A stretch of DNA of 64,000 nucleotides, from positions 824,001-888,000 of the forward strand of contig JAKOGI010000180.1 of assembly GCA_029747015.1 (NCBI GenBank). The letters are read 5' to 3'. The DNA comes from Carnegiea gigantea (taxonomy: Eukaryota; Streptophyta; Magnoliopsida; Caryophyllales; Cactaceae). Under the pieces are notes generated by a model. It did not search any database, had not been told where the DNA came from, and saw nothing but the letters and a program-made list of their open reading frames with translations. This document shows, in pieces, positions 1 through 64,000 of the stretch. Both the position numbers and the translations under genes were made by a program. Position 1 is the first letter of the stretch. Every line of letters begins with the position of its first letter.

Positions 1-60
1 GGTACTAAAATTGAAAGTGATTGATGAGTGTGGGTTCTTCCCTCTTTCTTCTCTACATAG

Positions 61-2028
61 TTATGAAGGTACCGGTTGGTCGTTATTGCTGAAGCTGCTG
101 CAGCAACTGGAGGAGCAGAGTTACATGTCTAAGAATCTGGACACTTCCATTTCTGGTATGCGTTTTGTTCTATTGGCTAATGAGCTATCTAAAATATTGT
201 TGTCAGCTCTTTCTCAACAGTCACCCTTCCCTCGCCCAAAAAAAAAAGGTGAAAAAAAGGAAGAAATTTTTACACTTTACTATCCAGCGGTATTGCATTT
301 TAGTTAAAAAGTCCCTCATGTTTCGAAAATAATAAATTATTATCCTGATATGATAATTTTTTATCAGTTTAGTATCCTACTTTTCATATTTCCACTGTGG
401 TAAACTGTTAAAAGAATAGAACATCTTATTGCTCACAAAACCTGAGGAATTTTTTTTATTATTATGTTGCGACACAACAGGGTACTAATGTGTCAAAATT
501 TTTGTCAAAAACAAAAGCTGGTGCTGAGGCATACCATTTGCTTTGACCGTTTAACCTGTGGCTACAGCACTCCTTTTCCATGAACTATGGCTTATAATCT
601 TTTAATCATCAATCCAGTAGTGAATTAATTTATTTGTCTTCTTGAAAACAGGGCAGATTTTCAAGCAGATAGAATTGAGTGAATCAATCAGATATGCTTC
701 TGGTGGCCCTTTTGAATCTTGGCTTAATGAGTTATTATGTTTGGATGTTGCAAATTCCCATTCCCATTGTTAGCAGGTTAAAGAGCTTGTTCAGCACCAC
801 TTGGACATCATTCAATCTTTCATTGTTTTACTGAGTAATTATGTGTAATAATTGGCTGTCTGTCTTGATTCAATCAGGCTGCCTCCTCCAACTGAATGTG
901 ATCTTTATTATGTTAATCGTGACACACTTTTCTCATTTCATAAAGATAGCGAGCTGTTTTTGCAGGTAACTATTTTATCTTACATTTACTTTGTTGTGTA
1001 AATTACAACTTGTAGGATCCCTCATTGCATTATTGAATTGTTACTTAATACCGCAGCAGATGATGGCTCTCTATGTCGCATCTCACTACAAAAATTCCCC
1101 AAATGACCTGCAGTTAATGGCCGATGCTCCAGCTCACCAACTCTTTGTGCTGCTCGGCATGTTAAAGAGTATCATACTTTAGTAGACCTATTGAACTTTG
1201 GATGGATATGTCGTTACCCTTACTGAGCTTGACCATTTGACATTTATGCAGGTCCTGTTGATGAATCAAAGAATCATCTACCTGATATTTTGTGTGTAAT
1301 TCAGGTTTGATTTCATCTATCTCGTGTAGGAGTTTTTAATGTTCATCTTCTCTGTGTCAATTCTGTACCTCCTGTAGTGTCATAGTTGGAGCAATTTGTA
1401 AAGGAACATGTAATTCTTCTTTTTTAATGACAAAGATATTTGCCTTTCCCTCGCATTGTAAAATTAGCTGTTGAAAGAAGAAACAGATAATATTCTTTGG
1501 CAAAGTGTAAATGCTTGCTTTAGGTGGTCGCACTGTCATGGAGCCTTTGTGATTTCTGGAGAAGTTTTTTTAGTGCGGAATGTTAGAGATACATTGGCAA
1601 TTTTATCTAGTAGTTTCAGTTTGTTGCACTTTGTACCTCACTATCAGACCCAGGATCTACAATGTAGTCTTTTTTGTCACTTGCATGAGATTTGCTTATT
1701 GAAATCTAAAATGTCTGCAGATCTGTCTCAAAGGGCAGAACTCTCGTAAATCTGCAATCAGAAGTCTAAGTGATGGTCACCCACCTCATGGAGACCAAAT
1801 ACCTTGAAAATTTTGTGAACAGTTTCGGGATACTGTTTTCCCTAGTCTTTCTGGTGCCTGCATTGTGCGGATAGCCACTCATCCAAGTGCCATGTGGCTG
1901 ATTATCTTTTTGTTTTTGGTTTCTGAAGGTTCTATGGGTTTTATCTATTAGAACTGGTTACTCAATTGATGGTACTGTCTGTTTTTTGCAGCTTGGGTAC
2001 GGCTCAGTGGCAGTCGAATCGTGACAAG
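61..2028 (+). pseudogene. NAT10-like: NAT10/Kre33-like RNA cytidine acetyltransferase, middle exons (decayed copy)
   Basis: Seven exon-like blocks match the plant RNA cytidine acetyltransferase family, the enzyme that makes N4-acetylcytidine in 18S rRNA and tRNA in the nucleolus: 61-155, 652-776, 878-965, 1057-1156, 1252-1304, 1721-1897 and 1992-2028. Readable family signatures are YEGTGWSLLLKLLQQLEEQS (helicase part), QIELSESIRYASGGPFESWL, CDLYYVNRDTLFSFHKDSEL, SHYKNSPNDLQLMADAPAHQ, DESKNHLPDILCVIQ and KFCEQFRDTVFPSLSGACIV (acetyltransferase part). Damage is visible. One extra C near 757-766 shifts the frame. A TGA at 1805-1807 stands where the family has Trp (IPWKFCEQF). One base is missing in exon 1992-2028 before ACAAG. 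The donors after 1156 (GC) and about 1897 are not GT. The upstream half of the gene would lie left of the window. Family identity comes from remembered homologues and is strong; the pseudogene call rests on these lesions together. Confidence 0.85.
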
Positions 2029-3373
2029 GTATAAGCAACAAAAGAAACTTAACATAATGTAACTAATTTTATTGTGGAGACTATGACTATCCTTTAAATT
2101 TTACATAGAAAGATTAGAAATAGAGGTGTACCACTCACATTTCCCAATTAAAATTATGAACTATTCTTGCGAGTTCCCATGCTGAACTGTCAAACTGCAC
2201 GGTGAATGAGAGTCTGGTGCTTAAGCATTCCCTCAATTGTTATTCTTCTATTCTTAATACTTTCTCCGTGGTCAATGCATTGATGTTGGTTGATATAATT
2301 GGATCTAATGAACTGCTCTCCTGCTAAGAAATTGCTTTAGATTTGGCAGATGAAAGAGCTTAGCACATGGCATGCCAGTTTACTGGAGTTATGAAAGGTT
2401 GAAGGTTAGGAAGATGGTGAGGTTATTTGGGGTGTTATCCAGTATTTATTTATTTATTTATTCTTGGAAGAGGCATTCAAATAAATTCAATGGATAAGCA
2501 CATTTAAAAAACTGTAAAAAAAAGGGGGGACTGCTGCTTACCAGCAGATTCTTCTGAAACTAAAACTATATATGGTAGCGCTTCAAGTGATGGGTCGGTT
2601 TGGACAAAATTGTATTGCTAGCACTTACTTGCTGCTTGAGAATATTTGATCAAGAATACCAGAATGTTCATAAGTTCATTACATGGGGTAGTAAACATCA
2701 GATGAGCAAACTGCCGTGAGCCATGACACTTGGGATATGACAGAAAGTTAAAAGAATGTTTTGGTCATTTAAAGTGTATCAATCCCTCTCCTTTCTAGGG
2801 AGATGTGAGGCTGGGTAATGCAGATGGAAGAAAAGGCCTAACAGAACAAACCTTAGTGCTAGTGGCTAGTGCTTTCTTATGTGGGATTTTGTGTTGTATG
2901 TTGCTAAGGAACGGGATGCCAAGTATGATACAAGCAGTTAGAAATGCTATATTCTTTTGGCAACATTTTGCACTATCCTTCACTCAAGCCTCAATACCAT
3001 ACCATTATGATGAATCCCCCCTCCCCACCTCCCCCCCCCCCCCCCCCCAAAAAAAAAAAAGGAAGGAAAACACATAATAGAGTTTGACATTTAGGGGTTT
3101 TAGATATACCCTTTTCAGCTTAACGTGGTGGTATGGGACCTTGAGTGATGGTCATTTCTGAAGAGATCCATGATATTAAGATATTATATTTTTGGCACCC
3201 CTGCCAGTTTTTTTCTTCAATGAACCCTCCGTGCTTTCATGTTTGAATGTGCTTGGATATTATTCTATGATGCTTTATGGTTGTATCGTCATCTTTGTTA
3301 CATGGACTCGGGCATGGAGTGTTGGACACGGGTACGGATCCAGGTTTCTGACTTGTCAAAGCTACAACTTTAG
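2029..3373. other. Start of the giant NAT10-like intron; no gene seen
   Basis: The sequence between the last small exon and the viral palindrome has no coding support on either strand. It holds a short ATTT tandem near 2440-2460 and a C18-A12 homopolymer junction at 3031-3060. The stretch 3320-3345 (GGACACGGGTACGG) resembles a motif common in plant repeats. Confidence 0.6.
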
Positions 3374-3381
3374 GATATGGG
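3374..3381. repeat. Left 8-bp target-site duplication of the viral palindrome
   Basis: GATATGGG directly precedes the terminal inverted repeat TAGGGGTGAGCAAAC and recurs exactly after the right terminus at 34543-34550. Eight-base duplications are the hallmark of hAT transposases. Confidence 0.85.
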
Positions 3382-3384
3382 TAG

Positions 3385-3860
3385 GGGTGAGCAAACGGTT
3401 AACCGCTTACGTGAAATTTTTGGTTTTATGTGATCTAATTATTAAGTTGTCCCGTAAAGTTGTGATTGTTTTGCAAGTTCCTTTATGGTGTTGGTTCTAA
3501 TTATTATTCTTCAGCCGTATGATATGTTAGGTGAGATTCTTTGCTGTTCATATTAGGCTGAATCCATAAAGTATATTCAAAAGTTACTTCTAACAGAGCA
3601 ATATTATCTTTTAATAAATTTATAGTTGTAGGATGGATTCGTTCGGGTATAGTTGATAAATGGTTTGATCTGTTCTTATAGTGATTTAATAAGTTTTGTC
3701 TAATACTTTTGGGAGTTAAATCAAAAGATCTTAAATAGTCCCATGCTCCTTCTTGCGTATAGTGTTTTAATTCTGGTAAATTAAAATTTTGTCATGCTAA
3801 ATAGTTACCATCTCTGTCTAATTTTGAGTTAAATTGTAATTTGTTTTTAAACAAATCCAT
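3385..3860 (-). pseudogene. Start of the first caulimovirid ORF after the primer site (truncated)
   Basis: An ATG on the minus strand at 3858-3860 lies about 40 bases downstream of the tRNA primer site in the viral sense direction and opens a reading frame that can be followed almost to the element end. It holds one in-frame stop within the first 30 codons (CGA in the other arm, TGA here) and more stops near 3500. The same frame opens in the right arm at 28213 and resumes at 34082 beyond the LINE. I recognise no domain. By position it would be the first ORF of the viral genome, cut off by the hAT-like terminus. Confidence 0.5.
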
Positions 3861-3900
3861 TATAGTTGTGATTAAGTGCAAAATTAGTTTTAAATGTAGG

Positions 3901-3912
3901 GCTCTGATACCA
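3901..3912 (-). other. Viral minus-strand primer binding site (tRNA-iMet), left arm
   Basis: On the minus strand this reads TGGTATCAGAGC, the perfect complement of the 3' end of plant initiator tRNA-Met, as used by Caulimoviridae for the start of reverse transcription. It sits about 0.5 kb downstream of the 35S-like promoter in viral sense. Confidence 0.85.
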
Positions 3913-4415
3913 TTAATAGTGAAACGAGTGGTTTTTTAGTGAAAAAAGTGGTAAAACTATTTTTTGAAATGTTAAAGTGATTCACATTATTTAATTTGAT
4001 AGGGGTCTGTCAAACTTTTAACAGTGGTACTCGGATACTAAATTGTCAAATAAAATTTCAAACTAACTATCATGGAATTCTATTAAAACAAAATTGAATA
4101 AAAGAAATTATACCTTCAAGAGTTGGATCTGTCTTACTCCTTCGAGCTTGTCTTACTCCACCTGATGCGAGACTTACCTACTCGTTCAGATGTTCTCCTT
4201 TCTCTTGATAATACTTTTTCTTTGATCAAAGTTGTAGTAACAGAATTGTAGATACTAAATTTTTTGAGAAAAGATTTTCCTTTTATTTCATTGATTATCG
4301 TTCTCCTTTCCCAAAAGGAGGAAATTAGAACATTTTGAGGGATTTCTTACAGAGAGATTTGAGGGAGTGTTTTTCTTTTTTATAAATACCGATGCCTTCT
4401 TCTGAAATTGGCTAC

Positions 4416-4462
4416 CTTATTTATAGGGAAAGGGGGTGCGCTATGACATAAGCGCTTATATC
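4416..4462 (-). promoter_or_regulatory. 35S-like pararetroviral promoter, left arm
   Basis: Reading leftward there is an as-1-like palindromic element at about 4443-4462 (ATATAAGCGCTTATGTC core), then about 20 bases on a TATA box CTATAAATA near 4416-4424. The order and spacing resemble the CaMV 35S core. It would drive transcription out through the left end of the element into the surrounding intron. Confidence 0.7.
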
Positions 4463-4637
4463 ATGGGAATCTGAAAAGATAAGATTTTCATTGAAAAGAT
4501 AAGATTTACAGATAAGATGTCCCTATTCTTGATAGAGTTGTTTGATGTCCCTTGTCGTATAGTGTCGGCAGAGATAAAAGTTGATAAAGTTGTACTCCCT
4601 TATGTCTCATATAGTGACAGAGTTAAGCAAGCTGAAT

Positions 4638-5716
4638 CTACTTTTCTTCTTTTTCTTTTTCGGCCTTGTAGAGGTCAGTAAACTTGGCGCGTACAGCTGT
4701 ACTGTCTAGAAACTTCTCGGGCTCAAGTGAATAGCTAAAGTCGAAAAGTTGTTCATCAACGGAGATGTTTTCTGCTCCATTAGTAGTAATGAGGATGAGA
4801 TTATCGCTATAATAAAGAGTTCTTGCTCCCTTGGTCATTAGCCTATCGCTTTGGCATTTGATAGCTAAAGCACCAGTAGACCGTTTATAGTGGATCCATG
4901 AGATGTCAAAAATGAAAAGTTTGTAGTGTTTATTTTTATCAGCTGCGATGGGCTATTTGAGATTGACATGAGTAATTTTGACCATATGGATGGAGGGATA
5001 AATAGTTTCTTCATCTTTTTCTGGGGAGATAGAAAAGAAGCGAAGGCAGACATATCTTTTGTTGATTTTTTTAATAGCATGCTTAAAGTTAACTGGGAAA
5101 TTTTAGAGCTCGATGAGGCTGAGGCTTGGGTAAAGATAATTTAAATAACCATAGGTAAAGAGTTCAAAGACAATATCAGGATTTACTTTGTTAAAAGCAA
5201 GTATTCTGGGAAAAAGAGAATCTCTTGAGTTATAGTAGAGTTTAGATAAACTAGAAATCCTCTGGTAAGCAAGCACTGTTGCTTCATAATATTTTTTATA
5301 AAAAGAGTTTGATAGATCAATAGTTCGGATGACAGTATTTTGAATAACTGGTCTGAAAGCTAATAGTTTAGCTTTTAATTGTTGCTTCTCTTTCTATTCT
5401 TCAGAGAGGGGTGCGAAGCGTTTTCCTGATTTGGTCGAAAGGAGAGTTCTGAGAGTTCAGATTGGACTTTTTACAAATCCATCTTAGAAGAGTTTAATTT
5501 GAGCTGTTCATTAGTTTGATGAAAATATTTTGTTAGTTCTCGAGTTTTTCCAAGATTGGCTTTGAGATCAACGACAATTTCCTCAATTAGTTCAATTTTC
5601 TCATTCACAGCTTCACAGTATTTATTAACAGTAATCAAAATGTCTTCAAACTTTTGAATCAGCTGTTCACTGTCGATTTGTGCCATAGGTGCTTTGCCTT
5701 TATCCTCTGAACTCAT
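4638..5716 (-). pseudogene. Caulimovirid transactivator-position ORF (TAV-like), left copy
   Basis: An ATG at 5714-5716 opens a frame that overlaps the end of the RNase H ORF by 17 bases. The first 81 residues are acidic and coiled-coil-like, rich in Glu, Lys and Leu heptads, up to a stop at 5471. Reading then continues in other frames (pieces about 4865-5400 and 4638-4838) to a Glu/Lys-rich tail. The position between the RT ORF and the promoter is that of the translation transactivator/viroplasmin gene in several caulimovirid genera. No diagnostic motif was recognised, so the function is positional inference. The same region in the right arm is 26394-27451. Confidence 0.55.
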
Positions 5717-7588
5717 GTTTTCGAGTTAGATAATCTGCAATAAAGTTGTTTTTTCCTGTAACATGCTCATATATTGCATTAAACTGAGATAAAAATAATT
5801 GTCATCGATACAATTTTCGCATGTGAGATCCATTATCTAAGGTTTGTTTTACAAAAGTAGTTGCTACTTGGTTATCTGTTAAAACTTTAAATGGTTTAGA
5901 TAGTAAAAGAGTCTCCATTTCGTAATTCTTCTAATAATTGCTAAGAGTTCCTTTTCTATAGTATTATAATTTTCTTCACGTTCGGAAAAAGTTCCTCTAT
6001 GATAACCATAAATTTTATTTAAATCTGTCTTTAAAACTGCTGCCCATATTTTATCAGAAGCATCTTTCGTAAAATTAAATTGTCATCAGGTTCAGGAAGC
6101 CTAAGGCTAGAGAGTTGTGAACATTTTTCTTTTAATTTTTTAACAATGTCCATATGTTTATCTGTTCAACCAAGAGTGTTGTTATTTTTTTGAGTAAACT
6201 TTGTAAATCTTTTTTCTTTTTTGCTAAATCTCGTATGTAAGAACTAGCATAGTTTAATATTCCTAAGAAACCTTGAATTTGTTTCTTTGTTCGCAGTTGG
6301 TCGGGATATTCTGTGATTTTTCGAGGGATATGTGGTTGTAAACTAATTCCATTTATACCAACTTCAAAGCCTAAAAATTCATTTTTTTCTTTTTCAATAA
6401 CGGCTTTCTTTTCACTAAGGGAAGTTCCTGCCAATTCCTTCTTTGATGATTGTCTCTAGAAATGTGTTGAGATGTTTTTCAAGAATATCTTAACTTATTA
6501 AGATATCATCTACATAGATAACAAGAAAGTTGTGAAGGTGTTTAAATGCATTGTCCATTCTTCTTTAAAAGATTCTTGGTGTGTTTTTTAGTCCAAAAGG
6601 CATAACAATCCATTCATAAAAACCTTGAGGAGTACTAAAACCTACGTATTTAATACTTGTTTCTTCCATTTTAATTTGCCAAAAGCCAGATTTGCAATCA
6701 AATTTTGAGAAGAACTTTTCGTTTTTTACAAGGTTAATTAATACTTCTTTGGTAGGTAGGAAATACTTATCTGTTTTTGTAAACTGATTTAGTTTGTTAT
6801 AATTTATAACCATTCTAGTCTTTCCTCTTCGTCGTTCTGCTTCATCAAATACCATAAAGGCTGGAGAAGAGTATGCTCCAATAGATGGCCTGATTAGTCC
6901 ATTTTTTAGTAATTCTTTTATTTGTATAGAAAATTCCTTGATGTCTTCTTCAGAGTACAAAATTGGTTTTTCTTTGATATATATTTCTTGTGTTAGTTCT
7001 ATTCTAGCTCTAGGATGTTCTGGTTTCCAGAATTGCAATGGATTTTCAGAACATATTCTTTTTAGTTTTGCTAATAGATCATCTTTCTTTATTATACTAA
7101 CCGTAAAGGTAGGTTTTTGGGCTTGTATTTGAAGTGTGATTTGTTCATAGCCATGTCTTCTATGCTTCGTGCGTATTCTGTATGGCTGTTTTAAAGTTGG
7201 AAATTTTTAAGGTGTGACCACATTTTGTAGTAAGATAAACGGTATACGGAGTTTGTGTAAATTTGGCAAATTGTTTAAGGAATTCATTTCCTAATAAGAT
7301 ATCAAAACCAGAGTTATATTGTAGAATAGTGGGTATAGTTAGAGTTTTGTTGCCTAATATGATGGAAACATTATTCTGAACCAAATCTAAATAGGTAGGA
7401 ATGGGATGAACACCTTTGATTCTAATTTTTCGATCAGATGGGAGTTTGGCCCATTTGGGAAGTAAAAAGTCCTGAAAGAAGGTAACTTCAGAACCTACGT
7501 CGATCAAAGCCGTCGTAGAGATGTCTAGCTCTTTGACAGTTACATCTATATAGGTAAGAATAGGTATTTCCAGTTGCTTCATAATCAT
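5700..7588 (-). pseudogene. Caulimovirid polymerase ORF: protease-like, reverse transcriptase, RNase H
   Basis: The start ATG at 7586-7588 overlaps the stop of the upstream ORF as ATGA. The first about 140 residues form a retroviral-type aspartic protease-like domain with D-V-G at 7493-7501 where D-T/S-G is expected, and a distal LLGNEFL-type strand. After a frameshift near 7155 the reverse transcriptase follows, with FDCKSGFWQI and GFYEWIVMPFGLKN signatures and the catalytic YVDD at 6505-6516. RNase H follows (about 5740-6110) with a TDNQ motif. The ORF ends with TAA at 5700-5702. Several frameshifts and stops make it non-coding today. Motif order and the GFWQI/PFGL signatures place it in Caulimoviridae rather than Ty3 elements. 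Confidence 0.85.
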
Positions 7589-8669
7589 TTAAGAATAATG
7601 GCAATGTGGTGATTGATGAGAGTTATGTGGGAAGGACCAATTTCATAGTTAGTATATTGGTCAAGGAAGTTCATACCTAAGAGTATATGGTAAAATTCAT
7701 TTTTTATAGAATGATCAATATAGCAATTAAATTCTAATAGAGTAGAATTAGGAGTTTTCAGCATTATCCTGGACATTTGATTTAGAGTTGCTCGTTGACC
7801 ATCATAGGTAACAAAGTTATATTCTAATGCTGATGAGACTGCTATGGGTAAATGTATACAATGGCTTTGTGATGCGCTTGTATCTATAAGGATTTTATTA
7901 GAGATCCATGTTTGTCCGTTAAAATAGTCTAATTTTACTTTGTAGGTCCTACTATGATTAGATGTTATTAATGGAGGTTTAAACCTGGGTATAGCTGTTG
8001 TACTATAGTTTCATGTCAAAACGGGTTGATTAGCTACTCGTATTCCTTTTTCTGTATAAGAAAGTCTAGGTGCTTGATAGCTAGTTGATACTTCATCTTC
8101 TTCAACTAATTGGAAGTCTGTTAATGCAGGTATTTTGGCTTCCTGCATAGGAGGAGAGATAATTGTACTGATGGATGAAAAGATTAGATCTATAGTTATT
8201 TTACCTGTTTGTTTTATATCTTTTATTGGAAAGTTGGTATTGGAAAAAAATGTATAAGCCTCTGTAATAAAAGGATAATGCATCATTTCTTGGTTGTAAT
8301 CTAATATCGGTTAAGAGTTTAAATTGCAAATTTAAAGTGTCTTCTATATTTTTACTTTGCAAAGTTACCAAGTAATTCAGATAGCAGTCAAAAATTAATT
8401 TTTTGTAAATTAGATTACCTTGTAATGTTTCTAGATGGCTGTTCTGGATGTTTCGAAATGTTTGATCATGTAATGATAAAATGATAGGTGAATTGATTCC
8501 TTCTTTAAAGCAAGCATTGACTGCAATTTGTATTCCTTGTAAATGTACATACCTAATTAGTTTTCTATCATTAGTGGGAATTTCTGCTAAGAATTTATCA
8601 ATTATTTCTTGAGTCATTAATCTTAATCGGATGTTTCCCTGTAAATGTTGAATTTTGACTGGTTGTTCT
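7585..8669 (-). pseudogene. Caulimovirid movement protein fused to a protease-like domain (3' part)
   Basis: This continues the ORF that starts at 12156, beyond the inserted solo LTR. Residues encoded at about 8290-8650 match the 30K movement-protein core by eye: a YVHLQGIQI-like strand, EGINSP, then hydrophobic strands. In the same frame after one TGA (8011-8013) comes a second domain with the ILIDTSASQ pattern (D-T-S at 7876-7884) and a distal ILLGMNFLDQY strand, the layout of a retropepsin fold. The ORF ends TGA at 7585-7587, overlapping the next ATG by the ATGA quartet. 30K proteins move virions or nucleic acid through plasmodesmata. A protease-like tail on one is not something I know as standard. 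Confidence 0.65.
8665..8669. repeat. Left TSD of the solo LTR
   Basis: GTTCT here and GTCCT at 11949-11953 flank the TGTAAC...TGTTACA unit; one base has since changed. Confidence 0.6.
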
Positions 8670-11600
8670 TGTAACGCCCCCAACCCTATGGCTAGGAGTG
8701 TTAGCGTTTTCCTTTAAATCCTAGAATGAAACGGACAGAATTTCCCCTAAAAATTGACCATTTCCCAGGTTTAAAGTCTTACAATGAATTCTCTGCACTT
8801 AAAAACCATAACACTAAAGGCTAACTAACTCAACGGCTCCCCGCCGGAGTTCACAGCTCTACGGGCCACCTGCCCGGAGCATCACAACCAGCGCAGTTCA
8901 ATGCTTAAACAAATGAACAATGAAAAGTACAGCCCTAGATAGTTTAGATGGTGGCTCACATGGCCATACAAAGCGACTCTGAATGATATGCAAAACATGC
9001 ACACAAAACTTGAATTACACAAGAATGAATTGTTACACCATGATACAGCTTCATAGCTCACATACAAGCTCATAGCTTTACTCTTAGGACACCAGGGACT
9101 CCATCTCTGCTTACGTGGATCGACTTTTACCTGTTGTTTCGGAAACCTGGGAAGGGAATAATAATAAATGGGAATGAGCAATTATCGCTCAGTGGTTAAC
9201 CCCTTTTCCTAAGACAATACTTTAAATGCAATAATAACTTACAACTACTATTCGTAATTCCCTCCCTTTGAAGAACTTACCGATCGTACAGTGTTCCAAT
9301 CACGATGCAAGAGAAATGGCCTTTGCACCACCCGCTTAAACTTGAAAGTAGCTATACTTAATAAACTTACCATGAGACATAAACTTACCATGAGACATTC
9401 ATATAACGCATAAACGCAATGAAAATAGAGGGGTTTAACCCGTAAATACCACTTACTGGGATATCTATTACGAAAATCACTAAAATTTTACATACATTGT
9501 TTCGTACATTACTAAGGCTTATTTCCGTACATATGATTGATGTCGTATATAATCATTAAACTTCATTAAAGATGATGTCAAGCAATAAGCTATATGAGTT
9601 TAGTAATGATATTAAAACCATCGTCATGCTCAATGTGATGAAATCACCACACCCATGATACCACTACCACATACAGCGACAAGTCATAAATAGGAGCAAA
9701 TTCCTTGTTACAACATGGAACAATAACCATATGGCGAAACAGATATTATGTCATGTGATTAGCAAGATCTCTACAGGCTTGTTGGCGAAACTGTAGGATA
9801 TATAAATTTTAAATTCTCTACCATCTGGTAGAACTATAGAACTGTAACACCATTGATGAACTATGAAATATCTGATAGGACTATACATATGAAACATTGA
9901 ACTTTGAATCATCCGTGCACTGGCAGAACTATGAACTCTGAACTTTGGAACTTCTACCTATTGCCAGAGCTATGAGCATTAAACTTTGGATCTTCTGCCT
10001 GTTAGCAAAACTATGAACTTTGAACATTTGAATCTTCTGCCTATTGGCAGAGTTATGAATATTAAACTTTGGATTTTCTACCTGTTGGCAGAACTATGAA
10101 CTTTGAACATTTGAATCTTCTGCCTCTTGGCAGAACTATGAAACACTGAACTCTGAAGTCTCTGCCCACTGTCAGAGCAACAAACACTGAACTTTGAAAC
10201 ATTGAAATTGAAGTGCCATGTAGACTTTAAAAGAAAATACTGGGTTGATTACGCTAAGAATCCAATTGATGCAATGTACCCTATGCTCATTACTCAATCT
10301 CATCGATCCGATGTTTTAGGGTTATTTCATTTCCGATGACTTGTCAATAAAAATATGCGACCGATAAAACATTTAGGAATGCTTATAAGTCAGGTAAATA
10401 AGCATTCATAACTATATCATGTCTATGCAAGCATTATAAACGATGAATACCTGTAATCAATGAACTATATATAATCGATAAACTAGTCGATAACTTTATA
10501 TAACCGACAAACTATATATAACAAAGAAACTACGTATAAATCAATAAACTTTAGGAAGTCATTAAACCACATATAAGTCGATAAGCTTTATATACTCAAT
10601 AAACTTTCTATATTCGATAACGATATATAGTCATTAAACTTGCTATGATTGATAATTTTTATATAATCGATAAGCTGTATATATAATTGCTAAACTTCAT
10701 ATGATCGATAGACTATATCTAATCACTAAACTTCATATAAATCAACAAATCACTAAACTTTATATAATCAATGAATCACTAAACTTCATAAATCGATGAA
10801 TTGATAAATTTTCTGTGCATCGATGAATCGCTAAACTTCATAAATCGATGAATCGATAAACTTCCTATGCATCGATGAATCGCTAAATTTCATATAAATC
10901 GATAAATCATTATAAAATCGAATAACTCTCATATAACCGATTATAATTCGATTAACTATATATATAATCAAATGCATTTCACATAATCGATAAACTATAT
11001 ATAATCGATAAACTTGTTCTATACAGTCAATATCTATATACTAAGCATCGTTCAGTTTACGCTATAATTTCCTCACGTCATAAATAATCAGTTCTAATTC
11101 AATCTGAACGAACTATAATGGATAAACTTTCATCAAAATTAACAATAAATAAGAGGAAGAGGAAGCCCACCTCGAATCCAAGCTAAAGGACCCGTTTTAG
11201 GGTTTGATTCGGGTTGGCTCGGTGTAGGTTTGGTTCCCCTTTGCTGCCCTGCTACTGCTTCCTCTTTCTCTGCTCCTCTTGCCATCTCTGCTCGCCGCTA
11301 GCAACCCCAGGAGGAGCCGTCGAGGAGAGGCACGCGACCTTCTCCCACCGGTCATGCTCTCCTTCTTTTGCTGACCCTGCCTCTCTCTCTGGCCCCGCTT
11401 GGGCGTCGACTGGGGTGGGGACGGCCAGGCGCGCGTCGGCCGGTCGTCGGCGACGCCATCGGTGCCTCCCTCCCCCTCTCTTGGCGTGTGTATGCGTGGC
11501 ACAGGGCAGGGGGTCGAGAACCCCCCTCTCACGATCCTTCTCTGCCCGAAGAGAAGGGGCTTCGGCCCCTTTAAATTTTTTTTTTCTTTTGTTTTGTCCA

Positions 11601-11948
11601 CTGATAATAATACCAACCCACTGTACCATAAATCCAATTTTCCGACCTCCAAATCTTAAACCGTAACCATTATTATAATCATCGGTCGATTAGTCACCTT
11701 TCGATTATATTAAGGTTCGATTCAATAAATTGCAGGATGATTCCCAAAGTTCGACATTCTAGTCGTATTTGGGAATCTGCTCAATGTAGTGCCCGATAAT
11801 AATCCTTAATACTAATAAAACTAATAATAATGAGAATACTAATATTCTTTTCAGTAAAATCAGCACTCAGGCAGGCTTCGTCGATATTAGTTCAATTTAT
11901 AATGATATGAATCGGCTTATCGAAGGGGATAAAATTCCGGGTGTTACA
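8670..11948 (-). mobile_element. Solo LTR of the 3.2-kb-LTR family
   Basis: On the minus strand it begins TGTAACACCCGG and ends GGGGGCGTTACA, the same termini as the two LTRs of the complete element at 12429-22426. It carries the same internal landmarks in opposite orientation: a GC-rich block (about 11230-11570), ATCGAT/TATATGAAG tandem repeats (about 10700-10930) and the TGCC..GGCAG hairpin repeats (about 9930-10180). No internal region or second LTR adjoins it, and near-identical 5-base flanks (GTTCT/GTCCT) support unequal LTR recombination. It interrupts the viral movement-protein ORF. Confidence 0.85.
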
Positions 11949-12156
11949 GTCCTGTAGTGTAAAGCTTAAAATTTCTTATTAATTTTCGTGTTAGAAAATA
12001 TCTAGTTTTTTCATAAAATTTCGAGGGTCTTTTATAGATAAATCAGTTGCTATAATTTTTTCATAAAGTTTCTGGCTGAAAGTAATTATTCCGGCATAGT
12101 TTTCATTACTTTCTTGTTCTTGTTGCTCCATGATTTCAGTTTCGTCAATATTCATC
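11949..12156 (-). pseudogene. Caulimovirid movement-protein ORF, N-terminal part
   Basis: The ATG at 12154-12156 lies inside the end of the coat ORF, whose TGA is at 12146-12148, so the two overlap by 11 bases in different frames. The N-terminal stretch is Glu/Gln-rich, then runs into a frame with later stops before the solo LTR at 11948. Translation of the same ORF resumes at 8669. Confidence 0.6.
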
Positions 12157-12428
12157 TACTGTGTCTGAATAACTTTCAGTTTCTGAAGTACTCGTTTCAT
12201 TTTCAGAGCTAATAGATTCATAACAGTTTGAAATTACTTCATTTATGTTAATGTTTATTCGATAAAGTTCAGTTTGTATTTCTTCAAATTCTTCTGAAAA
12301 GAGTTTCACTATATTTGCCTTTCTCTTGTTACAATCAATTGATCTATGTTCAATTTCTCCACAGTTCCAACATTGACAAGAAGTTGGTTTCTTACTCCAT
12401 TTGTACTATCAATTTTGTGGATTATAAT
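12146..12428 (-). pseudogene. Caulimovirid coat protein C-terminus with zinc knuckle
   Basis: On the minus strand, 12331-12377 encodes a CxCx2Cx4Hx4C knuckle (CQCWNCGEIEHRSIDC), the coat-protein nucleic-acid-binding motif diagnostic of Caulimoviridae. It is followed by a Ser/Glu/Thr-rich acidic tail ending in TGA at 12146-12148. The upstream part of the coat ORF is displaced to 22432 and beyond by the LARD inserted at 12429. Confidence 0.8.
12424..12428. repeat. Left TSD of the LARD-like element
   Basis: ATAAT here and at 22427-22431 directly flank TGTAAC...ATTACA. Confidence 0.85.
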
Positions 12429-13439
12429 TGTAACACCCGGGATTTTATCTCCTTCGTTAAGCCGATTCATGTCGTTATAAATTGAACTAATATCGATGAA
12501 GTCTGCCCGAGTGTTGATTTTATTGAAAGGAATAGTAGTATTCTGATTATTATCAGTTTTATTGGTATTAAGGATTTTTATCAGGCATTACATTGAGCAG
12601 ATTTCCGAATACGACTAGAATGTCGAACCGTGGGAACTATCCTGCAATCTATTGAATCGAACCTTAATATAATCAAAAGGCGAATAATCGACCGATGATT
12701 ATATTAATGGTTACAGTTTAAGATTTGGAGGTCGGAAAATTTGGATTTAGGGTACAGTGGGTTGGTGTTATTATCAGTTAGCATCAAGAACAAAAGAAAA
12801 AGGAAAAAGGAAAAAAAAATTAAAAAGGGGCCGAAGCCCCCTTCTTTTCGGCAGAAGGGTCCCGAAGAGAGGAGGGGGGCTCCCAGCCACGACACACACC
12901 GGGAGAGGGCCAGGGAGGCACCGGCATGGCCGCCGGCGACCAGCCGACGCACGCCCGGCCGTCCCTCTCCCCGGTCGACGCCCAATTTGAGCAGAAAGAG
13001 AGGCGGGTGCGAGAGAAGGGAGCCCTGGTCAAGGTTTCGGGACCCCGACCCCAGGCGACCGCCACCAGCGTGGCCACCCTCGCCGGATGCCGGTGACATA
13101 GTGGCAAGTAGAGTGGGCAGCGAAAGAGAAAGGTAGCGGCAGAGCAAGGGAATGGACCGAGCTAACCCAAATCAGACCCTAAAACGGGTCCTTTAGCTTG
13201 GATTCAAGGTGGGTTTCCTCTTTCTCCTATTTATTATTAATTTCGACGACAGTTTATCGATTATAGTTCGTTCAGGTTGAATTGGAAAGTGTAGCGTAAA
13301 CTAAACGACGCCTAGTATATCTATATTGATCGTATTGAACAAGTTTATCGATTATATATAGTTTATCGCTTATGTGAAATGTATTCGATTATATATATAG
13401 TTTATCGAGTTATAATCGATTATATGAAGGTTATTCGAT

Positions 13440-13700
13440 TATATAACGTTTATTGATTTATATGAAGTTTAGCGATCATCGATTTATATGAAGCTCAGTG
13501 ATTTATTGATTTATATTTAGTTTAGCGATTTTTCGATTTATATGAAGCTCAGTGATTTATTGATTTATATGAAGTTTAGCGATTTATCGATTTATATGAA
13601 GCTCAGTGATGTGTCGATTTAAATGAAGTTTAGCGATTTATCGATTGTATGAAGTTTAGCGATTGGATACAGTCTTTCGATTGTCTGAAGTTTATCAATT
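13440..13700 (+). repeat. Tandem repeat array of about 28 bp in the 5' LTR
   Basis: Degenerate units built on GATTTAT(C/T)GATTTATATGAAG with alternating TTTAGC and CTCAGT endings follow one another without spacers. Homologous arrays lie at 20160-20440 in the 3' LTR and 10700-10930 in the solo LTR. Confidence 0.75.
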
Positions 13701-14204
13701 ATATAAACAGCGGATCGATGATATAAAAAAAATTATCAATCATCTTAAGTTTAACGATTATCTGTTGTTTATCGATTATAGAAAGTTTATTGATTATATA
13801 AAGCTTATCGATTTATATGTGGTTTATTGATTTTCTAAAGTTTATTGATTTATACGTAGTTTATTAATTATATAGAGTTTATCGATTATATAAAGCTATC
13901 GACTATATAAAGTTTATCGATTATATATAGTTCATTGATTACATGCATTCATCGTTTATAGCGTTTGCATAGAAATGTTATAGTTATGAATGCTTATTTA
14001 CCTGATTCCCAAACGCTTCTAAATGTTTTATCGGTCGCATGTTTTCATTGACAAGTCATTGGTAATGAATAACCCTAAATCATCGGATCGATGAGATTAA
14101 GTAATAAGCATAGGTTACATTGCATTAATTGGATTTTAGTGTAACCAACCCAGTATCCCTTTTAACGTTTACATAGAACTTCAACTTTAATGTTTCAAAA
14201 TTCA

Positions 14205-14440
14205 GGGTTTATTGCTCTGTCAGTAGGCAGAGACTTCAGAATTCAGTGTTTTATAGTTCTGCCAATAGGCAGAAGTTTCAAAGTCCAAAGTTCATAGTTT
14301 TGCCGATAGGCAGTAGTTTCCAAGTTTAAAGTCCATAGTTCTGCCAATATGCAGAAGTTCCAAAGTGCAGCGTTTATAGCTCTGCCAATAGGCAAAAGTT
14401 CCAAAATTCAAAGTTCATAGTGCTGCCAGTGCGCAAAAGA
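14205..14440 (+). repeat. Hairpin-unit tandem array in the 5' LTR
   Basis: About five to six units each contain a palindromic core of the type CTGCCAATAGGCAG followed by AAGTTCCAAAGTTCA-like spacer, so each unit could form a small stem-loop. Equivalent arrays are at 20970-21210 and 9930-10180, and a diverged one at about 16970-17140 in the internal region. Confidence 0.75.
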
Positions 14441-15643
14441 TTCAAAGTTCAACGTTCCATAATTATAGTCCTATCAAATGTTTTATAGTGCATCCACTGT
14501 TTTACAGTCCTATAATTCTATCAATAGGTAGCGGATCCAAAGTCTATATATCCTATGGTTCCGTTAACAAGTATGTAGAGATCTTACTAATCACGTGACA
14601 AAGTATATGTTTCACTGTATGATTATCGTTCCCTGTTTTAGTGAGGAAATATACTCCTGTACATAACTTATTGCTGTATACTATGGTGAAATCATCAGTT
14701 TAGTGATTTCATCACATTGAGTATGACGATGGTTTTAATATCATTACTAAACTCCTATAGCTTGTTGCTTGACAGCATCTTCAATGAAGTTTAATGACTA
14801 TGTACGACATAAATTATACGTACGGAAATAAGCCTTAATAATGTACGGAGCAATGTATATAGGGTTTTAGTGATTTTCACAACAGATATCCCAGCAAGTG
14901 GTATTTATGGGTTAAGCTCCTTGATTTTCATTGCGTTTATGCGTTCATATGAATGTCTCATGGAAGTTTATTAAGTATAGCTACTTTCAAGTTTAAGCAG
15001 GTGGTGCAAAGGCTATTTCTCTTGCATTGTGATTGGAACATACTGTACGATTGGTGAGTTCTTCGAGGAGAAGGAATTACGAATAGTTGTCGTAAGTTAT
15101 TGTTGCATTTAAGTATTGTTTTAGGAAAAGAGGTTATCCACTGAGCGATGACTGCTCATTCCCATTTATTATTGTTCCCTTCCCAGGTTTCTAAAATAAC
15201 AGGTAGAAGTGGGTCCACGTAAGCCGAGATGGAGTCGTTGCTATCATAGGAGTAAAGCTATGAGCTTGTATGTGAACTGCAAAATGTATTATGATGTAAT
15301 GACGTGTAATTTCAGCTCTTGTCTACCTGTATTGCATTTCATTTAGAGCCGTTCTGCATGGCCATGTGAGCCACCTTTGAAGTTGCCCAGGGCTGTACTT
15401 TTCATTGTTTATTCGTTTAAGCATTGAACTCTCCGGGCGGGTGGCCCGTCGAGCTGTGAACTCCAGCGGGTAGTCGTTGAGTTAGTTAACCTTTATTGTT
15501 ATGATTTTTAAGTGCAGGGAATTTATTGTAGGGCTCTAAGCCTGGGAAATGGTCAAATTTTTAGGGGAAACTCTGTCCGTTTCATCCCAAGATTTAAAGC
15601 AAAACGCTAACACTCCTAGCCTTAAGGTTGGGGGCGTTACAGG

Positions 15644-15655
15644 TGGTATCAGAGC
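15644..15655 (+). other. Primer binding site of the LARD-like element (tRNA-iMet)
   Basis: TGGTATCAGAGC begins two bases after the 5' LTR end, exactly where a retrotransposon primer site belongs. Confidence 0.9.
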
Positions 15656-18600
15656 AAGGTCCTGCGACCATAGGCTTGCATTTCATATAGTTATATAAGA
15701 ATGCTACATGATGAGGTGCTAATTGATGTGCCATGTGTGTAAATGTACTTTGGCATGAAAGTCCTTGCGTTAGTGACTATGTGCAGCTTGAATAAGCTCC
15801 TTGATTAAAAGAATGGGTAGCTTGCTAAAGCAAGCTGAGTGTTAGCATAGTAAGGATAGCCTTATATATATGTTTTAGTGATGCTTTAGTGATCTAAAGC
15901 AAAGGTTTCAAGTATGCTTGAATTGGACTTAAATACTTAGAAATATATATGCTCTAAGCTTATTCTTGTTCTTGATCTACGGTTTGCTCCTCGAGCCCTA
16001 TAACGGCGCGGGCAAATGTATTCAATGGTTAGTAGATAAAGGGCTGGAAGCAGCCAAGAATTTATCGAAGTTTAGAGACATTGAAAGTCAAGGGTTTTCC
16101 CAATCCGTGAGATTAAAGGTTTTGCTTCGCATTGGATGATACTTCCTGTTATAAGGTTAAACGTTGTTGTCGCAGTTAAAGACGTGCACCTGTATAAGCA
16201 ATGATATTCGAATCTCGTTCCATGAGCATAAGTCTCTAGGCATAACTAAATGTATAGATGCTTACATGTCAAATGACCAGTTGTAAGTGCATAATGGTTT
16301 CTCCCCTGACTGAAAGCCCTTTGGGGCAATACCCTATCATGTTGTGTACATGTCAGCATCCTTCTCAATATTGTGCTGTGCATGTCAAGGGAATTAAGCA
16401 AGAACCTTGTACGCGTGCATGTTCGCATGAGTGCTTTGACGTTCAGTTGTGGCCTTGACCTGAATTGTTACGTACATAGGAAGGTATTTTGGCACCCCAG
16501 GATGTACACTATTACCCTTGAGCTAGCTCAGCACTATGCTCGTTGTGAATAAGTGTTATTGCTGACTTGCAATTCTTAGAAACTCTCGGAAGTTGTAAAT
16601 GCTTATTCGCACGATTTCAATGATGGTTGCCTGTTTCTCTCGATGTGTGGATTTATTTAATTATTTACATGTGTCCCAACGATTTTCCACACATCGAGCA
16701 TTCACGTGACTTCCATGATGGGTGGTATTGATTATTTCCATGATGTCAGGGTGTTTCTAAATGGTTACTAGTTGCCCATTTTAATTGCTAAGTCGTTGGT
16801 AACGACATAGCCTTAAATCGCTGGACTGCTCAACTGAATGAGTCGAGTGACCAGTCAATGGGTCCAGGGGTCCTTTTAAAAGGAAGTATGTAATGAGCAT
16901 TCGATTACATTGAATCAGTTGTTGGGCAACCCAATACCCTCCGTCAAAGTTTACATGAAGTTTTAAGGTTCAATGTTCACAGTTTTGCCATAGGCCAACG
17001 ATTCAAAGTTCAATGCTCATTGCTTTGCCAGTAGGCAGAGGACTCAAAGGTCAATATGCACTGCCTTGCCACTAGCCAATGGATTCATCGTTCAATGTTC
17101 CTTGCTTTGCCAGTAGGCAGAGGATTTAAGTTCAGTGATTCATTGCCGTGATACAATTCGAGAGGTAATAAAGGAAAGAACCTGGCAGACTTTGGAATTG
17201 TTATGCCACATGTATCACCTCGCTACTACCGGAGGTGGGACCTTATGCCTTTTCAACAAAGCACTAGCACTAAGTGTAGAAGCTGGCATGGTTTATAGAG
17301 AAAGGGTAAAACCTTCCCATCCGTACGAAGAGTTTCTCGAACCTCTATGATTACCTTATGAGCCAAATGCATCGCAAAACTTCAACGCATATTTATAAGA
17401 CCATTGATGTCATTGTTTCTACTCAGGTTAGTTGGTTAGTGGCTAAATTCTAATGCTTGTGGGCAAGCCCCAAGACATCCTAATGACTTTAGATGGTGCA
17501 AGAGGGTTACAATCAAGTATACTCGTATAGATGCCCTTTTGTGCGGCACTATTATGAACCCAAGTGTTTTGAAGCACAATTATAGTGCCATGAACAATGT
17601 GAGGATTCTGGAAGCTTGTATAGTTACATGGAATAGTGAGCATGGTCACTTGTATGATTTATGCATGCATGTACTGTAAATGAACCATTTAGTGTTTCGT
17701 TAGCTTGATTCTAGTTGGGTATGTCACTGAATTGACCCAATAGTTCAGCTTGCGTGAATTGCTGTTCCATATAATTAGGTTTAATGAATCATTACGTAGC
17801 AACTAGTCCTTTATGTTATAGCTAAGGGGCTAATTGTGAACATACTTCATAGTATGATTGTTCAGCAGTGGCCCTTAGCAGTTTTATGCTTATGTTTGCA
17901 CGCATCATTCGAGGGTATGCTGACATCAGTGGAGGTACTCCTTTTCTATGTAAACTAAGACTAATGTTCTTATGATGTATTGAGTGGCTAGTTGCCCATA
18001 TGCTTTAGGGAGGATATGGTCATCTTAGGAGTTTGCATTCACCTTTGGTCGCCTTATGTCCTCTACCTTATGGTTATACCACATGCTAAGATACTCGCGA
18101 CCATATTCGCATGCACCTCTTTACAACGTCTATATAGCCATGGGAAGAACAACTCTAGCAAGAGTTCAACCGAATGTTCTCACATGATGTGACGGAACCG
18201 TCTTGCATTATGTGTCACATGATGAGTTTTAAGTGATACATGGTAGATTTCACATAAACCCATGAACAGTGCCTCAATCGTACGTGCTGACAATGTTGTC
18301 TCACTATATCTTGGCCATGAGATTTAAATTTCTCTCCCATCCAGTCATGACCTCATTTTCCATAATTAGCCATACCATTTCTTGAGATATAACTACATAT
18401 GTACGACATTGCTCATGAGCACCTTCATTATGACGATTGAATTCAGGATCATGTAGAAGTCTTTGCCGTAACCCTTCATTGAGTTTTGAAGCATGGTTAT
18501 CAATGTCAGTGACCACAATGATGGTTGCATATGTACCGCTCTTGTAAGCATTCCTTGAGATACGTAATGGACTGCTTCAGGTTGCACATGACTCTTGGGG

Positions 18601-19144
18601 CTGTAACATTGAATCATTGATTCCATGAACTGCCATTGTGCCAAAGTAATCTTACGTGATATTGGGTGATACCCTCAGCACTTTAAAGGATTATTGGGTA
18701 TCTCAAGGATAACCGTTTTAAGCCCTAAAGGTGATTTGAGAATGACCTTGCCTTATACGGCCTTTAATGGTTATGGCCTGATGTCATACCCTTGGACGCC
18801 GACTCAGGGCGATGCCTGTGTATAGAGTTCCTTATCATAAGACGAGTGGTATTGAGCTGATCCAAAGTCTGTGGCTCTTGTAAAAGTGAGTTAATATAAT
18901 TTTTTTCCTATAAACTCATTTGCCCTCTCCAATGCGATTCACCCTTGACGCCTGAGTAGAGCGAGTGGACGCTTGAAAAGGTTGGCAAAGTGGCGGTAGG
19001 ATACCATAAGCTCTTTTGAAATTACATTCATTGTGCAACAGATTTTCTGATTCTGTAATGAGTTACGTGGATTGTACCGGATGTATGTAAGTACTATGGG
19101 TGGCTTAATATAGGCCTTGGAATTTCGAGGATGAAATTCTTTTT
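15656..19144 (+). other. Non-coding internal region of the LARD-like element
   Basis: No frame shows gag, protease, RT, RNase H or integrase motifs. Only scattered short ORFs occur. Between about 16870 and 17140 the sequence recalls LTR text (the GCATTNGATTACATTG lead-in and TGCC..GGCAG hairpin units). Confidence 0.75.
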
Positions 19145-19157
19145 AAGGGGGGAAGGA
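19145..19157 (+). other. Polypurine tract of the LARD-like element
   Basis: AAGGGGGGAAGGA lies directly before the 3' LTR, the position of the plus-strand primer. Confidence 0.85.
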
Positions 19158-22100
19158 TGTAACACCCGAGATTTTATCCCCTTCGTTAAGCCGATTCATA
19201 TCGTTATAAATTGAACTAATATCGATGAAGTCTGCCCGAGTGCTCATTTTATTGAAAGGAATATTAGTATTCTCATTATTATTAGTTTTATTGGTATTAA
19301 GGATTTTTATCGGGCATTACATTGAGCAGATTTCCGAATATGACTAGAATGTCGAACCGTGAGAAGTATCCTGTAATTTATTGAATCAAACCTTAATATA
19401 ATCAAAAGGCGAATAATCGACCGACGATTATATTAATGGTTACAGTTTAAGATTTGGAGGTCGGAAAATTTGGATTTAGGGTACAGTGGGTTGGTGTTAT
19501 TATCAGTTAGCAGTAAGAACAAAAGAAAAAGGAAAAAGGAAAAAAAAATAAAAAGGGGCCAAAGGCCCCTTCTTTTCGGCAGAAGGGTCGCGAAGAGAGG
19601 AGTGGAGGCTCCCAGCCAAGACACACACCGGGAGAGGGCCAGGGAGGCACCGGCGTGGCCGCCGCCGCCCGGCGTCCCCCTCCCCGGTCGACGCCCAATT
19701 CGAGCAGAGAGAGAGGCGGGTGCGAGAGAAGGGAGCCGTGGTCAAGGTTTCGGGACCCCGACCCCAGGCGACCGCCACCAGCGTGACCACCCTCGCCGGA
19801 CGCCGGTGACTCGGCGGCGAGTAGAGTGGGCAGTGAAAGAGAGAGGTAGTGGCAGAGCAAGGGAATGGACGGAGCCAACCCAAATCAAACCCTAAAACGG
19901 GTCCTTTAGCTTGGATTCGAGGTGGGTTTCCTCTTTCTCCTATTTATTGTTAATTTCGATGACATTTTATCGATTATAGTTCGTTCAGGTTGAATTGGAA
20001 ACTGTAGCGTAAACTAAACAATGCCTAGTATATCTATATTGATCGTATTGAACAAGTTTATCGATTATATATAGTTTATTGCTTATGTGAAATGTGTTCG
20101 ATTATATATATATAGTTTATTGAGTTATAATCGATTATATGAAGGTTATTCGATTATATAACGTATGTTGATTTATATGAAATTTAGCGATTCATCGATT
20201 TATATGAAGCTCAGTGATTTATTGATTTATATGAAGTTTAGCGATTTATCGATTTATATGAAGCTCAGTGATTTATTGATTTATATGAAGTTTAGTAATT
20301 TATCCATTTATATGAAGCTCAGTGATCTATGGATTTATATGAAGTTTAGCGATTTATCGATTTATATGAAGCTTAGTGATTTGTCGATTTAAATGAAGTT
20401 TAGCGATTTATCGATTGTATGAAGTTTAGCGATTGGATATAGTCTTTCGATTATCTGAAATTTATCAATTATATAAACAGCGGATCGATGATATAAAAAA
20501 AATTATCAATCATCTTAAGTTTAACGATTATCTGTTGTTTATTGATTATAGAAAGTTTATTGATTATATAAAGCTTATCGATTTATATGTGGTTTATTGA
20601 TTTTCTAAAGTTTATTGATTTATACGTAGTTTATTAATTATATAGAGTTTATCGATTATATAAAGCTATCGACTATATAAAGTTTATCGATTATATATAG
20701 CTCATTGATTACATGCATTCATCGTTTATAGCGCTTGCATAGAAATGATGTAGTTATGAATGCTCATTTACCTGATTTCCAAACGCTTCTAAATGTTTTA
20801 TCTGTCGCATGTTTTCATTGACAAGTCATTGGTAATGAATAACCCTAAATCATTGGATTGATGAGATTAAGTAATAAGCATAGGTTACATTGCATTAATT
20901 GGATTTTAGTGTAACCAACCCAGTATCCCTTTTAAAGTTTACATAGAACTTTAACTTCAATGTTTCAAAGTTCAGTATTTATTGCTCTGTCAGTAGGTAG
21001 AGACTTCAGAATTCAGTGTTTCATAGTTCTGCCAACAGGCAGAAGTTTCAAAGTCCAAAGTTCATAGTTCTGCCGACAGGCAGAAGTTTCCAAGTTCAAA
21101 GTCCATAGTTCTGCCAATAGGCAGAAGTTCCAAAGTACAGCGTTCATAGCTCTGCCAATAGCCAAAAGTTCCAAAGTTCAAAGTTCATAATTCTGCCAGT
21201 GCGCAGAAGATTCAAAGTTCAACGTTCCATAATTATAGTCCTATCAAATGTTTTATAGTGCATCAACTATTTTACAGTCCTATAATTCTATCAATAGGTA
21301 GCGGATCCAAAGTCGATATATTCTATGGTTCCGTCAACAAGTATGTAGAGATCTTACTAATCACGTGACAAAGTATATGTTTCACTGTATGATTATCGTT
21401 CCCTGTTTTAGTGAGGAAATATACTCCTGTACATAACTTATTGCTATATAGTATGGTGAAATCATCAGTTTAGTGATTTCATCGCATTGAGCATGATGAT
21501 GGTTTTAATATCATTACTAAACTCCTATAGCTTGTTGCTTGACAGCATCTTCAATGAAGTTTAATGACTATGTATAACATAAATTATATGTACAGAAATA
21601 AGCCTTAATAATGTACGGAGTAATGTATATAAAGTTTTAGTGATTTTCATAACAGATATCCCAGCAAGTGGTATTTATGGGTTAAACTCTTCGATTTTCA
21701 TTGCGTTTATGCGTTCATATGAATGTCTCATGGAAGTTTATTAAGTATAGCTACTTTCAAGTTTAAGCGGGTGATGCAAAGGCTATTTCTCTTGCATTGT
21801 GATTGGAACATACTGTACGATTGGTGAGTTCTTCGAAGAGAAGGAATTACGAATAGTTGTCATAAGTTATTATTGCATTTAAGTATTGTTTTAGGAAAAG
21901 CTGTTATCAACTGAGCGATGACTGCTCATTCCCATTTATTATTGTTTCCTTCCTGGGTTTCTGAAATAACAGGTAAAAGTGGGTCTACGTAAGCTGAGAT
22001 GGAGTCGTTGCTATCCTAAGAGTAAAGCTATGAGCTTGTATGTGAACTGCAAAATGTATTATGATGTAACGACGTGTAATTTCAGCTCTTGTGTACCTGT

Positions 22101-22426
22101 ATTACATTTCATTTAGAGTCGTTCTGCATGGCCGTGTGAGTCACCTTCGAAGTTGCCCAGGGTTATACTTTTCATTGTTCATTCGTTTAAGCATTGAACT
22201 GCGTTGGTTGTGATGCTCCGGGCGGGTGGCCCGTCGAGCTGTGAACTCCGGCGGATAGCCGCTGAGTTAGTTAGCCTTTATTGTTATGATTTTTAAGTGC
22301 AGGGAATTTATTATAGGGCTGTAAGCCTGGGAAATGGTCAAATTTTTAGGGGAAACTCTGTCCGTTTCATCCCAGAATTTAAAGAAAAACGCTAATACTC
22401 CTAGCCTTAGGGTTGGGAGCATTACA
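19158..22426 (+). repeat. 3' LTR of the LARD-like element
   Basis: Starts TGTAACACCCGAG and ends GGGAGCATTACA, and is collinear with 12429-15641. It has the same GC block (about 19550-19850), 28-bp array (20160-20440) and hairpin array (20970-21210). Confidence 0.88.
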
Positions 22427-22431
22427 ATAAT

Positions 22432-24287
22432 TTTCCTGGGTTAAGTTTTCATGTCGAAAATGTTTACTACTTTTTTGAGGTTTGTTGACTGACTTTTCTG
22501 TTTTTGTCTTTTCTATTTTGTTTTCTTTGGAGTAAATTTTTTCTTTTTAGGAGAATTTTTCTTTGGAGTTTTTCTTAGGGAAGGTTTTTTCATAATCTGT
22601 TTTGAAGTTCTCTTTCATTTAAGTCGAAAGTTAGGATGATTTTCACATCCGTATTGTCCTGGTTCTGTAACATTTTCACAACATAGTATAACTTCTTTAA
22701 TATATCTTCTTCTTTGTTCTTGTAAACATAGTTGCATCATTTCTTGATTTATACAGGATTAAACTGCTGCTATACTTATAATAACAGTAGGATTTTTAAC
22801 AAAATTTTCAAATTTATCTGAAAAATATTTACGGGTTCGTATTTGTGTCGAGCTTAAACGGGTTAAGAATTCCTCAACCTGACCGTTTATTAAACGGGTT
22901 GAAAAATCTTGACCTGTATCCATTTAATTTTTAAATGGGTTGACCCGCTTAACCCATTTAAGATAAACAGGTCAAGTTCAATCGCCTAATTAACTATTTA
23001 CACATTCAATATTTTCAATTAATACTTAATTACAGTGTTAAAAATTAAGTTTACATATCATATTAAATAATTACTCTTTAAAATTTTCCTGATTCATCAT
23101 AATTCACAATTTTTAAAAAATTTTAAATTCTTAATTATCTAATAAAAAGTAAACTGATAAATGACAAATGGAAAAACGAGTTGACTTATTTAATTCATTT
23201 AATTAAACGGGTTAAGTAAGTACTTTTTCATGTTGAGAATATCTACCTGAACCTAACCAGTTTAATTAAACGTATTGAACGTGTCAACCTATTTAATTAA
23301 ACGGGTCGAAAATTTGTACCCAAACCCACTTAACTTTGTGTCGGGTTCGGGTTGGTGGTCGTGTCGGGTCAGCTTTTCCCATCTCTATGTATAATTCTTC
23401 CTTTTTTGATTCGAATTTATTAAGTTCAACATTCTGAGAATAATCATATCCTTGAAATTGTCCAATTAGATATTTCTCAAAAGTCCATATTCCATATTCT
23501 ATAGAATTTACGAGATTATTCTTTACATCAACTTCTATTATATTTCTTACCGCTGTAAATAATCCATTATACCAACTTCGTACAATTCCTTGTAAAGAGT
23601 AGATTATTAAATTGTAAATAGCATTTACATCTCTTCCTTCTGCTACATATGTTGGTTCTTGCATTAGTGATAGTATTACTAAATAGCTTCAATTGTCTAT
23701 AGTGGCTCTTTTATCTGTTACACAGTCTAGATTTAAAATATAGCCCTATGCTGGCACTGGCTCTAATTGTAATGGACTTTTAAGTTTCAATTCATCATTA
23801 ATAAAAGATCTTTTTATAGGAAATTTTCGTTTGTTACGAAAGTTATCTGCGTGTTTGTTTTTGTGATCTCGATCGTTTTGAAAGGGATTGGGTGGTTCTC
23901 TAGTTTCAAAGTTGTTTGAGTTATTACTTCCTACACTCCGTATGGGTGTTCTTGATTGCATGTTTACTTGTTTTACTAGTTCAGTTAATTGCAAATTTTC
24001 AAAGTCATTTAGCAATTCCTCAATAACTTTATAATATTCGCACATTATTGACTACTCTTTGCTTCTTGCTTTTCTTTGGCTTTAAGTAAACGTCTTTCTT
24101 CAATAGTTTTTTGAATCGCTTCTTCTTGAATCTTGATAACGTTATTTTGATATCTTTCAATATATTTAGCATCATCACTGTTGGGAGTTACTTTATTGAA
24201 AAGTTTAATTTCTATTGGAGTATATTCTCTTTTCTGTTTAGGTTTCAGCATTCCTTCAAATGTTAAATTTGCAAGTTGCATTTGCAT
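22432..24287 (-). pseudogene. Caulimovirid coat protein, N-terminal and core region
   Basis: Reading leftward from 24287, open pieces 24045-24287, 23746-24045 and 23293-23664 give a Lys/Glu-rich start, an Asn-rich linker and a core with W-Y-N-G-L and a FEKYL stretch. A 0.56-kb repeat then interrupts the frame, and a Cys/Lys-rich tail (about 22432-22800) leads into the zinc knuckle now at 12331-12377. In viral sense this precedes the movement-protein ORF. Coat identity rests mainly on continuity with the knuckle, since the core is too diverged for me to name by motif. Confidence 0.6.
22830..23385 (-). repeat. Insertion rich in ACCCG/CGGGTT motifs
   Basis: About 0.56 kb of sequence with repeated CGGGTT, GACCCG and TTTAATTAAACGGG words breaks the viral coat frame. 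This composition is common among small non-autonomous plant transposons. I could not define terminal repeats or a duplication, so the edges are approximate. Confidence 0.5.
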
Positions 24288-24397
24288 TACTAGTTTAATA
24301 GAGTTATTTATTTCTCTAATTTCTTCTTTAATAGCTTTTAGTTCGTTTCTAGTTGTGAAAAGCTCATTATTTATTAATCTTCATCATTAAACTAGAA

Positions 24398-24860
24398 TTA
24401 TGTATCAAACTGATCTAAGTTGTTATCATCGTTGTTATCTATATTTTCACAAATTTCTAAATAAGTTCTTCGTTCTTCTTCATAGATTAAGAGATCTAGT
24501 TTATCTTCATTTAACAAAATTATCTCTTTAGAGCTATTAGTTTTTCTTAGACATTCAATTTTTTGTATATAAAATTTTTCATTTTGTAATATTTCTCTTT
24601 TCGAAAAAATTTTATATAAACTGAGAATAGATTCATAGTTTCTCTGAGTCATTATTTTTAGTTTAGGAATTTCAGGTTTTTCCATTATGCTAAAAAATTT
24701 TCTCAAGTAGATAAATTTCCATAAGTCGGTTAATTATAGTTATTATTTTTAATTCAAAAATTAAACAGTTATTTTTGTTTTGACATAAATATTTCAGCAA
24801 ATGTAACAAATCTGTATCACCATAAATTCCTTCTTCAAGTTCAAGCTTAATTCTAAGTCA
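24398..24860 (-). pseudogene. Viral ORF upstream of the coat protein (unrecognised)
   Basis: A Lys/Glu/Ile-rich frame of about 100 residues (24398-24706) and another open stretch further upstream (24720-24860) read leftward toward the coat gene. They end at stops before 24287. No domain was recognised; in viral order this could be the end of the first ORF or the coat precursor's N-terminus. Confidence 0.4.
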
Positions 24861-24951
24861 TTCATGAGTAAAATTTTGTGTAAAAGGCTTATTTGCTCCT
24901 TAGCCCTCAAAGTTTTCCAAAATTGCAAGGAAAGTCCGTCCATACTATGGA
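24861..24951. other. Centre junction of the viral palindrome
   Basis: About 90 bases separate the left-reading unit (coat side) from the right-reading unit, which begins abruptly inside the protease-RT linker at about 24952. This short piece matches neither arm, and I see no gene in it. Confidence 0.5.
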
Positions 24952-26410
24952 TTGGACACGGCTATGAGCAAATCACACTTCAAATACAAGCTCAAAAACC
25001 TACCTTTACGGTTAATATAATAAAGAAAGATGATCTTTTAGCAAAACTAAAAAGAATATGTTCTGAAAATCCATTGCAATTCTGGAAACCAGAACATCCT
25101 AAAGCTAAAATAGAACTAACACAAGAAATATATATCAAAGAAAAACCAATGTTGTACTCTGAAGAAGACATCAAGGAATTTTCTATACAAATAAAAGAAT
25201 TACTAGAAAAAGGACTAATGAGGCCATCTAATTGAGCATACTCTTCTCCAACTTTTGTGGTATTCAATGAAGCAGAACGATGAAGAGGAAAGGCTGGAAT
25301 GGTTATAAATTATAAAAAACTAAATCAGTTTACAAAAACAGATGACTATTCCCTACCTAACAAAGAAGTATTAATTAACCTTGTAAAAAACAAAAAGTTC
25401 TTCTCAAAATTTGATTGCAAATCTGGCTTTTGGCAAATTAAAATGGAAGAAACAAGTATTAAATATATAGGTTTTAGTACTCCTCAAGGTTTTTATGAAT
25501 GGATTGTTATGCCTTTTGGACTAAAAACACACCAAGAATCTTTCAAAGAAGAATGAACAATGCATTTAAACACCTTCACAACTTTCTTGTTATCTATGTA
25601 GAAGATATCTTAATAAGTTAAGATACTCTTAAAGAACATTGAGAACATCTTAACACATTTCTAGAGACAGCCATCAAAGAAGGAATTTGCCTTAGTGAAA
25701 AGAAAATCGTTATTGAAAAAGAAAAAATTGGATTTTTAGGCTTTAAAATTGGCATAAATGGAATTAGTTTACAACCACATATCCCTTGAAAAATCACAGA
25801 ATATCCCAACCAACTGCGAACAAAGAAACAAATTCAAGGTTTCTTAGGACTATTAAACTATGCTAGTTCTTGCATACTAAATTTAGCAAAAAAGAAAAAA
25901 GATTTACAAAGTTTACTTAGAAAAAACAACACTCTTGGTTGGACAGATAAACATACGGACATTGTTAAAAAATTAAAAGAAGAATGTTCACAACTCCCTA
26001 GCCTTAGGCTTCCTAAACTTGATGACAATTTAATTTTACAAACAGATGCTTCTGATAAAACATAGGCAGCAGTTTTAAAGATAGATTTAAATGAAATTTG
26101 TGGTTATCGTAGTAGAACTTTTTCCGAAGGTGAAGAAAATTATAATACTATGGAAAAAGAACTCTTAGCAATTATTAGAGGAATTACGAAATGTAGACTC
26201 TTTTTACTACCTAAACCATTTAAAGTTTTAACAGATAATCAAGCAGCAACTACTTTTGTAAAACAAACCTTAGATAATGGACCTCACATGTGAAAATTGC
26301 ATCGATAGCAATTATTTTTATCTCAGTTTAATGCAATATATGAGCATGTTGCAGGAAAAAACAACTTTATTGCAGATTATCTAACTCGAGAATATGAGTT
26401 TAGAGGATAA
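24952..26410 (+). pseudogene. Caulimovirid reverse transcriptase-RNase H, right copy
   Basis: Homologous to 5700-7154 on the other strand. It begins within the protease-RT linker, so no protease is present. The RT carries FDCKSGFWQI and the EWIVMPFGL signature, but the active site reads YVED (25595-25606) instead of YVDD. A TGA at 25233-25235, further stops and a frameshift near 25560 break the frame. RNase H follows with TDNQ, ending TAA at 26408-26410. Confidence 0.85.
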
Positions 26411-27451
26411 AGGCAAAGCACCTATGGAACAAATCGACAGTGAACAGCTGATTCGAAAGTTTGAAGACATTTTGATTACTGTTAATGAATACTGTGAAGC
26501 TGTGAATGAGAAAATTGAACTAATTGAGAAAATTGTCGTTGATCTCAGAGCCGATCTTGGAAAAGCTCGAGAACTAACAATATATTTCCATCAAACTATT
26601 GAACAACTCAAATTGAACTCTTCTAAGATGGATTTGAAAAAAGTTCAATCTGAACTCTCATAATTCTCCTTTTGACCAAATCAGGGAAACGCTTCACACC
26701 CACTCTCTGAAGAAGAGAAAGAGAAGCAACAATTAAAAGCTAAACTATTAGTTTCAAAACCAGTTATTCAAAATACTGGCATCCGAACTATTGATCTATC
26801 AGACTCGTGCTTGCTTACCAGAGAATTTCTGGTTTACCTGAACTCTACTATAACCCAAGAGATTCTCTTTTTTCTAGAATACTTGCTTTTAATAAAGCAA
26901 ATCCTGATATTGTCTTTAAACTCTTTACCTAGGGTTATTTCAATTATCTTTACCCAAGTCTCAGCCTTATCGAGCTCCAAAATTTCCCAGTTAACTTTAA
27001 GCATGCTATTAAAAAAATCAACAAAGGATATGTCTGCCTTCGCTTCTTTTCTATCTCCCCTGAAAAAGATGAAGAAACTATTTATCCCTCCATCCATATG
27101 GTCGAAATTACTCATGTCAATCCCAAATAGCCCATCGCAGCTGATAAAAATAAACACTACAAACTTTTCATTTTTGACATCTCATGGATCCACTATAAAC
27201 GGTCTACTGGTGCTTTAGCTATCAAATGCCAAAGCGATAGGCTAATGACCAAAGGAGCAAGAACTCTTTATTATAACGATAATCTCATCCTCATTACTAC
27301 TAATGGAGTAGAAAACGTCTCCGTTGATGAACAACTTTTCGACTTTAGCTATTCACTTGAGCCCAAGAAGTTTCTAGACAGTACAGCTGTACGAGCCAAG
27401 TTTACTGACCTCTACAAGGCCGAAAAAGAAAAAGAAGAAAAACAGATTTAG
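26394..27451 (+). pseudogene. Caulimovirid transactivator-position ORF, right copy
   Basis: The ATG at 26394 overlaps the RNase H end by 17 bases. An 89-residue Glu/Leu-rich frame runs to 26663; further coding text continues in other frames to a Lys/Glu-rich tail with a stop at 27449-27451. Same layout as 4638-5716 on the opposite strand, with at least one frameshift and one extra stop around 26930. Function is by position only. Confidence 0.55.
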
Positions 27452-27619
27452 CTTGCTTAACTCTGTCACTATGTGAGACACAAGGGACCATATCTTTATC
27501 AACTTTTATCTCTGCCGCCACTACACGACAAGGGACATCAAACAACTCTATCAAGAATAGGGACATCTTATCTGTAAATCTTATCTTTTCAATGAAAATC
27601 TTATCTTTTCAGATTCCCA

Positions 27620-27665
27620 TGATGTAAGCGCTTATGTCATAGCGCACCCCCTTCCCCTATAAATA
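27620..27665 (+). promoter_or_regulatory. 35S-like pararetroviral promoter, right arm
   Basis: TGATGTAAGCGCTTATGTCA (27620-27639) is an as-1-like palindrome, followed 18 bases later by TATAAATA (27658-27665). The counterpart in the left arm is at 4416-4462. The two promoters face away from each other. Confidence 0.7.
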
Positions 27666-28160
27666 AGGTAGCCGATTTCAAAAGAAGGCATCGGCATTTG
27701 TAAAAAAGAAAAACACTCCCTTAAATCTCTCTGTAAGAAATTTCTCAAAATGTTCTAATTTCCTCCCTTTGGGAAAGGAGAATGATTATCAATGAAATAA
27801 AAGGAAAATCTTTCCTCAAAAAACTTTGTATCTATAGTTCTGTTACTATAACTTTAATAAAAGAAACAGTATTATCAAGGGAAAGGAAAAGGTCTGAATG
27901 AGTAGATAAGTCTCGCATCAGATGGAGTACGATGAGCTCGAATGAGTAAGACAGATCCAACTCTTAAAAGTATAATTTCTTTGATTCAATTTTGTTTTAA
28001 TAGAACTGCATGATATTTAGTTTGAAATTTCATTTGATAATTTAGTATCCGAGTGCCACTGTTAAAAGTTTGACAAACCCCTATCAAATTAAATAGTGTG
28101 AATCACTTCAACAATTCAAAAACCGCTTTTTCCATAAAAAACCACTCGTTTCACTATTAA

Positions 28161-28172
28161 TGATATCAGAGC
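28161..28172 (+). other. Viral primer binding site, right arm
   Basis: TGATATCAGAGC, one base away from the tRNA-iMet complement, at the same viral position as 3901-3912. Confidence 0.75.
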
Positions 28173-28230
28173 CCTACATTTGAAACTAATCTTGAATTTA
28201 ATCAAAACTATAATGGATTTGTTTAAAAAC

Positions 28231-28248
28231 AAATTACAATCTAACTCA
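28231..28248. repeat. Left TSD of the LINE in the viral right arm
   Basis: AAATTACAATCTAACTCA recurs at 34082-34099 after the poly(A) tail, giving a 15-18 bp duplication (the A run makes its edge uncertain). Confidence 0.85.
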
Positions 28249-29930
28249 CCCATTACAGATGTTGAACCCTCTAGTGAGAGGACAGAGCATCTAGAGAGAG
28301 AAGAAACCCTAAATTGCTTTCCTTTGTTTCTGAAAATGAAACCAAAACCAAAAAAGTCCTCTTCTATTCAGCTTGAAACCTCTGGTTTATCCCTTAATTG
28401 AACCTCATCTAATGACCTCTATGAAATCTACTATTCGCTATTCCCTTAGCTATTTCTCTTCTATCCCAGTTCTGTCCTCTCATGTCTATCCTGCTTCTTC
28501 GCAAGGACATCTGATTGTTTCCTTCACCACACCTGCTGCAAAGGGTCCCGAATTTGCTGCTTTTATGATTAGTATCGGTGGCTTTACGAGCTGCTCTGCC
28601 CGGTCGAATGTCTCATCTACCATATTTGGACTTACTGTGTCTAGATCTACTTCACTTTGGAGTCGACGCATCAGGTACTACAGCTATTTGGATGAGGCAA
28701 ACTTCAGGTTGCAAGACAGTATGTTCCAAAATGAACTCTTTCAGAGGTTGGCCGGTTGTTGTGATGACACTATGGCAGCTCAGATCTATGACTGTGGAAC
28801 TTCAGGGACATTGATTCTTCGAATTCCAGATCATCAGTTCGTAGCCGTTCATATCTGCAAATTGCTCAAAAACCTGGATCGAAGGACGTTGGCTCCAGGG
28901 ACTCTCTTCTCATGTATCGCTCTGACGTTTACACGGGGCTGGAGGCGGAAGCTCATAAAGTGACGTTTCGAATCTTTCGAGACAATGGCGCTTTAAGGTT
29001 ATGTGTTAGCAAGATAAGTCCTTTTTTCTTCTTTGCACTTTGGCGCCCTCCCTTTTTCTACTGTGAATTGCTAGAGTTCAGATCTATATTTGTGAATGAT
29101 AAGCCCAACTTGAATATTGCTTGTCTGAAATTCCATCTCATAGAAATCGTAGCTCGAAATATTGAAATCTGTGGTTGTAGATGGCATTTGATTGCAATTG
29201 TTTGCAACCTCATTGACACTGTATTAACTATAATCATGTTTCCTGGTTGCCTTGCTCTAATCTATACTCTCACTACGGTTTTAGTACGCCCTTTGTCTAG
29301 GCTTGGATTTATGTTCTTGCCTTCCTTTTAGGTACATTTCTGAGCCATTGCGTATTAATTCACTCTTGTGTTCATTTTGCTAACGTAATCTCCTGCCCAT
29401 GTATGATGCAGGAGATGGAGATTTGTATTTTCATTTCCAAATCATCTTTAGAGAAGTACCCTTTTCGGGACTGGACCTTTATTTTTGTTATTAATATTGT
29501 AATAAGTATTAAACTTGAAAAGTTGACATTCGAAAAACCATTTTATTGTGCAACTATTATTTGCTTTCGGAGGTCATTGCGCTCCTGTATGTTTGACAAA
29601 GATGCCAACACATTTGCTCTCGGTCGTAATGCCCATATGCAAATTTGGCATTTTGGCTTAGTCTCAACTGACGTTGACTTATGGTTGATTTTGTACATTA
29701 GTACTTATATTTTTCACTGCATTTGTTTATGTTTTCTATTTCGCTCTGAGTTTTGGGGGAATGTGGAAAATCCCTTTTGGTTTTTCTTGCTAGCCAGCCT
29801 TCTAAGGCTTAAGAATGACCGAACACGGTCCCAGAATGCTTTATGCAGGCTATTTGCACGTCGTATGTCATTAATGATGTCACGTACGGACAGGTTCCCG
29901 ATGGACGGGGATATTTCAAAGTTAGTTTTT
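28249..29930 (+). other. 5' region of the LINE, unrecognised
   Basis: Open pieces (28373-28963, 28912-29331, 29403-29936) contain no DUF4283, RRM or zinc knuckle that I can see, though this is where a plant L1 would carry ORF1. It could be a very diverged ORF1, a 5' UTR or transduced sequence. Confidence 0.4.
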
Positions 29931-29937
29931 TCATAAA

Positions 29938-32900
29938 AGTTAAAAAAACGCAGGTTGTTCAAGAAGTGAAGTTCCTGGCAAGAGCTTATAAGCCTGATAT
30001 GCTGTTTCTATTAGAAACTATAATTAATGAATCAAATATATGACGGATTCTTCCCCTAATGGGATTTGATCATTTTGACTTTGTTTCACCAGTTAATCAC
30101 TCTGGCGGCATAGCTGTTCTTTGGAATAACGGAAATATTCAGGTTCCAGTCTTACTAAAAGAAACAAGAGCTATTCATATGTTAATTCATGACCCAGATA
30201 AGGTGCAAAATTCTGTTATTTCAGGAATTTATACACCGACACAAACTAGAGATAAAAATGATTTTTGGAATCATTTTGTTGAGCTTAATAATGTTATCGA
30301 TTTACCTTGGTGTCTAATAGGCGACTTCAATGAAATATTGTGTCCTAATGAAAAATTAGGAGGCCAACCTCCTGCTACTACTAGATTTCATCGTTTAAAT
30401 AACTTTTTATCTGCCATTAATGCTGAATGTGTTCAAGTATCAGGACGGCTATTTACTTGGAAAAAGAAGATCCACACTCACCTTATTTATGAAAGATTGG
30501 ATAGAACTATTATTAGAAAAGATTGGAGTCCCTGTACCCTAATGCTTACGAAACACATGGTATCTTCTCTTGCTCTGATCATTGTCCTATTATTATGTCT
30601 ACTCAAGCTCATATATACCAAAAGCTAAGGCTTTTCCCTTTCGGTTTCAAAATTTTTGAATGAAATCTCAAGATGTTGATGTTATTATCTCTAGAAATTG
30701 GCGATATAACCACTATGGAACCAGTATGTATAGAGTTATGCAGAAACTAAGATGTGTTAAGCATGATGTTAAAGATTGGTCCAAAAGATACTTTGGGAAT
30801 TTCAATGATAAACTGAGCAAGAACGTGGTTAAAATAGATTATGTGGAGGAGAGACTGATAGCTAATCCTAACAGTCATAGATTTAACTCCTGGATGCAAC
30901 GATTATTGAAACAACGAGAGAAAATGATGTTGTTCAGCCAAAAATATTGGGGGAAGTTAGCACGAAAAGAATGGTTAGTAAACGGTGATAGAAATTCTAA
31001 GTTCTTTCAAAATAAGGTTAATGCTAGAAGGCAGAGGAAGTTAGTTATGAAATTACAGGATGATTGTGGCATTTGGATTGATGACCACAACATGATTGCT
31101 GAGAAATCCATTTCAAATTATAAGCATAGATTCAAATCCACGCATCACAATGCCAGAGTATTATCGAATTTAGGGCTATCGAAATTAATTTCAGACCTCG
31201 ATAATAATGAGCTTATTAAACTTTCAAATTTAGAAGAGATTAAAACTGCCTTATTTAGCATTGATTCTAATAAGACACTAGGACCAGATGGTTTTGGTGC
31301 AGGTTGCTTTAAGAACTACTGGGAAATCATCAAGAAGGATCTTTATAACTGTATACTTGAATTCTTCTTAAATGGCAAAATCCTTAAAGAGATTAACCAT
31401 ACCTTTCTCGCTCTTATTCCGAAATCAAATAATCCTTCATAAACTAGTCATTACAGGCCCATAAGTTTATGTTCTATGATTTATAAAATTATTTCGAAAA
31501 AAGTAGTTAATAGGTTGAGACCTCTACTAGACCGTATAATTTCTCATTTCCAAAGTGCCCTTGTACCAGGTAGATCTATTCATGATAATATTCTGCTAAC
31601 ATATGAAATTATACACAAATTTAAGAACCTTAAAACTAAGACTGCTTGGACAGCTATTAAATTAGACATGGATAAAGCATACAAAAGAGTCGAATGGGAT
31701 TTTATATTAAAATGTTTTCGAGAGCTAGGTTTCCATCCCACTTAAAACTCATGGATTAAACAATGCATCTCTTCAGTTTCGTACTCAATCATTGTTAATG
31801 ATGAACCTAATGGCCTTTTTATCCTGACAAGAGGGACTAGACAAGGAAATCCTCTTTCCCCCTATTTATTTATTATTTGTATGGAAGTCTTAAACAATAT
31901 GCTTCTAAAAGAAGCTAATGCCCCAAGGTCTGGAATAGGAGTTAAGATCTGCCCCTCGTCTGTCAAAATTCCATGCCTACTTTTTGCCGACGATTGCCTA
32001 TTGTTTTGCAAAACTAATTTAGGAAGTTGTACTAAACTAAAACGCATCCTTGACTTCTTCTCTTTAACTTCAGGATAATTAGTCAATTATCATAAATCTG
32101 CATTGACTTTCTTACGTAATGCGACTAATACACAACAGCAACTAGTGACTGCAATATTCAATATTCCGCATAGAGAGTCGCTGGGCAAATATCTAGGATG
32201 CCTTGTTTTCCAGGGTCGGCCTTCTTACTCAACTTTCCAAGAGCAACTACAAAATTAGAAGGCTGGAAAGCAAACTGTTTGTCTAAAGCAGGTAGAACAA
32301 TTCTCATACAATCACATTTAGATTCACTACCAGCACATACAATGCAATGTTTTGAGTTACCATCAAGTACTAGCAAATATCTAGACAAACATAATAGAGA
32401 ATTCTTCTGGAAAAAGTCCAACACAGAAAAAGGTCTCCCACTTATATCATGGGATAAGGTTTGTAGGCCTAAAAGCAAAGGCCAGTTGGGGTTGCAGAAA
32501 ACAAAATCTGTCAATAAGGCCTTTCAGTGTAAATTGACCTGGAAAATACTTACTAATGTTCTTAGTCTTTGGGTACAATCTATGCGGGCCAAGTACCTAC
32601 GTTCTACAAATCTATTTTGCTGTACACGAAAAAATACGGATTCGCCAGTTTGGAAAAGCATACTGAAATGCAGGGCTCTTTTACAAAAGGGTATTATCTG
32701 AAAAATAGGCAAAGGGAATGAGATCTCCTTTTGGTTTGATAAAGGAATTGAAAACAGAAATTTAGTTGAGATATTGGGTGTGTCCGAAGACAGTGTTGCC
32801 CACCTTGAAGTCAAAGTTTGCAAGTTTATTCGGGATAACTTAGAATGGGATGTCCCCAAACTAAGACAATTCCTCAATAATCATCATGTTATACAAAAGA

Positions 32901-33861
32901 TTCAGGGTATCACCATACCCATCCATGAAACTAGTGACTCCTTTTGTTGGGGGTCAAATAGCACGGGTAACTTCACCACAAAATCAACTACATGGGCAGC
33001 TCATGACTTCCAAGTGCATAACTTATCACCTTCGTCATACAAATGGATTTGAATGTTGATACCTTGCCTAAAATCAAAGTTCTTCTTTGGCAGCTTTGCC
33101 ATAAATCCTTACCTGTAAGAGGTATTCTTCTTAAAAGGGGGCTTAATATCAACCCAGCTTGCCCACTCTGCCTAGGTGATATTGTGTCCATAGAACATCT
33201 CTTCAAAGATTGCCAAACGATCAAAAAAGTTTGGGATCTAGCAGCAAAACATCAATGGCTTCCATCTGTCTTTTCTCCTGCCGGATGCCAGGATTTTTTA
33301 CATTAGACGAACAAGATACATTCTTCCCACAATCCAAAATTGGAACAAAAATTCTCATTTATCTTGTGGAGTATTTGGAAATCTAAGAATGCAACAGTTT
33401 TCAATAATGAAATTTTCAATCCTGTTGCATGCCTAATTCGAGCCAAAAAAGCTTATGCAAAGTGGAGAATCCGAACTTGTATGTCGGTTGATCATTTTAT
33501 TAGGGGACCTTCTTCTCCTCCTACTCCCTCCCTTCATATGGTTAGGTGGCATCCCCCATCACCAGGATTCGTCAAACTCAATTTTGATGGATCCCTCATC
33601 AGCCCATCAGCAGCAGGAGGCTTCATCATTTGGGATTGGACGGGAAAACTTCTAAAGACAGGGGCGAGCTATTACGGTGATACATCTAGTTTAGTTGCAG
33701 AAGCGAGAGCATTACAAGACAGACTACGAGTAGCAATTCAGGCAGGATTCAAAAATATAGCTATTGAAGGTGATAATAAGATAGTGATTCAAGCACTGAA
33801 AGGAAAGATCCAAATTCCTTGGCAAATATCAAATATTATCAAAGACATACATATCTGGTAG
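29938..33861 (+). pseudogene. LINE ORF2: endonuclease, reverse transcriptase, zf-RVT, RNase H
   Basis: The endonuclease begins near 29938 (LLETIINES), with GGIAVLWNN, GDFNEIL and a YERLDR motif through 30628. The RT begins with LGPDGFGAGCFKNYW and continues with YRPISLCSMIYKIISK, LVPGRSIHDNILL, KLDMDKAYKRVEW, TRQGNPLSPYLFII and the catalytic FADD at about 31985. The zf-RVT has CPLCLGDIVSIEHLFKDC. The RNase H has KLNFDGSL, AEARAL and IEGDNK motifs. At least six stops and several frameshifts interrupt it. The C-terminal RNase H places it among plant L1 elements of that type. Confidence 0.85.
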
Positions 33862-34099
33862 ACTCAAAGTATCAATTTACTCATCACCCACATTTTCAGG
33901 GAAACAAATATGGCAGCTGATTGGCTTTCCAAGTTTGGACACTCGGTTACAACGTCCTCTTCGAACTCTTGTTTTCCTCCTGCTCTTAGGGTTATTTTGG
34001 CAGATGATGTAGTTGGGCGTACTCTTGTCAGAAAAGGCGCTTAACACCCCCTTTTGGTTCTATTTACCCTTGTTAAAAAAAAAATTACAATCTAACTCA

Positions 34100-34542
34100 A
34101 AATTAGACAGAGATGATAACGATTTAGCACGACAAAGTTTTAATTTACCAGAACTAAAACACTATACGCAAGAAGGAGCATGAGACTATTTAAGATATTT
34201 TGATTTAACTCCCAGAAGTATTACACAAAACTTATTAAATCACTATAAGAAAAGATTAAACTGTTTATCAACCATACCCGAATGAGTCCATCCCATAACT
34301 ATAAATTTATTGAAAGATAATATTGTTATGTTAGAAGTAACTTTTGAATATACTTTATGGATTCAACCAAATATGAACAGTAAAGATTCTCAAATAACAT
34401 ATTCTACAGACAAAGAAGAATAATTAGAACCAACACCATAAAGGAACTTGCAAAACAATTACAACTTTACGAGACAACTTAGTAATTAGTTCACATAAAA
34501 CCAAAAATTTCACGTGACCGGTTAACAGTTTGCTCACCCCTA
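34100..34542 (+). pseudogene. First viral ORF, right arm, continuation and truncated end
   Basis: This is the continuation of the frame opening at 28213, separated by the LINE. Two Trp-to-TGA type changes are visible (near 34172 and 34284). The frame runs nearly to the terminal repeat, and the sequence stops being viral only within about 25 bases of the hAT-like end. The same viral coordinate ends the left arm. Confidence 0.5.
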
Positions 34543-34550
34543 GATATGGG
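34543..34550. repeat. Right 8-bp target-site duplication of the viral palindrome
   Basis: GATATGGG, identical to 3374-3381. Confidence 0.85.
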
Positions 34551-35295
34551 GATACCATTCAAAATTTGGACATGGATATGAGGATTCAGATTTTTACATG
34601 TGGAACTTGCAATTTCAAATTATTTTTTCAATAACATTTTAAAAATTAAAGGCTATGCACTTATAAAACCGTCAAACATCAAAGATTCACTGAAAGAATA
34701 ATGGAACGAAGAAGAAAAAATCCCATACATTCCTAAATTTTTTCACTGTTGGTGCTTTAGACTTTGGATAAGGTTCCGACACGTATCTCATGTCCTATCC
34801 GTGGAGTGTCGAGCCTGACATGGGTACGGCGGGCCAAAATGGAGAGTTCTAGCATCACAGAATTTGTCATAATATGTAGGAAAGTGTCTCTGCAACTTGG
34901 CTGCAGATTCTTTGTTTTTAGTTCGCATTTCATATGTTGTTATAGAGAAGTAAAAGTCTTCCATTATGTTGGTTACTCCTTTTTTTGGGGGGGGGGATTA
35001 GTACATAACATTCTCCTGGAGACGTGTGGGTGATGCTGCCTTTCTTGTAACTTGTAAGTACAGGAAAATAATATTTGGTATCTAAAAAAGGATGGGAGGC
35101 TAAAAATAACATCGATATTTAAAAAAAGGATGAAGGCTACTAAGTGATATTCAACTGATACTGAATACAACAGTAGCTGCTTAAAAGGTTGAATTCTGTA
35201 ATTTAAATGTTTATGGAGGCACACTTTCGGTGTCTGAGGTCTTTTGTCTTTGCACTTTTCACATCGGTAACTAGCATTGTCTTTTCAATCTCCCG

Positions 35296-35389
35296 GTACT
35301 TTGAAGGACAGTTGACTTCCACCTCTGAAACAAATGCTGAAGACAATGTTAAGGAGCCACCCGTCAGAGTTACAGAAGCTGCAGAAAAG
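35296..35389 (+). pseudogene. NAT10-like: NAT10-like exon between giant intron and Copia-bearing intron
   Basis: Encodes the family segment YFEGQL...VRVTEAAEK, which in plant homologues follows directly on the LLTR of the previous exon. The donor GT at 35390 is normal. The dinucleotide before the exon is CG (35294-35295) instead of AG, so the acceptor of the about 33-kb intron is lost. The flanks 34551-35295 hold only a G-run near 34987 and no gene. Confidence 0.8.
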
Positions 35390-35487
35390 GTTAGCTTGGA
35401 TATTTCCATTTTCTGTTTATGTTGAGTTGTCCAATAGATTCTGAAGGTCAAGTATGAGTAGCAAAGAACAACCCGCTTCTGTGGATG

Positions 35488-35492
35488 TTATC
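35488..35492. repeat. Left TSD of the Copia element
   Basis: TTATC, repeated at 40879-40883. Confidence 0.9.
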
Positions 35493-36104
35493 TGTTAGGA
35501 AAAATATTAGAGCAACAATAATAGCGGAAGCGATAGGATGAGTTAGAGATTCAGAATTCAAGTGAATAACAGAAAACAGAAGTAAGAAGACAAGAGATTT
35601 AACGTGGAAAACCCAATACGGGAAAAACCACGGACGGCGACAGCACCAGAACAATTCACTATGAGCAGGAAGAATACAACACGATCACAATCACCACAGT
35701 GATTTGATCTAAGAGCAAAATTACAACCTCTCTATTGTAATCTCTCACAAAGTACTTCTACCTCTCAATGTATGTATGAGTACTGGAGATGTTTCAGATC
35801 CTAGGCCTGACCCTCTTTATATATGGTCTAAACAGTAGGGTTTTTCCCCTTAGCATACAACCCTAGCCGCCAGGTGGAATCCCTCCTTGAACAGATCTCT
35901 AACCGCCTTCCGAGAGAGGCGGCGTAAAAAAACATGGGGCACGACCGTGCCACGTGGCACGGTCACCCCGTGCCGCATGGCACGGCACCCCGTGTCGTTT
36001 TTCTGTCCTCTTCGACTGGACGTTCTTCGTCTTGACACGGCCGTGTCTTGTGTAGCACGGTCCCACCGTGCCGGTACTTGGATTTTGGGCCACGAAACCC
36101 AACA
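35493..36104 (-). repeat. 3' LTR of the Copia element
   Basis: 612 bp, the left copy. It contains a TATA-like TATATAAAG on the minus strand near 35813-35825 and a dense cluster of CACGG/CCGTG palindromes at about 35930-36075. Confidence 0.92.
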
Positions 36105-36120
36105 ATCTCCACCTTGGACC
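36105..36120 (-). other. Polypurine tract of the Copia element
   Basis: On the minus strand CAAGGTGGAGAT lies directly before the 3' LTR start TGTTGGG. Confidence 0.75.
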
Positions 36121-36206
36121 AAAATCTCCAATCACTACTTTCTGACTCCGTCATCGCACCCCGAAGGGTGACGCCCCCTCCCTAGGAGCAATGCCCCGAT
36201 GGGCAC

Positions 36207-39200
36207 TTAGTGGCTGTGAATACCCACTAAGTCCAAGCAATGCTCGAACTTAGCCAATGGTAGAGGCTTGGTTAACATGTTTGCAGGATTTTCTGACGTG
36301 TGAATCTTCTTCACTATTATTTCACCTGCAGCAACTGTGTCTCTAATGTAGTGGTATTTCACACTAATATGCTTGGTCTTCGAGTGGTAGGTATCGTTCT
36401 TAGTCAGGTGGATGGCACTCTGACTATCAGAAAACACAACAGTCGGAGTTTGTGGGACTCCGAGCTCGATCACAAGTTCCCTTAGCCAGGTAGCTTCCTT
36501 CACCCCTTCAGTAGCAGCAATGTACTCAGCTTCAGTAGTAGACAAGGCTGCAATAGACTGCAATGATGCTTTCCAGGAGATAGCACTTGCACACATGATG
36601 AAGATATACCCGGATATGGACCTCCTCCTATCCAAGTTACCAGCATAATCAGCATCAACAAAACCTACAACATCGGATGTATCAGCTTTGTTTCTATCAA
36701 ACACCAACCTCTTCCCTATAGTACCCTTCACATATCGAAGGATCCATTTCACAGCTTCCCAGTGATCCTTCCCAGGATTGTGCATATATCTACTTACCAC
36801 ACTTACAGCATGTGATAAGTCTGGTCTAGTGCAAACCATAGCATACATTAAACTACCAACAGCACTAGAATAAGGTACATTGGACATTCTTCTGATGTCT
36901 TCCTCTGTTTGCGGGTAGCATCCCGCAGGCAGCCTGAAATGTGCAGCAAGTGGAGTGGAAACTGCTTTGCAGTTGTCCATGTTGTATTTACTTAGTACTT
37001 TCTCAAGGTACCGTTCTTGAGACAAGTACAATTTACCTGCTTTCTGATCCCTGTGGATCTCCATGCCCAGTATCTTCTTTGCTGCACCCAAGTCTTTCAT
37101 CTCAAACTCCTTACTGAGTTGAGATTTCAGTATGCCAATTAAGCTCTTGTCTTTAGAAGCAATCAACATATCATCGACATACAGTAGTAGATAAATAAAA
37201 GTACTATCAGAATACTGTCTAAAGTACACACAATTGTCATATCTACTACGTGTATATCCTTTATCAGTCATAAACGTATCAAAACGTTTATACCACTGTC
37301 TTGGAACTTGCTTGAGTCCATATAAGGACTTTTGTAATTTACATACCAATTGTTCCTTCCCAGGAACTGCAAACCCTTCAGGTTGTTTCATGTAAATTTC
37401 TTCTTCCAGCTCTCCATGTAGGAATGCGGTTTTCACATCAAGCTGCTCCAACTCCAAGTCAAACAATGTGACTAATGCAAGAAGGACTCGAATAGAGGTA
37501 TGTCTAACAACAGGGGAGAAGACCTCATTATAGTCAATACCTTCCCTTTGGTTGTAACCACGAACAACCAACCGTGCCTTCCATCTTGCATCTTCAACTC
37601 CAGGAATTCCTTCTTTCTTCTTGTAGATCCACTTGGCAGTTAAGGCTCTTCGGCCTTTAGGCAGTTCACAGAGTTCCCATGTTCGGTTCTTTCTCAGACT
37701 TTCCATCTCTTCTTGCATAGTTAGGATCCAGTTAGGTGAACTTGGGCAAGTAATTGCTTCAGTGTAATTTGAAGGTTCAGCACCTTCAGGCACTTCCTCT
37801 GCAACTGAAAGTGCGTATGCTATCAACCGCTTATCATCGTTGTAACGAGCAGGTTTCCTGATCTCCCTTCGAGGACGATCACGAGCTATAGAATGGGCAA
37901 CCTCCTCCTAAGGTTGATTGGGACTGATGGTTTCAGGTTCAGTAACCTGGGCCTCCCTATTGGATTAATTAGTAGCTCCACCTTGAGCTGTTACGGTCTC
38001 CATCTCTACCTCCACATTGGCATCTTCCTGATTACCTGCATCAGTAGAAGGAACAACAGTATTCTTCCCAGAAGATAACATAGCAGTCTCATTGAAAGTA
38101 ACATCCCTACTTTGAATTACTTTCTTAGACTCAGGACACCACATGTAGTATCCCTTAGACTCAGATGCATATCCAAGTAACATGCATTTGACAGCCCTGG
38201 GGGCTAATTTCCCATTATTCACATGGGCAAACACAGGACATCCAAATATTCTTAAATTAGAATAATCAACAGGATTACCTGACCATACTTCTTCTGGGAT
38301 TTTGAAGTCAATGGAGGTGTGTGGTGAACGATTTATCAGGTAGCAGGCTGTAGAAATAGCCTCTGCCCAAAACGCCTTGCGATCCCAAAGCCCGGCATGT
38401 AAAAGCATACATCTAGCTTTCTCCAGTAGAGTCCTGTTGATTCGTTCTGCAACCCATTTTGCTATGGTTTACCAACCAACGTCTTGTGCCTAGCTATGCC
38501 ATTTTTCGTGCAGAACTCTTCAAACTCTGACTCAACGAACTCAAGACCATTGTCAGTCCTAAGTTTCTTGATCTTTCTCCCAGTCTGGTTTTCAACTAGA
38601 GCCTTGAACTTCTTGAACATGGAGAACGTCTCATTTTTCTATCTCAAGAAGTAAACCCAAATCTTGCGTGAGAAATCATCAACAAAAGTTAACATGTAAC
38701 ACTTATCTCCACAAGAAGGAACCTTTGAAGGACCCCACAAATCAGAATGAATGTAGTCAAGGATCCCCTGAGTACGGTGTGTTGCTTTCGAGAAACTTAC
38801 CCTCTTTTGTTTCCTAAAGACGCAGTGATCACAAAAATCGAGCTTACCCGTATTGGCGTTACCAAGACAACCTTTCTTACCCAGAATGGTCATCCCTTTC
38901 TCACTCATATGGCCCAACCTCATGTGCCATAACTTTGTATCATCTATTGTACCAACGGCAGCTACACCTGTAACTGTAGTTCCTTGCAGAATGTAGAGAT
39001 TGTCTTGCCTCAATCCCTTCATTATCACCATGGCTCCCTTAGTTATCTTTAGGACACCATTTTCCATCGAAATTCTGCAACCATTAGTCTCAAGAGTACC
39101 CAGGGATATTAAACAACGAGTCATGTCAGGTATGTGGCGCACTTTAGACAATGTTCTAATTGTCCCATCATGGGTTTTTATCTGAACAGGACCTATCCCT

Positions 39201-40237
39201 GCAACTTTGCATTTAGCATTGTTACCCATAAGTACCACCCCAGTGTCAACTGCCTCATAGGTGACAAACCAGTTCTTATGAGGGCACATGTGAAACGTAC
39301 AACCAGAATCTAAAACCCAATCAACATCCACTCCCCTTTCGGAGGTGGTAGCCAAAGAAGTAGCAAGTAACACATTACCATCAGACTCCGACTCTACTAC
39401 ACAATCAGCTGTAGCAGTTTTCTCCTTATCCTCCTTCTCATTCTTTTTCTTTAATTTCCAGCGGTTAGCCTTGATATGACCCAATTTGTTGCAGTAGTGG
39501 CAGGTTTTGTTAGAGTGAGGATTCCTTGACTTAGAACGGTTCTTTTTCTTATTACCGCTCCCCCCTTTCTCAGTGGTTCTACCCCTGACAACTAATCCCT
39601 CAGACTGATCAGCATGGATGTCTTGGTCAAACTTTTCTTTAGACAGCAGGTTAGACTTTACATCCTCAAACGATATAGTATCCGAATTACTATATAACAT
39701 GATTTCCTTAAAGTGTTTGTAAGAAGGGGGTAGAGACACAACAAGCAGAATGGCCTTATCCTCATCCTCAATTTTAACATCCAAACTCTCCAAATCTACT
39801 AGAATAGAATTAAATTCATTCAAGTGTTTTTGGACAGGAGTACCTTCAGCCATACGAAAGGTGTACAACCTTTCCTTCAAACGGATCTTGTTGGCGAGAC
39901 TCTTCGTCATGTAGAGTTCCTCCAGCCGAGCCCACAGATCCACCGCAGTTGTCTTATCCAGCACCTCTCGCAGGACATGTGGTGCCAAGCACAACTGTAT
40001 GGCTGAAACCGCTTTCAGCTCTAGTTCCTCCCATTCGTCCTCCGTCAACGACCCACGTCTCTTCTTTACATCTTCAGCCCACTGTTCTTCTGTCATCTTC
40101 TCAGGTTTTACGTGAGGTCCCTTCAGAACCTTCCACAACCCGTGCTGAATGAGAACTGCTCTCATCTGCACCTTCCAGAGATTAAAACTAATCTCCCCAT
40201 CGAATTTCTGAATATCTACCTTCATGATAGAAGACAT
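36207..40237 (-). pseudogene. Copia gag-pol polyprotein, disrupted
   Basis: One Copia polyprotein from ATG 40235-40237 to TAA/TGA at 36207-36209. Gag starts with KFDGEISFNLWKVQM. The zinc knuckle CHYCNKLGHIKANR has Arg for its last Cys. The protease is WVLDSGCTFHM, the pre-integrase LWHMRLGHMSEKGM, and the integrase DYIHSDLWGPSKV. The RT has YVDD at 37170-37181, and the RNase H has DADYAG, TEAEY and DSQSAIHL. Breaks: TAG 38639-38641, TAG 38462-38464, a one-base deletion at about 38455, TAA 37965-37967 and TAG 37908-37910. Relatives suggest that three of the four stops stand at Gln positions. Confidence 0.92.
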
Positions 40238-40249
40238 CCTATAACCAAA

Positions 40250-40261
40250 ACTCTGATACCA
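40250..40261 (-). other. Primer binding site of the Copia element
   Basis: TGGTATCAGAGT on the minus strand, two bases from the 5' LTR; one mismatch to the tRNA-iMet 3' end. Confidence 0.85.
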
Positions 40262-40263
40262 CT

Positions 40264-40878
40264 TGTTAGAAAAAATATTAGAGCAACAATAATAGCGGAA
40301 GCGATAGGATGAGTTAGAGATTCAGAATTCAAGTGAATAACAGAAAACAGAAGTAAGAAGACAAGAGATTTAACGTGGAAAACCCAATACGGGAAAAACC
40401 ACGGACGGCGACAGCACCAGAACAATTCACTATGAGCAGGAAGAATACAACACGATCACAATCACCACAGTGATTTGATCTAAGAGCAGAATTACAACCT
40501 CTCTATTGTAATCTCTCACAAAGTACTTCTACCTCTCAATGTATTTATGAGTACTGGAGATGTTTCAGATCCTAGGCCTGACCCTCTTTATATAGGGTCT
40601 AAACAGTAGGGTTTTCCCCCTTAGCATGCAACCCTAGCCGCTAGGTGGAATCCCTCCTTGAACAGATCTCTAACCGCCTTCCGAGAGAGGCGGCGTAAAA
40701 AAACACGGGGCACGACCATGCCACGTGGCACGGTCACCCCGTGCCACATGGCACGGCCGTGTCACATGGCGTTTTTCTGTCCTCTTCGACTGGACGTTCT
40801 TCGTCTTGACACGCCCGTGTCTTGTGTAGCACGGTCCTACCGTGCCGGTACTTGGATTTTGGGCCACGAAACCCAACA
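40264..40878 (-). repeat. 5' LTR of the Copia element
   Basis: 615 bp, the right copy and therefore the promoter LTR. CCTATATAAAGAGGG near 40581-40597 on the minus strand is the likely TATA box. Confidence 0.92.
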
Positions 40879-40883
40879 TTATC
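40879..40883. repeat. Right TSD of the Copia element
   Basis: TTATC, the same as 35488-35492. Confidence 0.9.
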
Positions 40884-41065
40884 CATTTACATTTCCACAT
40901 GAGACTATGTCATTATGCTTGTCCAATTTATCTCAACATGATGGGTAATCATTTTCCTTTGTTTATTTCCTTTTCATTCTCTGTTTTGTTTTGTCTTTTC
41001 TATGATCTATTTCGTTCCAAGCCGAAATGTGCTGTTCATTTAGTGGCTTATTACACGTGATGCAG

Positions 41066-43812
<2,747 letters not shown>

Positions 43813-44047
43813 GTAAGTGGAAATAGGGAATAGGGGGATGATCAGGCCACAAATTTGGAAATAATGACGCTATCTCCAGCATAATCTTACGCTGTTTGCA
43901 TATAAATGCCTGTAATCGAAAACATTGTCTGCGGCATCTGATGCGGATGAGCTGAACTTCTCTGATGCTTTTGCCAAGACATTATCAAAAACTCTGGTTG
44001 CTGCATTTCTTCTATTTGTTTAGCAGATGTAAGCCCCTCCCCCAACA

Positions 44048-44078
44048 CCCCCCCCCCCCCAAAAAAAAAAAAAAAAAA
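44048..44078. repeat. C13-A18 homopolymer junction
   Basis: A poly(C) run directly followed by a poly(A) run, like 3031-3060; no element could be delimited. The surrounding 43813-44445 shows no gene. Confidence 0.8.
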
Positions 44079-44445
44079 CCTCACAATATATCAGTGGAGG
44101 AAGATCAAAGATGTCAGTAATGCAGCAAAGCAAGTGCAGATAGTTTGAACACAAAAATTTTATATTCGAGTCTTATAGACACAAAAATTATGCGATCGGA
44201 GATTTTATATTTTATGGGTCAACAGTTGGTTTGTCTAATAAATAAAGAATTAAAGATAAAAAAATGTGAACTAGAATGCAATTCATGCTCGCTATTCGCA
44301 AACGCAGGAGACGTCGCGGGTTATGATTTGAGGACAGCTTCTTGAATTGGTCTATCAAACGGTTTCTCTCTCATCTTTCATACTTGTTCAGATTTCAGAA
44401 GTCCTTGAAACCCTAGGAATCGAGCTGAAGACACTGACTCTGATC

Positions 44446-46672
44446 ATGGCTTTCACTACTCGTCTTCTCTCCAACTCAAAGCAGGTACTTCTCTCTTTGT
44501 GTTACATTTTCATTTTGTTTTGTGGTTATCTGGATTACGAATTGCATTTGATCTTTTGGTCTGTTTCAAAGGAAACTTTTTCGACCTAGGTGTCACAACG
44601 AGGATGAGTAATTATTTCAAATTTAGGCGAAATTTCGTTATCTTCGTTGAGTTTTGTTTTGTGGTAATTGGTATTCGATTATTCATCTGATTGTAGTTTT
44701 TTTTGGGGGGGGAGGGGGGGCGGGGTTGGGGGAAATGGCATTGTTCTTCAGGGAATTTACGCTCAAAATGGGGAATTTGGAGACCGCAGCGTTGAATGTG
44801 GTACATATTTGATAAAATGGATGACATGTTATTAAGATCAATAAGAAGTAAGTAGTTTTCTAGTTCATGGGATAATTTTTGCACTGGGTTGGTCGGATGC
44901 CCCACCCCCCCCCGGGTGACAACTGTAAAACAAAAAAAACACATGATTGGAGGCTCCTATATTATACTTTCATTTCTGGGTATCTGTGTGGAGACCCCTT
45001 CTTGCTAAATGACTTACGTCATTTTTCCTGTCAAAAAACAGCCTTGGAATCAACAGGAATGATTTGCCCAAATATGAGGAGCAGTTGGAGCATACAATTG
45101 CAAAGGCTCAGTTGGAAGAATTAAAGAAGGATGCCCTTTAGGCAATGGAAACTCAGAAGAAGAAGTATGCTGCTTTCTTTCTATATAAACTAGCTTATTT
45201 TTTTACTTGTTTATTTTCCAAGTTGACACTGGCTTTTTGATGTCTTTTTGTGCTTTTTCTGTTTTTTTGATCTGCCGATGACATATGGATGCGTGACTGT
45301 ATGGTCCTCTTGCTTTATCTTCCTTTGTCACTCAAAAGATGTGTATCTCTTATGTCTTATTGAGCATAAAACTGCTGAATGAAAAATAGAAGACAACAAT
45401 AGCTCTAGTTTCTGAGATACCCCTCAGCATAAATGAACAATATAGAAGACTGAAGCTTCAGGGACTTGTCATAAGTATTTGCCAATTTGAGTTTGACAGT
45501 TCCAACTATAAGTAGAAATTAGTGAGAGAGAGCTCATTGCGAGTTCTCCTAAACAAGGTTATTTTATTTTATTATTTATTATTTATTTATTTCAATAAGG
45601 AGTTTTCCTGAACCAGTTGTACATGCAAGAAATCCTCATCCATGGTTTTCATAGTTTGCAATTGAAGAAGCAATTAAAAAGTGCGACTATCTGTAGAATA
45701 TGCACCATCTCTACTACTATGAAAACCGAGGGCAATATGGCACTCGAGTACATCAGAAATTTAGGAATTTGCACAAGCCCAGATGGTCTGTTAAATTAGG
45801 TGCAAATTGTGCTAGGCAAATTGCTAGGCAAATTATTGGGCCAGAGTCCAGACCATCTTACAGATTTAAGAACCTACAATATGCCTTGCTTGAGAGAGTA
45901 AATGGTCTCCGTAAGATAATTTATTAGTCATCGAAGAGAATTTGAGCTTACCCTAAACGACTTGTTGGTCACCACAAAAAAATTGAGAAAGTCCCACAAT
46001 TTGTCAAGACGTGCATCTTTCTTATATTTTTCAGAGTCAAATGTTCTCACCCAGGAGCAGCTCTTGAGGCTACTGAAGCATAGAATGGTAAATCCACTTT
46101 GCTTATACAAGGTAAAACTGATTGTGCCTGATTTCCCGGACCCAAGTGACCTGGAACAAGATTCACATAGATTCTTGAGCAACACTCATTTATTGCAAAC
46201 TAGAATTGATGACCCTGCCATGCCTGAGAATTGCTTAACTAGCATTGTTGCATTTTCCTGACAACCTAGTGGACAACATGATTCCATATTTAAACGCAAC
46301 ATGAACTCATGAAGCCAAGTGATGTACCTTCAGCCGTTCTGAAGCAGCCGGAGCATGCATCAACGTCGTTATACCCAATCTCAAATTAACTTGAGCTGAA
46401 CCTGTTCATACTTGGACGACCTGTTTTCCAATTGTACCCTTGGTAATAGTTGTCTTTCTGACATGTCAAATGCTAACAGCAATCCATTTGACAGGCTTGC
46501 ATTGGTGTGCATTGGCTCTCTAGTGCACATTCCTTGAGCAATGTTTATGTTTCATCCATTTTCTTCTCATTATTGTGGAGCTAACTGGCTTTTATTCGGT
46601 GCATTTAGGGAGGAATTCAAGGACGAGGAAATGGTAGACGTGAAGTTGTTGGACGTCCGGAGCTTCCTATGA
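44446..46672 (+). pseudogene. Mitochondrial ATP synthase 24 kDa (FAd-like) subunit, decayed copy
   Basis: Three exon-like blocks match the plant-specific 24 kDa subunit of mitochondrial F1Fo ATP synthase. 44446-44484 is the start MAFTTRLLSNSKQ with GT donor. 45042-45164 gives LPKYEEQLEHTIAKAQLEEL followed by AMETQKKK. 46609-46672 gives EEFKDEEMVDVKLLDVRSFL and then TGA. A TAG at 45139-45141 interrupts the second block where homologues have a coding residue. The roughly 150 residues normally between first and second blocks are missing. Intron-like spacers remain, so it is a decayed gene copy or fragment and not a processed pseudogene. Identity comes from remembered family sequence and is strong at the C-terminus. 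Confidence 0.78.
45617..46261 (+). pseudogene. Unrecognised coding-like fragment inside the ATP synthase pseudogene intron
   Basis: Between 45620 and 45927 one frame reads like protein (NPHPWFS, FAIEEAIKKCDYL, YYYENRGQYGTRVHQKF, CARQIARQIIG) with two stops. 45928-46261 also keeps long open frames. The amino-acid mix and lack of low complexity suggest a former gene. I cannot name the family, and a retroposed host gene fragment is possible. Confidence 0.35.
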
Positions 46673-47852
46673 GGTGTTACCTCAGACTGACTGTTTGCCG
46701 AAAACAAGTCTGAGAGGAAGGTGAAGCCTGAACTTGTTTAGCTGATGGCCAGGATGCTTCTCTTCTTTTTTGGTGTTAGAATAAATCAAGTTTAGGCCCT
46801 TGAGGAAGTACAATATCCATCACGGAATTGCTAGCAATTAGGTACTCTTGTGGCATGTTTATATTCCCGACCTTGCTGGTGTTTCACCCTCGAGAAATGT
46901 CTGATAATGTTGTCAATTGCAATCTCGCTGTGGATAAGTGGATATTGAGCGTCCTTAATTCATTGCATTGATTGGAGTATTAAATCATGCACTATATGAA
47001 ACTGTTGAACGTCAGTGTCAATTGAGTACTCTGATACATTGCAAACGATGGAGAATAGCAAAGGAAAATACGCAGGAACAGTACTGCCATAAATTGACGG
47101 TTGCGTTGCAATTTCATTTGTGCCTTTAAATGTTACGGTAAATTGTCAACATATACTAACCTACAGCACCTGCTACCAGATGAACAGTGCATTTCATTAG
47201 AGACTCATAAAGCACAGGGATCCTTTCACACCATGTGAACTACCACTATTACTTAGTCAAATGCAAAATGACGCAACTTAGTTTCAGCTTGAACATGTTA
47301 CGATCAGGTAATCTAAAAACTTTCTAATGTTAATGGATATCGTTTTCTTGCATCTTTATTTGCCAGTACACAAGCTAACTTCAATACTACTCTAAACTCG
47401 ATGCTGCACTAACCAACGTGTTCTCAGCTGATATGAAACTGACTCAAACTAAGCTCCTTGCAGTTCTGGCTTTCGTACAGGATTTATGTTGATAATCCAC
47501 TATATAATTTGACAATTTGCGATATGCATATAAATAACATCAACTGCTCAAAGACTGCAATAGTGAAGCAAGAAGGTAATTAAGTCCAATACAGTACTCA
47601 AATAAAATTAGACTCACATGATGCAACTTCGCAATAGTATCAACAACCAACGGTCTAAATAGGGTATGTTCTAAGCACCAGATATTTTCCGACTGCACAA
47701 CAATGTCATATTAAAGAAGCCTTGAACACAATACATTTTCATTCCAAACGCTTTTGTAAGTGAACAAGCTAATAATATATCCACAATCCAACCAATCAAA
47801 AATATTGAAACGTACACTAACAACAATACAGCCTATGGGCATAGTTTACATC
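46673..47852. other. Intergenic region, nothing recognised
   Basis: AT-rich sequence between the pseudogene end and the 3' end of the ISCA gene; no coding support or clear repeat. The right end should include the ISCA 3' UTR. Confidence 0.5.
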
Positions 47853-50800
47853 CTAAGTCGCGAAAGACTTTCCACAACTACATGTTTTCGATGCATTTGG
47901 GTTCTTGAAATTGAAGCCTCCGCCAATAAGTGCATCACTGTAGTCCAACTGCATTCCATGCAAGAACAGCAGGCTCTTTGGATCACAAACTGCAAAGCAA
48001 ACAGAGGTCACTAAATTACGTTGACAGACATCACAGAGGCAACAAACGTTTTTTGCTCCAATGGTATTCTGTTTGTCTCGATCCCCTGTTTCATTTTCTT
48101 AAAAATCTTGGGGCGAAAAGGTTGTAATTTGGATAAATCTAGACAGAAAACTAGATGACAATATCATCTAGAATATGGATAACTCTGGATTTGATATTGA
48201 AAACAAATTGGAATCCTGACAACTATAGATAAATCTAGACCGCTGATAGGTTGAACTCAAAATGACATGCCTTAGCTGTGACAAGAAGCAAGATAACAAG
48301 AGCACAAATTTTACAATTCCTTCACTTTGTACGGCCTTCAATAGTTTTTCAGACAACCATCCTAACAAGTTTGGACTTTGGATCATCAAGGTCGCCACAA
48401 AATTTGAATGTGGGGATACTCCACTCCAAAGGCATCAACATCAGTACTACTTGAAAAGATGAGCTCAAACTTGCCTAGGATCTGGACCCTTCAAAAAAAC
48501 TTCGTAGAAAAAATCGCATGTTGGGGAGTCAATCTGAAACACTCAGTGAAAAGCTTCTTTTTCTAGGAAGACACAAAGCACCGCAGAAGATAGTTTGGAC
48601 CGATCTCATATCTACCTGTCCCCAATTGACGTCCTCGACCCCAAGTAACATGGCTTGAAGATGTACAGAAGCCTGCATCACCACAGTAGCAACTAGCATA
48701 TCCTTAGCAGAGATCATGCAGGATCAAACAGCTAGTCACTGACTCAACTCAAAACCCAAAGGATCCATTAAAAAAGGGATTAACTATGATTTAGTACCCT
48801 ATGGCGTGGTGAAAAAATAGACAGTCCCCATTATGTTCAAGTTAATAAAATACCCTAAGATTAAAAACAAAAAAAAGGACAGCCCGGTGCACAAGCATCC
48901 CGCGTTCACGCAAGGTCCGGAGAACGGCCGCACCCCAAGGGGTGAATTGTAGGCAGCCTAACCTGACTTTGTCAGTGGCTGATTCCACGGCTCGAACCCG
49001 TGACCTTTTGGTCACACGGAGACAACCTTACCGTTGCTCCAAGGCTCCCCTTTTTAAAATACCCTAAGATTCTATTTGTTAAATATTTTACAACCTGTAA
49101 CTTGGTTGAGCTGAAGTTATCAATTACTATTAACCAAGTGCATGAAGGAAAATAAAAGTTGCCCTTTACAAGGGCATTTAGGTGGTGCGAGACAACATGT
49201 GGGTCAATTGACGAGGTGTAAGACAATAAGATAGGTTAACTGGAAAGGTTATCAATGACACTACCAATCAGTAATAGCAAAAATGGGGTGATCATAAGAG
49301 GTTCGATAGAGTGAGGACACACTGAGGTTGGTCAACCATGAATATTTTTGTTTTCAACTCCGAAAAAGTTATTAATCAATGAACTCATGTAAATGAACAT
49401 TTCAAAGGTATTAAATTATCAAGTGATAAAGTCCCAAAACAACAACAAAACAACAACCATTCCCATTGTTAGTCCCGCTTGCACGGGATCTGAGAAGATC
49501 CAGATGTAAAAGACCTTATCTTTGTAGATATTATTAACCACAAAGAGACCAATTCCAATAGATCCACACAGAGATTCAAGAAAACATTTTGAGTGAAAAA
49601 ATCTTTTGAAACAAAACAGGAGCTGAACAACATCGAAAACAATCCATTGGAAAATACATCAAAGAGAAACCACAAATAGCCATAAGTAAATAATAACTAA
49701 TACAACCAAAGGAAAATAATTAGCACACACAATTGATGGGAACGCAAATAAGCGTGGAAAAAGCCATCTCATGAGCTAGCTCATATTGAAACTCAGAGAG
49801 CTTGGCTCAAAAGAACCACAACCAAGCTCATGCTTCAGCTCGTCATTCAAATGAGCTCAGCTCTGCAGGTTTGTGAGGCTCATAGAGGACGAGGGTAGGA
49901 GAATGCATGTTAAGCTTAGCTTTTGATGCAATTTCAAAAACTACATTATATTTGATTGATGAAACTAGGACCTATTCCATCAGTCAATCATGCTTGTCTA
50001 TCCCAAAGCCACAGCATATATCGTACTCACTGCCACTACAAAATTACTTTTCTTTTTTTTAACTGCTCTCATCCTAATTACTCAACCAATATTTTTCAAT
50101 CTTGTGCCATTATCTAGCTAAGACACAGGCCCCCCACCCCCCAAAAAAAACCACGATTTAAGTTCAATTGATGATTTTGTATAACAAGAACTAGTGAGAA
50201 CGTGCAAAGTATGGGCTTGTAGAGGCTCACAAGGGCTAGTCAACTACGGTAAGCCGGGCGTCGATCCTCCCCAGTTCGGACTTGGCTCATTTCCACCCGT
50301 ACTTTCAAAAGTAGTATTACTATTGACTAAATGTTATTGCAAATTCAGCAACTACAACAATAACCCCCCCAACCCAAAAGGGAAGCCAATATGGCTCCCA
50401 CCAAATCCAGCTCCGGAAAAGTCTGATACAAGTACATATTATTTGGAAAGAAAACGGTAAATAGGTCATGCATAAATGCATTGCAATGGCCAAATACAAG
50501 GTTTAAAAAAAAAAAAAAAAATCAAGGTCTGGAGAGATCTAGACATGAGCAGCCTACACAAGACACAAATACACCGTAGCTACATCAAACTGGCAAATAA
50601 AAGTGATGTTCGTAAAAATGAAGGCTGCAACCCTTCAGAATTTGGAATGGTTTGAAGATGTCAATGGTCTTGAAAGGATGGATACCTTACACAGACCATT
50701 TTGCCCTAGTCGACCACCATATTCCCAAAACGCCATTCATTTTCAGTGAAACTGTCCTCCGAGAAAGTGCTGAACTAATAAATAATGCTTATCTAACTAA

Positions 50801-52864
50801 ATCCAGTTAACAACGTTTGCAAATTCCCAAAGATGCATCTGCCAACTTAAAAAAACAATGGAGTCTAACAAGTAGGTTCTCATTTCTTATGTTCAGTGAT
50901 GTCATGAAAGCTCTAGCTTCCAAAGGACAGAAATTCAGTCAACAGCATCACACACTTTCAGTATGTTCTTTAGTATTCAATGATTGCACAAAAATTTTTC
51001 AACATCACGAACATTCTGATCTCAAATTTAAATGACCTCCCAGAGTTCCTGTTACATACATCACCCTTTAAGAAAATGGGGTTTTCTCTTCTCTAGGTTG
51101 CTTTTGTACTTGGTCAAAGTTCAGGGCTTCAGGCGAGAGGGGAGCTTACCGATAGTAAATCCATTGTGCTCAATCACAGAGTCATCTGGTCTAGCGATAT
51201 CTTTGCTCTCCAAATCCATCGTGTAAGACATGCCGGAGCATCCACCTTGCTTAACGCCAACTCTTAAGCACAAATCCTCACCTCGCTCGGACCTGATCCT
51301 TTTCAGATGCTTCAATGCATTGTCAGTGAGGGAAATTGCTGGGGCCAGACCCTCAGCAGGTGCTTCTGAAACTTAATAAAAGCGCAACAAAAAGCAAGTC
51401 AAAGAAGACACTAAGATATAGCAATGGGATGATTTTGAATTCACAGATAAATTAAACAACATTAATACAAGACAGGCTCGCAAATAGAACACATATTTGA
51501 TCTTTCATGTTCACCCTTATCCTTAGAGGAATATTTAGTTATTAGCCCTCCATGTTCAAGAAAGAATTTTTTCTATTTTTCCAGACTATTCGATTAATCA
51601 ACTATCTTGTTCGTACCTTAACATTTCACCTAGTGAGTAGACAAGACCACATCGTACCATCCAGTCCAAGACGGTCTCAAAAGCTATTCAGAAGAAATGT
51701 CAGAAGGAAACCTCAATTAAGCCAAATGCTGACGGACAATACTAAGATTTTCTAGCTCTCTCTACAGGACCTCCGCTCATTTCAGATAGTAAGTACTACA
51801 TAGCAAGAGGCGATGAAGTAGCTACGTTGACAACAAATAGTAGCCCCCTCCAATTGCATATGAGCCTCCAGTGCACAACTGCTCATGCAAAATGTTACAT
51901 GTAGAGGGATGCGGTACCTTTTTTTTAAGAGTTGATAAGCTTTAAAATGCCATAAGTCTCATTCCTAATTTCCTTACATATCTTCCTCCTCCACCCTTAG
52001 CTCAAACGAGCGTAGCTTGGTTTAGCGAAAAGGAAGCATGGTAGCTACTTGGTTTCCATAAAAGAAACCAAGGTTTGATTCCTCTTAGGTTTTATTTGTG
52101 TATAAATTTACCCATCCAGAAAAGGACAAAAAGAAGCATATGTTTTTTCCATGAAGCAGGAACTCACGATCAAGATAAACATAATAAATCCACACAACGA
52201 AATTGACTGCTAAATTTCCATATAGCCCAGTTACTTATTCGGATCATTGAAGCAAAACGAGGCACAGACAGTTCAAAGCTGGTGACAAGGCACTCTAGCA
52301 CCAAGGTGGTTCACAACCAAGCAGGACAAAGAAATAAATAAATTATAAGTCCAAAAACCATTAATTAAACAAACACATTAAAAAAAAAAAAAAGACCCAA
52401 AAGCTTGAAACTTCAAATCCCCAACAAGCGTACAACAGTACTGATTACACATCAGTGCCCGACCCCAAATCAGATCTATGCGTAAATACATCATCTACTT
52501 ACCTACACAAAATAGCCCTAAAACACCCCCCCCCCAAAAAATCCCCACAGTTGGGAAAGCATTTTTGTCTTTCCTTAAGCATTCCCATAACAGAAAAGGG
52601 CAGCAGAAACGAAAGAGATCGAAAATCAATCATAATGTGCCCATAAAATTGACTAATTGAGGAAACCAAAATCAGAAAACACAGAAAGGAAGTACCAGAA
52701 GCAGAACATGATCGAATAGAGAGACGATTAGAGCGTCTGAAATTCGATCTGACGGAAACTGAGAAGGGGCTGCTTCGATTACGAGGTAGCGAAGTCGAAG
52801 AATTACTGGGAAAATTGCAAAGTACCGATGAACAGCGCATCGCATTCGCCGCAGACCATGCCAT
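47853..52864 (-). CDS. CPISCA: Plastid A-type Fe-S carrier (IscA/SufA family), intact three-exon gene
   Basis: Exons 52864-52696, 51365-51150 and 47989-47853 join with GT..AG introns to 522 bases, 173 residues plus TAG. Residues 1 to about 55 are Ser/Arg-rich and poor in acidic residues, as in a chloroplast transit peptide. The mature domain starts near [17 protein letters not shown]. It keeps the three cluster-binding cysteines: C99 in GGCSGMSY and C165/C167 in TCSCGKS, plus [25 protein letters not shown]-type carriers receive and pass Fe-S clusters in the plastid SUF pathway. The start at 52862-52864 is the first ATG before the transit peptide. Intron 1 is 1.3 kb; intron 2 is 3.2 kb and carries an Au SINE. 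No lesion is visible; this is the only host gene here that looks functional. Confidence 0.93.
47990..51149 (-). other. Long second intron of the ISCA gene
   Basis: 3160 bases with GT at the 5' and AG at the 3' boundary on the minus strand. Apart from the SINE at 48863-49054 it holds a CAACAACAAAACAACAACC-type stretch with CCCGCTTGCACGGG (about 49438-49510) that may be an old SINE remnant, and a C/A homopolymer at about 50131-50149. Confidence 0.7.
48846..49071 (-). mobile_element. Au SINE with perfect target-site duplication
   Basis: The insert 48863-49054 reads on the minus strand GCCTTGGAGCAACGGTAAGG (Pol III A-box region), CACGGGTTCGAGCC (B box), then GGATGCTTGTGCACCGGGCTGTCC and an A-rich tail, the text of the widespread plant Au SINE family. 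TAAAATACCCTAAGATT flanks it perfectly at 48846-48862 and 49055-49071. The perfect 17-bp duplication points to a relatively recent insertion. Confidence 0.93.
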
Positions 52865-53169
52865 CTTTTTCCGGGCAATTTTTTTTTTCTCTCTCTTGCC
52901 GTGTCTAACAATTCTATTTTATTCAGAAAATGTTTTAGACAGAGAGTTTGTTTGACAGGAAGGATTTTAGAGGGAGATATTTTATGGCGCTTCGGAGATC
53001 ACAGCCGTTAATTTTCGGTTGGAAATTACTAGAAAATGCAAATATGTTTTCTTTTTTTGAATTTTAAATCCTTTATTTCATTGAAATTGAGTTATTATTG
53101 ACCCAATAAAAGATATAATTTTTTTATTATATATTTTTTCTATTCATAAGACTTGAACTCAAACCTTTA
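52865..53169. other. 5' flank of the ISCA gene
   Basis: AT-rich DNA expected to hold the promoter and 5' UTR of the ISCA gene; no TATA box stands out clearly. It ends at the A-rich 3' tail of the minus-strand LINE. Confidence 0.4.
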
Positions 53170-53377
53170 TTTAAGAAAAATAATTAATTTTTTTGGTACA
53201 ATTGAGGGGGCAAGCTCCCTAAGAACAAAACCGTAGGTTCAAGTTCCCAACTATTTGTGGCCAAGCAACTCCTAATAAATCCTCATACAAGATTGAAAGA
53301 AGATCATGGGGACGAGAATCAATAATAACTCTAGAAACAACAAGTTCAATGCCTCTATTTGCTAATCAGTTAGCTGC

Positions 53378-56300
53378 TCAATTTGCCTCTCTATAACAGT
53401 GTGTGACTTTAACAATCCAGCCTGGAAGGTTGATCAAATTCTTGCAATCTGCTACCAAGTAATAATGGGGATGAGTAGCAATAATCTCTTTGTTGAGCCA
53501 CTGGACTACAAGTTGAGAGTCCACAAAAAGAATCAATTGTTTGATATTTAATTCCTTAGCTATTAGCAGGCCTCTTCTTAGTGCCATGAGCTCAACTTTT
53601 CCACACTTCTCCATAAAGCCCTTCATCATTTCACCCTTCTAATCCCTAAGAAGGCCCTCTCCACTTGCAGAGCTTGGATTCCCCTTTGAAGCCCCATTTG
53701 TGTTGAGCATAACCCATCCCATGGGTGGCAATTCCCGTCTAACAAACTTTTCTAGATTGAGAAGTTGCAGGTTTCCAAAAATTATATCCTCTCTTGCCAT
53801 AGCATCCTTAGTCTCCCTGAACTGAGCATGGAGAAAGAGAATGGCATGCTCATGAAAATTCCCTTTATCAAATACCCGACCATTTCTCCATTTTCAAAGC
53901 CACCAAAGAACTAAAGAAAATTTCATTGGTCAATCAACATCTTCATTAGCACCTAGATTAGAGATATTTTCCACTAGCCATTCCCTTATAGGAAGCTGAC
54001 AGGAGCATCTCTTAGAATACGGAATATCAAAGTTTCGCCAGACCGGGTCAGCAAAATCACATTCCCCTAACAAGTGGGATAAAGTGTCTTCATAAGTACC
54101 ACAACAAGGGAAACTTGGGTCAAGAGTCATCTGTCTCTTAACCCTAATTGCATTAATCATGACTCTATCATGGAGATCAAGCCAAATAAAAACACGTACC
54201 CATTGAGATACAGGAAGTTTCTAAGCGATATGCCAAGCTTTATCTTGATGCGTCTTACCTTGTAGTCTAATAATCTTCATGGCAGATTTTACAGTAAATA
54301 CCCCACCGGGGGTGCCATTCCAATAGAGACGATCCATGCACTCATTACCTTGAATGATTGAGTGTGCTTCTATTAATCGCAAAGCATCTCCTGGAAGATA
54401 TTCAACAAATCGTTCCCAATCCCAGCCACGATTTGGAATCCAAAATTCCTCCACCGTGGTATCCTGCATGTGAATCGGGATATCTTTTACTGCCAACGTT
54501 ATGAGTGGTACATCAGTAGCCCAAGTATGATCCCAGAAGAAAGTATTTTTCCTGTTCCCCAGGCTAGTCCTTACTTCTTGTCGAATGAAGGGGGCACACT
54601 CTCAGATGCCTTGCCAGACATTTGAAGCTCCCGGCTTATGTAAGAACATATCAAGATCACATCTTCCATTACAATACTTGGACCTCAAGAACCTGGACCG
54701 TAGTGCATTTGGCTTAGAAAGCAATCTCCAACCAAAGCTTTGTAACGAATGCAGCATTTGCTTTATGCATAGAGCGTATGTCAAGACCAACATCTCGTTT
54801 TGGATTCTGTATTTGCTCCCAGTTAACAAGATATACCCGTTTTAGTTCTTCTGTTTCGGCCCAGATAAATCTTCGTATCCTACGATCAAGTTCATCACAT
54901 ATTGACTAAGGGATCTTGGCAGTTTGCATAGAATAATACCCCAAAGAAGAAAGAGTAGATTGGGCCAATGTCAGTCACCCAGCTAAAGAAAGTTGCCGAG
55001 CTTTCCAACCTGAGAGTTCATGGTCGAATTTACCCACAATATGCAAAAAAGTAGCCCTTGTCACCCTTCCATTGATAGTGAGCATTCCTAAGTAGAAGCC
55101 CAAATCTTGGGTCTGAGAAAAGCCCAGTTCAGTACTGATTCTATGCATATATGACACCTCAACATTTTTAAAGAACTGAATTGTGGATTTTTGAAGTGAA
55201 ACGCACTAACCTGATGCATTACAAAACTGTTAAGACACTTTTTGATCACTGATGCTTGGTGGACTGAGGCTTCAGCAAAGAGAACAATATCATCTGCGAA
55301 GAATAAGTGCGATAACCGCGGCCTATTTCTGCAACATCTTACTCGGCTCCATTCTTCTTTGGCAATAGCTTCTTCGATGACTTGGTTCAATCTTTCCATA
55401 CACATAACAAAGAGATAAGGTGAGAGTGGATCACCCTGCCTTATCTCTCTAGAAGGATCAAACTTCTCCATAGGTTGACCATTCCAAATTGCTTGCATCT
55501 TTGAGGATGTTACGCACATCATGATAATCTCAATGAGAAGGATTGGCAATTGCATCCCCATCAATGTGTCCCTAATGAAAGACCATTTGAGATGATCATA
55601 AGCCTTCTCAAGATCTATCTTAATGGCCATATAACCATACTTTCCTTGTTTCTTTCTCATGGAATGCAAAACTTGTTGGACAATCACGATGTTATCCGTA
55701 ATTTGTCTTCCTGGAACAAAGGCTCCTTGAGTTAATGAGATAGCCTTTGGAAAGAAAGGATTCAACCTATTAACGATCGCCTTTGTGACAATCTTATAAA
55801 AAACGTTGCAAAGTCCAATTAGCCTAAACTGTGATGCCAAATTGGGATGATCAACCTTCGATAAAAGGACTACGAATGTGCCATTGAGTGACTCTGGCAA
55901 AGATTTTCCAGCCAAAATGTCCATGGCTGTAGCACAAAAACTCAACTTGACAACTTCCTAATTTTTTTGAAAAACATGGCATGGAATCCATCCGGCCCTG
56001 GGGGTTTGAGGTCCCCAATAGAGAATAGTGCAGCTTTAACTTCACATTTAATAAAAGGGCGAGACAACGCCCTCTAGTCATCATCACAAATAGACGAGAA
56101 AAGATTGATAGGAAGTGGTTCAACTTTTTTCTTTTTAAGGGTAAGCAGGCCCAGCCCACTAGGCCCCTATTTCAGGGGTATCCAGTAGGCCAAAACGGAT
56201 TAGGGGTAAGAGGATGTCGAAGCCCAAACCGAAGCCCAAGACCACCATCCGCCCACGCACAACTTTCAAGGCACAAAGTCAAAGTTGCGCTCACTAGGCT

Positions 56301-57921
56301 TGAACATGGGTGGAGGGGGGAAGGAGAGTGTCGTATGTGACCAACCTGCCACACACATCTTTGACAGGAAGTGGCTCAACTTGATCCAAGGTATTTTCAT
56401 CAGTAAATAAATTAAGGAAATAACGCTTAATTAACTCCTTCAGTTGCTTCTCATTGGTAACCCAATCACCATGATCATTTTGAAGGGCCTTAATACGATT
56501 CCTTCTTCTTCGAACAATGGTGGAGGTGTGAAAATAAGAAGTATTTCTATCCCCATCCCTTACTGCATCATGTCTTATTTTCTATGCCAAAAGCTTTCCT
56601 CTTGGATAAGGGTATCATCAAGTTCTCGCCGAAGTTTGGCTTCCAGTTTAAGCAAATGAAGATTACTCCTCTCAATTAGTTGTCTTTGAACCCCTTCTAA
56701 GCGTGCCCAAAGAAGTCTTTTTCTTCGAAAAATATTTCTGAAAATTTCTTTATTCCAGGTCTTGAGATCCTCAGCAAATCTCTTTAAGAAAGGTACTATA
56801 AGATGTTGATTATTCCAGTGAGTTTTAACAAAGAAGTCAAATTTTACATGTCGCTGCCACGCAGAGAGAAACCTAAACGGTCTCTCATTTCTTGAAATAT
56901 ACGCAAACCCTGTAGTATTTATGAGAAGCGGGTTATGATCAGAGTTGAGTGCCGGTAAATGACGTACTACAGCTTTTGGGAACCTGACTCTCCAAAGAGT
57001 ATTACAAAGTCCTCGATCAAGACGAGCACTTTTTCTTGTTTCCATCGTTTTGCCTCTGTTCCACGTGAATTTGGGGCCAGAGAAACCCAGATCAATAAGG
57101 GCATTGTTGGCTATCGAAAACTTGAATTTATCGCATCTTCTCGACATATCCATGCTGCCACGATGTCGCCTTTCTAATGAGGTGGTTTCATTAAAGTCAC
57201 TTGTAAGGAGCCAAGCATCATTAATCTCAGTAGCAAGTAAATAAAGTTCCTCCTAAAGCTCCTACCTTTTAGAGCAATCTGGATTTGCATATATGGCTGT
57301 GAAGAACCAATGCTTTTCTCCAGGTCTAGTGATTTTCACAGTGAGCTGTTGTGCATGGGACTTAATGCATCTAACCTCAATTTTTCCCTTGTTATAATAG
57401 AGCCAAATACCCCCACTGAAACCAACTGTGTCAATGCACATATGTCCTAGGAGCCCAATGTTAGTTGCCAGTCTCAATGCATGGCTCCCATCAAGATAAG
57501 TCTCCAGAAGCGCACCAATAGAGGGACGGTTCATTCTGATAAATTCTTTGAGGGTAACCTTAAATTCAGGTTTACCTGCACCTTGATCATTCCACACTAG
57601 ATAGCTCAGTGGGGATATATTTCGGATGATGTTTGGATAAAAATCTTCCATAAAATAAAAGGATATAAAAGGTAACAGAGAGAAGAGATCTTCTGTGATA
57701 GTATCAACCATCTTACTTACTTCCTTTGGTAAGGTCATCCAGACTACAATCGCGTCCTTCATCTTCTCTAGCATCAGCCATAATAGCATCTGTGTTCTGA
57801 ATGTGGCTGCCAACATCGGGGCCAATCCCAGGATCAGGTTGACTACGACTCTCCCTGAGTCGAATGTCAGGTGGTGCGAAATCAAGAACGTCTCCGCTAT
57901 AAGGTTGTTTAAACATCCCAT
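53378..57921 (-). pseudogene. LINE ORF2 remnants (EN, RT, zf-RVT, RNase H)
   Basis: The endonuclease shows SGGIWLYYNKGKIEV, FFTAIYANPD, SDFNET and NSDHNPLL (the catalytic SDH). The RT shows RLIGLCNVFYKIVTK, FVPGRQITDNIVI, KIDLEKAYDHLKW, IRQGDPLSPYLFVM and the active site FADD near 55290. The zf-RVT has CCGTYEDTLSHLLGECDFADP. The RNase H has AEL-like ELMALRRGLLIA and DSQLVV. At least eight stops or frameshifts separate the pieces. Confidence 0.85.
56107..56382 (-). mobile_element. SINE of an unnamed family inside the LINE
   Basis: The 236-bp insert 56127-56362 is flanked by GATAGGAAGTGGTTCAACTT (left) and the same 20-mer with two changes (right). On the minus strand it starts 10 bases before a Pol III A box (GTGGCAGGTTGG, 56341-56352), has a B box GTTCAAGCCTAG (56294-56305) about 36 bases on, and ends in TTAAAAAGAAAAAA. 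It does not have the Au sequence. Confidence 0.75.
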
Positions 57922-58685
57922 GGGAGGTTTGAGATGGTGCTGGGGCAGGGCTTAGAGGTGCTAAAGAGCAGCTGGTGATGGGAGCTAGAGGAGACCCTGT
58001 CATTCCTAACTTTTTTTGCACCTCCCGTCTCAGGATTGATAGGATTTTTATAGGCTTTTCTTTAAAGTGCTTGGAAGAGTCTCTCTGGCCCACAAAATTT
58101 TTAGGCCCACGCTGTTCAATAGCTCTGTTTTCCCTCTCCTAATTGGCTTCTTTAGTTCTTCTGAGTGGCTTAGACACAGGGGTATTACCCTTAGGCATCT
58201 AATTTTGCTGTACACTAATGGGAGTTTCAAGAACTCTTTCGTCCTAGATTTCTTCCACTTCGTCATGGATTAGCATTTCATCTTCAATCATAGGAATTAT
58301 AGGACTATGATTAGCTTCTGGCATACCTTCATCCACTATAGATGTTGGGATTTCACTGACCTAGTTCTCATCAGCATTCGCTATTAGATTTTGTTCACCT
58401 TCTGCATTAAGCATTTCAAATATGAAACCTGAGTTTCCTAGTTGAACCTGATTTAAGTCCTCTTCTCCTTCTCTATCCTTACCCACAAGCTCAATGGCTG
58501 CCTCTTTAGTGGATTGGCACTGGTTCTTTGTTGTTTTCTTTCTTGCTGGCTTCTTCACTATTATCCAAGTCCCATAATTTTCATCTTGTTGTTTATCTTC
58601 AGCCCCCTCATGGCAAGGTTGTGAAGGAGTTTCATTAATTTCTTTATTTTAATCCCTATGAGCTATCTTGAAAAGACCACATTCC

Positions 58686-59433
58686 TCTTCTTGATGCCCA
58701 TATCTTCCACATTTGAAGCATATCATTTTCAGCCCTTCATACTGGATCTTCTAGGTCCGATGATTCATCTTGAATTTTGATAAAAGCGGCTTGCGTAAAC
58801 TTCGACACTAAGGCGAACAAGTTGCCCTCTGACAGCATTAAAGGTAGTTTCATCCACCCTCCTGATTTCACCTATTTTGTTTCCAATCTTTTCAAGGAAT
58901 TCAGCATTAAAATACTCAACAGAGAGGCCTAGGATTCGTACCCAGGCAGTCAGCTTATGGATTGGAGCATCATCTGCACTAAAGTTCGGAACCCACTTGT
59001 GTTTGGTCAAATAATGATAATTGATTAGCCATGGTCTATTAGTCAAAACATGATCATGATCTGCCACTAGGTCAAATCTTACGATAAAGTAAGCACGTCC
59101 TATATCAATAAGGGGAAAATTGCCTTGCAAATTCCATCGTTGCTTAAGATGTTTCACAAGTTGCATGTAACCAATGTTTTTGTCGAACATCTTAATGATC
59201 AAAGAGTGCTTCCATGGCTTCTTGAGTCTCATTTTCTCCTCCTTAGTCAATCGGATCGTTGGACATGACGAATCTTCTTCTTCCTCATTTGAGATTTCCT
59301 CATCATCAGAGATTACTTCATCATCATCCTTGGATCTGGAAAAAAGAGGGTTTGACACAAAGGTGAAAAGTGGGGGAGATTGATGCCCCTGCAAAGCATC
59401 TCTGTAAGAACCCAATCCATTATTAGGGTTCAT
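58686..59433 (-). pseudogene. LINE ORF1: DUF4283 domain and CCHC zinc knuckle
   Basis: Starts ATG 59431-59433. An acidic Asp/Glu stretch precedes RLTKEEKMRLKKPWKHSLII, the usual opening of plant LINE/DUF4283 ORF1. AYFIVRFDLVADHDHVL and LTAWVRILGLSVEYF follow. After a stop at 58765, the same region carries CFKCGRYGHQEEEC (about 58690-58735), a CX2CX4HX4C knuckle. ORF1 proteins of this type bind the LINE RNA. Confidence 0.8.
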
Positions 59434-59639
59434 CGGATGTTAAAGTTGCACAGTTTCAGTAGGATTGCCGTCAAAGGAACCTTCTTCATCAATTGCACCA
59501 TCACGATTTGCTAGATTAATCCTAGTATGGAACTTTCGCTTGATTTTTTTTGTTGATCGAAACAACTAGTCGGATTCTTTCGCTGTAGAGATGGGTGCTA
59601 GGGTTTTCTCGCTACTCATGTAGCCACCTACCTTTCGTA

Positions 59640-61720
59640 CTGAATAACTTTAAATTGAGTCTTGATAAGTAGCAACTTAAGGGAAATAATTGTCAAACTA
59701 CATATTGTATGGGTAGAAAATAAAAATATGTGGATCGACATATTGTACAATTGCCCTATGTATGTCCACAGACTACAATGGACCCTCAATAGCATTAAAC
59801 AAGTCTAACGGGAGACTAGGAATGTATCCATCTTTTAATAAGTACAAATGCATAGGGTCCGTCCGAGGTAGAGCCAAGTAACATAATATTAGATAATAAT
59901 ACTGGATATGGATACCAATTAGTTCAATTGATAAAGTTTATAAGAATTGTTATTAGAGATCTGAGTGTCAATACTACCTACATCGATTTTTTAGCCTCAT
60001 TCGCACCAACAAAATAATATGATACCAATTAGGCTTTTTCTTTAATTAAATTATATTAGTATCATAACTACAAAATGTTAGATTTTAGTTTTAATTTTTC
60101 TTCTCCTAGTCATTGTACATTTGTAATCCCATTTTTTACTTATTTATACCTTAAAAAATGAAAGAATTATGGTTAGCACTAGAAGTGTTCCCCTTGCGAT
60201 GCAACAGTTGAGTTAAACAATATATCAATATCCAAAATTATGAATACTTCATTAATGATATTGTTTTCATTGTTGAGATTTATTTTATTAGTTAAACAAT
60301 TTTTGCATCTCTTGAATTTTAGGTTTATACATTTGTTATTTTTACATATGCAACTAAATTATTATTAAAAATGCGTCTAAGTGATTAGCTATGGAGAAGA
60401 TGAAAGGTCTTGTGGAGTACATAGAAAATTTTTGAAAGGACATATATGCATGTTAAGAGACATAAAATCAATTAAAACATTATTTAATATCCCAACAAAT
60501 ATAGTTATAACACTTGGCAAAAATGTGTAAAGTTATTCAATTTTATAAAATCAATTAGAGCATTAGTTAATTCCATTTGACATCAAAAGGAGTACTTTTT
60601 TTTAATTAGCTCTGATAATATGTGTTCTAATACTTAGAATGAAAAGTGGAACAAAAATGTTACATGATCTATGACATACACGTATTATAGTAATACCTAT
60701 GCTAGAGATGTGTGTGCGACGAGCTCGGGTTGGGTTGAGTCATACCCATACCCGTACCTACACCTGTACCCATTTCAGTAAACCATACCTATCCATACTT
60801 ATGTCTATAGGGGACCCATACCATCGGCTTTCTCAGGCTTACGTAACCCGTTTTTAACGCATTTTTGCGTACATACTATATTTGATTAGCAATTTCAAGC
60901 AACGTTGATAATAAACAACTAGCCAATTAGACTCACACAAGCTAGACTTTTCTAATTGTTCATTTCTACATAAATAAACATTATAAAACTAGAGTGCCAT
61001 GTACTACTATCTGAATTGGATTTAATATAATTTTTTCACCATTTGCTAGCAAATTGGGTATATAATCGGGTACGGATCCTACGAATCTATATCCATAACA
61101 AGTTAAAATCTATTTTCACTACCCATTCTGGTGCTAAATAGACAGGCTCTAATCAAATTTTTTAGGTTTGAGTAATACTCTTATCCCAAACCTATGGCAA
61201 TACTTAATAAATGATAATGACAAACATATATTATAAAAATACAGTAGTATAAATTATTTAACATTAATTACTTTCAAAATGTCATTAATCTGATCTCTTT
61301 TTAAACAAAAATTAGGTCCAAAGGCTAGATAATTCTTTAAAGAAAAGGAGGCATTTAGGTGAGATGATAGCATTAGTTAGATTTGGTTCAATTACACCCT
61401 ATTATATTATTATAGCGTAAAATATCTCTAAAAAATTAATTTTTTAATGGTTGAAAAGAGTTACAAATAATAATATACAATTAGAATATAACAGAGAATG
61501 AGGAAATCGAATATTGAATTTAATGTACTCTGCACCTCAATCTTAACTCTTCAAATCTTATTGAATCTAAAAAATTAATTTATATAAGATATTCATGTGC
61601 ATGATGAGATGCTGCAGCCGCCAGTGACATTGAGCCCCAATTGAGGCCCACATGGGTTGGCATATAGAAAGACCAAATTCACAAATTTGGATCCAATCTT
61701 AACAAGAAGCACTCGACCTG
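59640..61720. other. AT-rich non-coding region
   Basis: No gene or delimitable element. A stretch at about 60715-60860 has CCCATACCCGTACC-type words typical of small plant transposons, without clear ends. Confidence 0.5.
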
Positions 61721-61899
61721 ATAGTTGGTGGAGATTTTTGTGCGGCTTTTAATCTCCATTTCGCTCAATTCCCTCTTTTTTACTTTAGAGGAGACGAATG
61801 AAATGATGGGGCATTTTCCTTACCCAGTTATGCTTATTTTTGGCCCCCTCTTTCATGTCTTCCTCTGCTTAGGTCATGTTCTTTTCATTAATAAATCAC

Positions 61900-62160
61900 A
61901 ATTTACTAACCTTAACCAACTTCAAACAATTTCAACTCTCTTTACCAATTTTAATAAAAAGGAATACTCACTTCAACCAAGTTCAACATACATCAATCCA
62001 CTTCAACTCACTTCCCATCATTTTAATCAACTTCGACCCATCATATAAAAAAATTCAATCCACTTCAGCCGACTTCAATCCACTTCAATAAAAAAAAAAA
62101 TACCTACTTTAATATACTTCAACCCACTTTTACTAATCTCAACTAACTTCACCCATTTAC
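61900..62160 (+). repeat. Degenerate tandem repeat of CTTCAACCCA-like units
   Basis: Units such as AACTTCAATCCACTTCAAC and AACTTCAACCCA recur every 10-20 bases with drift. Two short ORFs over this stretch are by-products. Confidence 0.65.
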
Positions 62161-62667
62161 CAACCCATATTTTCCAACGAAAAGAATATGCCCTTAAAGT
62201 GTTTTCATGAGATATAGGTCTATAGGTAGACATGCTTACAAACATTTTAAAAAAATTGATAGGGTTGGCAAAATTTTGATAAGTTAGATTACCCGAATGT
62301 ATTCATTTAAATGAAAATTTTGAACATAAGTTTTTTCCTCTTTTGTATTATCTGAATCCAATTTCAACTTGGATCTACACTTATATGATCTGTTTGACTC
62401 CCTAAAAAAACCTGAATACAGTAATAAATATTTTGTCCAAATGTTAAATATTATTTGATTTGTTCGACCCAAATTTAGCTTAAACTTTAGGCGTTGCCAC
62501 CTCTACTTTTTATTACCATTTAAACCACCAAATTGATTTACTACTAAGAATGAGCATCGAACCAATTAAAAACTATTAACGACATTTAGTATATAACACA
62601 AATGTGAACTTGATTTGAATATTTTGAATGTAGCAGGCTAAGACATTAGTTGTTCATGGTCTAACCC

Positions 62668-64000
62668 TTTTTTTTTTTGGGGGGATGGAAAGGCCTTGAG
62701 GGCTTATTGTTGATGTTTAGTAAGATGGCAATACATATCTTCTTGGGCCAAGTTCATAATAGACTCGAGCCCATCCTCTAACCAAATTCGTTCAATTGAA
62801 TCATAGGGTAGAAGGTGAGCTAGGGAATGGGCAACCCAGTTCCCTGCTCGTAGTACATGAATCCATGAAATAAAATCGAATTTTTGGAAAAAGGAGAGAA
62901 TGTCTTCTATGATGATCCCTAGAGAGCTTCTTGATTTTTGACATTTCTTAAGGCTCAGAATTAAGGGCAGGCAATCGCCCTCAATAATGATCCGATGAAA
63001 TCCGGCTTCCCATGCAGTTGTGATAGCGAAAAGGCATGCTTTCGCTTACTCAAGGTCTGGAAGGAGAAACCTGACCCTTACTTGACTCTTGCACCCACCA
63101 AGTTACCAACATTGTCTCTGATAGCTAATCCCCAACCGTAGCCCCAACCGCCCAAGCAAGCAATGTCAAAGTTTACCTTCCAGATGCCGACAGACGGCGG
63201 CTCCTACAGGGAGTTATGGGGGGAACGTAGTGATGTTGAGGATGTGAGGTCGATAAAGTCTTGGAAAAAAGATCGGGTCGATGAGAGGGAGAGACTAGGA
63301 GGCTTGTGAGGCTTGCCGAAGATGATGCTGTTTCGGACGTTCAAACATTCCCAGGCCAAGGCGAGAAAGATGTTGGAGTCATCATTGCTGAGGTTTTGTA
63401 AGGCATTATGGAGTATGCACTCGGTACGTTTCGTATCCAAGTCCCACAAGGAGTTATCCATTTCGCTAGCTTCCCATATGGCTATGGTTGGTGGGCATTT
63501 TAAGATACAATGGGCTGTTGACTCTACGTCTGCGCCACAAATAAGGCAACCGAGGCTCATCATGTCAATTCTGCAACCAAGGTCACCGCAAATTGGCAAA
63601 GCATTTTTGCAGAGACGCCACCCAAAGACCTTTATACGGGGGGGGGGGAGTTTGAGCTTCTAAAGTGACTTTCACAGCCGAGAGCTATCCGAGTTGCTCA
63701 AACCAACAGCGTCTGAATTTTTGAGGGAGTGGCAATAGTGATAGCCCGACTTAACCGAGTCTTCGGCATCCTTAGTGAAGTGCCATGCTTGTTTGTTACT
63801 TGGCCATGACTGACAAAGGGGGAGCTTCATGATAATATCCACATCACAAGCGAGGAAATATTGTCGTATGCATTGCTCGTACCATATACCTAAGTCCTTA
63901 TCGATGAGATCGCTCACTTTGTCAAAGAATATGTCTTGGGGCTTCAACATAATGATCTTAAATGAGTGTTCGAGAGGAAGCCATCGGCCATTCCAAATGT
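62668..64000 (-). mobile_element. 3' part of a third LINE, running off the window
   Basis: A T-run at 62668-62678 (the poly(A) tail on the minus strand) is followed rightward by an RNase H region (about 62690-63180; IIIEGDCLPLIL, AGNWVAHSLAHL, one frameshift), then zf-RVT (63204-63599; CLICGADVESTAHCILKC) and the RT-connecting region (63672-63950). RT and endonuclease would lie beyond 64000. A C/G-run at about 63641-63650 disrupts the frame. Confidence 0.8.

What the first reader, a model, noticed from the sequence alone, without database searches (positions are those of the whole stretch)
3374..34550. A caulimovirid genome folded into a 31-kb palindrome with hAT-type ends and a perfect 8-bp duplication
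Both outer ends are the 15-mer TAGGGGTGAGCAAAC in inverted orientation, flanked by GATATGGG on both sides. Right up to within about 25 bases of each end the sequence is viral and identical in order, so both arms stop at the same viral coordinate. Random viral integration by end joining would not give an 8-bp duplication with hAT-like termini. This suggests that pararetroviral DNA became cargo, or even the inverted repeats, of a hAT-mobilised unit. I know of no standard description of such a structure.
Basis: partly seen in the sequence, partly recalled or inferred. Interest (0 to 1): 0.92.

Follow-up and report, generated by a model that had tools for sequence, protein, structure and literature searches.

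The report
Palindromic plant virus with transposon ends
In this plant genome a family of decayed reverse-transcribing viruses sits in the chromosomes as mirror-image double copies with inverted end repeats and the 8-base duplication that hAT cut-and-paste transposons leave, so a host hAT transposase likely inserted them, which would answer how such viruses can enter plant genomes.

Summary
The ends are real: inverted 15-bp repeats at 3382 and 34542, each touching GATATGGG. The 31-kb span is inflated by three nested retroelements; about 12 kb remain: one nearly complete caulimovirid copy and a truncated inverted copy, joined head to head at 24939-24951. It is not unique. Eight of 10 other fetched loci with the same end carry the same virus from that end; both ends were found in seven, and all seven have an 8-bp duplication (six perfect, one 7/8). 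Over 16 end pairs, 11 match at 7-8 of 8 bases, two at 6, three show none. Empty paralogous sites align ungapped across the window junction. The two arms of each element are sisters (8 of 8) and differ evenly over codon positions, while differences between elements favour third positions: each insertion began as a near-identical mirror dimer of a lineage under selection, though a few lesions are shared by both arms. The end motif seems native to the viral circle. Best reading: a host hAT transposase cut the circle at its single end, the flank hairpin gave the dimer, and the dimer was inserted. Transposase-type insertion is strongly supported; the hairpin step is inferred.

The parts
3374..3381 (.). 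target-site duplication, left copy GATATGGG
   Evidence: empty sites
34543..34550 (.). target-site duplication, right copy GATATGGG
3382..3396 (+). terminal inverted repeat TAGGGGTGAGCAAAC, left end
34528..34542 (-). terminal inverted repeat TAGGGGTGAGCAAAC, right end
3382..7157 (-). left inverted arm (viral sense on minus strand: RT, RNase H, ORF2, primer site, leader, end)
24955..28248 (+). right inverted arm, inner part (RT, RNase H, ORF2, primer site)
34070..34542 (+). right inverted arm, outer part (leader and end) beyond the LINE
   Evidence: 91% to the left end
3901..3912 (-). primer-site-like TGGTATCAGAGC of the left viral copy, about 0.53 kb from the end (that this is the tRNA-Met primer site is recalled)
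   Evidence: exact 12-mer
28161..28172 (+). the same site in the right viral copy, one mismatch
6565..7206 (-). reverse transcriptase fragment (RVT_1 1.7e-12)
5879..6082 (-). RNase H fragment (RT_RNaseH 1.1e-10)
7160..7588 (-). aspartic protease fragment (Peptidase_A3 2.1e-12)
8201..8713 (-). frame with movement protein fragment (MP 3.6e-22); from 8670 on it lies in the solo LTR
12145..12405 (-). zinc-knuckle part of the coat protein (zf-CCHC 20.7 bits, cut-off 20.8)
22432..24944 (-). coat-protein region and 5' start of the left viral copy (coat domain PF22909 seen in the homologous frame L051:7448-8047, 4.3e-5, 24.3 bits, cut-off 27); 22832-23387 is about 410 bp longer than in other copies
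25284..25556 (+). reverse transcriptase fragment of the right copy (RVT_1 6.8e-11)
25790..26293 (+). RNase H fragments of the right copy (RT_RNaseH 5.2e-15)
26676..27218 (+). fragment in the ORF2 region, no Pfam match; the homologous 302-aa frame in C34 has 10 relatives in the protein database
24939..24951 (.). head-to-head centre TCCATA-C-TATGGA, odd palindrome with one central base
28248..34081 (+). nested LINE (RVT_3 domain, weak endonuclease trace, A-rich tail, 17-bp duplication), later insertion
12429..22426 (+). nested LTR retrotransposon (two 3.2-kb LTRs, primer-site-like 12-mer at 15644, duplication ATAAT), later insertion
8670..11948 (-). nested solo LTR (duplication GTTCT/GTCCT), later insertion

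Best explanation
This is one of at least 11 chromosomal copies of a plant pararetrovirus lineage with opposed hAT-type ends and 8-bp target duplications, eight of them mapped as head-to-head inverted and mostly truncated dimers, likely inserted by a host hAT transposase that is predicted to have cut the viral DNA circle at one built-in transposon end and left a hairpin from which the dimer would have been made. Steps shown: ends, duplications, empty site, inverted-dimer architecture at many loci, arms that differ neutrally within an element, selection on viral genes between elements. Steps inferred: (1) the end motif lies in the circular viral genome about 0.53 kb downstream of the primer site, just before the coat-protein side (two loci show it uncut); (2) hAT cleavage at this single end leaves a free 3'-OH on the leader side and a closed hairpin on the other side, as hAT enzymes do; (3) copying or joining through the hairpin gives a mirror dimer with an end at both outer sides and a one-base centre; (4) the transposase, supplied in trans by the host, inserts the dimer. 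After insertion the centre tends to lose sequence, giving the asymmetric copies seen today.
For: Same exact end plus same virus at 8 of 10 fetched loci; both ends found in 7 of these 8, and 7 of 7 have 8-bp duplications, six perfect and one 7/8, all different. Window: perfect. Eight further pairs: 8/8, 7/8, 7/8, 6/8, 6/8, none in 3. Empty sites: 39 of 39 other scored matches to the joined flanks span the junction (232 candidates), ungapped in 8 of 8 fetched. Arms of each element are sisters in 8 of 8 pairs. Differences between the two arms of an element by codon position 241/196/196; columns that vary between elements with both arms agreeing 73/67/217, p = 5e-27. In the RT and ORF2 frames 45 stops are private to one arm and two isolated ones are shared. 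20 head-to-head centres in the listing, two of them near-identical. Centre C84 is a nearly perfect odd palindrome TTCCATA-C-TGTGGAA; window and C1370 keep TCCATA-S-TATGGA. hAT enzymes leave hairpins on the flanking DNA and a free 3'-OH on the transposon end (passages of PMC4763223). The genome holds many hAT transposase domains (150 of 150 scored above cut-off, 1536 candidates), and a non-viral 549-bp element at C40 has the same 15-bp end on one side, a looser one on the other, and a perfect 8-bp duplication.
Against: Some lesions are shared by both arms and by no other element: a stop in the window's RT frame, a one-base insertion in C1370 RT, a one-base insertion in C498 ORF2; C858 shares a stop at a site where other copies also have TGA. 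So the dimerised genome was not always intact, or the arms were homogenised later, or the sequence sat in the chromosome for a time before it was doubled. No transposase was found in the frames scanned, and none has been shown to bind these ends. Of 16 end pairs C655 has no duplication (1/8), and C806 and C2141 have an end that I could not recognise; the far end of C1089 was not found in 30 kb. C1505 counted 5/8 at first, with the ends misplaced, and 7/8 after placing them by arm alignment. The native position of the end motif rests on two rearranged loci. The 13-base centre motif lies within 2 mismatches in only 8 of 33 centre pieces (shuffled mean 0.12, but half of the motif is native sequence, so that control is lenient; two of the 8 are near-identical and run into TA repeats); C696, C729 and C492 have mirror centres at other points. 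The one-base offset of hAT cleavage is recalled, not read.
Confidence: 0.62

Rival explanations
1. A host, non-autonomous hAT transposon once captured a viral genome and has since spread only as a DNA transposon, the virus being dead cargo.
For: Ends, duplications and empty site are those of a DNA transposon; the same end occurs on a non-viral 549-bp element at C40; a few lesions are shared by both arms of an element, as if it had decayed before it was doubled.
Against: Dead cargo should diverge evenly over codon positions, but differences fixed before insertion fall 73/67/217; arms are sisters in 8 of 8 pairs; 45 stops are private against 2 isolated shared ones. The end motif differs between viral subfamilies (TAGGGGTGAGC, TAGGGGTGTTC, TAGGGGTGGC, TAGAGGTGYC) while the virus beside it stays homologous.
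Confidence: 0.18
2. The mirror dimer is made by viral or repair processes (template switching, or head-to-head end joining of linear viral DNA), and hAT transposase only inserts it.
For: Several centres lie at other points (C696, C729, C492); a published caulimovirid locus is head to head (cotton, PMC10458927, passages).
Against: At the better preserved centres (window, C84, C1370, C858, C651) the mirror point is the base next to the end motif, as a flank hairpin would give.
Confidence: 0.18
3. Viral DNA integrated by end joining, and the ends and duplications are coincidence.
For: This is one of the two widely held hypotheses for endogenous caulimovirids (PMC10377300 section 3.1).
Against: 11 of 16 end pairs match at 7 or 8 of 8 bases against 0.21% for random pairs.
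Confidence: 0.01
4. The virus integrated inside an older hAT miniature element, which lends its ends and its duplication.
For: A miniature element with this end exists (C40).
Against: Viral sequence stops at the same viral coordinate on both sides in all seven elements with both ends mapped and in the window, at different loci with different duplications.
Confidence: 0.01

Closest known systems
Endogenous caulimovirids (florendoviruses and relatives; PMC10377300, PMC4241990)
   Same: Decayed plant pararetrovirus copies in nuclear chromosomes, with coat, movement, protease, RT and RNase H genes and a second ORF of unknown function (passages)
   Different: The review gives end joining or LTR-retrotransposon help as the two widely held mechanisms, often at TA repeats (section 3.1 read). 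In the florendovirus paper a text search found inverted, target site and transposase 0 times (not otherwise read). Here there are defined ends and 8-bp duplications.
eCPRVE of upland cotton (PMC10458927)
   Same: A 15-kb locus with two caulimovirid copies head to head, 98.98% identical (passages)
   Different: One locus; the terms inverted and transpos occur 0 times in the text; no end motif or duplication in the passages seen.
hAT transposons (Ac/Ds, Hermes, Kat1)
   Same: Short inverted ends, 8-bp duplications; the enzymes leave hairpins on the flanking DNA (passages)
   Different: The body is a pararetrovirus, the termini are kilobase inverted repeats, and no transposase was found in the frames scanned.
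Teratorn (PMC10175614)
   Same: A virus genome bounded by DNA-transposon ends (passages)
   Different: Herpesvirus plus piggyBac, and it encodes its transposase; a mirror dimer is not mentioned in the passages seen.
Inverted-repeat caulimovirid loci that feed siRNA in tomato and soybean (cited in PMC10377300)
   Same: Caulimovirid copies in inverted orientation
   Different: Described as rearranged loci; no transposon ends in the passage that I read.

Membership tests
Caulimoviridae (endogenous) | RT and RNase H of caulimovirid type | tested here: met
   RVT_1 and RT_RNaseH in both arms; best PDB chain 8r0s_A, 3.2e-46
Caulimoviridae (endogenous) | Movement protein and Peptidase_A3 | tested here: met
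   PF01107 3.6e-22; PF02160 2.1e-12
Caulimoviridae (endogenous) | Coat protein with zinc knuckle | tested here: inconclusive
   zf-CCHC 20.7 bits against a cut-off of 20.8; coat domain 24.3 against 27
Caulimoviridae (endogenous) | tRNA-Met primer site | tested here: inconclusive
   Exact 12-mer at 3901-3912 and one mismatch at the homologous 28161-28172; at up to 2 mismatches the window has 6 matches against 3.9 expected
Florendovirus | Position in an RT phylogeny | not tested
   Genus left open; no named reference set was aligned
hAT superfamily element | 8-bp target-site duplication | tested here: met
   Of 16 end pairs 8 perfect, 3 at 7/8, 2 at 6/8, 3 none
hAT superfamily element | Short terminal inverted repeats of hAT type | tested here: met
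   15-bp repeat here; TAGRGGTG ends in subfamilies; that TAGGGGTG is hAT-like is recalled
hAT superfamily element | Encodes a hAT transposase (autonomous member) | tested here: not met
   No transposase domain in the frames scanned; not every frame was scanned
hAT superfamily element | Ends are cut by a hAT transposase | not testable with these tools
   Needs an excision assay
Ordinary dead-cargo hAT element | Neutral evolution of cargo between copies | tested here: not met
   73/67/217 by codon position

The most novel reading that the evidence does not exclude
A pararetrovirus lineage carries a hAT transposon end inside its own circular genome and uses the host's hAT transposases as its integrase: one-ended cleavage leaves a hairpin-capped linear genome, which becomes a mirror dimer with two proper ends and is then inserted like a transposon. 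The virus has become, in effect, a DNA transposon without a transposase, and its end motif has changed between lineages as if tracking different host hAT families.
Probability: 0.47. Interest if true: 0.95.

Novelty: categorically new. Interest (0 to 1): 0.92.

Why it matters
A review calls the integration mechanism of endogenous caulimovirids speculative (PMC10377300), and another says that the mechanism of integration and propagation of endogenous pararetroviruses is unknown (PMC10175614, passage). Here a defined end, a defined duplication size, a recurrent mirror centre and a large natural sample make the question testable. It could also explain head-to-head caulimovirid loci and inverted-repeat loci that feed antiviral small RNAs, allow insertions to be dated through arm divergence, and show a virus using a host transposase as integrase.

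Tried and rejected
Viral contigs: an RT-fragment search of IMG/VR confirmed no relative; 27 contigs hold the 15-mer, and blastn of window 3382-7157, 3382-8669 and 22432-24954 against these 27 loci found nothing. Structure of ORF2: AlphaFold2 pLDDT 39.9, of no use. Rfam: nothing at gathering threshold. Snap-back priming at an internal site as the origin of asymmetric copies was considered and dropped: the second copy continues in its own sense after the centre, as a deletion would leave it (inference). My first codon frame for the 3' part of ORF2 was wrong: one search showed a second-position excess there, and repeats the count with open frames of C34; by sub-window the third-position excess holds in 8 of 9, and not in the last one. 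Exact 15-mer sites at C617 and C1963 have no virus within the fetched 20 kb, and C40 is a 549-bp non-viral element.


Full report
Observation. Self-comparison shows inverted arms 3382-7157 against 24955-28248 and 34070-34542. Three later insertions account for most of the span: a LINE with a 17-bp duplication, an LTR retrotransposon with TGTAAC...TTACA LTRs and ATAAT duplication, and an inverted solo LTR with a 5-bp duplication differing at one base. The LTRs of the nested element differ by K2P 0.052, the arms by 0.065 (inner) and 0.100 (outer 473 bp), so the order of events is consistent.

Contents. In viral sense the left copy runs on the minus strand: coat-protein side, zinc knuckle, movement protein, protease, RT, RNase H, ORF2, primer-like site, leader, end. 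Evidence per piece is; the coat domain and the zinc knuckle are below their curated cut-offs, and the primer motif is not above chance when mismatches are allowed. ORF2 has no Pfam family above cut-off but 10 database relatives at 62-85% identity. Genus was not determined.

A family. The own genome (1.13 Gb, unnamed) holds 14 exact end motifs against 2 for the reversed control. These are the two window ends, two at C498 (one internal), six at C34, C241, C341, C778, C858 and C1370, one at C1089, and three without virus (C40, C617, C1963). I fetched 20 kb at 10 loci; 8 of 10 carry the virus from the motif inwards, then an inverted, mostly truncated copy. Both ends were found in 7 of these 8, lengths 7.9 to 16.2 kb, duplications GGTTGAAG, TTTATGAT, CTTACAAG/CTTATAAG, CCCATGTG, AAAGGAAT, ATATCAGC, CTACTATC. 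The far ends were placed by homology to the arm terminus, not by looking for duplications. C1089's far end was not found in 30 kb. A 519-bp terminal query gave 461 candidates, 40 scored; 25 of 40 matches start within 5 bases of the terminus and 15 at 33-90. Of 20 ends fetched, 16 lie within 4 mismatches of the 15-mer; C1505 has TAGAGGTGYCAATTC; the two ends of C806 were not recognised. Duplications in eight further pairs: C14 8/8, C156 7/8, C1505 7/8 (5/8 before its ends were re-placed by arm alignment), C651 6/8, C1089b 6/8, C655 none, C806 and C2141 none with unrecognised ends.

Empty site. The window flanks belong to a dispersed repeat. Joined with one GATATGGG they match 39 other places among 40 scored rows (232 candidates), and 39 of 39 span the junction. 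In 8 of 8 fetched the alignment is ungapped through the junction; the 8-mer there is GACATGGG in 3, and fits GATATGGG at 6 of 8 in 3, 5 in one and 3 in one.

Timing and selection. A tree of 17 arms pairs both arms of each element in 8 of 8 cases. With frames taken from open frames of C34, differences between two arms of one element are 241/196/196 by codon position (p = 0.04, a first-position excess), while columns that vary between elements with both arms agreeing are 73/67/217 (p = 5e-27; contrast p = 6e-19). In the window alone the arms differ 41/42/39 by position, with 28 synonymous to 84 non-synonymous single-difference codons. Stops in these frames: 45 private to one arm; shared by both arms, one in the window's RT, one in C858's RT at a site where other copies also have TGA, and a TAG near the 3' end of ORF2 in four elements that most other copies have too. 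Two one-base insertions are shared by both arms and by no other row, in C1370 RT and C498 ORF2. So each insertion started as two nearly identical arms with nearly intact genes, and the lineage between insertions was under purifying selection, as for a replicating virus. The few shared lesions leave room for defective genomes, later homogenisation of the arms, or a chromosomal stage before doubling.

Centre and origin of the dimer. A 255-bp query from the centre side gave 60 matches, with 20 head-to-head pairs side by side, two of them near-identical. C84 keeps TTCCATA-C-TGTGGAAGGAC, the window and C1370 keep TCCATA, one base, TATGGA, and C858 and C651 keep 4-5 bases of the second half; in C858 these bases are also native to the second copy. 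At C498 and C303 the end motif lies directly against the same start (TATGGA side), uncut, in C303 followed by leader positions up to 284 before a rearrangement. If that is the native order, a hAT cut at the motif would leave a hairpin on exactly this side. Published work on Kat1 shows hairpin-capped flanks and free 3'-OH transposon ends (passages of PMC4763223). The one-base stagger is recalled. Of 33 centre pieces only 8 carry the 13-base motif within 2 mismatches, so many centres have been lost or were made otherwise.

Literature. The listings of the searches showed no title or abstract describing hAT ends or 8-bp duplications on caulimovirids; only open-access papers are held. Four papers hold both Caulimoviridae and target site duplication (listing only). 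CAULIFINDER reports no TE-caulimovirid chimeras in a test run (passage of PMC9719215). The nearest published structure found is the cotton head-to-head locus (passages).

Verdict. Transposase-type insertion of mirror-dimer pararetroviruses is strongly supported; that the enzyme is a host hAT transposase is likely; the hairpin route to the dimer is the best current inference.

Noticed in passing
window 35493-40885: Copia LTR retrotransposon on the minus strand, LTRs 97% alike, just right of the element.
   Followed up: no
window 55088-59439: Remains of a LINE-like element on the minus strand (RVT_1, DUF4283).
   Followed up: no
window 22832-23387: About 410 bp more than in the other copies within the coat-protein region, probably another small insertion.
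   Followed up: no
L060, L061, L064-L069: Viral subfamilies end in different TAGRGGTG motifs (TAGGGGTGTTC, TAGGGGTGGC, TAGAGGTGYC), as if the end had been exchanged or adapted.
   Followed up: partly
L029 (C40), 549 bp from 1501: Non-viral element with the same 15-bp end and a perfect 8-bp duplication CTTTCCTC.
   Followed up: partly
L105 (C3412), L107 (C194): The viral start runs directly into a TA repeat, and the two loci are near-identical.
   Followed up: no
L090 (C696), L088 (C729), L089 (C492): Mirror centres at other points further inside the viral start, unexplained.
   Followed up: no
P0001-P0010: Close relatives of ORF2 (62-85%) on short contigs of public data sets; whether from plants or free virus is unknown.
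   Followed up: no
window 3301-3381 and 34551-34620: The insertion site is a dispersed repeat with many paralogues.
   Followed up: partly
window arms, RT frame; C1370 and C498 arms: A few lesions are shared by both arms of an element and by no other copy, which suggests that they predate the doubling.
   Followed up: partly
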